Shown piece by piece: positions 1 through 64,000 of a stretch of 64,000 nucleotides of DNA. Made by a program: the position numbers and the translations under genes. How positions within the stretch are numbered: position 1 is the stretch's first letter; every line of letters starts with the position of its first letter. The notes under the pieces were generated by a model. It saw only the letters and a list, made by a program, of their open reading frames with translations. It did no database searches and was not told where the DNA came from. The DNA is from Betaproteobacteria bacterium (GTDB lineage Bacteria; Pseudomonadota; Gammaproteobacteria; Burkholderiales; Casimicrobiaceae), in NCBI GenBank assembly GCA_029884335.1, contig JAOUIA010000008.1:1-64000 (forward strand), given 5' to 3'.

Positions 1-1104
1 CTCCGCGTCGGCGCGCTTGGCGATGTCGCGGTAGCCCGCCAGCAGCTCGGCCGCGCTGGCGTGGAAGAAGCGCGGGTCGCTGTTGAGGAAGGCCTGGAAC
101 TGCGCGCGCGTGCCCGCGAAGCCGGCTTCCTTCGCCACCGCGTCCATCGCCTTGCCGATGCGCGCCACCTCGGCGAGGCCGAGGTCGTGGACCTCCCGCG
201 CCGTCATCGCGGTCGTCGTGTTCTGCGCGAGCTTGAGCTCGTAGTACCGGCCTCCGGCCGGCAGGTCGGAGGCCCCCACGCTCGCGCGAGCGGCGGGGAG
301 ATAGCGCGTCGCGAAGAACGTCCTCAGGCGCCGGAAGGCCGGCACCACGCCTTCGGCGATCGCGCGCCGCCCTTCCGCCGCGAGGCGCTCGCGCTCCGCG
401 GCGGGCACCTCCGGCGGAAAGGCCGCGAACGGCGCGTAGGCAGGCGTGCGCGCCGGGTCGGCGTCGATCTGCGCGTCGATCTGCTGCGGCACGCGCTCGA
501 TCGCCACGCGCGGCGGCAGCCACCCCGCCGCCATCGCGCGCTCCATGCGCACGATCACGGCGTCGAGCCACGCGGGGAACGCGGCGAGCCGCTTGAGATA
601 GCGCTCGTAGTCGGCGACGGACGCGAAGCGCATCGCGCGCACGAGGCGCTGGAAGTCGAGGTGCGGTCCCTGCTGCTGTGTCACCGGCGCCCACGACTCG
701 AACGTGCCGAACGGCAGGTCGCCGTAGAGCGCATCCTCGGCGGCGAGCTGGTAGAGCCGGTAGCGCAGCACGGCGAGCGAGACGCGCTCGGCCTCGGGCA
801 GCGCGGCGGCGTCGATGCGCGCGGCGCGCTCCCGGAACGCGGCCCGCCCGGCGCGGCGTCGCATCGTCGCCTGCCCGGACACGTCCGACAGGCGGTCGTC
901 GTAGCGGTGGTCGCCGAGCATCGTCGCGAACTCGGGCGCCTCCGCGAGGATCGCCTGCCAGTACTCCTCGAACAGCGCGCTGGCCTGCGCGGTCGCGGAT
1001 GCAGCAGCCGGCGCCTGCGCGCGCGCGCCGGGCGCCGCCAGCGCCGCCGCGACGAGAAGCGCGGCGGCAAGCGCCGCCACGCTGCGTGCGCTCCGTCGCG
1101 TCAC
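1..1104 (-). CDS. DUF885 family secreted protein, C-terminus outside window
   Basis: Open frame of 368 codons on the minus strand that runs off the left edge without a stop. It begins with GTG at 1104 and shows a clear Sec signal peptide: basic MTRRSARS, an alanine/leucine-rich core and an AxA site near residue 30. The mature part has the DUF885 look (FEEYWQ, ATMLGDHRYDDRLSD, Arg/Ala-rich helices), a family of putative zinc peptidase-like secreted proteins with no settled substrate. The GTG overlaps the TGA of the upstream DUF4242 gene (GTGA), so the two are translationally coupled. The metal-binding part of the family lies beyond the window. Confidence 0.75.
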   Translation of the reverse strand, partial: MTRRSARSVAALAAALLVAAALAAPGARAQAPAAASATAQASALFEEYWQAILAEAPEFATMLGDHRYDDRLSDVSGQATMRRRAGRAAFRERAARIDAAALPEAERVSLAVLRYRLYQLAAEDALYGDLPFGTFESWAPVTQQQGPHLDFQRLVRAMRFASVADYERYLKRLAAFPAWLDAVIVRMERAMAAGWLPPRVAIERVPQQIDAQIDADPARTPAYAPFAAFPPEVPAAERERLAAEGRRAIAEGVVPAFRRLRTFFATRYLPAARASVGASDLPAGGRYYELKLAQNTTTAMTAREVHDLGLAEVARIGKAMDAVAKEAGFAGTRAQFQAFLNSDPRFFHASAAELLAGYRDIAKRADAE

Positions 1105-1373
1105 TCGGCGGTCGTCGGGTCGATGACGGACATCACCCGCGACACCCGGTTGGCGGGAAAGCCTCCCTGCCGCGCGTGCTCGCGCACGGCTTCCTCGTTC
1201 GCCGCCAGGTAGACGCAGTAGATCCTGTCTTCCGTCACGTAGCTCTGCACCCACTGGACGTGTGGCCCGAGCTTCTCCAGCACGGCGCACGACTTCTTGG
1301 AGATCGCCTGCAGGTCGCGGGCGGAGAGCTTCCCCGCGCCCGGAATGTCGCGCTCTATGACGAACTTGGGCAT
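1101..1373 (-). CDS. DUF4242 domain protein
   Basis: A 90-residue cytoplasmic protein starting MPKFVIERDIPGAG and ending with IDPTTAE. Length and the pattern of an N-terminal beta strand, a helix with Cys29 and a later YVTEDRIYCVY strand match DUF4242, a ferredoxin-like-fold family some of whose members bind nickel. Its function is not established. It is the first gene of a two-gene unit with the DUF885 protein and overlaps that start codon. No catalytic motif is visible. Confidence 0.75.
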   Translation of the reverse strand: MPKFVIERDIPGAGKLSARDLQAISKKSCAVLEKLGPHVQWVQSYVTEDRIYCVYLAANEEAVREHARQGGFPANRVSRVMSVIDPTTAE

Positions 1374-1555
1374 GACTTCGTTCTCCTGGTGTGGCGCTGC
1401 ATCGGCATGGGCGCGCTTATTGCAGACCGCAGCCGCGCCCGCTCCGTCGCCGGCAGGCCGACCTGCCGCGGCGACCGCGCGACTATACCGCCGCCGTCCG
1501 CTTTGCGCGCGTAGCGCGGTTGCGCGCGAGGCGGCGACCCTGCCACCATCGAGCC

Positions 1556-2167
1556 ATGGAGCTGTCCTGGCCCTCGCTCGATCGCCTGCCCGACGTGGCC
1601 GACGCGCTGCGCCGCGGCTGGACGCCGGACCACACGCGCGGCGAGGCGGCGGCGCGGGAGGCGCTCGCCCGCATCGGGAGGGACGCGGCCGGGTACGTCG
1701 CGTCGCTCGTCGACCGCGAGGCGAAGGGCCCGCCGGTCGGGCTTCCCGACGGCACGACCGCGCCGCGCCTGCCCGGATACGTGCGCTGGATATGGGACGG
1801 CGCGTTCTGCGGCTTCATCGGCTTCCGCTGGCAGCCGGGCACAACCGAGCTGCCGCCGCACGTGCTCGGCCACATCGGCTACTCGGTCGTGCCGTGGCAG
1901 CGCTGCCGCGGCGTGGCCACGCGCGCGCTGCGCCTGCAGCTTCCCGACTGCGCGCGCGAGGGCCTGCCGCACGTGTTCGTCACCACCGATCCCGGCAACG
2001 TCGCCTCCCGGCGAGTGATCGAGCGCAACGGCGGCGTGCTCGTCGAGCGGTTCGTCAAGCCGGTTGCGTTCGGCAGCGCGCCCGGGCTGCGCTACCGCAT
2101 CGACCTCGCCGAGCACTCGCCGGCGCCTACGCCGCGGACGGCGACGAAGCCCGCGCGGGCGGCTTGA
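1556..2167 (+). CDS. GNAT family N-acetyltransferase
   Basis: 203 residues from ATG at 1556. An upstream in-frame start would add an arginine-rich, non-protein-like leader, so the internal ATG (MELSWPSLDRL) is chosen. The acetyl-CoA motif A is present as GHIGYSVVPWQRCRGVATRA near residues 100-120, followed by a motif-B segment (TDPGNVASRRVIERNGG). It resembles RimJ/YjcK-like GNATs that modify small molecules or protein N-termini; the substrate is unknown. Its last 41 bases overlap the end of the convergent PatZ-like gene. Confidence 0.8.
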   Translation: MELSWPSLDRLPDVADALRRGWTPDHTRGEAAAREALARIGRDAAGYVASLVDREAKGPPVGLPDGTTAPRLPGYVRWIWDGAFCGFIGFRWQPGTTELPPHVLGHIGYSVVPWQRCRGVATRALRLQLPDCAREGLPHVFVTTDPGNVASRRVIERNGGVLVERFVKPVAFGSAPGLRYRIDLAEHSPAPTPRTATKPARAA

Positions 2168-4844
2168 GGTCGAGCGTGGTGAGCACCTGCTCGCTGTCGT
2201 GCGGGTCGTCGCTCACCGTGAAGCCGAGCGCCTCCGCGAATTTCGCCATGTCGACGTTCTCGCGCAGCACCGCGCCCTCGAGCTGTGCCAGCCCCTTGCG
2301 GCGCGCGACGTCGATCAGCCGCCGCATCAGCAAGCCCCCCACGCCCCTGCCCTGCCATTCGTCGGCCACGACGATCGCGTACTCGGCGCTCTCGCGGTCC
2401 GGGTTCTGGACGAAGCGCGCCACGCCCACGATGCGCCGGCCGTGCGGAGCGGCGGCGTCGTCGACGATCGCCACGAACGCCATCTCGCGGTCGTAATCCA
2501 CCTGCGTGAAGCGCGCCAGCATCGCCGGCGTGAGCTCGTGCATGCGGTAGAAGAAGCGGAAGTAGCGCGAGCGCTCGGAGAGCCCATTGACGAAGTCGCG
2601 CTCCATCTCCGCGTCCTCGGGGCGGATCGGCCGCAGGTGCACCAGCGCGCCGTCTCGCGCAGTTGCGTCCTCGACCAGCTCGACGGGGTACGGGTGGATC
2701 GCCATGTGCCCGTACCGCGGCATGCGCGCGCGGCGGTGATCGACGACGACGCGCGCGCCGGTGACGAGCGCGCCTGCCGGGGCGACGAAAAGCGGGTCGA
2801 GCTCGAGCTCGATGAGCCACGGCAGCGCGCAGGCGAGCGTCGAGACCGCGAGCAGCAGCCGCAGCATCGCCTCGCGCGCGTCGCCGGCGACGAGCTCGTC
2901 GGCGTGCCCGCGCGCGCGCAGCGCGTCGATCATGTCGCCGGCAAGGCGCCGGTTGAGCGGCGGCAGCATCAGCGTGCGCTCGTCGGCGGAAACCGCCCGC
3001 CCCCGGCCCGGTCCCAGCGCGATCACCGGGCCGAACACCGGGTCCGTGTACACGCCCAGCGCGAGTTCGCGACAGGCCTCCGGGCCCGGCTCCTTGCACA
3101 CCTCGACGCCGACGCGCCTGTCGGCGCGGTGGCGGCCATGGGCGAGCGCCGCGAGCTCGGCGAACGCGCGCGCCACGGCGCGTGCGTCGCGCAAGTGCTC
3201 GCGCCGGCCGGCGATCGTCGAGCGCGGCGGCAGCGTCGACGCGTCGATCGCCAGCAGCACGGGGTAGCCCACGCGGCGGGCGACGCGCTTCGCTTCGTCG
3301 ACGTCGTACACCGTGGCCCTGGGCAGCGCGGCCAGGCCGTACGCCCCGAGCAGTCGCACCGCCTGCGGTTCGCTCAATTCGGTGCGGCCGTCCCGCTCGG
3401 CCGCGGCTCGCACGGCCTCGGCAGCGGCGAAGTCGGGCTGGCCCGGCTCCGGCTGCGGCGATGGCACCTCGAGCAACCACTCCTGGTGGCGACGGTACGC
3501 AGCGAGGAACGAGAACGCCTCGACCGCATTCTCGGGCGTGAAGAAGTTGGCGATGCCGCCGGCCTCGAGCGCCTCGCGCGCCTCGGGACGGTCGATCGCG
3601 CCGAGCCACGCTGCGAGCACCGGCTTGTCTGCACCGCGCGTGACGCCGGCGACCGCGCGCGCGACGTCGGTCGCACCGAATCCGGGTCGCGGCACGTGGA
3701 GCGCGATCACCGCGTGCACGCCCGGATCGGCGAGCGTCGCCGCCACCGCGGCGGCGAAGCGCGCCGGCGAGGCGTCGCCGCGCACGTCGACCGGGTTGCT
3801 GCGCGCGCACTCCTGGGGAAGCACGGCGTCGAGCGCGCGCACCGTGGGACGCTCGAGCACCGCGAGCCTGACCCCGCGCTCGAGCGCGCTGTCGGCGGCA
3901 AGCAGCGCAGGGCCGCGGCCGTTGGCGACGATGGCGATGCCCTCGCCGCGCGGGATGCGCCCGGCCGCCAGGATGCGCGCCGCGGCGAACAGCTGCGTGT
4001 ACGTGCGCACGCGCACCGTGCCGGCGCGACGCACCGCGGCGTCGAACACCGCGTCCTGCGCCGGCGCACGAGAATGCGGGTCGATCGCCTCGGTCGAGCG
4101 CCCCGCCTTGAGCAGGATCACGGGCTTGGTCCGCGCCGCCGCGCGGAGCGCGGAGAGGAAGCGCCGCGCGTCGCGCACCGACTCGACGTAGAGCAGGATG
4201 CCGTCGGTCGCGGGATCGATCAACAGGCAGTCGAGCATCTCGCCGAAGTTGATGTCGACCCCCGCGCCCAGCGAGATCGCGGTCGAGAAACCGATGCCCA
4301 TCGGTGCCGCGAAGTCGAGCATGGCGGCACACATCGCGCCCGACTGCGCGACCAGCGCGAGGCGGCCCGGCGCGACGGGCGCGTCGCTGACCGAGGCGTT
4401 GAGCCCGATGTCGGTGCGCACGATGCCGAATGCACCGGGACCGACGAGGCGGATGCCGCGCCGCGCGGCGAGCTGGCCCACGTCGCGGATCCAGCGGCGC
4501 TGCGCCACCGGGTCCGCCGCCCTGGGATCGGTGAGGACGATCGCAGCGGGCACCCGCGCCCGCGCCGCGTCCTCGAGCGTCTCGCGCATCGTCTGCGGCG
4601 GCGACACGACCACCGCGAGGTCCACCGGCCTGCCGATCGCCGCCAGCGACGCGTGCGACTTGCGACCGAGCACCTTGCGGTGCGCGGGGTTCACCGCAAA
4701 GAACTCGCCGTCGAACGCGCTGCCGAGGATGTTCTCGAGCACGGTGCGGCCGAGCGAGCCGGAGCGCTCGGAGGCGCCGACGAGGGCCACGCTCGAGGGC
4801 GTGACGAGAGGGCGGAGGTAGTGGTGGAGGCTCGTGACGGGCAT
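2127..4844 (-). CDS. PatZ-like protein lysine acetyltransferase (NDP-forming acyl-CoA synthetase domain plus GNAT)
   Basis: 905 residues with the architecture of bacterial Pat/PatZ. An N-terminal CoA-binding Rossmann domain (SVALVGASERSGS near 18-30) is followed by succinyl-CoA-synthetase-like flavodoxin domains, an ATP-grasp region around 480-690 and a C-terminal GNAT domain from about 720, with the acetyl-CoA loop EWQGRGVGGLL near 830. Pat enzymes acetylate and switch off AMP-forming CoA ligases; in Rhodopseudomonas palustris the targets include aryl-CoA ligases such as BadA. That role fits this aromatic-degrading genome but is inference. It is monocistronic, with its tail overlapping the convergent GNAT gene by 41 bp. 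Confidence 0.85.
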   Translation of the reverse strand: MPVTSLHHYLRPLVTPSSVALVGASERSGSLGRTVLENILGSAFDGEFFAVNPAHRKVLGRKSHASLAAIGRPVDLAVVVSPPQTMRETLEDAARARVPAAIVLTDPRAADPVAQRRWIRDVGQLAARRGIRLVGPGAFGIVRTDIGLNASVSDAPVAPGRLALVAQSGAMCAAMLDFAAPMGIGFSTAISLGAGVDINFGEMLDCLLIDPATDGILLYVESVRDARRFLSALRAAARTKPVILLKAGRSTEAIDPHSRAPAQDAVFDAAVRRAGTVRVRTYTQLFAAARILAAGRIPRGEGIAIVANGRGPALLAADSALERGVRLAVLERPTVRALDAVLPQECARSNPVDVRGDASPARFAAAVAATLADPGVHAVIALHVPRPGFGATDVARAVAGVTRGADKPVLAAWLGAIDRPEAREALEAGGIANFFTPENAVEAFSFLAAYRRHQEWLLEVPSPQPEPGQPDFAAAEAVRAAAERDGRTELSEPQAVRLLGAYGLAALPRATVYDVDEAKRVARRVGYPVLLAIDASTLPPRSTIAGRREHLRDARAVARAFAELAALAHGRHRADRRVGVEVCKEPGPEACRELALGVYTDPVFGPVIALGPGRGRAVSADERTLMLPPLNRRLAGDMIDALRARGHADELVAGDAREAMLRLLLAVSTLACALPWLIELELDPLFVAPAGALVTGARVVVDHRRARMPRYGHMAIHPYPVELVEDATARDGALVHLRPIRPEDAEMERDFVNGLSERSRYFRFFYRMHELTPAMLARFTQVDYDREMAFVAIVDDAAAPHGRRIVGVARFVQNPDRESAEYAIVVADEWQGRGVGGLLMRRLIDVARRKGLAQLEGAVLRENVDMAKFAEALGFTVSDDPHDSEQVLTTLDLKPPARASSPSAA

Positions 4845-4936
4845 CGCGTGCGACGGCCGGGCGCGGCGACGAACGGACGTCGAGTGTACTTCGCCGCGCG
4901 CGCCGCACCCCCGCAGGGGCCGCGCGGGCCGCCGCC

Positions 4937-4942
4937 TATAAT
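4937..4942 (+). promoter_or_regulatory. -10 element of the tRNA-Ile2 promoter
   Basis: A perfect TATAAT lies 38 bp before the tRNA, which would place transcription start near 4949. No clear TTGACA-like -35 is seen at the usual distance. The gap between the PatZ-like gene and the tRNA holds nothing else recognisable. Confidence 0.5.
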
Positions 4943-4979
4943 CGGGCGATTCGCAACAGGACTGCAGCAGCGCCGCGCA

Positions 4980-5052
4980 GGGCCCGTAGCTCAGGGGTTA
5001 GAGCAGGCGACTCATAATCGCTTGGTCGCTGGTTCAAATCCAGCCGGGCCCA
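4980..5052 (+). tRNA. tRNA-Ile2 (CAU anticodon, lysidine type)
   Basis: A full cloverleaf is visible: acceptor GGGCCCG paired with CGGGCCC, D arm GCTC/GAGC, anticodon arm GGCGA-CTCATAA-TCGCT, variable loop TGGTC, and T arm GCTGG-TTCAAAT-CCAGC with discriminator A. The anticodon is CAT, but the anticodon arm, variable loop and T arm are almost base-for-base those of E. coli ileX (tRNA-Ile2), not of elongator tRNA-Met. It therefore should be read as isoleucine tRNA whose C34 becomes lysidine (TilS) to decode AUA. The 3' CCA is not encoded (CCC follows the discriminator). Confidence 0.9.
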
Positions 5053-5063
5053 CCCCGATGCGC

Positions 5064-5666
5064 TCACCGCGGCCGCAGCCCCGCGAAGCGCCGCTCCGCC
5101 CACGCCATGCCGCGCGCGGCGAGCGCCAGCGCGGCGACGAACGCGAGCACGTACCAGCCCGTCGCGATGCCGGTGAGCGACGGCAGCGTGACCTCGCCTT
5201 GCGCGTTGTCGCGCACCCACGCCTCGATGCCGGGCACGAACTGCGCGTAGGCCGCAAGGCCCGCCACGATGCCGGCGAGGAACGCCATCGCGTCGTAGCG
5301 GCCGGACGCGCACGCGACGACCGACGTGCCGGGGCAATAGCCGCCGACGACGAAGCCCGCGCCGAGCAGCAGGCCGCCGACGATCTGCGCGGCGTAGTTC
5401 GTCGGCACGACGTAGACCTCCGCCATGTCGAGGAGTCCCGCGGCGGAGGCGAGCCACAGGGCGGCCATCGCCGTGACGATCGCGGTGAACATCACCTTCA
5501 CGACCGCCATGTCGTAGCCGTAGAACACGGCGGTGAGCTTGCGTCCGGAGCCGAAGCCCGCGCGCTCGAGCACGAAGCCGAACGCGAGGCCGAGCGCGAA
5601 GGCGGCGGCGAGGAACGCCGCGACGGAAAAGTCGAAGGACGACGTGAGCGGGAACATCAGAGCCAC
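5064..5666 (-). CDS. YeeE/YedE family membrane protein, second half-transporter
   Basis: A 200-residue hydrophobic protein with about five membrane segments and the YeeE/YedE (DUF395) signatures: ERAGFGSGRKLTAVFYGYD near residue 34, and GGYCPGTSVV with a conserved cysteine in a membrane segment. Members of this family import thiosulfate or other sulfur species through relays of membrane cysteines. It follows and overlaps by 10 bp another YeeE/YedE half protein, so the two probably form one permease or act together. The specific substrate is not shown by the sequence. Confidence 0.8.
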   Translation of the reverse strand: MALMFPLTSSFDFSVAAFLAAAFALGLAFGFVLERAGFGSGRKLTAVFYGYDMAVVKVMFTAIVTAMAALWLASAAGLLDMAEVYVVPTNYAAQIVGGLLLGAGFVVGGYCPGTSVVACASGRYDAMAFLAGIVAGLAAYAQFVPGIEAWVRDNAQGEVTLPSLTGIATGWYVLAFVAALALAARGMAWAERRFAGLRPR

Positions 5667-6190
5667 TCCCTGCGGACGAAATACGCGACCGCGTAGCCCG
5701 CCGCGAACACCGCGAGCATGAACGCGAGGCTGCCGGCGTTGAGGACGGCGGCACCCGAGAGCGCCTGCCCGCTGGTGCAGCCGAGCGCGATCTTGGCGCC
5801 GACGGCAACCAGCGCACCGCCGCCGAACGCCAGCGCCAGGCGCGGCGCCGCGCCGATCGACGGCCCGCGGTCGAGCCCGAAGCGCAGGCGTCCGGCCGAC
5901 TTCGCGCCGATCCAGCCGCCGACGAACGTGCCGAGCACGAGCAGCGGCAGGAAGTCGAGGAGCGGCGTGCCGCCTTCGAGGTAGCGGGCGTGCACCGGGT
6001 TCGCCTGCGCGGCCGCGGGGGACACGGCATTGGCGATTGTGGCGACCAATGCGGAGAACGCTCCCGACGCGCCCAGCCCCCGGCCGGCGACGAGGTAGGT
6101 CGCCAGCAGGACGAGGCCCAGCACGAAGCCGGCGACGTACGGGTTCCAGTAGGGGGCGGGCAGGCGCGCGGCGGTGTCGGCTGGCTTCAT
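5657..6190 (-). CDS. YeeE/YedE family membrane protein, first half-transporter
   Basis: 177 residues from ATG at 6190 (MKPADTAARLPAPYWNPY). A longer frame from 6286 is rejected because it adds a non-membrane leader. Membrane segments alternate with the family hallmark ALGCTSGQALSGAAVLNAGS, with a cysteine placed for sulfur-compound relay. It is the leading gene of a two-gene unit with the downstream YeeE/YedE half. An FNR-like box centred 70 bp upstream of this start suggests low-oxygen control; the box-to-start distance is nearly the same as at hemN in this window. Confidence 0.8.
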   Translation of the reverse strand: MKPADTAARLPAPYWNPYVAGFVLGLVLLATYLVAGRGLGASGAFSALVATIANAVSPAAAQANPVHARYLEGGTPLLDFLPLLVLGTFVGGWIGAKSAGRLRFGLDRGPSIGAAPRLALAFGGGALVAVGAKIALGCTSGQALSGAAVLNAGSLAFMLAVFAAGYAVAYFVRREWL

Positions 6191-6253
6191 CGGGGGCTCG
6201 GCGCGGGGCAGTTCACACGCTGCACAGAGTGGCCCGGGGCGCCCACCCGCGAC

Positions 6254-6267
6254 CTGACTGGAGTCAA
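6254..6267. promoter_or_regulatory. FNR/CRP-like box upstream of the YeeE/YedE pair
   Basis: CTGACTGGAGTCAA fits TTGAY-N4-RTCAA except for the first base, and TGAC/GTCA form a perfect dyad. Its centre is about 70 bp upstream of the start at 6190. The surrounding 6191-6588 gap (about 400 bp) between divergent genes shows no gene and no other element I can support. Confidence 0.4.
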
Positions 6268-6588
6268 TATATCGGCAGATGCGCACACGCTCATATTGCC
6301 GAAAACCGCCCTGGCGGCTTGCAGGTGGTCGGCAGCATCGTCGGGTCGCCGGCCGTCAAGGAGCATCGCCTCCCGGGCGACGCAATTTGGGGCGAGTTCC
6401 GACGCATCGCGGCAACGCGCAGGACCCCCTTGCCGCGCCCCGGGCCGGCCCGCGGGCGCACATGCGAGGACTTGACCCCCCGCGGCTGGCCGGCAGCCTG
6501 CTGGCACGGCCTTCGCGTTGCCCTGACCGGGTGCGCCGGCCGCCGCGGTTGCGCACGCGCCGCGACTGCCCCCGTACCCGCCGATTCC

Positions 6589-8388
6589 ATGCGCCGACAC
6601 GCCCTCCTCCTGCTCGCCTGCCCCCGCAGCGGGGCGACCGCGCTCGCTGCCGGGCTTGCCCACGCGGGTGCGTATGCGGGACGGACGTTCCTCGCCGCGC
6701 CTGCCGGCGAGCCGTCCGCGACCTGGCAGTCCGCGGCGCTCGCGGCCTTCAACGAGCGATTGCTGGCGAGCATGGGAATGCGCTGGGACGCGCTGGTCCC
6801 CCTTCCCGACCGCTGGCGCGAGCGTCCGGGAGTGCGCGCTCTCGCAGCCGAGGCCGACGCGCTGATCGCCGAGGAGTGGGGCGGCGCCGACCACGTCGTG
6901 CTGCACGAGTCGCACCTCGCGCTCACCGCGTCGTTCTGGCGCGAGCGCTTCGAGGCCGCGGGCTTCGACGTCGGCTGCGCGATCGTCGTGCGGCGCCCTG
7001 CCGAGGTCGCCGCTTCGATGGCGCGCCGCGAGCCGTTCGCGCCCGAGAAGTCGCTCGCGCTGTGGCTGCACTACCTCGCCGAGGCCGAGCGTGGCAGCCG
7101 TGGTGGCTCGCGCACGCTGATCACCTACGACCGCCTGCTCGACGCCCCGGCCGGCGCGCTGTCGCACGTCGTCGCCGACACACGCTTCGGCCTGCGCATC
7201 GAGCGCGCCGAGCGCGAGGCGGCGCTGACGGCGATCCGGCCCGAGCTGCGCCGCTACGGCGACGAGCACGGCACCGCGATCGCCGGGCTGTCGTCGGGCA
7301 TCGACGCCGCGCTCGAAGAGGGCTACCGGCAGCTGGCGAAGCTCGCCCCGGGCGCCGATCCGCGCCGCGCGGTCGAGGCGATCGCGCAGGCCGCCCAGGT
7401 GCCGATGCTGCACGCGATCCCGCCGTGGCTCGCGCAGGAGCTGGCCAACGCGCGCGCGCAGGCCGAGCGCCAGTCGGAGTCGCTGCGCGAAGCGGCGCAA
7501 CGCTCTGCGGCGCTGGAGGCCTCGCTCGCCGAGGCGCGACGCGCGAACATCGAGCGCGACCGCCGCGAGGCCGAGCTGCGCAGGCGCATCGACGAGATGG
7601 CCCGCCCGCGCCATCCCGAGGGCCTCGACGCGCGCGTCGACGAGGCGCTGGCGCAGCTTCGCTCCGACGTGGCGCGCATGGCCACCTCGCTCACCGACCA
7701 GCCCGAGCGCGAGCACCGCATGTTGCTGGAAAACGCGCAGCTGCAGCGCGACCTCGCCGACGAGCGCAACACGATCGCGAAGCTCTCCGAGGCCTACGAG
7801 CGCGAGAAGGCGGCCGCCGAGCAGTTCGGCGCCGACCTCGCCGCTGCGCAGGCCAACCTGCACGCGCTCGCCGACGAGCTGGAGCGCGCCCGCGCCTCCG
7901 AGCAGGCGTGGAACCAGCACGGCGAGGAGCTCGCGCGCGACGTCGATGCGGCCCGCGACGCGCTGCACGCGATGCAGTCGGAGCGCGACGCGCTGCGCAA
8001 GGAGCGCGACCAGGCGGCGCAGCAGCTGGAGAAGATGCGCGAGGAACTCGACACCGCGCGCACCGACCTGCGCATTGTCGACAACGATCGCACGGCGCTC
8101 ACCGCGCGCGCGCAGGCCGTGACCGACGCCGCCGCGGCGCTGCGCGAGGAACTGGCGCGGCGCTCGGCGAACGAGGCCGCGCTCGCCGCCGAGCGCGACC
8201 GGCTCGCGGCGGAGCTGAAGGAGTCGACGGGCCGCGCCGCGGCGCTGGAAAAGGAGCTGTCGCGGCGCATGGCCGACTTGAGCGCCCTCTCCGGCCGCAA
8301 CGAGTCGCTCGGCCGCGTGCTCGCGGAAGTCGAGAAGTCGTGGATGGGCCGGCGCGCGATCGCCGGCCTGCGGCGCAACAACAGCTGA
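6589..8388 (+). CDS. Sulfotransferase-like protein with long C-terminal coiled coil
   Basis: 599 residues from ATG at 6589. The N-terminus carries a P-loop-like 5'-phosphosulfate motif, LLACPRSGATALAAGLAHAG, and a later CAIVVRRPAEVAASMARR that resembles the 3'-phosphate-binding segment of PAPS sulfotransferases (about residues 130-150). From roughly residue 280 to 585 the protein is almost pure heptad-like Glu/Ala/Arg/Leu sequence, a long coiled coil, ending WMGRRAIAGLRRNN. Such fusions often act in cell-surface polysaccharide modification, but no glycan genes adjoin it here. It stands alone, convergent with the RND pump unit. Confidence 0.65.
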   Translation: MRRHALLLLACPRSGATALAAGLAHAGAYAGRTFLAAPAGEPSATWQSAALAAFNERLLASMGMRWDALVPLPDRWRERPGVRALAAEADALIAEEWGGADHVVLHESHLALTASFWRERFEAAGFDVGCAIVVRRPAEVAASMARREPFAPEKSLALWLHYLAEAERGSRGGSRTLITYDRLLDAPAGALSHVVADTRFGLRIERAEREAALTAIRPELRRYGDEHGTAIAGLSSGIDAALEEGYRQLAKLAPGADPRRAVEAIAQAAQVPMLHAIPPWLAQELANARAQAERQSESLREAAQRSAALEASLAEARRANIERDRREAELRRRIDEMARPRHPEGLDARVDEALAQLRSDVARMATSLTDQPEREHRMLLENAQLQRDLADERNTIAKLSEAYEREKAAAEQFGADLAAAQANLHALADELERARASEQAWNQHGEELARDVDAARDALHAMQSERDALRKERDQAAQQLEKMREELDTARTDLRIVDNDRTALTARAQAVTDAAAALREELARRSANEAALAAERDRLAAELKESTGRAAALEKELSRRMADLSALSGRNESLGRVLAEVEKSWMGRRAIAGLRRNNS

Positions 8389-8394
8389 CGGGGC

Positions 8395-8607
8395 TCAGCC
8401 CCCGCAGCTGCGCACGCCGAAGCGCTTCAGCACCGTCTCGGGCAGGCAGAAGCGGGTGAGGCCGCTCTGGAACAGGTTTGCGCCGGCGAAGGCGGTGAGC
8501 CACAGCCAGTGCGGGCTCGCGTGCAGCGGGCTGCCGGGCGCGCCCAGCGCCAGCGAGATCAGGACGACGGCGCCGGCGAAACTGCGGATGACGCGTTCGG
8601 TGGTCAT
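8395..8607 (-). CDS. DUF2892 family small membrane protein
   Basis: 70 residues from ATG at 8607, with two hydrophobic helices and the family end pattern FCLPETVLKRFGVRSCGG, which carries two cysteines. DUF2892 domains resemble the membrane part of YgaP. Its ATG overlaps the TGA of the upstream RND pump gene (ATGA), so it is the last cistron of that unit. A second DUF2892 gene begins the same unit at 13082. The function is unknown. Confidence 0.75.
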   Translation of the reverse strand: MTTERVIRSFAGAVVLISLALGAPGSPLHASPHWLWLTAFAGANLFQSGLTRFCLPETVLKRFGVRSCGG

Positions 8608-11600
8608 GATGCGGGGTGCTCCTGCGGGGTGGGGGGAGGCGGTCCGGCGCGCCGCAGCTGCACGTAGTACAGCACCGGGATCACGACGAGCGTGAGCAGC
8701 GTCGAGACCAGGATGCCGAACACCAGCGCGATGGCGAGGCCGTTGAAGATCGGATCGTCGAGGATGAACAGCGCGCCGGCCATGGCCGCGAGGCCGGTCA
8801 GGGCGATCGGCTTCGCGCGCGCCGCCGCGGCGGCGACCACGGCGCGCCCCGGGCTCTCCCCGCGCGCGACCTCGAGGTTCGCGAAGTCGACGAGCAGGAT
8901 CGAGTTGCGCACGATGATGCCGGCGAGCGCGATCATGCCGATCATCGACGTCGCGGTGAACGGCGCGCCGAGCAGCGCGTGCCCGGGCATGACGCCGACG
9001 ATGGTCAGCGGGATCGGCGCCATGATCACCAGCGGGGTCAGGTACGAGCCGAACTGCGCGACGACGAGCAGGTAGATCAGCACCAGCCCCACCGCGTAGG
9101 CGATGCCCATGTCGCGGAACGTCTCGTAGGTGACCTGCCACTCGCCGTCCCACTTGAGCGCGTAGCCCCGGTACCAGTCCGAGGGCTGGCTGATGAAGCG
9201 CTCGTCGAGCGCGGCGCCGTGCGGCACCTCGAGCCCGCCCACGGCGGATCGCGCGGCGAACATCCCGTACAGCGGGCTGTCGCTGCCGCCGGCGACGTCG
9301 GCGAACACGTAGCTGACCGGCAGCAGGTCCTTGCGGTAGCGCGTCTTCTCGCGCTGCGCGTCGCGCACCTCGACCAGCTCGGAGAGCGGCAGCGTGGCGC
9401 CCGTCGCGCCGCGCACGGGCGTGGCGAGCACGCGGTCGAGCCGCTGCTGCTCGGGCGGCAGCGCGAGACGCACAGGCACGCCGTACTTCGCCTGCCCGTC
9501 GCGCATGCTGGTAACGTCCTCGCCGGAGAGCGCGATGCGCAGCGCGTCGACGACGTCGGCCACCGCCACGCCGGCCGCGGCGGCCTTGCGCTGGTCGACG
9601 CGCACCAGTGCGCGCGGCGCGGCGTCCTCGATCGAGTCGTCCAGCCCGACGACGTGCGGCGTGCCGGCAAGCGCCTGGCGCACGCGCTTGGCGAGCGCGT
9701 GCCGCCCCGCCTCGTCCGGCCCGTAGATCTCGGCAACGATGGGACTCAGCACCGGCGGGCCCGGCGGCACCTCGACAACCTTCACCTTGGCGCCGTGCCG
9801 TGCGCCGATCGCCTCCAGCGCGGGACGCACGGCGAGCGCGATCTCGTGGCTCTGCCGCTTGCGCTCGCGACGGTCGACGAGGTTGACCTGCAGGTCGCCC
9901 CGCTCCGGTTCGCGGCGCAGGTCGTACTGCCGCACCAGGCCGTTGAAGTTGATCGGCGACGACGCGCCGGCGTAGGCCTGGAAGTGCGCAACTTCCGGGA
10001 TCGTCGCGACTTCCGCGCCCAGCTCGGCGAGGACCGCCGCCGTGCGCTCGACCGTGGCGCCCGCCGGCAGGTCGACGATCACCTGGAACTCGCTCTTGTT
10101 GTCGAACGGGAGCATCTTCAGCACGACGAGCTGCACCAGCGCGAGCGACACCGACCCGAGGATCGCGACGAGGACGCCCAGGCCGAGCAGCGCGCGGCGG
10201 CGCCCTCCGCGGGGCTCCTCGACGAACGGCGTCAGCAGCCGCGCGAACGTGCGCGCGAGCCACGCGTCGAGCTTCGACTCGCCGCCTGCGTGCGCGTGCT
10301 TCGGCGCGAGCTTGAGCGCCAGCCAGGGCGTGACGACGAACGCGATCGCCAGCGAGATCAGCATCCCCATGCTCGCGTTGATCGGGATCGGGCTCATGTA
10401 CGGCCCCATGAGGCCGGTCACGAACGCCATCGGCAGCAGCGCCGCGATCACCGTCAGCGTGGCGAGGATGGTCGGGCCGCCGACCTCGTCGACCGCCTGC
10501 GGGATCAGCGCGAGGAGCGACCGCTCCGGGTGCAGCGCGCGGTGGCGGTGGATGTTCTCGACGACGACGATCGCATCGTCGACGAGGATGCCGATGGAGA
10601 AGATCAACGCGAACAGCGACACGCGGTTGAGCGTGAACCCCCACGCCCACGACGCGAACAGCGTCGCCGCCAGCGTGAGCAGCACCGCCGCGCCGACGAT
10701 CACCGCTTCGCGCCGGCCCAGCGCGACGAACACCAGCGCCACCACCGACAGCGTGGCGAAGGCGAGCTTGCTCATCAGGAGCTTCGCCTTGTCGTCGGCG
10801 GTGCGGCCGTAGTCGCGCGTGACGGTCACCTCGATCCCGGCCGGGATCACGCTGTTGGCGAGCTCGGCGAGCCGCGCCTCCACCCGGCGCGCGACGTCGA
10901 CCGCGTTCTCGCCGGCCTTCTTCGTCACCTGCACGGTGACGGCCGGGTGCGTCCCGCCCGCCCCGCCGGCGGACGCCGCGCCCTGCCCGTGCCTCGCGTA
11001 CTGCGAAGGCGGCGGCGGGCCGTCGACGACGCGGGCGACGTCGGCGAGGTACACCGGGGCGCCGTCGGCCACGCCCACGACGAGCGAGCGCACGTCCGCC
11101 GCGGTGGCGAAGAAGCCGCCCGTCTCGACGAGCAGCGAGCGGTCGTCGCGCGTGAGGCGCCCGGCGGGCAACCCCGCGTTCGCGCCCAGCATCGCGCGGC
11201 GCAGGTCGGCGGCGGCGAGCCCGTGCGCGGCGAGCTTCTCGTTGTCGAGCAGCACCTGCACGACGCGCCCCGGTCCGCCGATCGTGGCGACCTCGCGCGT
11301 GCCGGGCACGCGCTTGAGCTCCGCCTCGAGCGCGTGCGCGACGCGCTCGAGGTCGAACGGCCCGACGTTGCCGTCCTTCGACCACAGCGTGAGCGCCACG
11401 ATCGGCACGTCGTCGATGCCCTTGGGCTTGACCAGCGGCTCGCCGACGCGAAGCTCGGGCGGCAGCCAGTCGCGGTGCGAGAGGATGGTGTCGTGCAGGC
11501 GCACGACGGCGTCGTTGCGCGACACGCCGACCTTGTACTGCAGCGTGATCACCGCCTGCCCGGGCCGCGAGACCGACCACACGTGCTCGATGCCCTGGAT

Positions 11601-11828
11601 CTGCGAGAGCACCTGCTCGGCGGGAATGGCGATCAGCTGCTCGACGTCGGCGACCGACGCGCCGGGAAACGGCACGAACACGTTCGCCATGGTCACGTCG
11701 ATCTGCGGCTCCTCCTCGCGCGGCGTAACGGCGATCGCGAAGGCGCCGAGGATCATCGCCACGATGGCGACGAGCGGGGTCAGCCGCGAATGCAGGAAGA
11801 AGCCGGCGATGCGGCCGGAGATGCCCAT
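8604..11828 (-). CDS. RND family efflux pump inner-membrane subunit
   Basis: 1,074 residues, the normal length for an AcrB/CzcA-type antiporter. The first membrane helix follows MGISGRIAGFFLHSRLTPL, and a large periplasmic loop includes the VPFPGASVADVEQL segment. The membrane bundle around residues 340-500 carries GILVDDAIVVVENIHRHRAL, the conserved RND motif with the proton-relay aspartates. A second half repeats the plan. The absence of an adjacent outer-membrane channel gene means a shared TolC-like partner is likely. It pairs with the adaptor encoded just upstream (10 bp gap). The substrate is not deducible. Confidence 0.9.
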   Translation of the reverse strand: MGISGRIAGFFLHSRLTPLVAIVAMILGAFAIAVTPREEEPQIDVTMANVFVPFPGASVADVEQLIAIPAEQVLSQIQGIEHVWSVSRPGQAVITLQYKVGVSRNDAVVRLHDTILSHRDWLPPELRVGEPLVKPKGIDDVPIVALTLWSKDGNVGPFDLERVAHALEAELKRVPGTREVATIGGPGRVVQVLLDNEKLAAHGLAAADLRRAMLGANAGLPAGRLTRDDRSLLVETGGFFATAADVRSLVVGVADGAPVYLADVARVVDGPPPPSQYARHGQGAASAGGAGGTHPAVTVQVTKKAGENAVDVARRVEARLAELANSVIPAGIEVTVTRDYGRTADDKAKLLMSKLAFATLSVVALVFVALGRREAVIVGAAVLLTLAATLFASWAWGFTLNRVSLFALIFSIGILVDDAIVVVENIHRHRALHPERSLLALIPQAVDEVGGPTILATLTVIAALLPMAFVTGLMGPYMSPIPINASMGMLISLAIAFVVTPWLALKLAPKHAHAGGESKLDAWLARTFARLLTPFVEEPRGGRRRALLGLGVLVAILGSVSLALVQLVVLKMLPFDNKSEFQVIVDLPAGATVERTAAVLAELGAEVATIPEVAHFQAYAGASSPINFNGLVRQYDLRREPERGDLQVNLVDRRERKRQSHEIALAVRPALEAIGARHGAKVKVVEVPPGPPVLSPIVAEIYGPDEAGRHALAKRVRQALAGTPHVVGLDDSIEDAAPRALVRVDQRKAAAAGVAVADVVDALRIALSGEDVTSMRDGQAKYGVPVRLALPPEQQRLDRVLATPVRGATGATLPLSELVEVRDAQREKTRYRKDLLPVSYVFADVAGGSDSPLYGMFAARSAVGGLEVPHGAALDERFISQPSDWYRGYALKWDGEWQVTYETFRDMGIAYAVGLVLIYLLVVAQFGSYLTPLVIMAPIPLTIVGVMPGHALLGAPFTATSMIGMIALAGIIVRNSILLVDFANLEVARGESPGRAVVAAAAARAKPIALTGLAAMAGALFILDDPIFNGLAIALVFGILVSTLLTLVVIPVLYYVQLRRAGPPPPTPQEHPAS

Positions 11829-11838
11829 CGGAGCGCGC

Positions 11839-12864
11839 CTAGCGCGACGCGGTCGCGATGCCGGCAGCCACCGGATCGCGCGCGTACTTCTCGCCGGCGG
11901 CGAGCCCCGAAAGGACCTCGACGACGGGGCCGGTTTCGGGGTCGATCAGCGTCTCGCCCGTGCGGACCTGGCGCAGCAGCCAGCTTCCCTGCGCGCCGAG
12001 CACGTACACGGCGGTCAGCTCGCCGCGCCTGAGCAGCGCGGTCGGCGGCACGGCGATCGCGCGCACGGAGCCCACCGGGAACTGCGCGCGCGCGAACTGC
12101 CCCGGCAGCAGGCCCGCTCCCGACGGGAGGTCCAGCCGCACGCGCACCGTGTGCGTCTTCACGTCGGCGAGCGGCACCACGGTCGCGCGCACGGCGTTGA
12201 CCGCGCGCCCGAGCACGGGCAGTTCGACAGCCACCGGCAGCTCGCGCTTCCAGCGCGCGAGCGTGGCCTGCGGCAGCGTGGCCGTCACCCGCAGTTCCGA
12301 CGGATCGAACACCGTGACGATCGCGCGGCCGGGCGACGCGTGGTCGCCCGCCTCGACGTGCGTCGCGCCCACCACGCCGGCGAACGGCGCGGTGATCGTG
12401 GCGAACGATCGCTGCGTCACCGCCTGGCCGGCGGACGCCTTCAGCGCCGCGACCTGCGCCTGCGCCGCCTTGTACGCCGCTTCGGCCTGGTCGACCGCGG
12501 CCTGGCTCACGAACTTCTGCGCTGCAAGGTCGCGCTGGCGCTCGTAGTGGCGCTTTGCGTTGACGAGATTCGCCTCGGCCTCCGCCACCTGCGACAGGCT
12601 CGCCGCCACGCCCTGCTCGGCCACGCGCGCGTCGATGCGCGCGAGCAGCTGCCCGGCCTGCACGCGGTCGCCGGCCTTCACCGCCAACTGGGTGACGCGA
12701 CCGTCGGCCTGCGCGCCCACGGTCGCCTGCCGCACCGCCTCGACCACGCCCTCGGCGGCGAACGCCTGCGGCAGCTCGCGGGCGCGCGCTTCCAGCGTCG
12801 CGGGCGCCTGCGCGTAGGCAGGCAGGCCCGCGACGAGGATGATGGCGGCGGTCGCGCGAAGCAT
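11839..12864 (-). CDS. RND efflux periplasmic adaptor (membrane fusion protein)
   Basis: 341 residues from ATG at 12864, preceded by a Sec signal (MLRATAAIILVAGLPAYAQA). The HlyD/AcrA plan is clear: a lipoyl-like half motif GRVTQLAVKAGDRVQAGQLL (about 55-75), a coiled-coil hairpin (VAEAEANLVNAKRHYERQRD), the second lipoyl half ITAPFAGVVGATHVEAGDHA and a beta-barrel domain. No lipobox cysteine is seen, so it is periplasmic rather than lipidated. It precedes the pump gene in the same unit. Confidence 0.9.
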   Translation of the reverse strand: MLRATAAIILVAGLPAYAQAPATLEARARELPQAFAAEGVVEAVRQATVGAQADGRVTQLAVKAGDRVQAGQLLARIDARVAEQGVAASLSQVAEAEANLVNAKRHYERQRDLAAQKFVSQAAVDQAEAAYKAAQAQVAALKASAGQAVTQRSFATITAPFAGVVGATHVEAGDHASPGRAIVTVFDPSELRVTATLPQATLARWKRELPVAVELPVLGRAVNAVRATVVPLADVKTHTVRVRLDLPSGAGLLPGQFARAQFPVGSVRAIAVPPTALLRRGELTAVYVLGAQGSWLLRQVRTGETLIDPETGPVVEVLSGLAAGEKYARDPVAAGIATASR

Positions 12865-12887
12865 CGACGAACTCCCAGAAGTGCCGA

Positions 12888-13082
12888 TCAGCGGGTCCGG
12901 CAGGTCCGGATGCCGAATGGCAGGTACAGCGGGCACCAGCCGATCAGGCCGGTGGCGAGCGGCACCACGCCGATCCAGCCCCACGCCGCGTAGGCGCTGC
13001 CGGAGAACAGCGCGAACAGGATCAGCGCGAGCCCCGCGACGATCCGCACAGCGCGATCGATACCACCGACGTTGACCTGCAT
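12888..13082 (-). CDS. DUF2892 (YgaP-like membrane domain) protein
   Basis: 64 residues: MQVNVGGIDRAVRIVAGLAL, then two transmembrane helices and GLIGWCPLYLPFGIRTC. This is the stand-alone YgaP-type membrane hairpin with the GWCPLY cysteine. It starts 23 bp before the RND adaptor and probably leads the efflux unit. It is divergent from the Crp/Fnr gene at 13238, which makes that regulator a candidate controller. Confidence 0.8.
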   Translation of the reverse strand: MQVNVGGIDRAVRIVAGLALILFALFSGSAYAAWGWIGVVPLATGLIGWCPLYLPFGIRTCRTR

Positions 13083-13237
13083 GGTTGATCTCCCTCACGT
13101 TGACGACGTGTCGCATCGTAGCGCCGGGCGCGCTTCGGCTCTGTGACCCCGGTTCCGCAGCCGGCTGCGCCTCGCCAGGGGACGGGTCGACCGGTCCCGC
13201 CGCGCCGTTGGGTAGAATCGGCCGGGACGAGCCGCGC

Positions 13238-13921
13238 ATGGACGCCACCACGCTCTCCCCCCTCGCGCAGCGCCTCGGCGCCGCTTTTCCCGAACTCGCG
13301 CGCTCCGCCGCCACGCTCGAGCGCATCGCCTCGCGTGGCGCCTACCGCCAGGTGCCCGCGGGCGGCGTGATGTTCAACGAGCACTCGCCCTGCAACGGCT
13401 TCCCGCTCGTCCTCGCAGGCTCGGTCCGCGTCGTCCAGCGCTTTCCCAACGGCCGCGAGATCCAGCTCTACCGCGTCAAGTCCGGCGAGTCGTGCCTGCT
13501 GTCAGGCAGCTGCCTGCTCGGCAACAGCGACTACGCGGCGAGCGGCGTTGCCGAGACGGCGGTCGAGCTGGTGGTGATCCCCCCCGCCGAGTTCCGCGCG
13601 CTGGTGGCGGGCGACGAGGTGTTCCGCGAGCACGTGTTCAGCCTCTACGGCGAGCGGTTGGCCGCGCTCATGCAGCTGGTCGAGGCGATCTCGTGGCAGA
13701 AGCTCGACCAGCGGCTCGCCGCGCTGCTGATCGGGCGCACGCGCGACGGCGCGACCACTTTGCAGGCGACGCACCAGGCGCTCGCCGACGAGCTGGGCAG
13801 CGTGCGCGAGATCGTCTCGCGGCTGCTGCGCTCGTTCGAGGACCGCGGCTGGGTCGAACTGGGGCGCGAGCGCATCACGGTGCGCGACGCGGCCTCGCTC
13901 GCCGCGCTGGCCAAGGGCTGA
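13238..13921 (+). CDS. Crp/Fnr family transcription regulator without FNR iron-sulfur cysteines
   Basis: 227 residues from ATG at 13238; a TAGAAT -10 element sits at 13213-13218. An N-terminal cyclic-nucleotide-like beta roll is followed by a dimer helix and a winged helix-turn-helix. The recognition helix SVREIVSRLLRSF keeps the E-x2-S-R pattern with which FNR reads TTGAT half-sites. The N-terminal cysteine set that holds the FNR oxygen-sensing cluster is absent; the cysteines seen are at ESCLLSGSC and one at SPCNG. The signal it senses is thus unknown. It is divergent from the DUF2892/RND unit. Its stop lies 3 bp before the repeat block that follows. Confidence 0.85.
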   Translation: MDATTLSPLAQRLGAAFPELARSAATLERIASRGAYRQVPAGGVMFNEHSPCNGFPLVLAGSVRVVQRFPNGREIQLYRVKSGESCLLSGSCLLGNSDYAASGVAETAVELVVIPPAEFRALVAGDEVFREHVFSLYGERLAALMQLVEAISWQKLDQRLAALLIGRTRDGATTLQATHQALADELGSVREIVSRLLRSFEDRGWVELGRERITVRDAASLAALAKG

Positions 13922-13924
13922 CGT

Positions 13925-14117
13925 GGAAAGTAGGGTCAGACTCGACTTTCCCGCAGACCGCGCCATGGAAAGTAGGGTCAGACTCGACTTTCCTGGAAAC
14001 CGAGTCGCCCTCCCGGCCGTCAGCATGCGGGAAAGTAGGGTCAGACTCGACTTTCCCGGAGACCGCGCCGCAATCCTCGCCGTTAGCTCTGGAAAGTCGA
14101 GTCTGACCCTACTTTCC
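13925..14117. repeat. Four copies of a 27-bp palindromic repeat
   Basis: The unit GGAAAGTAGGGTCAGACTCG + ACTTTCC occurs at 13925-13951, 13967-13993 and 14030-14056 on the plus strand, and inverted at 14091-14117. The arms GGAAAGT/ACTTTCC make each unit a hairpin. Spacers are of unequal length (15, 36 and 34 bp) and unrelated. The inverted copy contains the TAG stop of the hemerythrin-like gene at 14109. It looks like REP-type DNA of the kind moved by RAYT transposases, none of which is encoded here. Confidence 0.9.
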
Positions 14118-14693
14118 TGTGCCCACCGGCGGCGGCGCGGCGCGCACGATGCGGCGGAACAGCTCGTCAAACCCGGTCGCCTGGCTCGCGCCGGACAGCG
14201 GGTCCTCCTGCGCGGCGAACGCGGCGTCGATCTCCGCCCAGTCGCCGGCGTCGAAGTGCGCCTCGCACAGCGGCATCGCCTCGAGTTCCTCGCGGCGCAT
14301 GTGCCCCCAGTGAAACGTCGCGTAATCGTCCGCCAGCTCTGCGAAAGCCTCGCGCGCCGACCCGGTGTCCGCGGGGTCGCCTTGCGCGGCCTGCCAGCGC
14401 CCCAGCGCGCGGCGGAGCGCCCGGATGCGCCGCGCACCTTCGGCGTGCTCGCGCTGCAGCGCGTCGACCAGCGCGGCGGCCGGGGCGTGCCGCTGCCGCA
14501 GCCGCGCGAACAGCCACACGTCCTCCTTCGGGTGGTGGAAGCGCTCGGGAAAGTCCTCGATGTAGCGCAGCATCGCCGCGAGCAGCGCGAAGTCGGGCGG
14601 CGCCTCCCGCGCGGCGCGGACGAGGTAGACGAGGCCGTGGATCACCGCGGCGAGCGAGCGGTGCTCGGCGCGTATCGCGCTCAGGGCTTGCAT
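14109..14693 (-). CDS. Hemerythrin-like (HHE) domain protein
   Basis: 194 residues forming a four-helix HHE domain. Iron-ligand candidates are His11 in EHRSL, HHPKED, EHAEG and the HWGHMRREE helix, the expected order for a non-haem diiron oxygen/NO-binding hemerythrin. The C-terminus (VGTGK) is created by the adjacent palindromic repeat, which supplies the last codons and the TAG. A second HHE protein lies 0.5 kb away, with SirB2 between, which suggests a shared role in oxygen or NO handling. It lacks an attached signalling domain. Confidence 0.8.
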   Translation of the reverse strand: MQALSAIRAEHRSLAAVIHGLVYLVRAAREAPPDFALLAAMLRYIEDFPERFHHPKEDVWLFARLRQRHAPAAALVDALQREHAEGARRIRALRRALGRWQAAQGDPADTGSAREAFAELADDYATFHWGHMRREELEAMPLCEAHFDAGDWAEIDAAFAAQEDPLSGASQATGFDELFRRIVRAAPPPVGTGK

Positions 14694-14746
14694 GGCGGGC
14701 GTCGAGGGGCGCTGCGAATGGTAACGCGGGCGCCGCGGGGGATGCG

Positions 14747-15142
14747 GTGATCGACTATGCGGCGCTCAAGGCGGTGCACGTCGGCGCGGTGGCCCTCTCG
14801 GGCACGCTGTTCGCGCTGCGCGGCGCGTGGCGGCTGGCGAGGCCCGATGCGACGCTCGCCCTTCCCTCGCGCGTCCTGCCGCGCGTCGTCGACACCGTGC
14901 TGCTGCTCTCGGCGCTCGCGCTCGCGGCGAGGTGGTTCCGTGACGGCCTGCCGGTCGGCTGGATCGGCGTCAAGATGATCCTGCTCGTGGCCTACATCGG
15001 CATCGGGATGGTCGCGCTGCGTCGCGGCCTGCGCGCCGGCCCCCGGACGGCCGCGCTTGCCGCTGCCGCCCTCGCCTTCGCATGCATCGTCGGCGTCGCG
15101 CTGACCAAGTCCCCGACGGGCGCCCTGCGCGCGCTCGCCTGA
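14747..15142 (+). CDS. SirB2 family membrane protein
   Basis: 131 residues from GTG at 14747 (VIDYAALKAVHVGAVALSG) with four membrane helices and the SirB2-type first helix (LKxxHxxxxxxSGxLFxLRG). SirB2 proteins are small inner-membrane proteins, often near haem or respiratory genes, without a firm biochemical role. It is followed after 16 bp by a hemerythrin-like gene, so the two are likely co-transcribed. Confidence 0.75.
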   Translation: MIDYAALKAVHVGAVALSGTLFALRGAWRLARPDATLALPSRVLPRVVDTVLLLSALALAARWFRDGLPVGWIGVKMILLVAYIGIGMVALRRGLRAGPRTAALAAAALAFACIVGVALTKSPTGALRALA

Positions 15143-15158
15143 ACCGCAGGGACGTTCC

Positions 15159-15695
15159 ATGAACGACCTCATCGGCGAGCCCGGCGCGCCGTCCTTCGAC
15201 GATCCGCTCGGCATGCTGCGCGCCTGCCACGGCCGCATCGAGCGCCAGCTCGGCACGCTGCGGCGGCTCGCCGCGCACCTGCCCGGGCACGGCGCCGACC
15301 GCGACGCGCAGGCCGCCGCGCGCGCGATCCTGAGGTACTTCGACGACGCGGCGCCGAACCACCACGCCGACGAGGAGGCGAGCGTCTTCCCCAGGCTGCT
15401 CGCCCGCGCGCCTTCGGCACGCGAGACGATCGCCGCGCTCGAACGCGACCACCACGGCGCGTTCGAGGCGAACTGGCGGCGGTTGCGCCCGCTGCTCGCG
15501 GCCATCGCCGCCGGGAGCCGCGAGACGCTGCCGCCCGCGCTCGTGCGCGAGGTCTGCGACGCCTACGCGGCGCACATCGCGCTGGAGAACGACCGGCTGA
15601 TCCCGCTGTGCGCGGAAACGCTGACCCCCGCCGAGCTCGCCGCGATCGGCGCCGAGATGGCCGCCCGCCGCGGCGTGCCCTGGCCAGGAAAGTAG
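15159..15695 (+). CDS. Hemerythrin-like (HHE) domain protein
   Basis: 178 residues. HHE ligand positions are visible as ACHGRIERQL, NHHADEEASVFPRL, ERDHHGAF and YAAHIALENDRLIPL, the canonical order for a diiron hemerythrin. It sits directly after the SirB2 gene. Its final residues PWPGK and TAG stop come from a 25-bp palindrome that also ends the convergent Rrf2 gene. Possible roles are oxygen or NO binding, or iron-centre repair; the sequence does not decide. Confidence 0.8.
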   Translation: MNDLIGEPGAPSFDDPLGMLRACHGRIERQLGTLRRLAAHLPGHGADRDAQAAARAILRYFDDAAPNHHADEEASVFPRLLARAPSARETIAALERDHHGAFEANWRRLRPLLAAIAAGSRETLPPALVREVCDAYAAHIALENDRLIPLCAETLTPAELAAIGAEMAARRGVPWPGK

Positions 15696-15712
15696 GGTCC
15701 GACCCTACTTTC
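15688..15712. repeat. 25-bp perfect palindrome shared by two convergent stop codons
   Basis: GAAAGTAGGGTC, one central base, then its exact reverse complement. Both strands read AAG TAG, so the hemerythrin-like gene on plus and the Rrf2 gene on minus both end with Lys-stop inside the element. It belongs to the same family as the repeats at 13925-14117. It can fold into a long stem but has no U-tract. Confidence 0.9.
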
Positions 15713-16115
15713 GGTGGCGCTCGACGATGCGCAGCATCGTGGCGAGCGTGATCGTGGCGAACGTCGCGCGCGCCATCTCGTCGACCTCCTCGAGCACGGT
15801 GGCCAGCGCCCGGCCGACCGGCGTGTCGTCGCCGCCTTCGCGCCGCTCGTCGCGCCCGTCGAAGTCCTCGAACAGCTGGATCACGTCGAGCAGCGTCAGC
15901 CGGCGGGCGTTGGCCGCGAAGCGGTAGCCGCCGCCGACGCCGCGCACCGACTCGACGACGCCCGCGCGCGCGAGTTCCGAGAGCACCTTGGCGAGGTGGT
16001 GCGGCGAGACGTCGTAGCGCTCGGCGATCGACGAGGCCGCGATGTGCCGCGCCGGGTCCGCGGCGAACTCGAGCACGCTGTAGAGCGCGAGCCGGGTGTT
16101 CTTCTGCAGCTTCAC
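15705..16115 (-). CDS. Rrf2 family transcription regulator lacking cluster cysteines
   Basis: 136 residues from GTG at 16115 (MKLQKNTRLALYSVLEFAAD). A winged helix-turn-helix (IAERYDVSPHHLAKVLSEL) and the wing GVGGGYRFAANARRLTLLDV are typical of Rrf2/NsrR/IscR. There is no cysteine in the whole protein, so it cannot hold the [2Fe-2S] or [4Fe-4S] cluster of NsrR/IscR by the known ligands. It is coupled to the upstream GNAT gene (GTGA) and convergent with a hemerythrin-like gene. Its stop is supplied by the palindrome at 15688-15712. Confidence 0.85.
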   Translation of the reverse strand: MKLQKNTRLALYSVLEFAADPARHIAASSIAERYDVSPHHLAKVLSELARAGVVESVRGVGGGYRFAANARRLTLLDVIQLFEDFDGRDERREGGDDTPVGRALATVLEEVDEMARATFATITLATMLRIVERHRK

Positions 16116-16591
16116 GCGTCCATCTCCAGCGGGATGAACGGCGCGGCCATCATCCCCTGGCTGCGGAAGAACGAGAGGATCAGGCGGTTGTCGCGCGAGA
16201 GCATCGTGCGCACCTTGGTCACGCCGGCGGCGCGGAAGCCCGCGCAGATGGCGGCGAGCAGGCGGGTGCCCACGCCCGCCTGCCGCGCGTCCGGATCGAC
16301 GTCGATGGCGAACACCCAGCCGCAGGGCGGCGAGCCGAACTCCCAGTCGCGCACCTCGCCGATGACGAAGCCGGCGACGACGCCTCCGGCGTCGGCGACG
16401 AGGAACTGCCGGCCTTCGCTGCGCGAGGCGCCGTAGCGCTTGTAGACGCCCTGCCAGTAGGCGCGTTTCTCGATGCCGGTCACGCGCGTGTCGATGGCGA
16501 TCACCGCGTCGAGGTCGGCCGCGCGCACCGGCCGAACGGCGACCGCCCCGGCAGCCGCGCCGGGGGCACGGCGGCGCGGCGCGCCGCTCAA
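16112..16591 (-). CDS. GNAT family N-acetyltransferase
   Basis: 159 residues. The GNAT fold is clear: an N-terminal VRPVRAADLDAVIAIDTRVT segment, then FAIDVDPDARQAGVGTRLLA with the acetyl-CoA Q-x2-G-x-G/A loop, then MLSRDNRLILSFFRSQGM. Its N-terminal motif (ADLDAVIAIDTRVTGIEKRAY) is shared with both halves of the tandem GNAT at 25343 (RDLDAVVAID and ADLADIVRVDRRVTGRDRSAY), so these are relatives. Its GTGA overlap couples it to the Rrf2 regulator. It is divergent from the pad operon across a region with an FNR-like box and an operator. Confidence 0.8.
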   Translation of the reverse strand: MSGAPRRRAPGAAAGAVAVRPVRAADLDAVIAIDTRVTGIEKRAYWQGVYKRYGASRSEGRQFLVADAGGVVAGFVIGEVRDWEFGSPPCGWVFAIDVDPDARQAGVGTRLLAAICAGFRAAGVTKVRTMLSRDNRLILSFFRSQGMMAAPFIPLEMDA

Positions 16592-16624
16592 CGCTCGCCC
16601 CCGCGACGCCCGCGAACCAAAAGG

Positions 16625-16638
16625 ATGACGTACATCAA
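16625..16638. promoter_or_regulatory. FNR-like box upstream of the pad operon
   Basis: ATGACGTACATCAA matches TTGAY-N4-RTCAA at all but the first base; the other strand reads TTGATGTACGTCAT. It lies in the 225-bp divergent gap between the GNAT gene (start 16591) and the pad unit, immediately beside the operator at 16643-16668. Confidence 0.45.
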
Positions 16639-16642
16639 ATCA

Positions 16643-16668
16643 CAAATACGCATTCGGATGCCAGATTA
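16643..16668 (-). promoter_or_regulatory. Putative operator, pad copy of a shared imperfect palindrome
   Basis: Read on the minus strand, TAATCTGGCATCCGAATGCG plus TATTTG matches the had/kor element at 35521 in 19 of 26 positions without gaps, and the perfect palindrome at 25247 in 15 of 26. It is AT-rich DNA in an otherwise GC-rich region and lies between the FNR-like box and the pad genes. Confidence 0.5.
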
Positions 16669-16816
16669 GCCCGATCCGGCCGATCCGGCAACTGGCGGCC
16701 GCGAGACGACACGCGCCGCCGGTCCGCCGCCGGCACGCGCAGCGCGAACGGTGGACGAGCCGTCGCGGGCGGCGCCCGAGCGCTGCCGCGCACCGGCAGA
16801 CGGAGGTTTCCTGGCG

Positions 16817-17026
16817 ATGAAGGCGAGTCTGGTCCCCGGCGCATCCGGCAGCGGCACGATCCGGGTCGGCGCGGCGCGCACCGTCGGGTTCATGGGCCGG
16901 CGAGCGCGGCCGGACGCGACGCCGATGCGCGTGCGCGACATGGACACGGCCGCGCGCGAGTTCCCGCCCGGCCACCCCGCCGCGAAGGACGGCAAGGCCG
17001 GCCTGCAGAAGGAGGACGAGGAGTGA
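16817..17026 (+). CDS. Small ORF coupled to padB, resembling the start of a hotdog thioesterase
   Basis: 69 residues from ATG at 16817, with GGAGG 10 bp upstream, and ending with TGA inside the GTG start of padB (GTGA). The segment LVPGASGSGTIRVGAARTVG resembles the first strand of hotdog-fold acyl-CoA thioesterases. The expected long helix and later strands are missing and are replaced by a hydrophilic tail (FPPGHPAAKDGKAGLQKEDE). It may be a decayed thioesterase or a short peptide kept to couple translation. I am fairly sure it is translated, and unsure of any function. Confidence 0.45.
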   Translation: MKASLVPGASGSGTIRVGAARTVGFMGRRARPDATPMRVRDMDTAAREFPPGHPAAKDGKAGLQKEDEE

Positions 17027-19770
17027 ACGCCCCCAACGAGCTCGCGGCGGTTGCAGGCAGCGCGCGCCGCGTCCCCACCTACTGCTACCAGTGCGTGGCC
17101 GGCCCCGACCTGCTGACGGTGAAGGTCGTCGACGGGATCGCCACCGAGGTCGAGCCGAACTTCTGCGCCGCCGGCATCCACCCCGGCCACGGCAAGGTCT
17201 GCGTCAAGGCCTACGGTCTGGTGCAGAAGACCTACCACCCGAACCGCGTGTCGTCGCCGATGAAGCGGACGAACCCGCGCAAGGGCCGCCACGAAGATCC
17301 GGGCTTCGTGCCCATCTCGTGGGACGAGGCGCTGTCGATCGTCGCGGACAAGCTCAACGCGATCCGCGCGCAGGGGCTGCTCGACGAGTCGGGCTACCCG
17401 CGCGTGGCAGCGTCGTTCGGCGGCGCGGGCACGCCGCAGGCTTACATGGGCACGTTCCCCGCGTTTCTCGCCGCGTTCGGCCCGATGGACATGGGCTTCG
17501 GCTCGGGACAGGGCGTGAAGTGCTACCACTCCGAGCACCTGTACGGCGAGTACTGGCACCGCGCGTTCATCGTCGCGCCAGACACGCCGCGCACCGAGTA
17601 CATCATCTCCTGCGGCATGAACATCGAGGCCTCGGGCGGCGTGGCCGGCGTCGCGAGGCACGCCGACGCGCGCATCAGGGGACTGAAGCGCGTGCAGGTC
17701 GAGCCGCACCTGTCGGTGACGGGCGCCTGCTCCGCCGAGTGGATCCCGATCAGGCCGAAGACCGACGCCGCCTTCCTCTTCGCGCTGATGCACGTGATGC
17801 TCGCGGCCCCCCGCGAGCGCCTCGACATCGCGTTCCTCGCCGGCCACACCGCTTCGCCCTACCTCGTCGGGCCGCACGGGTACTTCCTGCGCGATCCGGC
17901 GTCGCGCAAGCCGCTGCTGCACGACACGCGCTCGGGCGCCGCGGCGCCGTTCGACGCTCCCGGCGCGACGCCTGCGCTCGAAGGCCGCTACGAGGCCGAC
18001 GCCATCGAGATCGGCCCGGACGACGAGGTGCTCGCGCAAGGGCGGCTCCAGGGCACGACCGCGTTCACGCTGTACGCCGAGCACATGGCGCAGTACACGC
18101 CCGAGTGGGCGCAGGGCGTGTGCGAGGTCCCGGCGGCCACGATCCGCCGCATCGCCAACGAGTACCTCGACCACGCGCGCGTGGGCGAGACGATCGTCGT
18201 CGACGGCGTCACGCTGCCGTTCCGGCCGGTCGCGGTCACGCTGGGCAAGACGGTGAACAACGGCTGGGGCGGCTACGAGTGCGTGTGGGCGCGCACGATG
18301 CTCGCCGCGCTCGTCGGCGCGCTCGAGGTGCCGGGAGGGACGATCGGCACCACCGTGCGGCTCAACCGCACGTACAACGACCGCCACAAGAGCGTGAAGG
18401 CGGGCCTCGACGGGTTCATGGACTACCCGCTCAACCCCACCGACAAGGCGCGCTGGAAGCCGAAGCCGAACATCCGCAACGCCTACCGGACGATGGTGCC
18501 GCTCGCCGCCGACGGCCCGTGGAGCCAGGCGCTCGGGCCGACGCACTTCTCGTGGATGTTCCTCGACGAGACGCCGAAGGGGCTGCCGCGCGTGACGCTG
18601 CCGGACCTCTGGATCGTCTACCGCACCAATCCCGCGATCTCCTTCTGGGACACGCCGGGCCTGCAGGAGAAGATGGCGCGCTTCCCGTTCGTCGTGGCGT
18701 TCGCGTTCACGCGCGACGAGACGAACCACTACGCCGACATCCTGCTGCCCGAGGCCGGCGACCTCGAGAGCCTGCAGCTCATACGCATCGGCGGCACCAA
18801 GTACGTCGAGCAGTTCTGGGACCACGCCGGATTCGCGCTGCGCCAGCCGGTCGTCGCCCCCGAGGGCGACGTGCGCGACTTCACGGACATCGCCACCGAG
18901 CTCGCGCGGCGCTGCGGGCTGACGGACAAGTACGTCGACGCGATCAACCGCGGCATCGCCTGCGTCCCGCTCAAGGTCGCCGGGCACGACTTCTCGCTGC
19001 CCGCGAACCAGTCGCCGAGCTGCGAAGCGGTGTGGGACGCGGTGTGCAAGGCCGCGAGCGCCGAGGTGAGCGAGGGGCGCGAGGTCCACGGGCTCGACTG
19101 GTGGCGCGAGCACGGCACGATGACGCACCCGTACTCGCAGGTCGAGTGGTTCCTCTACCCCACGCTCGAGCGCATGAACCTGCGCTTCGAGCTGCCCTAC
19201 CAGGAGCGGCTGCAGCGCGTCGGCGCCGAGCTTGGCCGCCGCCTGCACGAGCACGACATGCGCTGGTGGGACACTCAGCTCCTCGAGTACCGCGCGCTGC
19301 CCGAGTGGCACGACTTCCCCGGCCTGTGGGACGAGGCGCTGCGCGACGCCGGCGCCGAGCCCTCCGACTACCCGCTGTGGCTGCTCACCGCCCGCAGCAT
19401 GCAGTACGCGTGGGGCGGCAACATGGCGATGCAGCTCATGAAGGAGGTCGCCGACAACGTCACCGGCCACCGCGGCGTGATCGTCAACGCGTCCACCGCG
19501 CGCCGGCTCGGCATCGAGGACGGCGACGAGATCGAGCTCTCCGTGCCGCATCGCACGACGCGCGGCCGCGCGGTCGTGCGCGAGGGCATCCGCCCCGACA
19601 CGCTGCTCGCCATCGGCCAGTTCGAGCACTGGGTGACGCCGTTCGCGAAGGACATCGGCAACGCGAGCCTCAACTCGCTGGCCGCGATGTCGCTCAAGCT
19701 CACCGACTCGACCGGCTCGGGCTGCGACGTCGTGCGCGTGCGGCTCGCCCGCGCGGGAGCCAAGTCGTGA
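17023..19770 (+). CDS. padB: Phenylacetyl-CoA:acceptor oxidoreductase, molybdopterin subunit (PadB-like)
   Basis: 915 residues from GTG at 17023, a DMSO-reductase-family molybdopterin enzyme. The N-terminal cluster segment begins TYCYQCVAGPDLLTVKVVDG, with Cys21, Cys24, Cys48 and Cys60 as candidate [4Fe-4S] ligands, a spacing unlike the common C-x2-C-x3-C. Cys167 in GVKCYHSEH is placed to be the molybdenum ligand. The C-terminal MGD-binding domain (LWLLTARSMQYAWGGNMAMQ) is complete. No twin-arginine signal is seen. With the FeS and NrfD-like genes that follow, it matches PadBCD of Thauera/Aromatoleum, which oxidises phenylacetyl-CoA toward phenylglyoxylate. Another substrate within this family is possible. 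Confidence 0.75.
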   Translation: MNAPNELAAVAGSARRVPTYCYQCVAGPDLLTVKVVDGIATEVEPNFCAAGIHPGHGKVCVKAYGLVQKTYHPNRVSSPMKRTNPRKGRHEDPGFVPISWDEALSIVADKLNAIRAQGLLDESGYPRVAASFGGAGTPQAYMGTFPAFLAAFGPMDMGFGSGQGVKCYHSEHLYGEYWHRAFIVAPDTPRTEYIISCGMNIEASGGVAGVARHADARIRGLKRVQVEPHLSVTGACSAEWIPIRPKTDAAFLFALMHVMLAAPRERLDIAFLAGHTASPYLVGPHGYFLRDPASRKPLLHDTRSGAAAPFDAPGATPALEGRYEADAIEIGPDDEVLAQGRLQGTTAFTLYAEHMAQYTPEWAQGVCEVPAATIRRIANEYLDHARVGETIVVDGVTLPFRPVAVTLGKTVNNGWGGYECVWARTMLAALVGALEVPGGTIGTTVRLNRTYNDRHKSVKAGLDGFMDYPLNPTDKARWKPKPNIRNAYRTMVPLAADGPWSQALGPTHFSWMFLDETPKGLPRVTLPDLWIVYRTNPAISFWDTPGLQEKMARFPFVVAFAFTRDETNHYADILLPEAGDLESLQLIRIGGTKYVEQFWDHAGFALRQPVVAPEGDVRDFTDIATELARRCGLTDKYVDAINRGIACVPLKVAGHDFSLPANQSPSCEAVWDAVCKAASAEVSEGREVHGLDWWREHGTMTHPYSQVEWFLYPTLERMNLRFELPYQERLQRVGAELGRRLHEHDMRWWDTQLLEYRALPEWHDFPGLWDEALRDAGAEPSDYPLWLLTARSMQYAWGGNMAMQLMKEVADNVTGHRGVIVNASTARRLGIEDGDEIELSVPHRTTRGRAVVREGIRPDTLLAIGQFEHWVTPFAKDIGNASLNSLAAMSLKLTDSTGSGCDVVRVRLARAGAKS

Positions 19771-20432
19771 CGCGCTGGGCGATGGTCGCGGACCTGCGCC
19801 GCTGCGTGGGCTGCCAGACGTGCACGGCCGCCTGCCGCCACGCCAACGCCACGCCGCCCGGAGTGCAGTGGCGGCGCGTGCTCGACGTGGAGGTGGGCGA
19901 GTTTCCCGACGTGAAGCGCGTGTTCCTGCCGGTCGGCTGCCAGCACTGCGACGAGCCGCCGTGCCTCGACGTCTGCCCGACGACCGCGACGCGCAAGCGC
20001 GACGACGGGATCGTCACCGTCGACTACGACCTGTGCCTCGGCTGCGGCTACTGCGCGGTCGCCTGCCCCTACCAGGCGCGCCACCGCACCCCGCGCGCGG
20101 TGTTCGCCTACGGCGGGGCGCCGGCGAAGCACGAGGCGAAGCGCCACGACCCGGCGCGCATCGCGGTGGCGACCAAGTGCACGTTCTGCGTCGAGCGCAT
20201 CGACTCCGGCACCGCGCAGGGGCTGACGCCCGGCGTCGACCCGGAGGCCACGCCGGCGTGCGTCAACTCGTGCCTCTCGGGCGCGCTCGCGTTCGGCGAC
20301 CTCGACGATCCGGGCAGCAACGTGTCGCAGCTGCTGCGCGAGAATCGCCACTTCCGCATGCACGCCGAGCTCGGCACCGGCCCGGGCTTCTACTACCTGT
20401 GGGACAAGGCACTGCCGGAGGCCGCACAATGA
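19767..20432 (+). CDS. padC: Phenylacetyl-CoA:acceptor oxidoreductase iron-sulfur subunit (PadC-like)
   Basis: 221 residues from GTG at 19767, overlapping padB by 4 bp. Four cysteine groups for four [4Fe-4S] clusters are visible: CVGCQTCTAAC, CQHCDEPPCLDVC, CLGCGYCAVAC, and CTFC combined with CVNSC. This is the DmsB/PhsB-type electron-transfer subunit that would carry electrons from the molybdenum subunit to the membrane anchor. It lies between padB and padD with overlapping codons on both sides. Confidence 0.8.
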   Translation: MTRWAMVADLRRCVGCQTCTAACRHANATPPGVQWRRVLDVEVGEFPDVKRVFLPVGCQHCDEPPCLDVCPTTATRKRDDGIVTVDYDLCLGCGYCAVACPYQARHRTPRAVFAYGGAPAKHEAKRHDPARIAVATKCTFCVERIDSGTAQGLTPGVDPEATPACVNSCLSGALAFGDLDDPGSNVSQLLRENRHFRMHAELGTGPGFYYLWDKALPEAAQ

Positions 20433-21283
20433 CGATCGCCTACGCCTACGGGCCGAACCCCTGGCCGCAGTCGTTCTGGGACGCGCGCGCCGCGGCGAAC
20501 TTCGTCTGCGGCGGCGCCGGCGCGGGCCTCGTCGTCGCGGCTGCGCTGTCGGGGGCGCGCGGCACGGCGCTCGTCGTCCCGCTGCTCGCCGGCCTCGCCA
20601 TCGTTGCCTGCGGGCTCGCCGCCGTGTTCGCCGAGATCGGCCGGCCGCTGCGCGCGGCGAACGTCGTGCGCAATCCGGCGACGTCCTGGATGACGCGCGA
20701 GGCGATCGTCGCGCCGCTGCTGTTCGCGTGCGGGGTCGCAGGCGCATTCGGCAGCCTCGCGTTCGTCGCGACCGCGGCGGCGCTGGCCCTGGCGTTCGTC
20801 TACTGCCAGGGCCGCATGGTGCACGCCGCACGCGGTATCCCCGCGTGGCGCGCGCCGCAGGTGCCGTGGCTGTTCGTCGCCACCGGCATGGCGGAGGGTC
20901 TCGGGCTTTGGCTGGCGCTCGCCGCGTTCCTCGAGTTGCGCTCGGCCCGCGTGGCCGGGTGGCTCGGCGTGGCGATCATCGCCCGCTACGTGATCTTCCG
21001 CATCTACCGCCGCGGCCTCGGCAGGGCGCTCGCCGCCGCGCCTGCGCGCGCGCTCGACGCGGCGGGCCGCGCGCTGCTCTGGGGCGGCACGCTGGCGCCG
21101 CTGGTCCTGCTGGCGATCGCGGCGGCCGTGCGGACGCAGCCCTGGGCGCCGTGGCTCCTGCTGGCAGCCGGCCTGTGCGCCGCGCTCTTCGGCGCGTGGC
21201 TCAAGGCGACGCTGGTGCTGCGCGCCGGGCACACGCAGGGCTACACGCTGCCCGCGCTGCCTGTCCGCGGCACGCGAGCGTAG
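20429..21283 (+). CDS. padD: Phenylacetyl-CoA:acceptor oxidoreductase membrane anchor (PadD-like, NrfD/DmsC family)
   Basis: 284 residues from ATG at 20429, overlapping the padC stop (ATGA). About eight membrane helices and the motif FAEIGRPLRAANVVRNPATS, with the start WPQSFWDARAAANF, fit NrfD/DmsC quinone-reactive anchors. It would pass electrons from PadBC to the quinone pool. A 124-bp gap with no recognisable element follows before hcrC. Confidence 0.75.
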   Translation: MTIAYAYGPNPWPQSFWDARAAANFVCGGAGAGLVVAAALSGARGTALVVPLLAGLAIVACGLAAVFAEIGRPLRAANVVRNPATSWMTREAIVAPLLFACGVAGAFGSLAFVATAAALALAFVYCQGRMVHAARGIPAWRAPQVPWLFVATGMAEGLGLWLALAAFLELRSARVAGWLGVAIIARYVIFRIYRRGLGRALAAAPARALDAAGRALLWGGTLAPLVLLAIAAAVRTQPWAPWLLLAAGLCAALFGAWLKATLVLRAGHTQGYTLPALPVRGTRA

Positions 21284-21407
21284 GGCGCGGGACGTCCGGG
21301 CGATGGACGCGCGCATCGCAGGCGCGGGGACGGCGCCGACCTTCCGCGCCTCCGCCGGGCCCGTGCCGCGCGGGTGCTCGGCCTGCGCCCCGCAATGAAC
21401 TGAAGCC

Positions 21408-21878
21408 ATGCCGAAACGCATCCTCGACGTGACGATCAACGGGACGCGCCGCGAGGACGCGGTCGCCGACTCGACGCTGCTGCTCGACTACCTGCGCGAA
21501 CAGCTCGGCCTCACCGGCACGAAGCGCGGCTGCGACGGCGGCGAGTGCGGCGCCTGCACGGTGCTGATCGACGGCGAGCCGGCGCTCGCCTGCATCACGC
21601 TCGCCGCGCGCTGCGAAGGCAGGCGCGTCGAGACCATCGAGTCGCTCGCGCGGAGCGGGCGCATGTCGGCGCTGCAGGCGGCGTTCCACGAGAAGCTCGG
21701 CACGCAGTGCGGCTTCTGCACCCCCGGCATGATCATGGCTTCCGAAGCGCTGCTCCGGCGCGATCCGCACCCGGACGAGGCGGCGATCCGCGCGGCGCTG
21801 GGCGGCAACATCTGCCGCTGCACCGGCTACGTCAAGATCATCGAGTCGGTGCAGGCGGCCGCGGAGGCGCGCGAGTGA
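21408..21878 (+). CDS. hcrC: 4-Hydroxybenzoyl-CoA reductase gamma subunit, [2Fe-2S]
   Basis: 156 residues, the small iron-sulfur subunit of xanthine-oxidase-family enzymes. The plant-type cluster uses [16 protein letters not shown] (Cys42, Cys47, Cys50) and Cys62. The second cluster uses [10 protein letters not shown] (Cys101, Cys104) and NICRCTGY (Cys136, Cys138). It starts the hcrCAB set, in which 4-hydroxybenzoyl-CoA is reductively dehydroxylated to benzoyl-CoA. Its stop overlaps the GTG of hcrA. Confidence 0.9.
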
Positions 21879-24223
21879 AGCCGGGCGCGCCCGGCGTCAG
21901 GGGAGTCGCCGTCGGGGTCCGCCAGCCCCTGATCGACGGCGTCGAGAAGGTCACGGGTCGCGCGAAATACACCGCCGACCTGCCCGCCGCGGGCGCGCTG
22001 GTCGGCGCGATCCTGCGCAGCCCGGCCGCGCACGCGACGATCCGCGGCATCGACGTCTCGGCGGCGCTGGCGATCCCCGGCGTGCGAGCGGTGGTCACCG
22101 GCGCCGACTGCGACATCGCCTACGGCGTCATACCGATCGCGCAGAACGAGTTCCCGCTCGCCCGCGAGCGCGTGCGCTACCGCGGCGAGCCGGTCGCCGC
22201 CGTGGCCGCGGTCGACGCCGCGACCGCGCGCGCGGCGCTCGATGCCATCGTGCTCGACTTCGAGCCGCTGCCGGCGTACTTCGACGACGCCGCCGCCCGC
22301 GCGCCGGACGCCGTGCTGCTGCACGCGAACAAGCCGGGCAACGTCGAGCGCGAGGTCGACCACGTGTTCGGCGATCCCGACGCCGGCTTCGCGGCGGCCG
22401 ACCTCGTGCGCGAGGAGCGCTTCCACTACGCCGAGGTCACGCACGCGATGATGGAGCCCAACGCGGCGCTCGCCGAGTGGGACGCCGAGCGCGGCCGGCT
22501 CACGCTGCACTCGGTGACGCAGGTGCCCTACTACGTGCACCTGGCGCTCGCGCGCTGCCTCGCGCTCGACGAATCGCGCATCCGCGTGGTCAAGCCGTTC
22601 GTGGGCGGCGGCTTCGGCCACCGCACCGAGACGCTCAACTTCGAGATCGTCGCGGCGCTGCTCGCGCGCGCCGCGGGCGGCACGGTGAAGCTGGAGCTCT
22701 CGCGCGAGGAGAGCTTCCTCACGCACCGCGGGCGGCCGCAGACCGACATCCGCATGAAGATCGGCCTCGCGCGCGACGGGGCGATCACTGCCGTGGACGC
22801 CGAGATCGTGCAGCGCGGCGGCGCCTACGCGGGCTACGGGCTGGTGACGATCCTCTACGCGGGCGCGCTGCTGCACGCGCTGTACCGCGTGCCGGCGAGC
22901 CGCTACCGCGGGGTGCGCGTCTACGCGAACACGCCGCCGAACGGCGCGATGCGCGGCCACGGCTCGGTCGACGCGCGTCACGCATTCGAGTCGCTGCTCG
23001 ATCGCATGGCGGGCGAGCTGGGCCTCGACCCGTTCGCCGTGCGCCGCGCCAACCTGATCGTGCCGCCGTGGCGCACGATCAACGACCTGCAGGTCAACTC
23101 CTGCGGTCTCGGCGAGTGCCTCGACATCGTCGAGCGCGCCTCGCGCTGGCGCGAGCGGCGCGGCAGGCTGCCGCGCGGCCGCGGGCTGGGGATGGCCTGC
23201 TCGCACTACGTCAGCGGCTCGGCCAAGCCGGTGCACTGGACCGGCGAGCCGCACGCGGTGGTGCAGCTCAAGCTGGACTTCGACGGCGCAGTCACGGTGC
23301 TCACCGGCGCCTCCGACATAGGCCAGGGCAGCTCGACGCTCATCGCGCAGGTGGCCGCCGAGGTGCTCGCGCTGCCGCTCGACCGCTTCCGCGTGTTCGC
23401 CAACGACAGCGCAGTGACGCCGAAGGACAACGGCAGCTACTCCTCGCGCGTTTCGTTCATGGTCGGCAACGCCGCGATCCGCGCCGCCGACGCGCTCAGG
23501 CGCGAGTTGATCCAGGCCGCCGCTCGCAAGCTCGAAGTCGCCGTCGAGGACGTCGAGGCCGACGGCGAGACCTACCGCGTGCGCGGCACCGACCGCGAGC
23601 TGGGCTGGAAGGACGTCGTCAACGCCGCGCTCGAACCGTCGGGAACACTCAGCGTAAAGGGCGCGTGGTCCACGCCGCCGGAGACGCAGGGCGGGAAGTT
23701 CCGCGGCGCCGCGGTCGGCTCGTCCGCGGGCTTCTCCTACGCCGCGCAGGTGGTCGAGGTCGCCGTCGACGAGGAGACCGGCGAGGTGCGCGTCGAGCGC
23801 GTCTGGGTGGCGCACGACTGCGGGCGCGCGATCAATCCGCTCGCGGTCGAAGGGCAGGTCCAGGGCTCGGTGTGGATGGGCATGGGGCAGGCGCTCGGCG
23901 AGGAGACGCGCTACCACGACGGCCTGCACCTGCGCGCCAACATGATCGACTACCGCATCCCGACGATCGCCGAGTCGCCGCCGATCGAGACCTACATCGT
24001 CGAGGCGCCGGACCCCAACGGCCCGTTCGGCGCGAAGGAGGCGGGCGAAGGCGCGCTGTCCGGCTTCCTGCCGGCGCTCACCAGCGCGATCGCGGACGCG
24101 ACCGGCATCGCGCTCAACGAGCTGCCGGCCACGCCGGAGCACCTGCTCGCGGCCATCGTCGACCGCCGGCGCGCGGCGCAGCTTGCCGCCGCGAAAGCCG
24201 CGCGCGCCGCCGGAGGCGCGTGA
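21875..24223 (+). CDS. hcrA: 4-Hydroxybenzoyl-CoA reductase alpha (molybdopterin) subunit
   Basis: 782 residues from GTG at 21875, close to the usual HcrA length. Molybdopterin-binding segments include [31 protein letters not shown] and, near the C-terminus, [12 protein letters not shown] with the conserved active-site glutamate. HcrA enzymes run the xanthine-oxidase-type site in the reducing direction, taking the 4-OH off hydroxybenzoyl-CoA with ferredoxin electrons. It overlaps both hcrC and hcrB. Assignment over other members of the family rests on the HcrB partner with its extra cluster. Confidence 0.9.
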
Positions 24224-25212
24224 TGGACCGCATGCACGAATTCCGGCTCTCGCGGCCCGACTCGCTCGACGAGGCCGTCGCGCTGCTCGCGCGCGACCCG
24301 CTCGCGCGGCCGCTCGCCGGCGGCACCGATCTCGTGCCGAACCTGCGCCGCGGCATCGGCGCGCCCTCGGTGCTGGTCGATCTCTCCGGCGTGCCGGGCC
24401 TCGACGCCATCGAGGCGGGCGCCGACGGCAGCATCGCGATCGGCGCCGGCGTAACGCTCGCCCGCGTCGTGCGCGACGACGCGATCGCGCGCGCGCTGCC
24501 CGCGTTGCAGCAGGCGGCGGCGAGCGTGGCGGGGCCTTCGCACCGAACCGCCGCCACGCTGGGAGGCAACCTGTGCCTCGACACGCGCTGCGTGTTCTAC
24601 AACCAGAGCGAGTGGTGGCGCCGCGCCAACGACTTCTGCCTCAAGCACGGCGGCGACACCTGCCACGTCGCGCCGCAGGGCACGCGCTGCCACGCCGCCT
24701 ACTCGGGCGACACGGCCGCTGCGCTGATCGCCCTCGCGGCCGAAGCGGAGGTCGCCGGGCCGCAGGGCTCGCGGCGCGTTCCGCTCGAGCGGATGTTCGT
24801 GGACGACGGCGCGAAGCACCTCGCGCTCGGCCGCGGCGAGATCCTCCTGCGCGTGCACGTCCCCCCGCAGCCGGCGGGATCGCGCAACGCCTACCGCAAG
24901 GCCCGCCCGCGCGGCGCGATCGACTTCCCGCTCGCCGGGGCGGCGGCCCGCGTGGCGCTCGACGACGGCGGCGCGATCGCGTCGCTGCGCGTCGCGCTGA
25001 CCGGCACGAATTCGCACCCGCTGCTGCTTGACGGCACGGCCGAGTGCGTCGGCCGCCCCGTCGACGAGGCCATGCTGGGCGGACTGGCCAAGCGGGTGCA
25101 GAAGCAGGCGAAGCCGATGCGGTCGACGGTCACGTCGTCGAACTGGCGCCGCACCGTGGCCGCGGTGCTGGTCCGCCGCGTCGTCGCGGAGCTGGCCTTC
25201 GCGCCGGGTTGA
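24223..25212 (+). CDS. hcrB: 4-Hydroxybenzoyl-CoA reductase beta subunit (FAD plus extra [4Fe-4S])
   Basis: 329 residues. The FAD-binding domain shows RPLAGGTDLVPNLRRG and TAATLGGNLCLDTRC. The diagnostic insert that distinguishes HcrB from other beta subunits is intact: Cys123, Cys139, Cys147 and Cys156, matching the four ligands of the additional [4Fe-4S] cluster known in Thauera HcrB. That cluster lets the enzyme accept low-potential electrons from ferredoxin. ATG at 24223 overlaps the hcrA stop by one base; MHEFRLS at 24232 is an alternative start. An FNR-like box begins at its stop codon. Confidence 0.92.
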   Translation: MDRMHEFRLSRPDSLDEAVALLARDPLARPLAGGTDLVPNLRRGIGAPSVLVDLSGVPGLDAIEAGADGSIAIGAGVTLARVVRDDAIARALPALQQAAASVAGPSHRTAATLGGNLCLDTRCVFYNQSEWWRRANDFCLKHGGDTCHVAPQGTRCHAAYSGDTAAALIALAAEAEVAGPQGSRRVPLERMFVDDGAKHLALGRGEILLRVHVPPQPAGSRNAYRKARPRGAIDFPLAGAAARVALDDGGAIASLRVALTGTNSHPLLLDGTAECVGRPVDEAMLGGLAKRVQKQAKPMRSTVTSSNWRRTVAAVLVRRVVAELAFAPG

Positions 25213-25222
25213 TCGGCGTCAA
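25209..25222. promoter_or_regulatory. FNR-like box upstream of the tandem GNAT gene
   Basis: TTGATCGGCGTCAA fits TTGAY-N4-RTCAA exactly and differs only in the spacer from the had/kor box TTGATCCTCGTCAA. It overlaps the hcrB stop codon and precedes the palindrome at 25247. Confidence 0.55.
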
Positions 25223-25246
25223 GGGCGACGCGGCCGCTTTCCACTT

Positions 25247-25272
25247 TAATTCGGTATCGCGATACCGAATTA
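25247..25272. promoter_or_regulatory. 26-bp perfect palindromic operator
   Basis: The half-site TAATTCGGTATCG is followed at once by its exact reverse complement. It has no loop and is followed by GGGCGG rather than a U-tract, so it looks like a protein-binding site, not a terminator. It lies 34 bp after hcrB and 70 bp before the tandem GNAT start. Similar, less perfect elements lie at 16643 and 35521. Confidence 0.65.
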
Positions 25273-25342
25273 GGGCGGAGGACGCCGCGGCGTGCCGCAG
25301 ACGGCGGCGCGGCGCATACTTCGCCGCACCACGGAGCACGCC

Positions 25343-26356
25343 ATGCCTGCCGCCACCGCAACGCCGACCAGCGTCGCCACGATCCGCCCGCTCGCGCCGC
25401 GCGACCTCGACGCCGTCGTCGCGATCGATGCCGCGCTCGAGCGCCGCCCGCGCCGCGCCTACATCGAGCGCCGCCTCGCCGCCGCGATCCGCGAGCCCGG
25501 CCTGCACGCGCAGTTCGCTGCCGTCGACGGCGACGCACTGACCGGCTACGTCCTCGCCCGCGTGCTGGAGGGCGAGTTCGGCCGCAGCTCGCCGTCGCTG
25601 CGCCTCGAGATCGTCGGCGTGCGGCCGGATCGCCAGCACCACGGCGTGGGCGCCGCGCTGCTCGACGCGCTCGCCGCGTGGGGCAGGCGCCACGGCGCCA
25701 GCGAGCTGCGCACCGCCGCCGCGTGGAACGATCACGCGCTGCTGGCGTGGTTCGACGCCATGGGCTTCCGGCTCGCGCCGGGGCTCGTCGTCGACCGCGC
25801 GGTCGCCGGCGAGCTGGCGGATGCGCGCCGCGAGGACCCGGTCGACGCGCCCGGCGACGCGGGGCACCGCGAGATCGACTACGGCCTGCAGGACGACAAC
25901 GACGCCGAGAAGCTCGCGCGCGACATGGCCGACGTGCGCACGATGACGCGCGCGGACCTCGCCGACATCGTGCGCGTCGACCGCCGCGTCACCGGCCGCG
26001 ACCGCAGCGCCTACATCGAGCACAAGCTCGCCGAGGCGCTCGACGACGCTGCGATCCGCGTGTCGCTGACCGCCCGCCTCGACGGCGAGGTCGTCGGCTT
26101 CCTGATGGCCCGCGCCGACCTCGGCGACTACGGCCGCACCGAACCCGTCGCGGTGCTCGACACGATCGGCGTCGACCCGGCGTGGGCGCACCGCGGCGTC
26201 GGTCGCGCGATGCTCTCGCAGCTCGCGTTCAACCTCGAGGCGCTGCACATCGAGCGCATCGAGACGATCGTCGCGCCGCAGGACTTCGCGCTGCTCGGCT
26301 TCCTGTACGCGCAGGGCTTCGCGCCGTCGCAGCGGCTCGCGTTCGTGCGCGGCTGA
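25343..26356 (+). CDS. Tandem GNAT-domain acetyltransferase in the aromatic-degradation region
   Basis: 337 residues from ATG at 25343. Two GNAT domains are joined: the first (about 10-155) has IRPLAPRDLDAVVAIDAALE and VGVRPDRQHHGVGAALLDAL, the second (about 195-335) has MTRADLADIVRVDRRVTGRD and IGVDPAWAHRGVGRAMLSQL. Both keep a usable acetyl-CoA loop. The domains are related to each other and to the GNAT at 16112. Its promoter region carries the same FNR-like box and operator type as had/kor, so it probably belongs to the anaerobic aromatic regulon. Acetylation of aryl-CoA ligases is a reasonable but untested idea. Confidence 0.85.
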   Translation: MPAATATPTSVATIRPLAPRDLDAVVAIDAALERRPRRAYIERRLAAAIREPGLHAQFAAVDGDALTGYVLARVLEGEFGRSSPSLRLEIVGVRPDRQHHGVGAALLDALAAWGRRHGASELRTAAAWNDHALLAWFDAMGFRLAPGLVVDRAVAGELADARREDPVDAPGDAGHREIDYGLQDDNDAEKLARDMADVRTMTRADLADIVRVDRRVTGRDRSAYIEHKLAEALDDAAIRVSLTARLDGEVVGFLMARADLGDYGRTEPVAVLDTIGVDPAWAHRGVGRAMLSQLAFNLEALHIERIETIVAPQDFALLGFLYAQGFAPSQRLAFVRG

Positions 26357-26393
26357 CGCGCCGCGACTGCCGCGCCGGGGCCGGCAGCGGCCG

Positions 26394-26930
26394 TCACATC
26401 GCCCGCGAGGGCAGGCGGACCGTCTCCCCCGCCAGCATGAACCGCCCGCGCCCGCGGTGGTGGATCGTGCGCGGATCGCGTCGCGCGGCGTCCACCCAGG
26501 CCTCGACGACCTCGAGCACGAAGAACCCGTACCTCGCCACGCGGCTCGTGTCGACCACGCGGCACTCGAGGTTCGCGTAACACTCGGCGACTAGCGGCGC
26601 CGCGACGCGCGCCGCGGGCGATGCGGTGAGCCCGAACTTCGCGAACTTGTCGACGCTGCGCCCGGAGGCGTTGCCGCAGCGCACCACCTTGCGGGCGACG
26701 TCCACGGCGGGGATCGCGATCACGCACTCGCGCGTGGCCTTCAGCGTGTCGAAAGAGTAGTTGCGGTTGCTGACGACGCAACCCACGAGCGGCGGCTCGA
26801 ACTCGAGCATCGTGTGCCAGGACATCGCCATCGCGTTCGCCCGGCCCTTGCGAGCGGTGACGAGCAGCACCACCGGCCCCGGCTCCAGCAGGCCGTAGAC
26901 GCGCGACAGCGGGTAGCGCCGGAAGGTCAC
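26394..26930 (-). CDS. Flavin reductase-like FMN-binding split-barrel protein
   Basis: 178 residues from GTG at 26930. The split-barrel motifs RKGRANAMAMSWHTMLEFEP and VSNRNYSFDTLKATRECVIA mark the flavin reductase-like/DIM6 family, which binds FMN and passes electrons from NAD(P)H. It is the last cistron of the had-bcr unit, 23 bp after the ferredoxin. A short uncharacterised ORF in related bcr clusters holds a similar place. Its partner is unknown. Confidence 0.75.
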   Translation of the reverse strand: MTFRRYPLSRVYGLLEPGPVVLLVTARKGRANAMAMSWHTMLEFEPPLVGCVVSNRNYSFDTLKATRECVIAIPAVDVARKVVRCGNASGRSVDKFAKFGLTASPAARVAAPLVAECYANLECRVVDTSRVARYGFFVLEVVEAWVDAARRDPRTIHHRGRGRFMLAGETVRLPSRAM

Positions 26931-26953
26931 CGCCTGCCTCCGCGATCGCGCCG

Positions 26954-27199
26954 CTACCCGTGCAGCGACTCGTACTTCGCCTGCAGCTCCTCGGGCGTCT
27001 CGCGGAAGTCCGGGTGATCGACGATGCAGTCGGCGGGACAGACGAGGCGGCATTGCGGCTCGTCCTCGGCGCCGACGCACTCGGTGCACTTCGCCGGGTC
27101 GATCACGTAGGCGGGATCGGCCTTGGCAATGGCGTCGTTGGGGCACACCGGAAGGCAGGCGTCGCAGGCGGTGCAGTTGTCGTCGATCATCAGGGCCAT
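26954..27199 (-). CDS. fdx: 2[4Fe-4S] ferredoxin, electron donor of benzoyl-CoA reductase
   Basis: 81 residues. Two cluster motifs are visible: CTACDACLPVCP, and CTECVGAEDEPQCRLVCP with the enlarged loop between cysteines seen in Thauera/Allochromatium-type ferredoxins, plus a C-terminal helix (ETPEELQAKYESLHG). In Thauera this ferredoxin carries electrons from 2-oxoglutarate:ferredoxin oxidoreductase to benzoyl-CoA reductase. It lies 23 bp after bcrD, and korAB is in the same region, matching that circuit. Confidence 0.9.
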   Translation of the reverse strand: MALMIDDNCTACDACLPVCPNDAIAKADPAYVIDPAKCTECVGAEDEPQCRLVCPADCIVDHPDFRETPEELQAKYESLHG

Positions 27200-27222
27200 C
27201 GTCGGCTCCTCGTCGGGTCGGG

Positions 27223-28062
27223 TCAGGCGGCGGCGCGCTCGAGGGCGGACAGCCTGTCGTGGCGGAACGCGCCCCAGAGCGCCGCGCCGATGGCGCCGGC
27301 GTAGATCGAGTCCTCGTGCGCCACGGCCTCGACGCCGACCTTCTCGTTGGCCATCTCCTCGCGGATCGCGGCCAGCAGCCCGGTGTCGAGCGCGAGTCCG
27401 CCGGTCATCAGCGCCTTGCCCTCCTTGATGCCGGTGACCTTGAGCAGCTTGACGATGCGCGAGGCCATCGACAGGTGGATGCCCTTCAGGATGTCGGGCG
27501 TGGCGATGCCGCGCGAGACCATGTTGATGACGTCGGTCTCCGCCAGCACCGCGCAGATCGACGAGACCTTCTCCGGGTTCTGCGAGGTCTGCGAGAGCGG
27601 TCCGATCTCCTCGACGGCGACGCCGAGGTAGCGCGCGATGTTCTCGAGGAACTGCCCCGAGCCCGACGCGCACTGGCTGGTCATCTTGTAGGAGAGCACC
27701 TTGCCGCGCTCGTCGACGTAGATCGCGCGGCCGTTCAGCGCCCCGATGTCGACGACCGCGCGCGCCCCCGGCTCGAGGAACACGCCGCCGCGGGCGTGCG
27801 TGGTCATCGAGTAGAAGTGGCCGGTGGCGAACTTGACGTTCTCGCCCTCGCCGGTGGTGGCGACGTAGGCGACGTCGTCGGCGCCGAGCCCCGCGTCGGC
27901 GAGCACGCCGTCGCGACCCTCCTGCGCCAGCGTCATCGGGTCGCGCCGGCGGATGCGCTCGCATCGTTTCGCGAGCCAGCGCGGCTTGCCGTTCGCGTCG
28001 AACGCGAACAGCGCGGTCTTGACGGCGCCGGAGCCGATGTCGATGCCGATCGTGTGCTTCAT
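27223..28062 (-). CDS. bcrD: Benzoyl-CoA reductase subunit D (ATPase/activator type)
   Basis: 279 residues with the ASKHA ATPase plan: phosphate loop GIDIGSGAVKTALF at the N-terminus and VVDIGALNGRAIYVD near 103. Cys131 (SQCASGSG) and Cys170 (SSICAVLAE) match the two cluster ligands each activator subunit gives to the bridging [4Fe-4S] cluster. With BcrA it forms the ATP-hydrolysing half of class I benzoyl-CoA reductase. It is separated from bcrA by 340 bp of repeats, much more than the other gaps in the unit. Confidence 0.92.
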   Translation of the reverse strand: MKHTIGIDIGSGAVKTALFAFDANGKPRWLAKRCERIRRRDPMTLAQEGRDGVLADAGLGADDVAYVATTGEGENVKFATGHFYSMTTHARGGVFLEPGARAVVDIGALNGRAIYVDERGKVLSYKMTSQCASGSGQFLENIARYLGVAVEEIGPLSQTSQNPEKVSSICAVLAETDVINMVSRGIATPDILKGIHLSMASRIVKLLKVTGIKEGKALMTGGLALDTGLLAAIREEMANEKVGVEAVAHEDSIYAGAIGAALWGAFRHDRLSALERAAA

Positions 28063-28074
28063 GCCCGAAACTCC

Positions 28075-28150
28075 GTCGTTCCCGCGCAGGCGGGAACCCA
28101 GTGTCGTTGGTCGAAAGTCGCTGGATCCCCGCGTTCGCGGGGATGACGAC
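28075..28150. repeat. 76-bp two-hairpin REP-like element, copy 1
   Basis: Two stems, TTCCCGCGCAGGCGGGAA and ATCCCCGCGTTCGCGGGGAT, separated by a short variable linker, the well-known GTCATTCCCGCG-type intergenic repeat of proteobacteria. It is between bcrA and bcrD. Copies of the same length occur at 31231 and 63295. Confidence 0.85.
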
Positions 28151-28158
28151 GACCGATC

Positions 28159-28404
28159 ATGCCCGTGCACATCCATGAGCGCAGATGGCTTGCGCGACGT
28201 CGCGTTGTCGGCGCGCGGGCACGAGCCCTGGTCGCATCCCCGCAGCGCTCCGCGTCTGCGGGGCCCCTGCTTCCCGGGCTCATGCCCGTGCACATCCATG
28301 AGCGCAGATGGCTTGCGCGACGTCGCGTTGTCGGCGCGCGGGCACGAGCCCTGGTCGCATCCCCGCAGCGCTCCGCGTCTGCGGGGCCCCTGCTTCCCGG
28401 GCTC
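28159..28404. repeat. Tandem duplication, two 123-bp units between bcrA and bcrD
   Basis: Units 28159-28281 and 28282-28404 read identically, and the start of a third reads on into the bcrA 3' end (CATGCCCGTGC). Each unit contains a hairpin, CCCCGCAG...CTGCGGGG. As 123 is divisible by three the units also give repeating 41-codon frames, but no start signal or recognisable peptide supports a gene. Confidence 0.9.
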
Positions 28405-29743
28405 ATGCCCGTGCCTCCGCCGTCCTGCCCTCCTCCATCACCGCCCGCCAGGCGAACGTCGCGCCGCCGAGCGCCCCGGTGTAGATGGAGTCGGGATCGA
28501 TGTTGAGCGTCAGCTCGCCGTAGTTCTCGCGGACGAGCTCGCGCAGCGCCTTGACCGCCGCCTCGTTCTTCGCCACGCCGCCGGTGAACGTGAACTCGTC
28601 GCGGATGCCGCCCGAGCGCGCCAGGATCGACATCGCGCGCAGGATGATCGCGCGGTGCAGGCCGGCCATGATGTCCTCGCGCTTGTCGCCGAGCGAGAGA
28701 CGGTCGCGCAGCTCCGCGCCGGCGAACACGGTGCACGTCGAGTTGATGCGGATGGTCTTCGTCGACTTCATCGCCATGGGGCCGAGCTCGTGCAGGCCCA
28801 TGTTCATCTCGTCGGCGATGTAGCCCAGGTAGCGGCCGCAGCCGGCGGCGCAGCGGTCGTTCATCTGGAAGCTCTCGACGATGCCGGCGCGGTCGACCTG
28901 GATCGCCTTCGTGTCCTGGCCCCCGATGTCGAGCACCGTCGCCGTGCCCGGATACATCATGTGCGCGCCGAGCCCGTGGCAGAGGATCTCCGAGCGGATG
29001 TGCTCCTTGGAGAACGGCAGCCTGGCGCGCCCGTAGCCGGTGCCGACGATGTAGGTCTCCTCCATGTCGAGGTCGAGGATGCCCTTGATCGGCGCCTCCA
29101 CCCGGGAGCGGCGACCCGCGGTCTCGGGCAGCGCCACGAACGCGCGCTCGAGGGCGGCGAGCAGGTGGCGGCGGATGGAATCCGCGTAGACCCGGTTCTC
29201 GACCTCGATGATCGAGCGGTCGAAGACGTTGAGCAGGAAGTCGTAGCGCACGCCCGCGTCCTTCGCCACGGCCTCGCCGACGGCGAGGTACTGGCTGCCG
29301 GCGATGTCGCGGAAGAAGTCCGACTTGCGCTTCGCCCCCGGGGCGAACAGCTCCGGCGCGCCCGCGGCGAGGCGGCGGAACACCTCGCCCAGCGCCTCGC
29401 CCACGCCCGCGGTCGCGTCGCCGAACTTCGCGGTGCCCAGATTGCGCCGGCAGGTGGCCTCGAGGTCGGCGAGCTGCTCGAGGTACTGCTCGAGACGGAA
29501 GTCGCGCTCGAGCTGGCTTAAGAAACGGTCCAGCGAGCCGTTCAGGGCGCCGGTGGTCGACAGCGCCTCGCGGAACAGGTGGAAGCGGCCGTTGACCAGC
29601 GCCTCCTGCTTGGCGATCGCGGCCGCCGTATCGTAGTTCGAGCGCGAGTTCGTGATGCCGCGCCCGAGGATGTTCTGCTGCTCGTCGATGACCACTGCCT
29701 TGGTCGTCGTGGAGCCGAGGTCGATGCCGATGAAACAGCGCAT
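28403..29743 (-). CDS. bcrA: Benzoyl-CoA reductase subunit A (ATPase type)
   Basis: 446 residues. ASKHA motifs: [15 protein letters not shown] at the N-terminus and [16 protein letters not shown] near 269-284. Cluster-ligand candidates are Cys298 ([12 protein letters not shown]) and Cys337 ([13 protein letters not shown]). An insert of about 150 residues between the first two ATPase motifs, as in Thauera BcrA, separates it from the shorter BcrD. It pairs with BcrD to couple two ATP to the transfer of each electron pair to the aromatic ring. It starts 125 bp after bcrB; the intervening sequence holds nothing recognised. Confidence 0.93.
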
Positions 29744-29868
29744 GCCGCTCTCCGATTCCCTAGTGTCTCTCGAACTTGCTCATGAAGCTGCCGGCGTGCA
29801 GGGGGCCGTCTGCTGGCACGCGCATTCTCGTTCGGCCGGTCCGTCGCGGAGCGCCGGGCCTGTCCCGG

Positions 29869-31218
29869 CTAGTGGGCGGCCGCGATCGGGATCGTGCGGG
29901 GCAGATCGTGCCCGACTCCCGACGTGCGCTTCTGCTTGATCATCTGGAAGTAGCTCTCCAGCCGGTTCTTCACGTTGGCCGCCGAGAAGTAGCGCGGATC
30001 GACGAGGTCTGTCTCGATGAAGGCCGCCGGCTTGCCGGTGCGCTTCTCGACCTCGCGCAGGATGAGGAGCTGGCCGGCGGAGAAGCTGTTGCAGCTCTTG
30101 ATCGAGTTGATCAGCAGGCCGTCGGCCTGGTACTCGTCGATGTAGCGGCAGATCATGTCGATGCGCGACGGCAGGTTCAGGTTCGTGTAGCAGCCGAGGC
30201 AGTACTCGGCGAGCGACTCGAGCGGCCGGTCGGCGTCGTGGCGGAAGCCGAAGTCGTACAGCCCGCCGACCTTGGCGTAGGTCGACGACACGACGACCGC
30301 CCCCTCCTCGTAGAACATCTTCCAGAAGTCCCGGAAGCTGGTCCAGTTGGGCGGCCCCTCGACGACGAGCCGGTACTTCTCCTCCCCCATCTCGCCTTCC
30401 GGCGTGACCGGGCCCTTGCCCTGCCGCACGCGCTCCTCGATCTCGCCGCGCAGCACGCTGTAGTACTGCGAAGCTTCGGGCGTGCCCCGGAACGCCGTGA
30501 AGATCGGGCCGATGTAGTAGACGGCGCCGAAGTAGCCGTCGATCGGCGAGGGCCGGTTCTTCGCCGACTGCAGCACGGCGACCAGGTCCTCCTCGGCCTT
30601 CTGCGACTCCCTCATGTACTGGCGCAGCCGGTCGATGTCGAACTTGACCCCCGAGATGCGCTCGAGCGTGGGGATCACGTTCTCCTTCAGCTGCTTCACC
30701 ACGTACTCGCGCATGTTCGGCGCGATCTTCCCCTCGCCCTGGTAGGGGACGTGCAGCATCACCGTCTCGCAGCCGTACTTGTGGCGGATCAGCTCGAACC
30801 ACTTCATGAACGTGAAGCAGCCGGTGTACGAGAGCAGCAGCACGTCCGGCCGCGGCAGCACCTCGCCCGTCGGCCCCACCTCGCCGCCCATCATCATGCC
30901 GAGGTCGGCCTTGACGTAGGTGCACACGTCCTCGGACTGGCCGTCGCGCTCGGCGTCCATGATCATCTTGCCGGACTTCTTGCGCATGCCGTTCTGCAGC
31001 GCGTTCGTCTCCGGCAGGCTGCGCGCGAAGTCGAAGCACATCAGCAGCTCGTTCAGGTTTCCCGGGACGAACGTCGCCGACACCTTGCGGCCCATCTGGT
31101 GAGCCGTGGCGAGCTCCGTGTAGTTCCGGTTGATGAGCTCCTTCTGCAGCCACATCGCGTCCTCCTTCTGGACGTTCTGCGGCTTCTTCACGGAGGCGGG
31201 CATCGCGGCGGTGGTCAT
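29869..31218 (-). CDS. bcrB: Benzoyl-CoA reductase subunit B
   Basis: 449 residues from ATG at 31218; a start further upstream would run through the REP element. It belongs to the 2-hydroxyglutaryl-CoA dehydratase D-component family. Candidate ligands for the active-site double-cubane-type clusters are cysteines in LSYTGCFTFMKWFE, LAEYCLGCYTNLNLPS and INSIKSCNSFSAGQ. With BcrC it binds benzoyl-CoA and carries out ring reduction to the 1,5-dienoyl-CoA. It sits between bcrC and bcrA as in Thauera. Confidence 0.93.
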   Translation of the reverse strand: MTTAAMPASVKKPQNVQKEDAMWLQKELINRNYTELATAHQMGRKVSATFVPGNLNELLMCFDFARSLPETNALQNGMRKKSGKMIMDAERDGQSEDVCTYVKADLGMMMGGEVGPTGEVLPRPDVLLLSYTGCFTFMKWFELIRHKYGCETVMLHVPYQGEGKIAPNMREYVVKQLKENVIPTLERISGVKFDIDRLRQYMRESQKAEEDLVAVLQSAKNRPSPIDGYFGAVYYIGPIFTAFRGTPEASQYYSVLRGEIEERVRQGKGPVTPEGEMGEEKYRLVVEGPPNWTSFRDFWKMFYEEGAVVVSSTYAKVGGLYDFGFRHDADRPLESLAEYCLGCYTNLNLPSRIDMICRYIDEYQADGLLINSIKSCNSFSAGQLLILREVEKRTGKPAAFIETDLVDPRYFSAANVKNRLESYFQMIKQKRTSGVGHDLPRTIPIAAAH

Positions 31219-31230
31219 TTCATTGCTCCA

Positions 31231-31306
31231 GTCATTCCCGCGCAGGCGGGAATCCAGTGTCCTGCAACAAGAGTCGCTGGGTCCCCGCCTCCGCGGGGAC
31301 GACGAC
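31231..31306. repeat. 76-bp two-hairpin REP-like element, copy 2
   Basis: ATTCCCGCGCAGGCGGGAAT and GTCCCCGCCTCCGCGGGGAC stems around a variable linker. It fills the gap between the bcrC stop (31312) and the bcrB start (31218), inside the catabolic operon. Confidence 0.85.
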
Positions 31307-31311
31307 ATCCC

Positions 31312-32493
31312 TCATGCCGCGCTCCAAAGCTTGATCGAATCGGCGAAGGTGCCCGCCTGCTCGCGGATCGGCGCCATCTGCCCGGTGTTCTCGGCGTACT
31401 TGAACGCCGTATAGGGAACCCCGTGCTTCGCCAGGACGTCCTGCAGCATCGGCCGCTCGAGCAGCGCCGGGTCGCAGAACGACGGCGCGGCGAACACGAC
31501 GCCCTCGGCGCCGCGCGTCTTCACCTGCTTCAGCAGGAACACGCCCTTCTCCTCGCGCGTCGCGTCGTACTTCGCCGCGGTCGACGCGGAGCGGTGCAGG
31601 AAGGCCTTCGACAGCTCCTCGAGCGGGTTGCCGTCGGCGGGCACGTCGTCGAGCAGCCAGCGCGTCACCAGCATGAAGTCGTCGTCGACGACGTAGCAGC
31701 CCGACATCTCGATCGACTTGATCAGCGCGAGCGGCGGCTGCTCGCAGAACGTCCCGTTGATCACCACGCGGGCGTTGTCGCGCTTCGGCCGTGGAAACTC
31801 GTCGACTGCGGCGAGGTACTCGCGCACCAGTTTCGTGTGCTCCTCGGGCGGCAGCACCATGCCGGCGCGCAGCAGCAGGTAGACCTCGGAGGTCGGCGCC
31901 TGCCAGGGCTTGCGCGCGCGGTACGCGTAGAGGTCGCGCACGGCTGCGCGGTTGTCGTTGTAGACGGCGATCGACGCGTTGAGCTCGGCGTCGCCGATCG
32001 GCTTGCCGCGCAGCTTCCCGAGGTCGTCGCGCAGGATCTCCAGCTCGTGGACGTAGTACCTGCCGCCGATCTCGTCCTGGTAGTTCTGCGGCACGTCGAA
32101 GTAGCGGACGTACTTGTCCTTGAACAGGATCTGCCACATGCCCGACAGGTTGCGGATCACGTCGCAGATCGACGGGAACAGCATGCCGTCGAGGCAGTCG
32201 AGGCGGCCGGTCAGCCCGAGCTCGATCGTCGAGCGCGGGATGCGGCAGATGTAGCTCTGGTAGTAAGCGTCCCCCTGGATCACCTCCAGCGAGTCGCCGC
32301 CGCCGAGGATGCCCACCGGCAGCATGCCAGCGGCGTGGACCAGCTCGCGCGGCACGTAGACCGGCATGTAGCCGATCGCCTTGCGGCCAGTCCCGGCGGC
32401 CTTCCAGGCCTTGACCGCCTTGAAGTCGAGGTCGTCGAACAGCGCCTCGCAGCGCTGCACGATGGCGACAGCGGGGGGAATCGTTGCGGTCAT
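31312..32493 (-). CDS. bcrC: Benzoyl-CoA reductase subunit C
   Basis: 393 residues from ATG at 32493, second member of the HgdB-like pair that forms the substrate-reducing half. Conserved stretches include KAIGYMPVYVPRELVHAAGM, YYQSYICRIPRSTIELG, GMLFPSICDVIRNLSGMW and INGTFCEQPPLALIKSIE, with cysteines suited to iron-sulfur coordination. Its ATG touches the stop of dch by one base, so the two are coupled. A REP element follows it. Confidence 0.93.
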   Translation of the reverse strand: MTATIPPAVAIVQRCEALFDDLDFKAVKAWKAAGTGRKAIGYMPVYVPRELVHAAGMLPVGILGGGDSLEVIQGDAYYQSYICRIPRSTIELGLTGRLDCLDGMLFPSICDVIRNLSGMWQILFKDKYVRYFDVPQNYQDEIGGRYYVHELEILRDDLGKLRGKPIGDAELNASIAVYNDNRAAVRDLYAYRARKPWQAPTSEVYLLLRAGMVLPPEEHTKLVREYLAAVDEFPRPKRDNARVVINGTFCEQPPLALIKSIEMSGCYVVDDDFMLVTRWLLDDVPADGNPLEELSKAFLHRSASTAAKYDATREEKGVFLLKQVKTRGAEGVVFAAPSFCDPALLERPMLQDVLAKHGVPYTAFKYAENTGQMAPIREQAGTFADSIKLWSAA

Positions 32494-33263
32494 CAGCGAT
32501 GCTCCCAGCGCGGCGCGCGCTTGGCGAGGAAGGCCGCGAGCCCCTCGTTCGCGTCGTGCGTCTTCATGAGGCCTTCGAGGTAGAGCCGCTCGACGTCGGC
32601 CAGCTGCGCCTTCGCGCGCTGCACGCGCGCGCCGCGCGCCGCCTTGAGCGCGTGGCGCAGGCTCGCCGCGCTGCGGGGGGCGAGGTGCTCGTCGAAATAC
32701 GCGAGCGCCGCCGCCGCCGGGTCCTCCGCGATCGCCTGCACCAGTCCGATCGCGCGCGCCTCCTCGGCGCCGATCGCGCGACCCGAGAACAGCAGATCCT
32801 CGGCGGCCGGCTGGCTCACGCGCCAGGGCAGCAGCACCGAGGCCGCCGGCGCGAACACGCCGAGCTTCATCTCGGGCTGGCCGAACTTCGCATCCGGCGC
32901 GGCGTGGATGCGCCCCCCGGCGAGCGCCAGCTCGAGGCCGCCGCCGAGGCACTGGCCGCGCGCGGCGACGAGGATCGGCGCCGGGTACTCCAGCATCGCG
33001 CCCAGCAGCGCGTGCAGCGAGGCGAGCATCTGCGCGCACTGCGCCGGCAGGTGTTCCTCGACGCTCGCCCCGAAGCTGAAGTGCGGCCCCTCGTGGTCGA
33101 TCAGCGCGCCGCGCAGCTCCGGCGCGTGCCGGTGCGCCTCGAGCGCGTCGAACAGCGCCGCGATCATCGCGGCGTCGATGAGGTTGGCCTTCGGCCGCGC
33201 CAGCGTGAGCCGCAGCAGCGCGCCGTCGCGCTCGCGGGCGACGCGCAGCGGAGCGTCAGCCAT
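32493..33263 (-). CDS. dch: Cyclohexa-1,5-diene-1-carbonyl-CoA hydratase
   Basis: 256 residues of the crotonase family, with oxyanion-hole segments HFSFGASVEEHLP and AARGQCLGGGLELALAGGRI. In the Thauera route Dch adds water to the dienoyl-CoA made by benzoyl-CoA reductase, giving 6-hydroxycyclohex-1-ene-1-carbonyl-CoA. It overlaps oah by 8 bp upstream and bcrC by one base downstream. Identity rests on the neighbours as much as on the sequence, since crotonases are diverse. Confidence 0.9.
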   Translation of the reverse strand: MADAPLRVARERDGALLRLTLARPKANLIDAAMIAALFDALEAHRHAPELRGALIDHEGPHFSFGASVEEHLPAQCAQMLASLHALLGAMLEYPAPILVAARGQCLGGGLELALAGGRIHAAPDAKFGQPEMKLGVFAPAASVLLPWRVSQPAAEDLLFSGRAIGAEEARAIGLVQAIAEDPAAAALAYFDEHLAPRSAASLRHALKAARGARVQRAKAQLADVERLYLEGLMKTHDANEGLAAFLAKRAPRWEHR

Positions 33264-34371
33264 GGCGCTTCGCCTTCGGCTGGATGCTGTCGTGCAGCGG
33301 CCCGACCCAGCTCTCGCCGGCGGCGAGCTTCTGGCGCAGCAGCACGAAGTCGACCTCGCGGTCGTCCTTCGTGCCCTCGTTGAACGCCGTGAACCCGGCG
33401 CGCGCCTCGGTCATCATGTTGAGCGCGAGCCAGGCGCGCGAGTTCTCCTTGTTGCGGTTCCAGGCGTCGAGCTTGGGCTTGCGCAGCTCCTCGAGCGTCT
33501 TGGTCGTGCAGTCGGGGAAGGTGAGCAGCATCTTCGCGCACAGCTCCTCGACCTTCGCGTCGAGGAGCGAGAGGTCGACGCTGCCGCGGGCGAGCAGCGC
33601 CTTGCCCTCCTTCGCCGCGTCGCCGGTCTTCGGCTCGCCGAACACGAACCGGCCGTACTCGTCGACCATGCGCTGCGTTTCGACCAGCGGGTTGGCGACG
33701 AACTTCCCGTCGACCTTGAGTGCGGGCACGAGGTCGGTCAGCACCCCCATCCAGTACGCCTTGTGCGCCGAGAACGGCTCGCACAGCACGCACGCAGCCA
33801 TCGCGCGCTCGGCCCCCGCGATCACCGGCAGGAAGTCGGTGGCCCCGCCGATCGGCGCCGAGCCGTGCTTCGGCCCCGCCTGCCCGAAGCGGGCGAGGTC
33901 CTGCGCCACGGAGAAGTCGCAGGCCATGCCGATCTCCTGCCCGCCGCCGATGCGCATGCCGTTGACGCGGCAGATCACCGGCTTGTCGCAGGCGAGGATG
34001 GCCGACACCATGTCGTTGAACAGGCGCATGTACTGGCGGTACTCCTGCGGCTGCCCCGCGTAGTACTCGGCGTACTCCTTCGTGTTGCCGCCGGTGCAGA
34101 ACGCGCGGTCGCCGGCGCCGGTGAACACCACGCAGTTGACGTCGCGCGCGTTGGAGGCGGCGCGAAAGGCGAGGATCACCCCCTTCACCATGTCCGTCGT
34201 GTACGAGTTGAACTGCGACGGGTTGTCGAGCGTGATCCAGGCGTTGTAGAGGCCGGGCACGACGGCGCCGCCTGGCCGCGTGGCGGGCTTGAGCTCGTAG
34301 CGCACGCCCGGCTTGCCGAAGTCGGCGACGAGGTCGTGCGAGTGGAAGTCGGAGGCTGCGGGGGCGTTCAT
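33256..34371 (-). CDS. oah: 6-Oxocyclohex-1-ene-1-carbonyl-CoA hydrolase (ring opening)
   Basis: 371 residues, a long crotonase-family enzyme with the Oah features FCTGGNTKEYAEYYAGQPQE and VNGMRIGGGQEIGMACDFSV and an extended C-terminal region ending HDSIQPKAKRHG. It hydrates and then cleaves the C-C bond of the six-membered ring, giving 3-hydroxypimelyl-CoA. It lies between had and dch. The start MNAPAASDFHSHD is 28 bp from the had stop. Confidence 0.93.
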   Translation of the reverse strand: MNAPAASDFHSHDLVADFGKPGVRYELKPATRPGGAVVPGLYNAWITLDNPSQFNSYTTDMVKGVILAFRAASNARDVNCVVFTGAGDRAFCTGGNTKEYAEYYAGQPQEYRQYMRLFNDMVSAILACDKPVICRVNGMRIGGGQEIGMACDFSVAQDLARFGQAGPKHGSAPIGGATDFLPVIAGAERAMAACVLCEPFSAHKAYWMGVLTDLVPALKVDGKFVANPLVETQRMVDEYGRFVFGEPKTGDAAKEGKALLARGSVDLSLLDAKVEELCAKMLLTFPDCTTKTLEELRKPKLDAWNRNKENSRAWLALNMMTEARAGFTAFNEGTKDDREVDFVLLRQKLAAGESWVGPLHDSIQPKAKRHG

Positions 34372-34399
34372 CCGGCGGGGCCTTTCGTTGGGAGTCGCT

Positions 34400-35467
34400 T
34401 CACGCCGGCACCAGGACGGCGCGCCTGCGGATTTCCTTGTGATGCACGGCGTGGAAGACCGCGTTGATGTCGGCGAGCGGGTGGCGCTCGACGAACGGGG
34501 CGATCGCCACCCTGCCGTCGAGCACGAGTTCGAGCGCGGCGGGGTACGACTCGGGCGGGCAGCCCCAGTTGCCGATCGCGCGCGCGTCGAACGCCATCAG
34601 GTTCGACAGGCGAATCTCGACGCGGTCCATCGTGAAGCCGACCACGCACAGCGTCGCGCCGTGCACGAGCAGCGACCAGGCGGTCAACTGGCCGGCGGCC
34701 GTGCCCGAGCACTCGAAGACGATCCACTCGGTGGCCCTGAGCCCCTGCGCCTTGGCGAAGGCGGCGATCGCGCCCTTGACCGCCTTCGCGTCGTGCTCGC
34801 GCGCGTTCAGCGTCAGCGCGGCGCCGTGCTCGGCGACGGCGGCGAGCTTCGCGGCGTCCACGTCGACGGCCACGACCTTCGCGCCGAAGGCGCGCGCGAT
34901 CTGCACGCAGTAGCCGCCGACCCCGCCCACGCCGACGACGATGGCGAGGCTGCCGGGCGCGACGCCGGCGCGCCGCACGGCCTGGTAGGGCGTGGTGAGC
35001 GCATCGGCGACGATCGAGACGTCGGCGAGCGAGAGTCCTGCCTTCGCGAGCCGCGCCTCGTCGACCTCGCACAGCCCGCGCCCGGGCACGACGATGTGGC
35101 TGGCGAAGCCGCCCTGGATGTCGTTGCCCGGCATCTTCTGCGCCCGGCAGATCGGCGCGAGGCCGCGCTTGCAGAGGTCGCACTCGCCGCAGGGCAGCAC
35201 GGCCGGCACGATGACCGCCTTGCCCACCCAGCCCTGTGCACCCGCGCCCGCCGCGACGACGCGCCCGGAGATCTCGTGGCCGAGCGCGAGCGGCAGCGGA
35301 TGGTTGGTCCGCACGCCGTCGTAGTAGTAGCCGAGGTCGGTGTGGCACACGCCGCAGCCGGCGATCGCGACGACCACCTCGCCGGCCGCCGGCTCGGCGA
35401 CGAACGCCTCGCGCACGAGCGGCGCTCCCTGCGCGGTCATCAGCCAGCGGTGCGCTTGCATGCCCAT
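34400..35467 (-). CDS. had: 6-Hydroxycyclohex-1-ene-1-carbonyl-CoA dehydrogenase
   Basis: 355 residues from ATG at 35467, chosen because GGAGGAGGGG-type ribosome sites lie just upstream; a second ATG is two codons in. It is a medium-chain zinc alcohol dehydrogenase: catalytic-zinc segment [14 protein letters not shown], structural-zinc loop [15 protein letters not shown] with four cysteines and NAD site [14 protein letters not shown]. It oxidises the Dch product to the 6-oxo compound. As the first gene of the minus-strand unit it is preceded by the operator at 35521 and the FNR-like box at 35584. Confidence 0.92.
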
Positions 35468-35520
35468 GCTCCGCCCCTCCTCCGGGCGTGCCGCGGACTC
35501 CCGCGGCGCAGCAATTGTTG

Positions 35521-35547
35521 TAATTTGGTACCGCAATGCGTATATTA
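35521..35547 (+). promoter_or_regulatory. Putative operator in the had/korA divergent promoter
   Basis: TAATTTGGTACCGCAATGCG plus TATATTA, an imperfect palindrome. It matches the perfect palindrome at 25247 in 17 of 26 positions and the pad element at 16643 in 19 of 26. It lies 54 bp before had and overlaps a possible -10 (TAATAT read on minus), so a repressor bound here would block had-bcr transcription. Confidence 0.55.
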
Positions 35548-35583
35548 CGACCAAAAGGTTGCGCGTGTCGACTTCGCATTGCA

Positions 35584-35597
35584 TTGATCCTCGTCAA
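35584..35597. promoter_or_regulatory. FNR-like box between had and korA
   Basis: TTGATCCTCGTCAA matches TTGAY-N4-RTCAA. Its centre is 124 bp from the had start and 130 bp from the korA start, so it could serve both divergent units. FNR-type activators (AcpR) drive bzd genes in Azoarcus; that is the closest known precedent. Confidence 0.55.
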
Positions 35598-35637
35598 ATG
35601 CCCACGCGCGGGCTGCGCGGTCTACTACGCGCACGCC

Positions 35638-35701
35638 GGGGTCAGACCCGCGTTTCGCGGCCCCGGCTCAGCGCAAGCCGGGAAACGCGGGCCTGACCCC
35701 C
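35638..35701. repeat. Inverted pair of GGGGTCAGRCCCGCGTTTC repeats
   Basis: The left arm GGGGTCAGACCCGCGTTTC and the inverse of the right arm GGGGTCAGGCCCGCGTTTCC differ at one shared position. It lies in the leader of korA, immediately before its ribosome site CGGAGGA, and shares the GGGTCAG core with the gene-end repeats elsewhere in the window. Confidence 0.8.
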
Positions 35702-35719
35702 AACGACCGGAGGACTTCC

Positions 35720-37462
35720 GTGCCCAACGCTTCCCCCCAGAAGACCCACGCAGCCGGCGGCGTTTCCATCGCGCTCGCCGGCAGCGGCGGCAGCGGCGTC
35801 ATGACTGCGGGCACGCTGCTCCTCACAGCCGCCGCGGGCGCCGGCTACTACGGGCTGATGGTGCGCACCAGCGGCCCGCAGATCCGCGGCGGCGAAGCCG
35901 CGGCGCTGCTGCGCATCGCGCCGCACCCGATCGACGGCCTCGACGACCGCTTCGACGCGCTCGTCGCTCTCGACTGGGGCAACGTGCAGCGCTTCGCCGA
36001 CGAGATCCCGCTCGCGGCGCACAGCGTCGTCGTCGGCGAGGAAGCCGAAGGCGAGGCGCCGGAGATCTACCGCGCGAGCGGCGCGCGCTACGTCGCCGTG
36101 CCGTTCAAGAAGACCGCGAAGTCGATCGCCGGCAGCTGGGCGAACATGGTCGCGCTGGGCTTCGCGGGCGCGCTCGCGGGCCTGCCGCGCGAGGCGCTGC
36201 ACGAGGCCGCAAAGGGGACGTTGAAGAAGGCGGAAACCGTCGCGGCGAATCTCGCGGCGATCGACGCCGGCGTGGCCGCCGCGCAGGGCGTCGGCGGCGT
36301 GACGCCGCTGCCCCCGCCGGGGCCGCGCTCCCGCGCGCGCTGGCTCATCTCCGGCAACGAGGCCGCCGGGTTCGGGGCGATCCGCGGCGGCGTGCGCTTC
36401 GTCGCCGCCTACCCGATCACGCCGGCCACCGAGATGCTCGAGTGGATGGCGCCCGCGCTCGCGAAGATCGGCGGCGCGCTCGTGCAGGCGGAGGACGAGC
36501 TCGCGTCGGTCAACATGATCGTCGGCGCCTCGTACGGCGGCGTGCCGTCGCTCACCGCGACCGCGGGGCCGGGGCTCGCGCTGATGACCGAGGGCATCGG
36601 GCTCGCGGTGGCCTCCGAGACGCCGATCGTCGTCGTCGACGTGATGCGCGGCGGCCCGTCCACCGGCATCCCTGCGAAGAGCGAGCAGGGCGACCTCGCC
36701 ATCGCCACGCAGGGCCTGCACGGCGACGCTCCCCACCTCGTGCTCGCGCCGACCTCGATCGCCGACTGCGTGGCGACGACGCAGTGGGCCGTGGCTCTCG
36801 CCGAGAAGCTCCAGGCGCCGGCGATCGTGCTCTCCGACCAGTTCCTCGGCCAGTCGCGCGCCGTCGTCGACCGGCCCGACGAGCTCGCGCTCGACGCGAA
36901 GCGCATCGTCCCCGAGCCGAACGCGCCGGACTACAAGCGCTACCGCGACACGCCGAGCGGCGTTTCGCCGATGGCCGTCCCCGGCAACCCCGGCACCGTG
37001 TACACGGCGGACGGGCTCGAGCACAGCGAGGGCGGCATCCCGTCGGGCAACGTGCGCGACCACCAGCTGCAGCTCGACAAGCGCGCGCGCAAGATCGCGC
37101 AGCACGACTACGGCGAGCGCTGGGCCGACGTCGAGGGCGAGGGCGAGGCCGCCGTCATCACGTTCGGCTCGGCGTCGATCGCGGCGCGCGAGGCCGTCGC
37201 GCGGCTCGCCGCGCAGGGCGTGCGCGTGAAGCTCATCGTGCTGCGCCTCATCGCCCCGCTGCGCACCGCGGAGCTCGCGCGCGCGCTCGACGGCGTGTCG
37301 CGCGTGCTCGTCGTCGAGCAGAACCACTCGGCGCAGTTCCACCGCTACCTGCGCTCGCTCGCCGACCTGCCGGCGCGGCAGCAGAGCTTCCACCGCCCCG
37401 GGCCGCTGCCGCTGCGTCCCGGCGAACTGGCGGAGACGATCGCGGCCTGGAGGAACGCCTGA
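35720..37462 (+). CDS. korA: 2-Oxoglutarate:ferredoxin oxidoreductase, fused gamma-alpha subunit
   Basis: 580 residues from GTG at 35720. The N-terminal third (to about 190) is a gamma domain (LAGSGGSGVMTAGTLLLTAA, MVRTSGPQIRGGEAAALLRI). It is followed by the alpha pyrimidine-binding domain (AAYPITPATEMLEWMAPA, QAEDELASVNMIVGASYGG) and a C-terminal transketolase-like domain (VKLIVLRLIAPLRTAEL). In Thauera KorAB oxidises 2-oxoglutarate and reduces the ferredoxin used for ring reduction. Divergent placement from had-bcr and overlap with korB support that role. Confidence 0.9.
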   Translation: MPNASPQKTHAAGGVSIALAGSGGSGVMTAGTLLLTAAAGAGYYGLMVRTSGPQIRGGEAAALLRIAPHPIDGLDDRFDALVALDWGNVQRFADEIPLAAHSVVVGEEAEGEAPEIYRASGARYVAVPFKKTAKSIAGSWANMVALGFAGALAGLPREALHEAAKGTLKKAETVAANLAAIDAGVAAAQGVGGVTPLPPPGPRSRARWLISGNEAAGFGAIRGGVRFVAAYPITPATEMLEWMAPALAKIGGALVQAEDELASVNMIVGASYGGVPSLTATAGPGLALMTEGIGLAVASETPIVVVDVMRGGPSTGIPAKSEQGDLAIATQGLHGDAPHLVLAPTSIADCVATTQWAVALAEKLQAPAIVLSDQFLGQSRAVVDRPDELALDAKRIVPEPNAPDYKRYRDTPSGVSPMAVPGNPGTVYTADGLEHSEGGIPSGNVRDHQLQLDKRARKIAQHDYGERWADVEGEGEAAVITFGSASIAAREAVARLAAQGVRVKLIVLRLIAPLRTAELARALDGVSRVLVVEQNHSAQFHRYLRSLADLPARQQSFHRPGPLPLRPGELAETIAAWRNA

Positions 37463-38304
37463 TGGACCTCGCCGAAGCCCCGGCGCGCGCGCCGCGCACG
37501 GCCGCCGCCTACAAGTCGTCGTACAAGCCGATCTGGTGCCCAGGCTGCGGCGACTTCTCCGTCCTGTCCGCGATCACGAAGGCGCTGGCGAAGCTCGACC
37601 TCACGCCGGAGAACGTCGCCGTCGTCTCCGGCATCGGCTGCAGCTCGCGCATCCCCGCGTACACGTCGTGCTACGGCTTCCACGGCGTGCACGGCCGCGC
37701 GCTCGCCGCGGCGACCGGGCTCAAGGTCGCGCGCCCCGACCTCACGGTGCTGGTCACCGGCGGCGACGGCGACGGCTACTCGATCGGGGGCAACCACTTC
37801 CTTCACGCGTGCCGCCGCAACGTCGACCTCACCTACGTCGTGATGGACAACCACGTCTACGGCATGACCAAGGGCCAGCCCTCGCCGACCACCGAGCCCG
37901 ACTGGGACAGCAAGCTCTCGCCCGGCGGCACCGGCGTGCGCGCGTTCCATCCGCTGGTGATCGCGCTCGCCTCGGGGGCCAACTTCGTCGCCCGCGCGTT
38001 CTCGGGCGACCCGAACGGCACCGCGGAGGTCATCGCGCAGGCGATCGTGCACCCCGGCTTCTCGTTCGTCGAGGTGCTTTCGCCCTGCGTCACCTTCCGT
38101 CCCGAGCAGCGCGACTGGAAGGACGCCGTGCACCCCGCCCCGGTCGAGGCCACCGACGATCCCGCGCGGGCCGCCCGGCGCATCATGACCGACGACGGCT
38201 TCAACCTCGGCGTGCTCTACAAGGGCAACCGCGCGCCGTACAAGGGGTACCCGGCGCCGGCCCGCGCCGGGGTCGCGGACCTGGAGAAGGAATTCGAGCT
38301 ATGA
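37462..38304 (+). CDS. korB: 2-Oxoglutarate:ferredoxin oxidoreductase, beta subunit
   Basis: 280 residues from ATG at 37462, overlapping the korA stop. Thiamine-diphosphate motifs are clear: KPIWCPGCGDFSVLSAI, SGIGCSSRIPAYTSCYGFHG, and the metal-binding GGDGDGYSIGGNHFLH through MDNHVYGMTKGQ. Three or four cysteines (WCPGCG, IGCSSR, SPCVTF) are placed for the single [4Fe-4S] cluster of these enzymes. It runs into the ferritin-like gene with an ATGA overlap. Confidence 0.92.
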   Translation: MDLAEAPARAPRTAAAYKSSYKPIWCPGCGDFSVLSAITKALAKLDLTPENVAVVSGIGCSSRIPAYTSCYGFHGVHGRALAAATGLKVARPDLTVLVTGGDGDGYSIGGNHFLHACRRNVDLTYVVMDNHVYGMTKGQPSPTTEPDWDSKLSPGGTGVRAFHPLVIALASGANFVARAFSGDPNGTAEVIAQAIVHPGFSFVEVLSPCVTFRPEQRDWKDAVHPAPVEATDDPARAARRIMTDDGFNLGVLYKGNRAPYKGYPAPARAGVADLEKEFEL

Positions 38305-38813
38305 CCGCCGACGCGGCATCTTCGCTGGACGCGTTCTTCGCCGCCGCGATCGCGATGGAGGAGGAAGCGGCGCAACGCTACGAGGAGTTCGCCGACGCGA
38401 TGGACACGCACAACAATGCGGAGGTCGCGTCGATGTTCCGCCGCCTCGCGGCGGTCGAGGCGCGCCACGCCGACGAGCTGATGGCGCAGCGCGGCTGGAC
38501 CGCGCTGCCGCTGATGCCGCGCATCGAGTTCGAGGGCTGCGAAGGCCCCGAGACCACGCCCGCCGATGCCGTGCACTACCTGATGACGCCCTGGCACGCG
38601 CTCTCGCTCGCGCTGGCGAACGAGGAGCGCGCCGTGCGCTTCTTCGAGCAGCTGGCGAGGTCCACGACCGACGAGACCGTGCGCCGCGCCGCGCTGGAGT
38701 TCAAGGCCGAGGAAGAGGAGCACGTGGTGCTGGTCCGCGAGTGGATGGGCCGCGTCGAGAAGCCGCCGGTCGACTGGGCGGTCGATCCCGATCCGCCGCG
38801 CTACACCGATTAG
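38301..38813 (+). CDS. Ferritin-like/rubrerythrin-like diiron protein in the kor operon
   Basis: 170 residues forming a four-helix bundle with diiron ligand motifs EEEAAQRYEEFAD, EARHADEL, NEERAVRFFEQLA and EEEEHVVLVREW. There is no C-terminal rubredoxin domain. The ATGA overlap with korB makes it part of the kor unit. Rubrerythrin-like proteins reduce peroxide or handle iron; here protection of oxygen-sensitive reductase and ferredoxin is a likely role, but inference. Confidence 0.8.
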   Translation: MTADAASSLDAFFAAAIAMEEEAAQRYEEFADAMDTHNNAEVASMFRRLAAVEARHADELMAQRGWTALPLMPRIEFEGCEGPETTPADAVHYLMTPWHALSLALANEERAVRFFEQLARSTTDETVRRAALEFKAEEEEHVVLVREWMGRVEKPPVDWAVDPDPPRYTD

Positions 38814-38821
38814 GGAACGCC

Positions 38822-39226
38822 ATGCAGACACTGCTGCCCGAAGGCTGGGCGAAGCCGATCGGCTACGCGAATGGCATCGCCGTGGACGGCGGCCGGCTCG
38901 TGTTCGTCGCCGGCCAGGTCGGCTGGGACGCGCAGCAGCGCTTCCGCAGCGAGGAGATCGTGCCGCAGTTCGATCAGGCGCTCGCCAACGTCGTCGCGGT
39001 CCTCGCCCAGGCCGGCGGGCGTCCCGAGCACGTCGTGCGCATGACCGCCTACTGCTGCGACAAGCCGGCCTACATGGCCGCGCGGCGGGAGCTCGGCGCG
39101 GTCTGGCGCAAGCACATGGGCAGCCACTACCCGGCGATGAGCATGATCTTCGTCGTCGACCTGCTCGACAGTCCCGGCAAGATCGAGCTCGAGGCCACCG
39201 CGGTGATCCCGCACGGGAGCAAGTGA
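38822..39226 (+). CDS. RidA family protein
   Basis: 134 residues, Rid/YjgF/UK114 fold, with GRLVFVAGQVGWD, a central NVVAVLAQAGGRPEHVVRMT and C-terminal IELEATAVIPHG. Canonical RidA hydrolyses reactive enamine/imine intermediates through an arginine in the C-terminal strand; that arginine is not evident, so it may be a Rid subfamily member with another substrate. It starts 8 bp after the ferritin-like gene and overlaps the SDR gene, inside the kor operon. Confidence 0.75.
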   Translation: MQTLLPEGWAKPIGYANGIAVDGGRLVFVAGQVGWDAQQRFRSEEIVPQFDQALANVVAVLAQAGGRPEHVVRMTAYCCDKPAYMAARRELGAVWRKHMGSHYPAMSMIFVVDLLDSPGKIELEATAVIPHGSK

Positions 39227-39972
39227 GCATGCAACTGCGCGACCGGGTCGCGATCGTCACCGGCGCCGGACAGGGCATCGGCGCCGCCGTCGCGCGGGCA
39301 TTCGCCCGCGAGGGCGCGAAGGTCGCGGTCGTCGACCTCGACGCCGAGCGGGCGCAGGGCGTGGCGCAGGCCATCGTCGCCCAGGGCGGCGACGCGACGG
39401 CACTTGCGTGCAACGTCGCCTCGCGCAGCGACGTCGACGCCATGGTCGCGGCCGTCGCGGCACGCCACGGGCGCGTCGACGTCCTGGTCAACAACGCCGG
39501 GATCGTGCGCGCGGCGATGCTGGAGAAGATGGCGCAGGCGCAATGGGACGAGGTGCTGGCCGTGCACCTGACCGGCAGCTTCCACTGCCTGCAGGCGGTG
39601 GCGCCCGGCATGATCGCGCGCCGCTACGGCCGCATCGTCAACGTGACCTCCGCCGCCGGGGTGCTGGGCACGATCGGCCAGATCAACTACAGCGCGGCGA
39701 AGGCCGGAATCCTCGGGCTCACCAAGTCGGCGGCGCGCGAGCTGGCGCAGCACGGCATCACGGTCAACGCGATCGCGCCGGGCGCCGCCACGCCGATGAC
39801 CGAGAAGATCCGCACCGACCCGCGCTTCAAGGACCGCTACCTCGAGCGCATCCCGATGGGCCGCTGGGCCGACCCCGACGAGATCGCGCCGGTGTTCGTG
39901 TTCTTCGCCTCCGACGCAGCCGCGTTCGTCACCGGGCAGGTGCTGGCCGCCGACGGCGGCATGACGATGTAG
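39223..39972 (+). CDS. Short-chain dehydrogenase/reductase (FabG-like)
   Basis: 249 residues from GTG at 39223, overlapping the RidA stop. The classical SDR pattern is complete: cofactor loop TGAGQGIGAAVA, NNAG at about 90, catalytic Ser in NVTSAAG and Tyr-x3-Lys in INYSAAKAG. It ends AADGGMTM. In this operon it may act on a hydroxyacyl-CoA of the lower benzoyl-CoA pathway (for example 3-hydroxypimelyl-CoA), but the sequence alone does not define the substrate. It is followed at once by the inverted-repeat element at 39974. Confidence 0.85.
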   Translation: MSMQLRDRVAIVTGAGQGIGAAVARAFAREGAKVAVVDLDAERAQGVAQAIVAQGGDATALACNVASRSDVDAMVAAVAARHGRVDVLVNNAGIVRAAMLEKMAQAQWDEVLAVHLTGSFHCLQAVAPGMIARRYGRIVNVTSAAGVLGTIGQINYSAAKAGILGLTKSAARELAQHGITVNAIAPGAATPMTEKIRTDPRFKDRYLERIPMGRWADPDEIAPVFVFFASDAAAFVTGQVLAADGGMTM

Positions 39973-39973
39973 G

Positions 39974-40157
39974 TCGATGCAAGAGGCATTCGAACGCCTG
40001 GCGCACGACGAGGGTACGGCGCTCGTCGTTGCGTGCCGTTGCCGGCGAGCGCCCGACGGGCCGCCCCGAGGGCGCTCGCGTGATCCATCGCTCGATGCAA
40101 GAGGCGCAACGTCGACGGCGCGGCATCCACCGCGCGCCCGAACGCCTTTTGCATCGA
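39974..40157. repeat. MITE-like element of about 184 bp with terminal inverted repeats
   Basis: The left end TCGATGCAAGAGGCATTCGA and the inverse of the right end TCGATGCAAAAGGCGTTCGG match at 16 of 20 positions. A third partial copy (TCGATGCAAGAGGC) lies inside at about 40093. Internal hairpins are ACGACGAG/CTCGTCGT (40005-40029) and GCGAGCGCCC/GGGCGCTCGC (40045-40079). It starts one base after the SDR stop and ends one base before the hemN stop. No coding potential is credible. Confidence 0.75.
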
Positions 40158-40158
40158 A

Positions 40159-41553
40159 TCAGATGACGCGCGAGTAGCGCTTCTCCTCCGCCGCCTCGCG
40201 GAGGTGCCGGTCGAAGAGCATCGCCACCGGCCGCACCAGCAGCCGGCCCTTCGGCGTGACGCGGATCGCGTCGGGCGTCACCTGGACCAGACCGTCGGCG
40301 GCCATCGGCGCGAGCGCGGCGACCTCGAGGTCGAAGTACTCGGCGAAGCGTATGCCGTGGCGCGCCTCCACCTCGGCGGGCCGCAGCACGAAGTCGCACA
40401 TCAGCCGGGCGATGACGTCCCGCCTCACGATGTCGTCGTCGGTCAGCTCGTAGCCCCGCTTGACCGGCAGCACGCCGCGGTCGAGGATCGCGTAGTACTC
40501 GTCGAGCGTCTTCACGTTCGCGGCGTACGAGCGTCCGATCTTGCCGATCGCCGAGATGCCGAACGCGAGGAGATCGCACTCCGGCCGCGTCGTGTAGCCC
40601 TGGAAGTTGCGGTGCAGCCGGCCTGCGGCCTGCGCGCGCGCGAGCTCGTCGCCGGGCTTCGCGAAATGGTCCATGCCGATGTAGACGTAGCCGGCCGCGC
40701 CGAGCTTCTCGATGGCGAGCGCCAGGATCGCGAGCTTCTCCGCGGGCGAGGGCACGTCGGCGACCTCGATGCGCCGCTGCGGCTTGAACAGGTGCGGCAG
40801 GTGCGCGTAGCTGTAGAGCGCGATGCGGTCCGGCGAGGCGGCGATCACCTTGTCGAGCGTCACCGCGAAGCGCGCGACGCTCTGCTTCGGCAGCCCGTAG
40901 ATCAGGTCGGCGTTCACCGACACGAAGCCGTTCGCGCGCGCGGCGTCGATCACCGCGAGCGTCTCCGCCTCGCTCTGCACGCGGTTGACGGCGCGCTGCA
41001 CGTCGGGGTCGAAGTCCTGGATGCCCACCGAGACGCGGTTGAAGCCCAGGCGCGCGAGGAACGCGATCGTGGCGGGATCGACCTTGCGCGGGTCCACCTC
41101 GATCGACACCTCGGCGTCCTGCGCGACCCGGAAGGCCTTCGTGAGGTGGCCCATCAGGTCGGCCATCTCCTCGCGCGCGAGGAACGTCGGCGTGCCGCCG
41201 CCCCAGTGCAGCTGGACGACGGGGGCGCGCGTCTCGAGGATCGACGACACGATGCCGATCTCGCGCGCGACGTAGCGTATGTACTTCGCGCTGCGCCCGT
41301 GGTCCTTGGTGATGACCTTGTTGCAACCGCAGTAGAAGCAGATCGTGTTGCAGAACGGCACGTGCACGTAAAGCGAGAGCGGGTCGTCCGGGCGCTGCTG
41401 GGTGCGCGCGACCAGCGCGTTCACGTAGTCGGCCGGCCCGAAGCGGTCGTGGAACCGGTCGGCTGTGGGGTACGACGTGTAGCGCGGGCCCGACTGGTCG
41501 TACTTGCGCACGAGGTCGGCGTCGAAGGCCAGGTCGGCGGCGGGCAGGGTCAT
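40159..41553 (-). CDS. hemN: Oxygen-independent coproporphyrinogen III oxidase
   Basis: 464 residues, full length for HemN. The radical-SAM motif is CNTICFYCGCN (C-x3-C-x2-C, with the extra Cys of HemN), preceded by LSLYVHVPF. It is followed by LHWGGGTPTF and by NADLIYGLPKQS. The N-terminal KYDQSGPRYTSYPTADRF is the HemN-type arm. It makes protoporphyrinogen without oxygen, as needed during anaerobic growth on aromatics. It is monocistronic on minus, with an FNR-like box centred 69 bp before the start. Confidence 0.95.
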   Translation of the reverse strand: MTLPAADLAFDADLVRKYDQSGPRYTSYPTADRFHDRFGPADYVNALVARTQQRPDDPLSLYVHVPFCNTICFYCGCNKVITKDHGRSAKYIRYVAREIGIVSSILETRAPVVQLHWGGGTPTFLAREEMADLMGHLTKAFRVAQDAEVSIEVDPRKVDPATIAFLARLGFNRVSVGIQDFDPDVQRAVNRVQSEAETLAVIDAARANGFVSVNADLIYGLPKQSVARFAVTLDKVIAASPDRIALYSYAHLPHLFKPQRRIEVADVPSPAEKLAILALAIEKLGAAGYVYIGMDHFAKPGDELARAQAAGRLHRNFQGYTTRPECDLLAFGISAIGKIGRSYAANVKTLDEYYAILDRGVLPVKRGYELTDDDIVRRDVIARLMCDFVLRPAEVEARHGIRFAEYFDLEVAALAPMAADGLVQVTPDAIRVTPKGRLLVRPVAMLFDRHLREAAEEKRYSRVI

Positions 41554-41567
41554 TGTGACGGAGTCCG

Positions 41568-41590
41568 TAACGGCATCTCGTTGCCGAATT
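41568..41590. promoter_or_regulatory. Weak relative of the aromatic operator before hemN
   Basis: It contains CGGCATCTCGTTGCCG, an inverted repeat that agrees with the core of the 25247 palindrome (CGGTATCGCGATACCG) in 12 of 16 positions, and continues AATT on the right. It is between the hemN start and its FNR-like box. It could be chance. Confidence 0.25.
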
Positions 41591-41615
41591 CTCGGTGAAC
41601 GACCCCGTGCCGGCC

Positions 41616-41629
41616 TTGACGGACGTCAA
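41616..41629. promoter_or_regulatory. FNR-type box of hemN
   Basis: TTGACGGACGTCAA is a perfect dyad fitting TTGAY-N4-RTCAA. The distance to the start (69 bp from the centre) is right for a class II (-41.5) FNR promoter with a short leader. hemN is a well-known FNR-type target in other proteobacteria. The rest of the 41554-41927 gap holds no supported feature. Confidence 0.65.
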
Positions 41630-41927
41630 CGGGGTGCCGGACGGGCGGGCTGCGGGAATGTCGAGCCGACCGGTAGCATCCTCCGATCGCCGCCCCGCGC
41701 CAAGCCTGCGTGACCCCTCGCCCCCGACCCCGCCTCGGCACCGTAGGCGCGAACCCGCAGCGTCGCGTGTCGGCGGGGCTGCGGCGACTCGCTCTTGCCG
41801 TCGATCCCCGCTTCGCGGGGCCGCTCGCGCCGCTCCCTCGCCGCTTCCGTGGGGCAAGGGTAAGTGAGCCCGCAGGGCGCCACGGGGGCGAATCCGCCCC
41901 GAAGCGCGCAGCGCGGAGGGTAGTCCA

Positions 41928-42737
41928 CTGAGCCTGCTCCGGAACCCACAGCAAGCGCAACCCGTCCTGCGCGGATTCGCCACCGTCCACGGCCGCCGCC
42001 TGGAGACTGCGACCATCGCGCCGGATGCGCCGCGGCCCCGCGCGCCGCACATCGTGCTCCTGCACGGTGCGCTTGGCTCGCTCGCGGCTTGGGATCGGTT
42101 TCCCCGCGAACTCGCGCGGGCATCGGGCTGCCCGGTCCTGGTCTACTCGCGCGCCGGCCACGGCCGCTCGGATCCTCCGGCGGGCCCGCCCGGCCCGGAC
42201 TACCTGCAGGTCGAGGCGCAGTCGGTGCTGCCGGCGCTCATGGACTCGCAGGGCATCGCGCGACCGGTGCTGGTCGGTCACGAGGACGGCGCGGCGATCG
42301 CGCTGATCCACGCGGGCAGCGGCTTCGACGTGACGGGCGTGGTCGCGCTTGCGCCGCGCACCGCGATCGGCGAGCAGGACGCGGCCCGCGTGCAGTCGGC
42401 GCACGCGCGCTTCGCGGCAGGCGAGGCGATGCAGGCGTTCGGGCGACAGCACCGCGATCCCGCGGCGCTGCTCGCCCGCTGGGCGACGCTGTGGGCTTCC
42501 CCCGCGGTTCACGCACGCACGCTGGAGCCGTTCCTCGCGCGCGTCGCCGCGCCCGTCCTGCTGGTCCAGGGCGAGGACGACGAGCACGCGAACGTCGCCG
42601 ACTTCGCCGCGCTCTCGCGCGAACTGCGCGGGCGGGCGCAGTCGATCGAGCTCGCAGCCGTGGGCCACGAGGCGTGGTTCGACGCCCCGCGCGCGGTGAT
42701 CGCGGCGATCGCCGCGCTCGTCGACCGCGCGCAATAG
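41928..42737 (+). CDS. Alpha/beta hydrolase, probable CTG start
   Basis: The frame is open from the TGA at 41865-41867 and has no ATG, GTG or TTG until a GTG at 42054, which would delete the first beta strand just before the oxyanion motif LLHGALGS. A CTG at 41928 (LSLLRNPQQAQPVLRG) lies 7 bp after a strong GGAGGG site and gives a normal 269-residue hydrolase. The nucleophile elbow VGHEDGAA has Glu rather than the usual Ser/Asp/Cys at the middle position, as in some haloperoxidase/PHB-type relatives, so activity is uncertain. The late histidine VGHEAWF is present. Confidence 0.6.
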   Translation: MSLLRNPQQAQPVLRGFATVHGRRLETATIAPDAPRPRAPHIVLLHGALGSLAAWDRFPRELARASGCPVLVYSRAGHGRSDPPAGPPGPDYLQVEAQSVLPALMDSQGIARPVLVGHEDGAAIALIHAGSGFDVTGVVALAPRTAIGEQDAARVQSAHARFAAGEAMQAFGRQHRDPAALLARWATLWASPAVHARTLEPFLARVAAPVLLVQGEDDEHANVADFAALSRELRGRAQSIELAAVGHEAWFDAPRAVIAAIAALVDRAQ

Positions 42738-42796
42738 CGGCGCCCGACTCGACTATCCTCCCGAAGTCCGGGTCAGCGCGGAAGATCCAGACGGCG

Positions 42797-42821
42797 GGAA
42801 TTCCGCTCTGACCCTAGTTCC
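42797..42821 (-). repeat. Palindromic GGGTCAGA repeat carrying the rsmI stop
   Basis: Read on minus, GGAACTAGGGTCAGAGCGGA + ATTCC. It resembles the 13925-14117 family (GGAAAGTAGGGTCAGA) and supplies the TAG of rsmI. A second GGGTCAGCGCGGA fragment lies at about 42770. Confidence 0.7.
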
Positions 42822-43722
42822 GCTTGAGGGCGACCGCCCGCTCGTAGAGCGCGTCGCGGGGAATGCCGGTGGCGGCGGCCGCGACGCGCGCCGCTGCCGA
42901 CGGCGGCATCTCGGCGAGCAGTGCGGCGAGCCAGCGCGCCGTGGCATCGTCGACGGCGGACGGCGCGCCGGCGCGCTCCGCGGCGTCCACGACGAGGACG
43001 AACTCGCCGCGCTCGCGATTCGCGTCCGCCGCGAACCATTCGTCGGCAGTCCCGAGCTCGAGCCTCGCAACCTCCTCGAACAGCTTGGTGAGCTCGCGGC
43101 CGACGACGAGCGTGCGTTCGTCGCCGAGCGCCTCGCGCAGCGCCGCAACCGTCGCGCGCACCCGGTGCGGCGCCTCGAAGCAGACGAGCGCCAGCGGCAG
43201 CGAGGCCACGCTCGCGAGGAGTTCGCGTCGCGCCTTCGCCTGCGAGGGCAGGAAGCCGAGGAAGGCGAAGCGCTCGGCGACGAGCCCCGCCACGCTCACC
43301 ATCGCGGCCAGCGCCGACGGTCCCGGAACGGGCACGACGCGCAGGCTTGCAGCCAGCGCCGCGCGCACGAGGCGCGCACCCGGATCGCTGATGCCGGGGG
43401 TGCCGGCGTCGCTCGCCAGCACCACGCGCTCGCCCGCCGCGAGCCAGGCGAGCACCTCGCCGATGCGCCGCTGCTCGTTGTGCTCGTGCAGCGCGCTCGG
43501 CCGCGTCGCGATGCCGCAGCGGCGCAGCAGCGCGCCGGTCACGCGCGTGTCCTCGGCGAGGATGCGGTCGGCGTTCGCGAGCGTGGCGCGCGCGCGATCG
43601 CTCAGGTCTGCGAGGTTACCGAGCGGCGTGGCGACCACATATAATGACCCGCGCGGCGCGTCGTGGCCGTGCTCGCCAGCATCCTCCGCCGCGACTTCCC
43701 TCTTCGTCACCGCGCCTCCCAT
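42814..43722 (-). CDS. rsmI: 16S rRNA (cytidine-1402 2'-O)-methyltransferase
   Basis: 302 residues from ATG at 43722 (an in-frame GTG at 43710 is an alternative). Tetrapyrrole-methylase fold with SLYVVATPLGNLADLSDRA, DRILAEDTRVTGALL, HEHNEQRR and LASDAGTPGISDPGARLV, all RsmI hallmarks. It methylates C1402 of 16S rRNA. It is divergent from the lpoA-like gene with starts that overlap by two bases, as expected for the yraL-yraM arrangement. The stop codon lies in a palindromic repeat. Confidence 0.93.
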   Translation of the reverse strand: MGGAVTKREVAAEDAGEHGHDAPRGSLYVVATPLGNLADLSDRARATLANADRILAEDTRVTGALLRRCGIATRPSALHEHNEQRRIGEVLAWLAAGERVVLASDAGTPGISDPGARLVRAALAASLRVVPVPGPSALAAMVSVAGLVAERFAFLGFLPSQAKARRELLASVASLPLALVCFEAPHRVRATVAALREALGDERTLVVGRELTKLFEEVARLELGTADEWFAADANRERGEFVLVVDAAERAGAPSAVDDATARWLAALLAEMPPSAAARVAAAATGIPRDALYERAVALKRN

Positions 43723-44875
43723 GCCCCGCGTCGCCGCACGCTCGCTCGCCGCACTCGCCCTCGCGTTCGCGTGCGGATCGTCCGCGGCGCAGGCGCCGCC
43801 GGCCGCGCCTGGCGTCCTCTCGCAGCCGGAGGCCAGGCCCGCGGCGCAACCGGAAGCGCCGGCGAAGCCCGCCGCGGCCGAAGCCGCGAAACCGGACGGC
43901 GATACTGTCGCCCAGCGCGCCGCCGACATCGCGCTCGTCCTGCCGCTGGCCTCGCCCGATTATGCTCGCGCCGCCGAAGCGGTGCGCGACGGGTTTCTCG
44001 CAGCGGCGCGGGCGGCCGGCCTCGAGCAGCGCACGCGCGTCGTCGGCCACGAGGACGGCGGCGTGCGCGGCGCGTTCGACGCGGCGGAGAAGCTCGGCGC
44101 GCGCGTCGTCGTCGGCCCGCTGGTGCGCGACGACCTGCGCGCGCTCGCCGCCTCCGACCGGCCGCTGCCGCTGACGCTCGCGCTCAACCAGTTCGACGAC
44201 GGGACGCCGCTGCCGCCGTCGACCTACGCGCTGACGCTGTCGATCGAGGCGGACGCGCGGCTGATCGCCCAGCGCCTTCGCGACGAGCAGGTCGTGGCGG
44301 TGGCGCTCATCGGCGGCTCGAGCCCGCTCGAGAAGCGCTTCGCGACCGCGTTCACCGACGCGTGGCTGGCCTCCGGCGGCGGCCCGCCCGAAGTCTACGT
44401 CTTCGAGGGCGCGTCCGAGGCGCTCGGCGCACTGCGCCGCGACCTCGCCCGGTCGAACGCGCAGGCCGCGGTGGTGACGCTGCCGGGCGCGCAGGCCGCG
44501 CTCGCCCGCACGTTCGCGCCGCGCCTGCCGGCGTTCGCGACCTCGCTCGTCAACGAGCCGATGGAGCGCGCCGCGCTCGCCGACCTCGAGGGCGTGGTGT
44601 TCGTCGACGTGCCGTGGCTGGTGCGGCCCGCCGCGCCCGAGTTCGCGGGCGTCCCCCGTCCCGAATTCGGCGCCAACGCGCTGCAGCGGCTCTTTGCGCT
44701 GGGCCTCGACGCGTTCGCGGTGGCCCATGCGTTCGAGAAGGGCGTGCCCGAGCGCCTCGCGCTGCCCGGGGCGACCGGGCGCCTGACGCTGGGCGACAGC
44801 CGTGTGATCGCGCGTTCGGGCGATTTCGCGACGATGCGCCGCGGGCAGGTCGTGCCCGCCGATGGATCGCGCTGA
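43721..44875 (+). CDS. lpoA: Penicillin-binding protein activator, LpoA/YraM C-terminal-type
   Basis: 384 residues from ATG at 43721: a signal peptide ending near CGSSAAQA, a proline/alanine-rich linker, then a type I periplasmic-binding-like domain (VAQRAADIALVLPLASPDYA, ARVVVGPLVRDDLRALA, LIGGSSPLEKRFATAF). E. coli LpoA is much longer because of an N-terminal TPR domain, which is missing here, and the lipobox is imperfect (AFAC). Identity rests on the fold and the yraL-M-N-O-P order. It would stimulate a class A penicillin-binding protein. Confidence 0.75.
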   Translation: MPRVAARSLAALALAFACGSSAAQAPPAAPGVLSQPEARPAAQPEAPAKPAAAEAAKPDGDTVAQRAADIALVLPLASPDYARAAEAVRDGFLAAARAAGLEQRTRVVGHEDGGVRGAFDAAEKLGARVVVGPLVRDDLRALAASDRPLPLTLALNQFDDGTPLPPSTYALTLSIEADARLIAQRLRDEQVVAVALIGGSSPLEKRFATAFTDAWLASGGGPPEVYVFEGASEALGALRRDLARSNAQAAVVTLPGAQAALARTFAPRLPAFATSLVNEPMERAALADLEGVVFVDVPWLVRPAAPEFAGVPRPEFGANALQRLFALGLDAFAVAHAFEKGVPERLALPGATGRLTLGDSRVIARSGDFATMRRGQVVPADGSR

Positions 44876-45227
44876 CGGCAAGCGCAACGCCGACGGCGCG
44901 CGCGCGGAGGCGCTCGCCGCCCGGCACCTCGAGAAGCACGGACTGGCGATCGTGGCGCGCAACGTGCGCAGCCGCTTCGGCGAGATCGACCTCGTGGCGC
45001 GCGACGGCGCGACCCTCGTGTTCGTCGAAGTGCGGCTGCGGCGCTCCACTTCCCGCGGCGGCGCCGCGGAGTCGATCACGGCGGCGAAGCGCGCCCGGCT
45101 GGTGAAGGCGGCGCAAGGCTACCTCGCCACGCTCGCCCGCGAGCCCGCCTGCCGCTTCGACGCAGTCCTGCTCGACGGCCTCGACGAAGCGCGCTGCGAG
45201 TGGGTGAAGGACGTCGTGTCGGCCTGA
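44862..45227 (+). CDS. yraN: YraN family (UPF0102) endonuclease-like protein
   Basis: 121 residues, overlapping the lpoA-like gene by 14 bp. The PD-(D/E)xK-like core of the family is visible: RFGEIDLVARDGATLVFVEV followed by RLRRSTSRGG and ITAAKRARLVKAAQGYL. Nuclease activity is predicted from the fold only. Confidence 0.9.
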   Translation: MDRADGKRNADGARAEALAARHLEKHGLAIVARNVRSRFGEIDLVARDGATLVFVEVRLRRSTSRGGAAESITAAKRARLVKAAQGYLATLAREPACRFDAVLLDGLDEARCEWVKDVVSA

Positions 45228-45241
45228 CGTAGAATCCGCGC

Positions 45242-45832
45242 ATGGACCACGAGGCCCGCATCCGCGCGCACTTCGCCGCGAGCGCCGAGCTCAAGGCGGC
45301 CTCGGGGCCGCAGCTCGCCCCCGCGATCGCGCGCGCGGCGGAGGCGATGACCGCGTGCCTGTTCGCCGACGGCCGCATCCTCGCCTGCGGCAACGGCGGC
45401 TCGGCCGCCGACGCGCAGCACTTCGCCGCCGAGATGGTCGGGCGCTTCGAGCGCGAGCGTCCGGAGCTGCCGGCGATCGCGCTGACGGTCGACTCGTCGA
45501 TCCTGACGGCGATCGCCAACGACTACGCGTTCGACCAGGTCTTCGCCAAGCAGGTGCGCGCGCTCGGCCGCAAGGGCGACGTGCTGCTCGCGTTCTCGAC
45601 CTCGGGCAACTCGGCCAACGTGATCGCCGCGATCGACGCCGCGCACGAGCGGGAGATGCGCGTCGTCGCGCTGACCGGGCGCGGCGGCGGGCGCATCGGC
45701 GAGATGATCGGCGACGGCGACGTGCACGTGTGCGTGCCGCACGAGCGCACGGCGCACGTCCAGGAGGTCCACCTCGCCGTGCTGCACTGCCTGTGCGACG
45801 CGATCGACCGCACGCTGCTCGGCGACGAGTGA
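45242..45832 (+). CDS. diaA: SIS-domain protein, DiaA/phosphoheptose isomerase family
   Basis: 196 residues. A SIS sugar-phosphate-binding domain with [34 protein letters not shown] and [15 protein letters not shown]. The position after yraN and before a BON lipoprotein equals yraO (diaA), a DnaA-binding initiation factor in E. coli, while the sequence family is shared with GmhA, and rfaE2 of the heptose pathway lies nearby. Either role is possible. A TAGAAT -10 at 45230-45235 only 6 bp before ATG suggests a leaderless transcript. Confidence 0.8.
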
Positions 45833-45875
45833 GCCCGCGCGACGGCGGCACCGGCGCCCTGCCCTGCGAGCCACC

Positions 45876-46457
45876 ATGCCCGACGCACCCAGGATCCTGC
45901 TCGCGGCCGCGCTGATCGCGGCGGTGCAGTCGCTCGCCGCCTGCGTCCCGCTCGTCGTGGCCGGCGCGGCGGGCACCGCGCTCGTCGTCAGCGACCGCCG
46001 CTCGGCGGGGGCGCAGCTCGACGACGCGGCGATCGAGACGAAGGTCGCCGGCACGGTCGCCGAGCGCCACGGCGATCGCGCGCACGTCAACGCGACGAGC
46101 TACAACGGCGCCCTGCTGCTGACCGGCGAGGTGCCCGACGCGGCGGCGAAGGCCGCGGTGTTCGAGGCGGCGAGGGCGACCGAGCGCGTGCGCTCCGTGC
46201 ACGACGAGCTGGTCGTCGCGCCGCCCTCCGACCTGGGCGCGCGGACGAACGACACCTACCTCACGTCGCTGGTGAAGTCGCGCTTCCTCGAGGGCTCCGG
46301 GACGTTCTCGGCGACGCACGTCAAGGTCGTCACCGAGCGCGGCGTCGTGTACCTGATGGGGCTGGTTCGCCGTGCCGAGGCCGACGCCGCCACGAACATC
46401 GCCGCGTCGACGCGCGGCGTGGCGCGCGTGGTCAAGGTCTTCGAGTACATCGACTAG
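45876..46457 (+). CDS. dolP: BON-domain lipoprotein, DolP/YraP-like
   Basis: 193 residues with a lipoprotein signal (QSLAACVPLVV, lipid on Cys23) and two BON domains: about 50-115 (ETKVAGTVAERHGDR, NGALLLTGEVPD) and 120-190 (TSLVKSRFLEGSG, ERGVVYLMGLVRRAEAD). This is the DolP plan, an outer-membrane-integrity lipoprotein that marks division sites and supports BAM. It completes the yraLMNOP-like order. Confidence 0.88.
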   Translation: MPDAPRILLAAALIAAVQSLAACVPLVVAGAAGTALVVSDRRSAGAQLDDAAIETKVAGTVAERHGDRAHVNATSYNGALLLTGEVPDAAAKAAVFEAARATERVRSVHDELVVAPPSDLGARTNDTYLTSLVKSRFLEGSGTFSATHVKVVTERGVVYLMGLVRRAEADAATNIAASTRGVARVVKVFEYID

Positions 46458-46470
46458 GCGGGAGGCGGCC

Positions 46471-46971
46471 ATGAGCGGCGAGACGCTGCCCCAGCCGCGC
46501 TACCCGGCGAAGATCGCCGGCGCGCGCGACGCGCTGGAGCGCATCGCTCGGCTGCCGCGGCCGCTCGTGTTCACCAACGGCGTCTTCGACGTCCTGCACC
46601 GCGGCCACGTGACCTATCTCGAGCAGGCGCGCGGGCTCGGCGCATCGCTGGTCGTCGCCGTCAACAGCGACGAGTCGGTGCGCCGGCTCGGCAAGGGCGA
46701 AGGGCGCCCGCTCAACCCGCTCGCCGACCGCATGGCCGTGCTCGCCGCGCTGGCGGCGGTCGACCTCGTCGTCCCGTTCGACGACGACACGCCGCGCGAG
46801 GTGATCCTGGCCGCGCGGCCGGACGTGCTGGTCAAGGGCGGCGACTACACCGCGGAGACGACCGCCGGCGCGGCGGAGACGATCGCGCGCGGCGGGCGCT
46901 TCGTCGCCATCCCGCTGCTGGAAGGCCGCTCGACGAGCGCGCTCGTCGAACGCATCCGCACGCGCGGCTAA
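46471..46971 (+). CDS. rfaE2: D-glycero-beta-D-manno-heptose 1-phosphate adenylyltransferase
   Basis: 166 residues from ATG at 46471, with GGGAGG just upstream. It is a nucleotidyltransferase with the HxGH-type motif FTNGVFDVLHRGHVTYL, VAVNSDESVRRLGKG, and KGGDYTAETTAGA. It corresponds to the C-terminal half of E. coli HldE, encoded separately as in many betaproteobacteria; it makes ADP-heptose for LPS core. Confidence 0.92.
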   Translation: MSGETLPQPRYPAKIAGARDALERIARLPRPLVFTNGVFDVLHRGHVTYLEQARGLGASLVVAVNSDESVRRLGKGEGRPLNPLADRMAVLAALAAVDLVVPFDDDTPREVILAARPDVLVKGGDYTAETTAGAAETIARGGRFVAIPLLEGRSTSALVERIRTRG

Positions 46972-46977
46972 AGGCCG

Positions 46978-48825
46978 CTACTTCCTGTAGCGGGCGAGGA
47001 AGTCCGCGACGATGCCCTTCTGCGACCGGTCGATCGCCGCGTCGAGCGTCCGGTCGGCCGGGTCGTACTGCTTGGCCTTGCGCAGCGCGTTGATGGCGTC
47101 CTGGTGGAAGCCCAGCCCCTGCTGCGCGAGCCCGTAGCAGCGCCACGCGTCGGCGCTGCCGAGCTCGAGGTTGGTCCACGTGCGGCAGAGCTCGGCCGCG
47201 CGCCGGTAGTTGCCGGCGGCGAGCATGCGCGGCCCTTCGCTGCGCATCGCGTTGACGCGGGCGCGCCGCTCGGCGAACTCGCGGTCGAGCTCCGGATCGA
47301 TCGGGGCGCCCGGCGGCGGACCCGGCGCGGAGGCGCTGCCGGACGCGGCCGCGCCGAACGAGGGGACGCTGGGCAGCGACAGGTTGCTGATGAGGCCGCC
47401 GTCGGCGACGAGCCCGCCCTTGATCTCGGCGAACGACGGGAACGCGTCGGACACCGTGGCCCGCGCCCAGCCGATCGACTCGGCCATCGGCTGGTGCCAC
47501 GCCACGCCGTAGAGCCACAGCATGGCGGCGAGCCCGCACACGCCGGTGACGGCGTTGAGCACCCCCGGCGGCCCGTGAGTGACGAGCACGTCCTCGGCGA
47601 AGTCCCAGTCGGTCTCCTGGTTCTGCGCGAGCTTCTCGTAGGCCACGGCGACGAGGAAAGGCGCGAGCAGCGGGAAGCCGCAGGCCATGCCCTCCCACCA
47701 GACGCGGAACCCGCGCCGCAGCGCACGGCCGAGCTGCGCCTGCGTGTCGCGGCGCGCGTAGGCGTTGGAGATCGAGAACTGCAGGAAGATGCCGAACAGC
47801 CACTTGCCCGGCGTGCTGCCGAGGGCGGCGATCAGCAGCGCCTCGACCGGGACCCAGGACAGCGTGATCAGGATCGGCGCGATCAGCGGGTGCCCGAGCG
47901 AGCGCGCCGCGCCCTCGGGCAGCGCGCCCATGCCGGACAGCTCGGAGAGCAGGAGCGCCAGGACCAGCCCCCAGATCGAGTAGTCGAACAGGCGCGCGGC
48001 CAGCCGGTGCCACGGCCGCGGCTCGCTCGTGCGGCCGGACTTCGCGCGCTCGAGCTCGGCCATGCGCAGCTGGAAGATCCAGCTCGCGTCCTCGGAGGGC
48101 TGGTTGGTGCCGAGGAACACGCTCTTCTCGCGCCGCCAGTTGAGGATCGCGAGGTCGGTCTGCGGCTGCAGCGCCGGCGCCGGCGGCGCGGCGCGGCGGC
48201 GCAGCCACGCCACCGAGTGCACGGCGCCGTAGACGACCGCGAGCGCGATGAGCGTGAGCGTGAGCCACACGAGCACCTGCTTCGCGACCAGCACGGCGTC
48301 GGCCGGCGTCACGAACAGGATCGCCGCGGCGATGAATGCGCCGAAGAGCACGCACAGGCCGAGCGTGACCCACGGCGAGCGTGAGAACGACACGACGCGC
48401 TCGGTGAGCCCCGGGTGGTGGCGCGCGACCTCCGGGGCCGGCGCGTCGACGAGCGCGTGGTCCATCGCCGCGTCGAGCGAGGCCTCGAGGTCGGGCCGGC
48501 TGCCCGCGCCTTCGGCCTCCGCGTCGGCCGCGCCGACGTCGGTCTGCTCCCCCGCTTCCGCGACGGCGTGGTTCACGACGTGCGCGATCTTCTGCTCGGT
48601 CGTGCCCGCCGAGAGCGCGAGCTCCTGGTCGTAGCGGCCGCGCCGCTGCGGGTCGCTCAGTATGCGGCTGGCATGATTGATGAAGCGCAGCGCCTCTTCG
48701 ACATTGCCCTGGCCGTCGCGCGTCTTCGCGTAGTACTTGCGGATGAGGCGACGCAGGCTCGCGCGCACTTCCTCGTCGGAGGCCGCGGGGTTGATGCCCA
48801 GCGCTTCGTAGATCGTCGCCTTCAT
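46978..48825 (-). CDS. Membrane protein with degenerate J domain, RDD domain and TPR-like tail
   Basis: 615 residues from ATG at 48825. Residues 1-70 read as a J domain (YEALGINPAASDEEVRASLR ... RILSDPQRRGRYDQEL), but the essential HPD tripeptide is replaced by KYYAKTRDG. Two membrane helices follow (about 150-200), then an RDD-type region (PWHRLAARLFDYSIWGLVLA, STPGKWLFGIFLQ) with more helices. The C-terminal 130 residues contain TPR-like repeats (AAELCRTWTNLELGSADAWR). It is convergent with rfaE2. The function is unknown; DnaK stimulation by the known mechanism is unlikely. Confidence 0.75.
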   Translation of the reverse strand: MKATIYEALGINPAASDEEVRASLRRLIRKYYAKTRDGQGNVEEALRFINHASRILSDPQRRGRYDQELALSAGTTEQKIAHVVNHAVAEAGEQTDVGAADAEAEGAGSRPDLEASLDAAMDHALVDAPAPEVARHHPGLTERVVSFSRSPWVTLGLCVLFGAFIAAAILFVTPADAVLVAKQVLVWLTLTLIALAVVYGAVHSVAWLRRRAAPPAPALQPQTDLAILNWRREKSVFLGTNQPSEDASWIFQLRMAELERAKSGRTSEPRPWHRLAARLFDYSIWGLVLALLLSELSGMGALPEGAARSLGHPLIAPILITLSWVPVEALLIAALGSTPGKWLFGIFLQFSISNAYARRDTQAQLGRALRRGFRVWWEGMACGFPLLAPFLVAVAYEKLAQNQETDWDFAEDVLVTHGPPGVLNAVTGVCGLAAMLWLYGVAWHQPMAESIGWARATVSDAFPSFAEIKGGLVADGGLISNLSLPSVPSFGAAASGSASAPGPPPGAPIDPELDREFAERRARVNAMRSEGPRMLAAGNYRRAAELCRTWTNLELGSADAWRCYGLAQQGLGFHQDAINALRKAKQYDPADRTLDAAIDRSQKGIVADFLARYRK

Positions 48826-49151
48826 CGCAACGCGGACAAGGACCAGCCCTATGCCAATGGAATCTTGCGGAAAAGCCCGCCGGATGGCAAGGCGCAGCAA
48901 GAAGCAAGCCACACCGATCCGCCGAACGGCGCGATGGGCGTTTCTGCGGCGAAGCAGCGCGCCCGCGACGCCCAGGGTCAGGTGCTGCCGCCCGCCGAAG
49001 GCGGGGGCGCCGCGAAGGGGCGCGCGACCGCGCGCTGCGCCGGGCGGGAAATGCTGCAGGAATGGCCGCTCCTGGGGCCGTTGCCCGCCCCGGCCGGCAG
49101 AAGGCCCACTTTTCCATCGCCGCACCCCCTTGCGGGCAACCTGCACAAACG

Positions 49152-49176
49152 AAAAAGGGCGGCCCGCGGGCCGCCC
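49152..49176 (-). terminator. Intrinsic terminator of the rpsP-rimM-trmD-rplS operon
   Basis: On minus, GGGCGGCCCGCGGGCCGCCC followed by TTTTT, about 21 bp after the rplS stop: a GC-rich stem with a U-tract. The remaining 48826-49150 gap, leading to the J-domain gene, holds nothing I can identify. Confidence 0.9.
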
Positions 49177-49197
49177 CTGGCGCGACGTCGCCGGCCG

Positions 49198-49578
49198 CTA
49201 TTCGGGCTTGGCGGCGCCCTCGCGGTGCGCGAGCTTCTCGCGGATGCGCGCCGACTTGCCGCTGCGGTCGCGCAGGTAGTAGAGCTTCGCGCGGCGCACG
49301 TCGCCGCGGCGCTTGATCTCCACCGACGCGATCAGCGGCGAATAGGTCTGGAACGTCCGCTCCACCCCTTCGCCGCTGCTGATCTTGCGCACGGTGAACG
49401 AGGAGTTGAGGCCGCGGTTGCGCTTCGCGATCACCACGCCCTCGTAGGCCTGCACGCGCTTGCGCTCGCCTTCGACGACGTTGACGTTGACGATCACGGT
49501 GTCGCCCGGCGCGAAGTCGGGAACGGTGCGGTTGAGGCGCGCGATCTCCTCGCGCTCCAGCGTCTCGATGATGTTCAT
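49198..49578 (-). CDS. rplS: 50S ribosomal protein L19
   Basis: 126 residues with the L19 sequence: [60 protein letters not shown] and [20 protein letters not shown]. It lies at the interface of the ribosomal subunits. It is the last gene of rpsP-rimM-trmD-rplS, 109 bp after trmD, followed by a strong intrinsic terminator. Confidence 0.98.
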
Positions 49579-49687
49579 GGCGTGACTCCTTTCGCTGCCG
49601 CGTCCGCCGCGGCTCTCGTTTCCGGCCGGTCGCGCCGGCCTTGTCGACGCGCAGAGCAGGGCGCCCCCTGGTGCGCGCGCTTCGGTG

Positions 49688-50440
49688 CTACCTCGCCGGC
49701 CTCGCCCGCGCCGGCAACTGTGCTGCTTCCTGCGACCCCGCCCGGTCCTGCAGCAGGTCCGGCCGGCGCTCGGCGGTCCGCTTCAGCGACTCGGCGAGCC
49801 GCCACTTCCGGATCGCCTCGTGGTGCCCCGACAGCAGCACCTCGGGCACCCGCAAGCCTTCGTAAACCTCCGGCCTCGTGTAGTGCGGGCAGTCGAGCAG
49901 CCCGGCCACGAACGAGTCCTCCTGCGCCGATTGCGCGTCGTTGAGCGCCCCCGGCAACTGCCTGGCGATCGCGTCGATCAGCATCAGCGCCGGCAACTCG
50001 CCGCCCGACACCACGAAATCGCCGATCGCGATCTCTTCGTCCACCTCGCGCGCGATCAGCCGCTCGTCGACGCCCTCGTACCGCCCCGCGAGCAGGATGT
50101 AGCCCGCCTGCGGCGCTTCCGCCATCGCCTTCACGCGCGCGTGCGTGAGCGGCGTTCCCGCCGGCGACAGGTACACGACGCGGGGCTGCGCCACCCCCGC
50201 CGCCGCCTGCGCCGCGCGCGCCGCCGCCAGCGCCTGCGCCAGCGGCTGCGCCAGCATCACCATCCCCGGGCCGCCGCCGTACGGCCGGTCGTCGACCGTG
50301 CGGTGCGCGTCCGTGGTGAAGTCGCGCGGATTCCACGTCGCCAGCTGCCACAGGCCGCGCTCGCGCGCGCGAGCCGTCACGCCGAAGCCGCACGCGTGCT
50401 CGACCATCGCGGGGAACAGCGTCACGACGTCGATGCGCAC
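49688..50440 (-). CDS. trmD: tRNA (guanine-37 N1)-methyltransferase
   Basis: 250 residues from GTG at 50440 ([20 protein letters not shown]). The SPOUT knot motifs [34 protein letters not shown] and [20 protein letters not shown] are complete. It methylates G37 of tRNAs reading CNN codons to stop frameshifting. It starts 11 bp after the rimM stop within the conserved operon. Confidence 0.97.
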
Positions 50441-50451
50441 CGCGCCTGCCT

Positions 50452-50943
50452 TCAGTAATCCGCTTCCCAGTCCACCTCGACGACTCGCGCCGCGAGGTCC
50501 ACGCCCGTCACGTACGCCGGCACCAGCGGGATGAGCCGGCTGGCCCCGTCCGCGCCCGCCACCCTCAGCAGCGGGTGGGCGCCGCAATCGTCCACCGCTT
50601 CCACCGTGCCGAGCTCGACGCCGCCGCCGGTCACCACCATGCAGCCCGGCAGGTCGGCGAGGTACACCTCGCCGGCGTCCGCGCCCGGCATCGCCGCGCG
50701 CGCCACCTCGATCAGCGAGCCGCGCAGCAGCGCCGCGGCCTCCGGCGAGTCGACGCCCTCGACTTTCGCCACCAGCGCGCCGCCGTGCGCGCGCCCTTCG
50801 ATCAACCGGAACTCGCGCGGCTCGCGCTCGCCGCGCATGCTCATCTGCCAGACCGGGTAGCCGAGCAGCGCCTCCGGCGTCGCGGTGTACGGCTGCACCT
50901 TCATCCACCCCCGCACGCCGTAGGGAGCGGCCACGCGCCCCAT
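50452..50943 (-). CDS. rimM: 16S rRNA processing/ribosome maturation factor RimM
   Basis: 163 residues from the first ATG at 50943. RimM motifs [19 protein letters not shown], an N-terminal barrel and a PRC-barrel half ([41 protein letters not shown]) are present. The ATG cuts into the first beta strand. An in-frame CTG at 50982, overlapping the rpsP stop (CTGA), would give [16 protein letters not shown] and a more normal start, so the true start may be there. Confidence 0.92.
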
Positions 50944-50978
50944 CGCGACGTAGCGCGACGGAGTGTCGCTTTCCTGCG

Positions 50979-51266
50979 TCAGGCCTGCGCTTCCGCGGCC
51001 GGCGCCGGCACGGCGACGGCCCCTGCCGCCGGCGCACGCTTGACCAGCATCGCGACGGTGTCGGACAGCCGCGCGCCGCGCTGCGACCAGTAGGCGAGGC
51101 GGTCGTGCGCGATGCGCACGCCTTCCTCGCCGGCCGCGGCGATCGGGTTGTAGAACCCCACGCGCTCGATGAAGCGGCCGTCGCGGCGATTGCGCGAGTC
51201 GGTGACGACGATGTTGTAGAACGGGCGCTTCTTGGCACCCCCGCGGGCAAGTCGGATGACGACCAT
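50979..51266 (-). CDS. rpsP: 30S ribosomal protein S16
   Basis: 95 residues ([40 protein letters not shown], then an alanine/proline-rich tail). First gene of the operon, read from a clear promoter at 51341-51370. Confidence 0.98.
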
Positions 51267-51340
51267 GGGTCTTGTCTTCGCTCGGTTGGCTTGGCTGGAG
51301 CACGGCGCGATTGCCGTGGTCTGCTGGAAAAAAGACATTG

Positions 51341-51370
51341 ATTCTACGACGAAAAGGGGGGCGCCGGCAA
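51341..51370 (-). promoter_or_regulatory. Promoter of the rpsP operon
   Basis: On minus: TTGCCG, an 18-bp spacer, TAGAAT, placing the transcription start near 51334, about 67 bp before the rpsP ATG. A stem with arms like GGTCGCGGCC lies further upstream toward the ffh stop. Confidence 0.7.
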
Positions 51371-51446
51371 GGTGCGGCAGTCCGGTCGCCGCGGCCTGGC
51401 CTGGGCCGCGACCTGTTGATAATCAAGGCGTTGCACCGATGCCCGG

Positions 51447-52793
<1,347 letters not shown>

Positions 52794-52955
52794 CTCGGCT
52801 TTCGGTCGGGGGTCGGGGCCGGCAGCCTGCCGGCAGGCGGTGGGAAGCGACTACGGTAAACTCATCGCGGATGCCACATGTTCCCGCCCGTCGAGCGGCA
52901 AGCGCCTGGCGCGGCCGCTCCCACGGGCGGCTGGCACAACCGCGCGCCAGGACGA

Positions 52956-53750
52956 ATGGGAATTCTAATTGAGGTGGCAGCAGCAGCGGCCTACGCCGTC
53001 GCCGCGTGGGCGCACTGGCCGGCGCCTACCCGCGCGCAGCCGCCGCTGTATGCCGGCAGGCTCGTTCCCCTGGCACTTGCGCTGCACGCGGTGGGGCTCG
53101 TCTACGCCATCGCGACCCCCGACGGCTTCGACCTGTCGCTGACCAACGCGGTGTCGCTGGTCGCGCTGCTTTGCGTGCTCGTCACCTGGGGCAGCGGGTT
53201 CCTGCGGACGCTGCCGGGCAGCGCTGCGGTCGTGCTCCCCGTCGCCGCGGCGGCCGCGCTCGCCTCGGCGCTGATCGTCGCCCCGCACCGCTTCCCCTAT
53301 GCGGGCGAGCCGTGGGCTGCGCTGCACATTGCGATCGCGCTTTGCGCCTACGCGTTCCTGCTCGTCGCCGCGGTGACGGCGCTGCTGATGACCGGCCTCG
53401 AGAACCGCCTGCACCGCGGCCTGCCCGCCAGCGGCGACGGCACGCCGCCGCTGCTCACGCTCGAGCGCTACCTGTTCCGCCTGATCGCCGCGGGCTTCGT
53501 GCTGCTCACCGCCACGCTCGTCACCGGCGCGCTGTTCTCCGAGGAAGTGTTCGGCAAGCCGTTCAAGCTGACGCACAAGAGCCTGCTCTCGCTGCTCGCG
53601 TGGCTCGTCTTCGGCGCGCTGCTGCTCGGCCGCTGGCGCTTCGGCTGGCGCGGTCGCAAGGCGCGCAACCTCATCGTCGCCGGCAGCGCGCTGCTCGTGC
53701 TGGCCTACCTCGGCTACAAGTTCGTGCTCGAGGTGGTGCTGGGTCGGTGA
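52956..53750 (+). CDS. CcsA/YpjD-like cytochrome c assembly family membrane protein
   Basis: 264 residues from ATG at 52956 (MGILIEVAAAAAYAVAAWAH); an earlier ATG at 52878 adds a hydrophilic leader and is less likely. Eight membrane helices are visible, with a WGSGF tryptophan-containing segment and periplasmic/cytoplasmic His residues (WAALHIAIALCAYAFL, KLTHKSLLSLLAW) typical of the CcsA/CcmC/HemX superfamily. The ffh-ypjD-corC order is conserved in proteobacteria. The role in haem or cytochrome handling is inferred from the family. Confidence 0.85.
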   Translation: MGILIEVAAAAAYAVAAWAHWPAPTRAQPPLYAGRLVPLALALHAVGLVYAIATPDGFDLSLTNAVSLVALLCVLVTWGSGFLRTLPGSAAVVLPVAAAAALASALIVAPHRFPYAGEPWAALHIAIALCAYAFLLVAAVTALLMTGLENRLHRGLPASGDGTPPLLTLERYLFRLIAAGFVLLTATLVTGALFSEEVFGKPFKLTHKSLLSLLAWLVFGALLLGRWRFGWRGRKARNLIVAGSALLVLAYLGYKFVLEVVLGR

Positions 53751-53763
53751 GCGCCGCCGCGCC

Positions 53764-55071
53764 GTGAACGACCTGTCGCTCGGCACGCTGCTGTCGGTAC
53801 TCGCCGTGCTGCTCGCGGCATCCGGCCTCTTCTCGATCGCCGAAACGGCGATGATGGCGGCGAACCGTCACCGCCTGAAGCACCGCGCCGGCCAGGGGCA
53901 GCGTGGCGCGCAGCTCGCGCTCGACCTCCTGGCCAAGACCGAACGGCTGCTCGGCGTCATCCTGCTCGGCAACAACCTGATCAACGCCGCGGCCGCGACC
54001 CTGACAGCCGTCATCGTCGCGCGCCTGTTCGGCGAGGGCGAGCTCGCGCTGGCGCTGGGCACGGTGGCGGTGACGTTCGCCATCCTGGTGTTCTCGGAGA
54101 TCACGCCCAAGGTGATCGGCGCGGCGCACGCCGACGCGATCGCCCCCTACGCGGCCTACGCGCTCAACCCGCTGCTGCGGCCGCCGGTCACCTGGGTCGT
54201 CGCCTTCGTCAACCTGTTCGTGCAGGCGCTGCTGTGGCTCACGCGCCTGCGCGGCGCCGCGAGCGCCGGCGCGGCGCTGACGCAGGAGGAGATCCGCTCG
54301 CTCGTGCTCGAGGGCCAGTACTTCCGCGGCAAGCACCGCGCGATGCTCGCGAACCTGTTCGACCTCGAGGACGCCACCGTCGACGACGTGATGACGCCGC
54401 GCCACCAGATCCACGCGCTCGACCTCGCGGAGCGCCCGGCGGCCCTGCGCGAGCAGCTGGCGACGAGCTTCCACACCCGCCTGCCGGTCTGCGAGCACTC
54501 GCTCGACAACGTGCTCGGCATCCTGCACATCAAGCAAGTCCTGGCGCTGCAAGGCGAGGGCATCGACGCCGAGGCCCTGCGGCCCCTCCTGCGCCCGCCG
54601 TACTTCGTGCCGGCCGGCACGCCGCTGCTGACGCAGCTCTCCCAGTTCCAGCACGACCGCCAGCGGCTCGGGCTCGTCGTCGACGAGTACGGCGAGCTCA
54701 AGGGCCTGGTCACGATCGAGGACATCGTCGAGGAGATCATCGGCGAGTTCACCACCGGCGCCCCGGGCGGCGGCACGGCGACGCAGTGGCGCCGGGAGGC
54801 GGACGGGAGCGTGGTCGTCGACGGCATGACGCCGCTGCGGGTGCTGAACCGGCGGCTGGGCATGCGTTTCCCGCTCGACGGGCCGAAGACGCTCAGCGGG
54901 GCGGTGGTCGAGGCGCTCGGCGACATCCCTGACGCCGGGCAGGCCATCGTCCTCGCCGGGCAGCGCGTGGAGGTGCTGCAGACGCAGGGACGGGCGGTGC
55001 GCGTCGCCCGGGTGACGCCGGCCGTCACTCCGGCCGCCGTTCCTTTACAAACCGGGGGCGGGCGGGCATGA
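53764..55071 (+). CDS. CNNM/CBS-domain transporter-like protein (CorB/HlyC family)
   Basis: 435 residues. It has an N-terminal DUF21/CNNM membrane domain (FSIAETAMMAANRHRLKH, VILLGNNLINAAAATLTAVI, FSEITPKVIGAAHADAIAPY), two CBS domains (DVMTPRHQIHALDLAERPAA; DRQRLGLVVDEYGELKGLVT) and a C-terminal CorC_HlyC transporter-associated domain. These proteins are linked to magnesium/cobalt efflux. It starts 13 bp after the ccsA-like gene. Confidence 0.9.
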   Translation: MNDLSLGTLLSVLAVLLAASGLFSIAETAMMAANRHRLKHRAGQGQRGAQLALDLLAKTERLLGVILLGNNLINAAAATLTAVIVARLFGEGELALALGTVAVTFAILVFSEITPKVIGAAHADAIAPYAAYALNPLLRPPVTWVVAFVNLFVQALLWLTRLRGAASAGAALTQEEIRSLVLEGQYFRGKHRAMLANLFDLEDATVDDVMTPRHQIHALDLAERPAALREQLATSFHTRLPVCEHSLDNVLGILHIKQVLALQGEGIDAEALRPLLRPPYFVPAGTPLLTQLSQFQHDRQRLGLVVDEYGELKGLVTIEDIVEEIIGEFTTGAPGGGTATQWRREADGSVVVDGMTPLRVLNRRLGMRFPLDGPKTLSGAVVEALGDIPDAGQAIVLAGQRVEVLQTQGRAVRVARVTPAVTPAAVPLQTGGGRA

Positions 55072-55114
55072 TCCTCGGCCCGCATTTTATGCGAATGGAA
55101 TAGCCCGCCTCGGT

Positions 55115-55130
55115 GGGCATGCTAGTTGCT
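55115..55130 (+). promoter_or_regulatory. Possible sigma-54 promoter of pilB
   Basis: GGGCATG-N4-TTGCT differs from the sigma-54 consensus TGGCACG-N4-TTGCW at two positions and keeps the invariant GG-N10-GC. It would start transcription near 55141, 43 bp before pilB. Confidence 0.4.
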
Positions 55131-55183
55131 TGTTACGGTGGTCCTGTTGTGCATGACAGGTCCACAGCTGCGGCCCCGACACG

Positions 55184-56899
55184 ATGGCAACCCACGCTGC
55201 CCAACGCAACCTCTCCGGCCTCGCCCGCGCGCTGGCCCAGCAGGGGCTCGTCTCGGAAGCCGATGCGGACGCCATCCAGTCGCAGGCCGTCCAGTCCGGC
55301 ATCACGTTCGTCGAGCAGCTGCTGCAGAACAAGCGGATCTCCGCAGCACAGCTCGCCGTGTTCGCCTCCCGCGCGTTCGGCGTCCCGCTGTTCGACCTCT
55401 CGGCGTTCGACCTCGACCTCATCCAGAAGGACCTGTTCGACCCGAAGATCGCCCACTCGCGGCGCGTGCTGCCGCTGGCCAAGCGCGGCAACCGGCTGTT
55501 CGTCGCAGTGTCCGATCCCGCCAACCTGCAGGCGCTGGAGGAAGTCCGCTTCAAGACCAACCTCGTCCCCGAGGCGCTGGTGGTCGAGGACGACAAGCTC
55601 GGCGCGGCGATCGGCAAGCTGCTCGACGCCTCGGGCGCGAACCTGCGCGACCTCGCGAACCTCGACGACCTCGAAGTCGACCTCAAGGAGGCCCAGGTCG
55701 CGGTCATCGAGGAGGACTCGGACGTCGAGGACGCGCCGGTCGTCAAGTACATCCAGAAGCTCCTGATCGACGCGATCGCCACCGGCGCGTCGGACATCCA
55801 CTTCGAGCCCTACGAGAAGTTCTTCCGCGTGCGCTACCGCGTCGACGGCATCCTCTCCGAGGTCGCGCAGCCGCCGCTGGCGATCAAGGACAAGGTCGCA
55901 TCGCGCATCAAGGTCATCTCGCGGCTGGACATCGCCGAGAAGCGCGTGCCGCAGGACGGCCGCATGAAGATCGTGCTGTCGAAGAACAAGGCGATCGACT
56001 TCCGGGTGTCGACGCTGCCGACGCTGTTCGGCGAGAAGATCGTGATGCGGATCCTCGACAGCTCGGGCGTCAAGCTCGGCATCGAGGCGCTCGGCTACGA
56101 GGCCGACCAGCAGCAGGCGCTGCTGCACGCGATCGGCCGCCCCTACGGCATGATCCTCGTCACCGGGCCGACCGGTTCCGGCAAGACGGTGTCGCTCTAC
56201 ACCTGCCTCAACATCCTGAACCAGCCGGGCATCAACATCAGCACCGCCGAGGACCCGGCGGAAATCCAGCTGCCCGGCATCAACCAGGTCAACGTCAACG
56301 AGAAGGCGGGCCTCACCTTCGCCGCGGCCCTGCGCTCGTTCCTGCGCCAGGACCCGGACATCGTGATGGTCGGCGAAATCCGCGACCTCGAGACCGCCGA
56401 CATCGCGATCAAGGCCGCGCAGACCGGCCACCTGGTGCTCTCGACGCTGCACACCAACGACGCCCCGACGACGCTGACGCGGCTCGCCAACATGGGCGTG
56501 GCGCCGTTCAACATCGCCTCGTCGGTGCACCTCATCACCGCGCAGCGCCTCGGCCGCAAGCTGTGCCCGCAGTGCAAGCAGCCCGAGGACATCCCGCCCG
56601 AGGCGCTGCTGCGCGCCGGCTTCAAGGAAGAGGACCTCGACGGCAGCTGGCAGCCGATGGGTCCGGTCGGCTGCGACCACTGCAAGGGCTCCGGCTACAA
56701 GGGCCGCGTCGGCATCTACCAGGTGATGCCGATCAGCGACGAGATGCGCCAGCTGATCATGCGCAGCGGCACCACGGCGCTCGACATCGCCGCGCTCGCC
56801 CAGACCGAAGGCGTGCGCGACCTGCGCCAGTCCGGCCTCGTCAAGGTCCGCTCCGGCGTCACCTCGCTCGAGGAAATCGAGGCGGTCACCAACGAATAG
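55184..56899 (+). CDS. pilB: Type IV pilus assembly ATPase PilB
   Basis: 571 residues. A GspE N-terminal domain is followed by the secretion ATPase: Walker A ILVTGPTGSGKTVSLYTCL, Asp box region STAEDPAEIQLPGINQVNVN, Walker B FLRQDPDIVMVGEIRDLETA and His box STLHTNDAPTTLTRL. A tetracysteine zinc site (CPQCKQ and CDHCKG) is present. It powers pilus extension. It leads pilB-pilC-pilD-coaE-zapD. Confidence 0.97.
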   Translation: MATHAAQRNLSGLARALAQQGLVSEADADAIQSQAVQSGITFVEQLLQNKRISAAQLAVFASRAFGVPLFDLSAFDLDLIQKDLFDPKIAHSRRVLPLAKRGNRLFVAVSDPANLQALEEVRFKTNLVPEALVVEDDKLGAAIGKLLDASGANLRDLANLDDLEVDLKEAQVAVIEEDSDVEDAPVVKYIQKLLIDAIATGASDIHFEPYEKFFRVRYRVDGILSEVAQPPLAIKDKVASRIKVISRLDIAEKRVPQDGRMKIVLSKNKAIDFRVSTLPTLFGEKIVMRILDSSGVKLGIEALGYEADQQQALLHAIGRPYGMILVTGPTGSGKTVSLYTCLNILNQPGINISTAEDPAEIQLPGINQVNVNEKAGLTFAAALRSFLRQDPDIVMVGEIRDLETADIAIKAAQTGHLVLSTLHTNDAPTTLTRLANMGVAPFNIASSVHLITAQRLGRKLCPQCKQPEDIPPEALLRAGFKEEDLDGSWQPMGPVGCDHCKGSGYKGRVGIYQVMPISDEMRQLIMRSGTTALDIAALAQTEGVRDLRQSGLVKVRSGVTSLEEIEAVTNE

Positions 56900-56936
56900 C
56901 GGCGCGGCGATCCGCGCGAGCAGGAAGGGAGTCCTC

Positions 56937-58181
56937 ATGGCCACCGCAACCACCACCGCGACGCAGCGCAAGGAGAAGCCCTCCGCCGTCAAGGAGTACA
57001 CCTACGTCTGGGAGGGCCTGGACCGCTCCAACCGCCAGGTGCGCGGCGAGATCAAGGCGGCCTCCGAGACGGTGGTCACCACGACGCTGCGCCGCCAGGG
57101 CATCCGCATCACGAAGCTCAAGCGGCAGAGCTTCCGCGGCGGCAAGAAGGTCACCGAGAAGGACATCGCGTTCTTCACCCGCCAGCTCGCCACGATGCTG
57201 AAGTCCGGCGTGCCGCTGCTGCAGTCCTTCGAGATCGTCGCGCGCGGCCACGCGAACGCGCGCTTCTCCCGGCTGATGATGGACATCAAGGGCCGCATCG
57301 AGACCGGCGCGTCGATGTCGCAGGCGTTCCGCGCGCACCCGGCCCACTTCGACAACCTGTACTGCAACCTCGTCGCCGCGGGCGAGTCCTCGGGCACGAT
57401 CGACGCGATCCTCGAGCGGCTGGCGACCTACAAGGAGAAGATCCTCGCCCTCAAGAGCAAGATCAAGTCGGCGATGTTCTATCCGATGTCGGTGATCGTC
57501 GTGGCGATCGTCGTCGTGTGGGTGATCATGGTGTTCGTCGTGCCGGCGTTCAAGGAGGTGTTCACCAGCTTCGGCGCGGACCTCCCGGCGCCGACGCTGA
57601 TCGTGATGGCGATCTCGGATTTCTTCGTCACCTACTGGTGGGCGATGTTCCTCATCGTCGCCGGCGCGGTCACGGCGATTTCGTTCCTGTTCAAGCGCTC
57701 CGAGGCCTTCCGCTTCGGCTTCGACCGGCTCATCCTGCGCGCGCCGGTGGTCGGCGAGATCCTGCGCAAGGCGACGATCGCGCGCTGGACGCGCACGCTC
57801 TCGACGATGTTCGCGGCCGGCGTGCCGCTGGTCGAGTCGCTCGACGCCGTCGCCGGCGCCTCGGGCAACGCGCTCTACGCGCAGGGCACCCGCAAGATCC
57901 AGACCGACGTCTCGACCGGCACCAGCCTCACCAACGCGATGACCTCGACGAACCTGTTCCCGTCGATGGTCCTGCAGATGACGCAGATCGGCGAGGAGTC
58001 GGGCTCGCTCGACGGGATGCTGGGAAAGATCGCCGACTTCTACGAGCGGGAGGTCGACGACGCGGTCGCGGCGCTCTCCAGCCTGCTCGAGCCGATCATC
58101 ATCGTGTTCCTCGGCGTGGTGATCGGCGGCCTGGTGATCGCGATGTACCTGCCGATCTTCAAGCTCGGCTCGGTGGTCTAG
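56937..58181 (+). CDS. pilC: Type IV pilus inner-membrane platform protein PilC
   Basis: 414 residues with two T2SSF domains (FFTRQLATMLKSGVPLLQSF; WTRTLSTMFAAGVPLVESLD) and three membrane helices at about 180, 225 and 385. It is the platform on which PilB and PilT act. It follows pilB after 37 bp. Confidence 0.97.
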   Translation: MATATTTATQRKEKPSAVKEYTYVWEGLDRSNRQVRGEIKAASETVVTTTLRRQGIRITKLKRQSFRGGKKVTEKDIAFFTRQLATMLKSGVPLLQSFEIVARGHANARFSRLMMDIKGRIETGASMSQAFRAHPAHFDNLYCNLVAAGESSGTIDAILERLATYKEKILALKSKIKSAMFYPMSVIVVAIVVVWVIMVFVVPAFKEVFTSFGADLPAPTLIVMAISDFFVTYWWAMFLIVAGAVTAISFLFKRSEAFRFGFDRLILRAPVVGEILRKATIARWTRTLSTMFAAGVPLVESLDAVAGASGNALYAQGTRKIQTDVSTGTSLTNAMTSTNLFPSMVLQMTQIGEESGSLDGMLGKIADFYEREVDDAVAALSSLLEPIIIVFLGVVIGGLVIAMYLPIFKLGSVV

Positions 58182-58203
58182 CCGCAAGCAAGCGCCGGCG
58201 GCG

Positions 58204-59049
58204 ATGATCGACGCCCTTCTCGACCCGGCGGTCGCGACGGCCGCCGCGGCGGTGCTCGGCCTTCTCGTCGGCAGCTTCCTCAATGTCGTCATCCACCGCC
58301 TGCCGAAGATGCTCGAGCGCGGCTGGGCGCAGCAGTGCGCCGAGCTGCGCGGCGAGGAGGCCGTCTCCGAGCCGGCCTACAACCTCGTCGTGCCGCGCTC
58401 GGCGTGCCCCTCCTGCGGGCACCGGATCGGCGCGCTGGAAAACGTCCCGGTGCTGTCCTGGCTCGCGCTGCGCGGGCGCTGCCGGGGCTGCGGCGCACGC
58501 ATCCCGGCGCGCTACCCGATCGTCGAGCTGACCGCGGGCGTCCTCGCCGCGGCCGCGATCTGGCGCTTCGGTCCCACCTGGCAGGGGCTGGGCGCGTGCG
58601 TGCTGCTGTGGGCGCTGGTCGCGCTCACCTTCATCGACGCCGACACCCAGCTGCTGCCCGACGACATCACGCTGCCGCTGCTGTGGGCCGGCCTGGCGGC
58701 CAACCTGTTCGGGCTGTTCGTGCCGCTGGCCGACGCGGTGATCGGCGCGATCGCCGGCTACGTCTCGCTGTGGACCGTCTACTGGGCCTTCAAGCTGATC
58801 CGCGGCAAGGAGGGCATGGGCTACGGCGACTTCAAGCTGCTCGCCGCGCTGGGTGCCTGGCTGGGGTGGAAGGTGCTGCCGGGGATCGTGTTGATTTCCT
58901 CCGCCGTCGGGGCGATCGTCGGCATCGCTCTCATCGTTTTCCGGCGCCACGACCGCGCCGTCCCGCTTCCCTACGGACCCTACCTCGCGGCCGCCGGCGC
59001 GATTGCGCTCTTCGCCGGCCCGTCGCTCGCAAGGCTCTACCTGCCGTGA
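58204..59049 (+). CDS. pilD: Prepilin peptidase / N-methyltransferase PilD
   Basis: 281 residues. The cytoplasmic zinc site is CPSCGHR with CRGCGAR. The peptidase aspartates sit in FIDADTQLLPDDIT and KEGMGYGDFKLLAALGAW, and about eight membrane helices are visible. It cleaves and N-methylates prepilins. The stop overlaps the coaE GTG. Confidence 0.97.
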   Translation: MIDALLDPAVATAAAAVLGLLVGSFLNVVIHRLPKMLERGWAQQCAELRGEEAVSEPAYNLVVPRSACPSCGHRIGALENVPVLSWLALRGRCRGCGARIPARYPIVELTAGVLAAAAIWRFGPTWQGLGACVLLWALVALTFIDADTQLLPDDITLPLLWAGLAANLFGLFVPLADAVIGAIAGYVSLWTVYWAFKLIRGKEGMGYGDFKLLAALGAWLGWKVLPGIVLISSAVGAIVGIALIVFRRHDRAVPLPYGPYLAAAGAIALFAGPSLARLYLP

Positions 59050-59702
59050 GCAGCGAGGGCGCGGCGCGCGTCGGCGGGGCACATGCGCGGACACTCGTCG
59101 TCGGCGTGACCGGCGGCATCGGTTGCGGCAAGTCGTCGGTGGCCGATGCTTTCGCGCGACTGGGCGCACCGGTGATCGACACCGACGCGATCGCCCACGA
59201 GCTCTCCGCCCCCGGCGCGGCGGGCCAGGCCGCCGTCGCCGAGGCGTTCGGCCCGGAGGCCGTGGCCGCGGACGGCAGCCTCGACCGCGCGTGGCTGCGC
59301 GCCCGGGCCTTTGCCGATCCTGCGTTCCGCGCCAGGCTCGAGGGGCTCCTTCATCCCCTGATCGGCGCGGAAACGCTGCGCAGGATGGCGGCGTGGACCG
59401 CGCCCTACGGCCTGTGCGTCGTGCCGCTCCTGTTCGAGAGCGGACGCCTGCTCGGCCACGTCGATCGCGTGCTCGTCGTCGACTGCCCCGAGGATGCGCA
59501 GGTCGCGCGCGTGACGGCGCGCAGCGGCCTCGCCCCGGAGGAGGTGCGCGCGATCATGGCGGCACAGGCGTCGCGCGCCGAGCGCCTCGCCCGCGCCGAC
59601 GACGTGATCGACAATGGCGGACCGCCGCGGGCGCTGGCCCCGCAGGTCGCGGAACTCGACAAGCGCTATCGCGCGCTCGCCGCAGCCGGGACAAAAAGCT
59701 AG
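59046..59702 (+). CDS. coaE: Dephospho-CoA kinase
   Basis: 218 residues from GTG at 59046, overlapping pilD. P-loop VGVTGGIGCGKSSVADAFAR, DTDAIAHELSAPG, and VVPLLFESGRLLGHVDRVLV are the CoaE signatures. It carries out the last step of CoA synthesis. Confidence 0.96.
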   Translation: MSSEGAARVGGAHARTLVVGVTGGIGCGKSSVADAFARLGAPVIDTDAIAHELSAPGAAGQAAVAEAFGPEAVAADGSLDRAWLRARAFADPAFRARLEGLLHPLIGAETLRRMAAWTAPYGLCVVPLLFESGRLLGHVDRVLVVDCPEDAQVARVTARSGLAPEEVRAIMAAQASRAERLARADDVIDNGGPPRALAPQVAELDKRYRALAAAGTKS

Positions 59703-59756
59703 CGGTCGCCGCGGTGCGTGGGGCAGAATGGCGCCTGACGGAGAGCCTGCCCCGCC

Positions 59757-60515
59757 GTGATCCGGTACGAGCACCCGCTGAACGAGCGCATCCGGACGCT
59801 GATGCGCCTCGAGGACCTCTTCGCGCGCACGCGCTTCTTCGCCGCGCAGGAAGCGCCCCCGGACCACCACGCCGCGCTGCTCTCGCTGTTCGAGATCACC
59901 GACGTCGCCGCGCGCGCGGACCTCAAGGCGGACCTGCTGCAGGAACTCGAGCGACAGAAGACCGCGCTCGCGCCGCTGCGCTCGAACCAGGCGATCGATC
60001 AGGCCGCGCTGGAGGCGCTGCTCGCCGACACCGACGCGGCGGCCGCGCAGCTGCTCGCGCAGCAGGGCAAGGTCGGCGCGCACCTGCGCGACAACGAGTG
60101 GCTGATGGCGATCAAGCAGCGCACCGCGATCCCCGGCGGCGTCTCCGAGTTCGACCTGCCCGCCTACCACTACTGGCTCAACCGCCCGCCGGAAGAGCGG
60201 CGCCGCGACCTCGCCGGCTGGATCGAGCCGTTCGCCCCGATCTCCGCGTGCATCTCCATCGTGCTGCGCCTGCTGCGCGAGAACGGGCGCTCGAGCCGCC
60301 ACGTCGCGCACCACGGCGTCTTTCAACTCATGCTGACCACGACGAAGGTCGCCCAGCTGCTGCGCCTGACGCTCGCGCGCGAGATTCCCTGCGTGCCGGA
60401 GATCAGCGCGAACAAGTACGCGCTCAACATCCGCTTCATCGGCGTGTCCGGCATGGACCGCGGCTCGGTCTACGACGGCGACGTCGACTTCGAGCTGATG
60501 TTCTGCAATCTCTGA
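59757..60515 (+). CDS. zapD: Cell division protein ZapD
   Basis: 252 residues from GTG at 59757 (MIRYEHPLNERIRTLMRLED). Typical ZapD/YacF sequence with SNQAIDQAALEALL, WLMAIKQRTAIPGGVSEFDL and DFELMFCNL. It bundles FtsZ filaments. The normal coaE-zapD-yacG order is interrupted here by a convergent O-antigen-ligase-like gene, whose end overlaps zapD by 46 bp. Confidence 0.95.
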   Translation: MIRYEHPLNERIRTLMRLEDLFARTRFFAAQEAPPDHHAALLSLFEITDVAARADLKADLLQELERQKTALAPLRSNQAIDQAALEALLADTDAAAAQLLAQQGKVGAHLRDNEWLMAIKQRTAIPGGVSEFDLPAYHYWLNRPPEERRRDLAGWIEPFAPISACISIVLRLLRENGRSSRHVAHHGVFQLMLTTTKVAQLLRLTLAREIPCVPEISANKYALNIRFIGVSGMDRGSVYDGDVDFELMFCNL

Positions 60516-61861
60516 GGCGGCTCCGCGGCCGCGTGTGCGGCCATCGCCAGCGCGAACCAGAAGCTCATCCACTGGTCGAGGCGCGGGAAGGTCTGCAGGA
60601 ACTGCCAGGCCACGGCGAAGTAGGCGCACAAGGCCAGCGCGATCGCGCGGTTGTGCGGCGCCAGCGCCTGCCCGCGCCACAGCGACCAGCCCAGCCCCCA
60701 CAGGACCGCGCCCAGCGAGAGCAGCCCGCCTTCGCTGCCTATCTCCAGCCAGACGTTCGCCGCGACCGGCTCGATCAGGCGGGTGCGTCCCTCCCGCACG
60801 CCGTTGCCGAGCAACACGGAGCGCCTGATGTCCTCGACGGCGTCGATCGCCGCCTTCACGCGCTGGCCCTCGCTGGTCTCGACCGGCTTGCGGTCCCTGT
60901 TCCAGTCGTCGAGGGCGCGGCGGCGCGCCTCGCCCTCGAGGCAGTGAAGGCCGAGCACAGGCAGGACGCTGTCGAGCAGCGGGCAGATGCGCTCGAGCGT
61001 TTGACCGGCGCCCAGAGGCCCGACAAGCGCCGTGAACCGCTCGCGGTTCGCCGGCGACGCCAGCGCGATGGCAAGGGCGACTGCCGCGATCGCGGCGGCG
61101 CCGCCGACGTGACGCAGCGAACGGACGCGGTCGGCCCGCGCGGACCCCGCCCCCGCGAAAGGCAGCAGCACGACGAACACGGCGACGTACAGCCACCCCG
61201 TGCGGGACATGAGGATCACCAGCGCGACGAAGCCGAGGCCGGTCACCGCAACGGCGAGCCGCGGCGCCTGGCTGCCGATACGCGTCACGCTGAGCGCCCA
61301 CGCGAGCGCCAGGGCCGCCGCGGCGTACGACGGCTCGTAGTGGAACGCGTGCGGCCGCCAGAGCGTGCCCCCGGAGGCCAGCGCGTTGGGCTGGCCGTGC
61401 CCGATCATCGCCTGGGGACCACCGATGAATCCAGTGGCGAAGTCCGTCACCAGGATCGCGGCGAGCACCAGGTAGCACGCGAAGTAGCCTCGCGCGAGGT
61501 CCGCGGGCCGGAACAGCCGGCACCACGCGTACGCGCCGACGAGGTTCAGCGCGAACCACGCCGCCTTGACCAGGCCGGGCAGCGGCGACGGGGACACGAG
61601 GGCGGACAGGCTGAAGAGCGCGATGAAAGGCGCCCACCCGATGGCGAGGAAGCGCGCGTGCGCGGCGAGCCCGTCGCGTTCGCGCCACAGCCAGGCCGCC
61701 AGTCCGAGTACGAGCAACAGGTTGGCGTAGCGGACGTTGACGCCGAACGCACGGAACCCGAACACCAGGTCCGCGCCCCCGAGGAAGAAGGCGGTCGCGC
61801 AAAGCGCAACCGCGGGTCCGGGGGCAAGCCAGGAGCGGATCGGGTCTCGGGAGGGAGTCAC
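60470..61861 (-). CDS. O-antigen ligase/polymerase-like membrane protein
   Basis: 463 residues, about twelve membrane helices and a large periplasmic loop (about 290-360). Wzy/WaaL-like segments include WRPHAFHYEPSYAAAALALA, MSRTGWLYVAVFVVLLPF and LLGNGVREGRTRLIEP. Such proteins join or polymerise lipid-linked glycans, or transfer glycans to pilins (PilO-type). It is alone, antisense between zapD and yacG, and its last 46 bp overlap zapD. Proximity to pil genes makes a pilin glycosylation role conceivable. Confidence 0.75.
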   Translation of the reverse strand: MTPSRDPIRSWLAPGPAVALCATAFFLGGADLVFGFRAFGVNVRYANLLLVLGLAAWLWRERDGLAAHARFLAIGWAPFIALFSLSALVSPSPLPGLVKAAWFALNLVGAYAWCRLFRPADLARGYFACYLVLAAILVTDFATGFIGGPQAMIGHGQPNALASGGTLWRPHAFHYEPSYAAAALALAWALSVTRIGSQAPRLAVAVTGLGFVALVILMSRTGWLYVAVFVVLLPFAGAGSARADRVRSLRHVGGAAAIAAVALAIALASPANRERFTALVGPLGAGQTLERICPLLDSVLPVLGLHCLEGEARRRALDDWNRDRKPVETSEGQRVKAAIDAVEDIRRSVLLGNGVREGRTRLIEPVAANVWLEIGSEGGLLSLGAVLWGLGWSLWRGQALAPHNRAIALALCAYFAVAWQFLQTFPRLDQWMSFWFALAMAAHAAAEPPQRLQNISSKSTSPS

Positions 61862-62018
61862 CGGTGCAGTGCGCCGCTAGTCGACGAGAGGGAGAGGACA
61901 GGACCGCACCGCGCTCCACCCGCTACGCGACGAGCATCGTCGGGCGCGCAGTCGCTCCGGCGCATCGCCGCCAGCCCGCTGCGTTAGGATACCCTGCCTT
62001 CCGCGCCCGCCCCGACCG

Positions 62019-62222
62019 ATGAACGCGCACCGCACTGTCCGCTGCCCCACCTGCGGCGCGAGCGTCGAGTGGACGCCGCAGTCGAAGTGGCGACCCTTCT
62101 GCAGCGAGCGCTGCCGCACGATCGACCTCGGCGCGTGGGCCAACGAGTCCTACCGCGTGCCGGCGGTCGGGAAGGACGACGAGGACGAGGCGGGCGCGCC
62201 GGCGCCCGATGCGGAGAAATGA
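62019..62222 (+). CDS. yacG: DNA gyrase inhibitor YacG
   Basis: 67 residues. The zinc site Cys9-x2-Cys12 and Cys28-x3-Cys32 ([24 protein letters not shown]) is intact. The acidic tail ends DAEK, where AAA TGA lies in the palindromic repeat at 62214-62310. A TAGGAT -10-like element is upstream near 61985. Confidence 0.93.
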
Positions 62223-62310
62223 GGGTCAGACTCCAGTTTCTCGCACCCGCTGCCCGCGGAGCCGGGCGACAGCGAAGCTTGCCGGAAACTGGGGTCTGAC
62301 CCTCATTTCC
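62214..62310. repeat. Inverted pair of GAAATGAGGGTCAGA repeats
   Basis: Left arm GAGAAATGAGGGTCAGACTC at 62214; the inverse of the right arm (62284-62310) is GGAAATGAGGGTCAGACCCC. The arms are 41 bp apart. The left arm gives the TGA of yacG and the right arm gives the TGA of the convergent Nudix-ThiE gene. Confidence 0.9.
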
Positions 62311-63232
62311 CCCACGCGCCGCGGCGCATCGCGACGCCGTGCGCGCCGCGGTCGACCGCGGTGTCGTAGTCGCCGGCGGAAAGGCCGCCCAGCGCGAAGA
62401 CCGGCAGCCGCGCGCCTTCGGCCGCGCGCGCGAAGCCGTCCCAGCCGAGCGTTCGCGCGCCCGGGTGCGTGGGCGTGGCCTGCACCGGGCCGAGCACCGC
62501 GAAGTCGCAGCCGAGCGCGGCGGCCCGCGCGAGCTCGTCGCGCTCGTGGCACGACGCGCCGACCATCAGGTCGCCGGGGCGCGACGCGGCCGCAGCCAGG
62601 CGCGCGGCTGTCCAGTGCACGCCGTCGAAGCCGAGGCGCCGCGCGTCGTCCTCGCTGCCGTTCAGCAGCACCCTGGCGCCGTGCCCGCGCGCGAGATCGA
62701 GGATGCGCGGCGCGAACGCGTCCAAGCGCTCGCGCGGCCACGCCTTCTCGCGCAGCTGCATCAGGCGCAATCCGCGGGCGAACGCGGCGTCGGCGCGCAA
62801 GAGGAACGCGTCCTCGCCCAGCTCGTCCACGCAGCTGATGCCGTAATGCGCGGGCAGCTGCAGCGCGCGCAGCACGATCGTGTTGGCCGGGAGCAACGGC
62901 GCCACGTCGAACGCGCCGGGCACCTGCCAGGCGAACGCCTGCCCGTCGTGGCCGTGCGGCTCGCCGGACCACTCGAAGACGCGGTGGAAGTTGAGCTCGA
63001 CGTGCGCGTGCGGGTAGACGTACTCCTGCACGATCCACGGCGCGGAACGGCGCACCTCGATGCCGAGTTCCTCGTCGAGCTCGCGCGCGAGCGCGTGCGC
63101 CGGCGTCTCGCCGGGCTCGAGCTTGCCGCCGGGGAACTCCCAGTAGCCGGCGTAGGCCTTGCCCGGCGGACGCTGCGCGAGCAGCACTCGCCCGTCGGGC
63201 CGCAGGACGACGGCCGCAGCCACCCGAATCAA
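62303..63232 (-). CDS. Nudix hydrolase (MutT-like) fused to a ThiE/TenI-like domain
   Basis: 309 residues. Residues 1-130 are a MutT-type Nudix domain with the full box GGKLEPGETPAHALARELDE + ELGI. Residues about 140-305 form a thiamine-phosphate-synthase-like barrel (LMQLREKAWP, GVHWTAARL, VGASCHERDELARAAALG, VLGPVQATPTHPG, VFALGGLSAGDYDTA). This fusion is known in betaproteobacteria downstream of yacG; the first half sanitises 8-oxo-dGTP and the second has no settled job. The end (AWGK) is provided by a repeat. Confidence 0.9.
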   Translation of the reverse strand: MIRVAAAVVLRPDGRVLLAQRPPGKAYAGYWEFPGGKLEPGETPAHALARELDEELGIEVRRSAPWIVQEYVYPHAHVELNFHRVFEWSGEPHGHDGQAFAWQVPGAFDVAPLLPANTIVLRALQLPAHYGISCVDELGEDAFLLRADAAFARGLRLMQLREKAWPRERLDAFAPRILDLARGHGARVLLNGSEDDARRLGFDGVHWTAARLAAAASRPGDLMVGASCHERDELARAAALGCDFAVLGPVQATPTHPGARTLGWDGFARAAEGARLPVFALGGLSAGDYDTAVDRGAHGVAMRRGAWGK

Positions 63233-63294
63233 TGGACCCCCTCGCTTGCTTGTTGAGCGTCCGGAAATACGGTGACGCCGCGATTCAACTCATC

Positions 63295-63370
63295 GTCGTC
63301 CCCGCGGAAGCGGGGACCCAGCGTCTTGGTCAACCAGCGACGCTGGATTCCCGCCTGCGCGGGAATGACG
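63295..63370. repeat. 76-bp two-hairpin REP-like element, copy 3
   Basis: GTCCCCGCGGAAGCGGGGAC and ATTCCCGCCTGCGCGGGAAT stems, the inverse orientation of the copies in the bcr operon. It lies between the Nudix-ThiE start and the end of the DUF815 gene. The remaining 63371-63438 sequence shows nothing else. Confidence 0.85.
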
Positions 63371-63438
63371 AAGTGCAAGGACCCGCCGTCACTCACTTTC
63401 CGAAGTGTCAATAGACGGCCATCCTGCGGTGCGCAGCG

Positions 63439-64000
63439 CTACTTCTTCGCGCGCCGCGGCTTGGCGAGCGCCTGCGCGCCGGCGTAGCCGCGCGCGAACT
63501 GCCACGCGACCCGGCCCGAGCGCGACCCGCGCTGCAGCGCGTACTGGATCGCTTCGCGCTGCCGCGCCTCGCGCTCGCGCGCGCCGGCCGCCGGCCGCAC
63601 CGCGAAGTGCGCGAGCCAGCCGTCGACCGCGGCGAGGTAGTCGTCCTGCGAGAACGGGTAGAACGAGATCCACAGCCCGAAGCGCTCGGACAGCGAGATC
63701 TTCTCCTCGACCGACTCGCCCGGGTGCACCTCGTCGCCCAGGTGCTTCGTCTCGAGGTTCTCGCTCATGTACTCGGGCAGGAGGTGCCGGCGATTGGACG
63801 TCGCGTAGATCAGCACGTTGCCCGACGCTCCGGCGATCGAGCCGTCGAGCGCCACCTTGAGCGCCTTGTAGCCCGCCTCGCCGGCGTCGAACGTGAGGTC
63901 GTCGCAGAACACGACGAAGCGCTCGGGCCGCGCCTCGACATGCTCGACGATGTCGGGCAGGTCGGTGAGGTCGGACTTGTCGACTTCGATGAGGCGCAGC
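63439..64000 (-). CDS. DUF815 family AAA-type ATPase, N-terminus outside window
   Basis: The C-terminal 187 residues of a gene entering from the right edge. The Walker-B-like FVVFCDDLTFDAGEAGYKAL, the sensor-1-like IYATSNRRHLLPEYM and the FYPFSQDDYLAAV segment identify the DUF815 ATPase family, often located near Nudix-ThiE genes. It ends with a basic tail (LAKPRRAKK). Its function is unknown; the P-loop would be beyond the window. Confidence 0.88.
   Translation of the reverse strand, partial: LRLIEVDKSDLTDLPDIVEHVEARPERFVVFCDDLTFDAGEAGYKALKVALDGSIAGASGNVLIYATSNRRHLLPEYMSENLETKHLGDEVHPGESVEEKISLSERFGLWISFYPFSQDDYLAAVDGWLAHFAVRPAAGAREREARQREAIQYALQRGSRSGRVAWQFARGYAGAQALAKPRRAKK

Follow-up and report, generated by a model that had tools for sequence, protein, structure and literature searches.

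A candidate BadM-type operator stands beside FNR-type boxes at three promoters of an anaerobic aromatic-degradation cluster in Burkholderiales

Introduction

Which regulator acts beside an FNR-type activator at the promoters of a benzoyl-CoA reductase cluster? The question is raised by three promoters of the window, i.e. the whole 64-kb stretch of DNA analysed here, which belongs to a 3.66 Mb draft genome of 120 contigs with a G+C content of 72%. Each promoter carries an FNR-type box next to a second, AT-rich element, and all three sit within the anaerobic aromatic-degradation cluster of the window. An earlier note on this DNA had ascribed the second element to an uncharacterised regulator working with an FNR-type activator, and had seen no gene for this regulator in the window.

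What regulates the had-oah-dch-bcr operon of the Thauera type has been left open. A comparison of Betaproteobacteria, in the part cited here, found no BzdR/BoxR site before this operon in Thauera sp. MZ1T and does not mention Rrf2 proteins (PMC6449761). A survey, in the part cited here, places BadM only in Alphaproteobacteria (PMC10803450). Our search of the open-licence literature found no paper describing a BadM operator or regulon in Betaproteobacteria. An operator of Rhodopseudomonas palustris that resembles the present one may already be in print. For the window and many Burkholderiales, the present analysis describes a gene of the BadM type together with its likely operator, given as a matrix, and a predicted regulon of several promoters.

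Results

The gene cluster and its three promoters

The cluster comprises a BadL-like GNAT acetyltransferase gene and an Rrf2 gene on the minus strand, a padB-like gene, hcr, a tandem-GNAT gene, bcrABCD/dch/oah/had and kor (Table 1). The gamma subunit gene of 4-hydroxybenzoyl-CoA reductase is identified by TIGR03193. None of the NCBIfam pad models is over cut-off for the padB-like gene, and the name pad is that of the earlier note. A comparison of the tandem-GNAT protein with the BadL-like protein gives 35% identity for its N half (E 1e-16) and 27% for its C half (E 3e-11); judged from these alignments, it arose from a BadL relative by duplication and fusion.

Table 1. Coordinates of genes, candidate operators and FNR boxes in the window.
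Feature	Position	Strand	Basis
BadM-like Rrf2 regulator gene	15705-16115	-	PF02082 88.8 bits (cut-off 30); TIGR00738 96.9 (cut-off 73.3)
BadL-like GNAT acetyltransferase gene, overlaps badM, start codon uncertain	16112-16591	-	PF00583 43.1 bits (cut-off 20.7)
FNR-like box ATGACGTACATCAA, between the divergent badL and padB genes	16625-16638		one mismatch to TTGAYN4RTCAA
Candidate operator, pad/badLM promoter	16644-16667 (26-bp element 16643-16668, read on minus)	-	de novo motif; leave-one-out score 17.7
padB-like molybdopterin oxidoreductase gene	17023-19770	+	PF00384, PF01568
FNR box TTGATCGGCGTCAA, perfect, overlaps stop codon of upstream hcr flavoprotein gene	25209-25222		consensus scan
Candidate operator, tandem-GNAT promoter	25247-25272		perfect 26-bp palindrome; leave-one-out score 16.4 at 25248
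Tandem-GNAT gene	25343-26356	+	PF00583, two stretches
Benzoyl-CoA reductase cluster	26394-35467	-	all seven genes over NCBIfam cut-offs
bcrD	within 27223-28299	-	TIGR02261 over cut-off
bcrA	28403-29743	-	TIGR02259 over cut-off
bcrB	within 29869-31308	-	TIGR02260 over cut-off
bcrC	within 31312-33039	-	TIGR02263 over cut-off
dch	32493-33263	-	TIGR03189 over cut-off
oah	33256-34371	-	TIGR03200 over cut-off
had	34400-35467	-	TIGR03201 over cut-off
Candidate operator doublet, had-bcr/kor intergenic region	35514-35545	-	overlapping; 35514 = 17.8, 35522 = 16.2
FNR box TTGATCCTCGTCAA, perfect, had/kor intergenic region	35584-35597		consensus scan
kor, 2-oxoacid:acceptor oxidoreductase alpha subunit, divergent from had	35720-37462	+	TIGR03710 542.7 bits (cut-off 482.75)
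hemN	40159-41553	-	TIGR00538 586.4 bits
Weak candidate operator before hemN	41567-41590	-	score 8.9
FNR box, perfect, before hemN	41616-41629		TTGAYN4RTCAA scan

The three pairs of box and element are real. Their coordinates, letters and counts agree with the earlier note, and the order of box, operator and gene holds at all three promoters. The pad and had elements are identical at 19 of 26 positions and have ATACGCATT in common, while the had element and the palindrome at 25247 are identical at 17 of 26. The latter is the longest perfect palindrome found in the window by a palindrome scan. Three features are additional to the earlier description: the Rrf2 gene, a weaker pair before hemN and a second copy at had. 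This copy, at 35514, overlaps the element noted before at 35521-35546, and since 35514 and 35522 are both top-scoring, the had element is a doublet offset by 8 bp. Similar 8-bp-shifted doublets are observed at bcr/kor in the related loci L148, L150, L151 and L190.

A palindromic motif upstream of badL

One scan of genome contigs with the Rrf2 protein was performed and the best 80 of 246 relatives were kept; because these 80 loci were chosen by the Rrf2 protein, Rrf2 is present in them by construction. Scanned with a bare palindrome, the 80 loci give a maximum of 16 in 13 cases and of 17 in 4, which by itself is no different from shuffled palindromes (13, 1 and one 19 among 240 controls), and it was the recurring position of the site alone that prompted a de novo search. 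From 81 upstream regions, two short ones (L021, L053) and one near-duplicate (L031, of L030) were dropped, leaving 78 non-redundant regions, the window and 77 related loci. A palindromic EM search upstream of badL finds one 24-bp motif, ATTCTgGcATtcgAATGCcAGAAT, with sites in 77/78 regions and a log-likelihood ratio of 1022, compared with 55.0-57.0 in three shuffled sets. In the window the motif lands on the pad element (16643).

A leave-one-out matrix was built from 76 sites of the other loci with the window excluded. It ranks the elements of the 64-kb window on top, with 35514 (17.8), 16644 (17.7), 25248 (16.4) and 35522 (16.2) followed by 41567 (8.9) and then by 0.4. In 40 order-1 Markov shuffles of the window the mean maximum is 1.4 and the highest 10.4. 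Chance as the source of the three elements was rejected on this comparison. The shared module proposed by the earlier note, an FNR-type box beside the operator of a second regulator, is supported. As the shuffle maximum exceeds 8.9, the place at 41567 is not beyond chance on score alone. Together with the box at 41616 it makes the hemN promoter a weaker fourth pair. An operator before hemN is found in 0/4 relatives having the gene; in 2/4 the upstream stretch of about 150 bp contains an FNR box with at most one mismatch.

A scan of the 80 loci, 799 kb in total, gives 84 places scoring at least 10 with the matrix and 1 with a permuted-matrix control. The matches do not fall on random intergenic regions: 79 are upstream of badL, 4 are in kor/bcr intergenic regions and 1 precedes an SDR gene. 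The four kor/bcr matches represent all four loci, of the 80, whose stretch covers that region. The match at the SDR gene stands between two perfect FNR boxes.

The whole genome was searched with the palindromic 24-mer pattern rather than with the matrix. Allowing up to 3 mismatches, 9 places are found and 1 with the reversed pattern, and the three best are the pad, tandem-GNAT and had elements, i.e. those of the earlier note. Another place, C93:8308, scores 17.6 and precedes branched-chain-type ABC transporter genes (PF13458, PF02653). Lower scores are obtained for C86:22529 (8.4) and C70:21448 (7.1), and the matches on C104, on C8 and at C93:23423 score 3.3 or less. The C8 match was rejected as a regulon member; it scores 3.3, adjoins the genome's other Rrf2 gene and resembles what we take to be an IscR box. 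This second Rrf2 match on C8 is the stronger one of the genome.

The elements might be read as just AT-rich sigma-70 promoter cores beside FNR sites. In favour of this, TTGTAA and TATATT occur in the had element at a spacing of 17 bases, read on the plus strand, and many sites of the L037 type consist of TTGCAT, 17 bases and TAGAAT in the pad direction. However, the conservation of the motif is palindromic across 24 bp, each arm having invariant positions, the site at 25247 is a perfect palindrome over 26 bp, and neither the orientation of the motif nor its distance from the gene is fixed. A plain promoter core is thus highly improbable. A site of the BzdR/BoxR type was also rejected, as TGCA is absent from the three window elements; the earlier note was right that they are not BzdR-like.

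Linkage of the operator to an Rrf2 gene

A likely regulator gene lies within the window after all. The Rrf2 gene (15705-16115) overlaps the GNAT gene (16112-16591) beside the pad element. The GNAT gene is directly upstream of the Rrf2 gene in 80/80 of the loci fetched with Rrf2 and also in six distant relatives from the phylum; a phylum sample of 398 gives six more Rrf2 relatives with 47-54% identity. The Rrf2 protein of the window has zero cysteines. Among 81 Rrf2 sequences 75 are cysteine-free and 6 have any, with no alignment column holding more than three. With the protein and 75 of 81 sequences free of cysteine, an iron-sulfur sensor is unlikely. The NsrR, IscR and RirA models score far below cut-off for the protein, and Rrf2 regulators of this iron-sulfur type were rejected, since conserved cysteine ligands are missing from the 81 sequences.

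The operator heads the GNAT-Rrf2 genes whatever their neighbour is: pad, hcr, the tandem GNAT or boxC. Seventeen padB regions, 16 fetched and the window, were compared. Those with a GNAT-Rrf2 pair have the operator in 6/6 cases, and those without the pair in 1/11 (Fisher 0.0006; 5/6 and p 0.005 if L218, with a score of 7.0, is not counted). The one exception is L217, with a 10.7 site and the pair absent from the stretch examined. In L216, L228 and L229 the operator is found beside badL, kilobases away from padB. As padB away from the pair is mostly without the site, the site follows badL-badM and not padB. The pad element would also serve badL-badM itself. Conservation before orthologous genes, on which the earlier note had made its proposal depend, is observed.

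The 11 kor/bcr intergenic regions, all of which contain an operator match (the weakest 8.7 and 7.4), are those of the window, L028, L029, L040, L072, L148, L150, L151, L189, L190 and L168. L059 is the same as G010:C7, L031 as G179:C2 (Zeimonas arvi) and L084 as G722:C37, and none of them is counted twice here. Two of the relatives are cultured: Zeimonas arvi CC-CFT501 (L031/G179) carries the module, and Ramlibacter lithotrophicus RBP-1 (L027) the operator upstream of badL. An FNR box with at most one mismatch is within about 100 bp in 9/11 of these regions. The operator precedes the tandem GNAT in the window, G179, G102, G083, G010, L084 and L168. In G179 and in G102 another gene intervenes between operator and tandem GNAT; that of G179 encodes a hemerythrin-domain protein. 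Directly before the tandem GNAT of L008, L108 (G103), L109 (G241) and L217 no operator is found; that of G103 follows bcrD. The tandem-GNAT region of L215 is cut off.

Among the more distant loci, L168 has bcr, oah, had, kor, badM, badL and the tandem GNAT all in one cluster, with matches of 14.7 before the tandem GNAT and 7.4 between had and kor, each with a one-mismatch FNR box. In L167 a match of 6.7 is at hcr/badL and one of 16.7 before a RidA-like gene. Near badL, the matches of the three distant relatives L163-L165 are no more than weak (1.6-2.3). On an Agrobacterium plasmid the pair adjoins genes for a molybdenum hydroxylase, an ABC transporter and benzoate-CoA ligase, and the match is weak (4.0).

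In a sample of 250 genomes of the order, the Rrf2 gene is found in 6 and the tandem GNAT in 7, with an overlap of 6. The tandem GNAT is thus present in 6/6 genomes with the Rrf2 gene vs 1/244 without it (hypergeometric 2e-11, ignoring kinship). Three of the 250 genomes have had over its cut-off. All three also carry the Rrf2 gene, so had is of no use as an Rrf2-free control marker.

The operator could also belong to another, unlinked regulator, for which the Rrf2 gene would be merely a target. The covariation of Rrf2-HTH and operator is not separable from kinship, the site of L217 stands without the pair nearby, and 44/244 genomes without the Rrf2 gene still exceed their own control by at least 2 pattern matches. 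Against this, pattern matches average 4.5 per genome in the 6 genomes with the Rrf2 gene (control 0) vs 1.09 in the 244 without (control 0.55), a contrast with a Mann-Whitney p of 4e-5 and with palindromes counted on both strands. Furthermore, padB away from the pair has no site in 10/11 regions, and the site stays with the GNAT-Rrf2 genes beside all four kinds of neighbour. We therefore regard an unlinked regulator as improbable, and the shared element as very probably the predicted binding site of the cluster-encoded Rrf2 repressor.

FNR boxes beside the operator

Perfect TTGAYN4RTCAA boxes occur three times in the window (25209, 35584 and 41616) vs 0.0 times in shuffles, and boxes with at most one mismatch 8 times vs 0.6. 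In the 78 regions upstream of badL, 42 boxes with at most one mismatch are found vs 1.2 expected from shuffles, 33 of them at 22-24 bp and 5 at 18 bp from the operator. A box in range accompanies 39/77 operators if one mismatch is allowed and 58/77 if two are. The remaining 19/77 lack a box at either level, so the FNR box is common, not universal.

In the window the centre-to-centre spacing of box and operator is 24 bp at pad, 44 bp at the tandem GNAT and 57 and 65 bp at the had doublet. These promoter-specific spacings (about 23, 44 and 55-65 bp) recur in several other genomes, not in all. In G179 and G102 an operator and a perfect box are present at all three promoters with 23, 44 and 63-64 (or 55-56) bp. 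In G103 a perfect box accompanies the operator both at badL, with a spacing of 17 bp, and at kor/bcr, with 18 bp and an operator score of just 8.7. G083 has all three operators with a one-mismatch box at badL only and none at bcr/kor or the tandem GNAT, and G010 has operators with no FNR box near them. No common -10 hexamer is found where a class II position (-41.5) would place it, 32 bp downstream of the box centre; the TANNNT profile reaches at most 4/50 at any one offset (37).

A potential activator is encoded in the same genome. According to its translation, the FNR protein L110 on C118 has an N-terminal CxxCxxxxxC cluster (CTSCSMRELC) and a helix LETVSR, which we take to be the FNR specificity code. 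Nine Crp-type HTH matches are present in the genome, seven of them over cut-off. One is inside the window at 13085-13921, and this Crp/Fnr gene has no match as a conserved neighbour in the 80 loci.

Discussion

Based on these observations, the BadM-like Rrf2 protein is likely to use the shared element as its operator, with an FNR-type activator acting at the neighbouring boxes and an inducer releasing repression. The name BadM-like is given by analogy, from the protein family, the pairing with a GNAT and the site at the bcr promoter. Of the earlier proposal, the operator of a second regulator next to an FNR-type activator stands; the linked GNAT points to BadM/BadL of R. palustris, a system already described (PMC6191541).

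In this circuit, FNR would turn on three promoters in anoxia, those of pad/badLM, the tandem GNAT and had-bcr/kor. A repressor of the BadM type, sited between FNR box and gene, would keep these promoters off until an inducer binds to it and releases them. The inducer could be an aminobenzoate acetylated by the BadL-like GNAT, which would be co-transcribed with the repressor, and possibly by the tandem GNAT too. We give the inducer step an even chance; it is modelled on R. palustris, where, in the cited part of the report, BadL homologues acetylate aminobenzoates and BadM binds its promoter less tightly in the presence of 10 mM acetamidobenzoate (PMC6191541).

Alternatively, the same repressor and operator could respond to an aryl-CoA (benzoyl-CoA, phenylacetyl-CoA), the kind of effector considered in the earlier note, or to another pathway intermediate, with the GNAT modifying something else. 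BzdR and MbdR of comparable pathways respond to aryl-CoAs (PMC6678401, PMC4424350, both as cited in part), and R. palustris BadM, in the cited part of that work, clearly responds to acetamidobenzoate at 10 mM but shows no effect at 5 mM (PMC6191541). On the other side stands the constant position of the GNAT before the Rrf2 gene, down to the distant relatives of the phylum, and the same part of the report states that R. palustris requires BadL only when BadM is present (PMC6191541). With an acetyltransferase linked to the regulator, acetamidobenzoate is the better-supported guess, and the aryl-CoA is unlikely, if worth keeping in mind.

Returning to the acetylated inducer, badL-badM and the tandem GNAT both stand behind the same operators, which would make the circuit an autoregulated one. 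We tentatively suggest, as a somewhat doubtful extension, a self-amplifying metabolite switch in which a BadM-type repressor free of cysteine would govern, through one operator type, both inducer-making GNAT genes along with the genes for ring reduction, pad, kor and uptake, and in which the FNR box would serve as an oxygen gate. In L166, where badL adjoins the aerobic boxC (TIGR03222, 898.7 bits), the operator is retained between the two genes with a score of 15.7 and has no FNR box within 100 bp. Such a circuit would extend a rare idea, that of an acetyltransferase making the inducer of the neighbouring repressor.

Comparison with known systems

A comparison with the bzd PN promoter of Azoarcus shows the same arrangement, with the FNR-type box farther from the gene than the operator of the repressor. 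In the cited part of the work, AcpR is at -41.5 and the BzdR operator OR1 over -10 and +1 of PN (PMC6678401). The repressors are different: BzdR is an XRE and shikimate-kinase-like protein with TGCA palindromes (PMC6678401, as cited in part), whereas the present promoters have a palindrome of the GGTA/TACC type and an Rrf2 protein as predicted regulator. The Rrf2 fold with its winged HTH is common to NsrR, IscR and RirA, but no conserved cysteine is present here.

The closest parallel is the BadL-BadM-AadR system of R. palustris. In the part of the literature cited, BadM represses and AadR activates badDEFGAB, and the clustering of GNAT and Rrf2 genes beyond R. palustris, in Geobacter and Magnetospirillum, is already noted (PMC6191541). 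Both systems have an Rrf2 and GNAT pair and, by prediction in the present case, benzoyl-CoA reductase genes as the target and an FNR/Crp-type activator combined with an Rrf2 repressor. In contrast to R. palustris, the present system is found in Burkholderiales relatives with Thauera-type bcr/had/oah genes and a defined palindromic operator, which precedes badL-badM itself and has pad, kor and the tandem GNAT as further predicted targets.

Additional candidate sites and neighboring genes

The fourth operator and FNR box pair in the window, a weaker candidate, lies upstream of hemN. In none of the four relatives having hemN is an operator seen ahead of this gene; the FNR box is present there in two of the four.

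Features of the window and of one further locus
Feature	Coordinates	Strand	Remarks
Crp/Fnr-family gene	13085-13921		2 kb away from badM
Hemerythrin-domain gene	14109-14693
Hemerythrin-domain gene	15159-15695
Inverted repeat, long, GC-rich	35639-35701		GGGGTCAGACCCGCGTTTC ... GAAACGCGGGCCTGACCCC; read from sequence; FNR box on one side, kor on the other
hemN	40159-41553	minus
Candidate operator and FNR box	41567-41629		44 bp apart
Hemerythrin-domain gene	L104:3126-3620		outside the window

The inverted repeat beside kor looks like a repetitive element. Hemerythrin-domain genes are repeatedly found adjoining badLM or separating the operator from the tandem GNAT gene.

Predicted-operator matches are also observed ahead of other genes. 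A strong one in the window's own draft genome (contig position C93:8308, equivalent to L103:4809; score 17.6) precedes branched-chain-type ABC transporter genes, which perhaps have a role in aromatic acid uptake. In the related genome G083, two overlapping matches (17.4 and 17.0; L149:4961) precede a gene for an M20-family amidohydrolase, which might deacylate the inducer or release benzoate from a conjugate. In G384, the GNAT-Rrf2 pair and a predicted operator (L166:9541-9592) adjoin boxC of the aerobic benzoyl-CoA route, with no FNR box within 100 bp of this operator.

The Crp/Fnr-family protein encoded in the window is missing the N-terminal cysteine cluster of FNR, and its recognition helix, EIVSR, is FNR-like.
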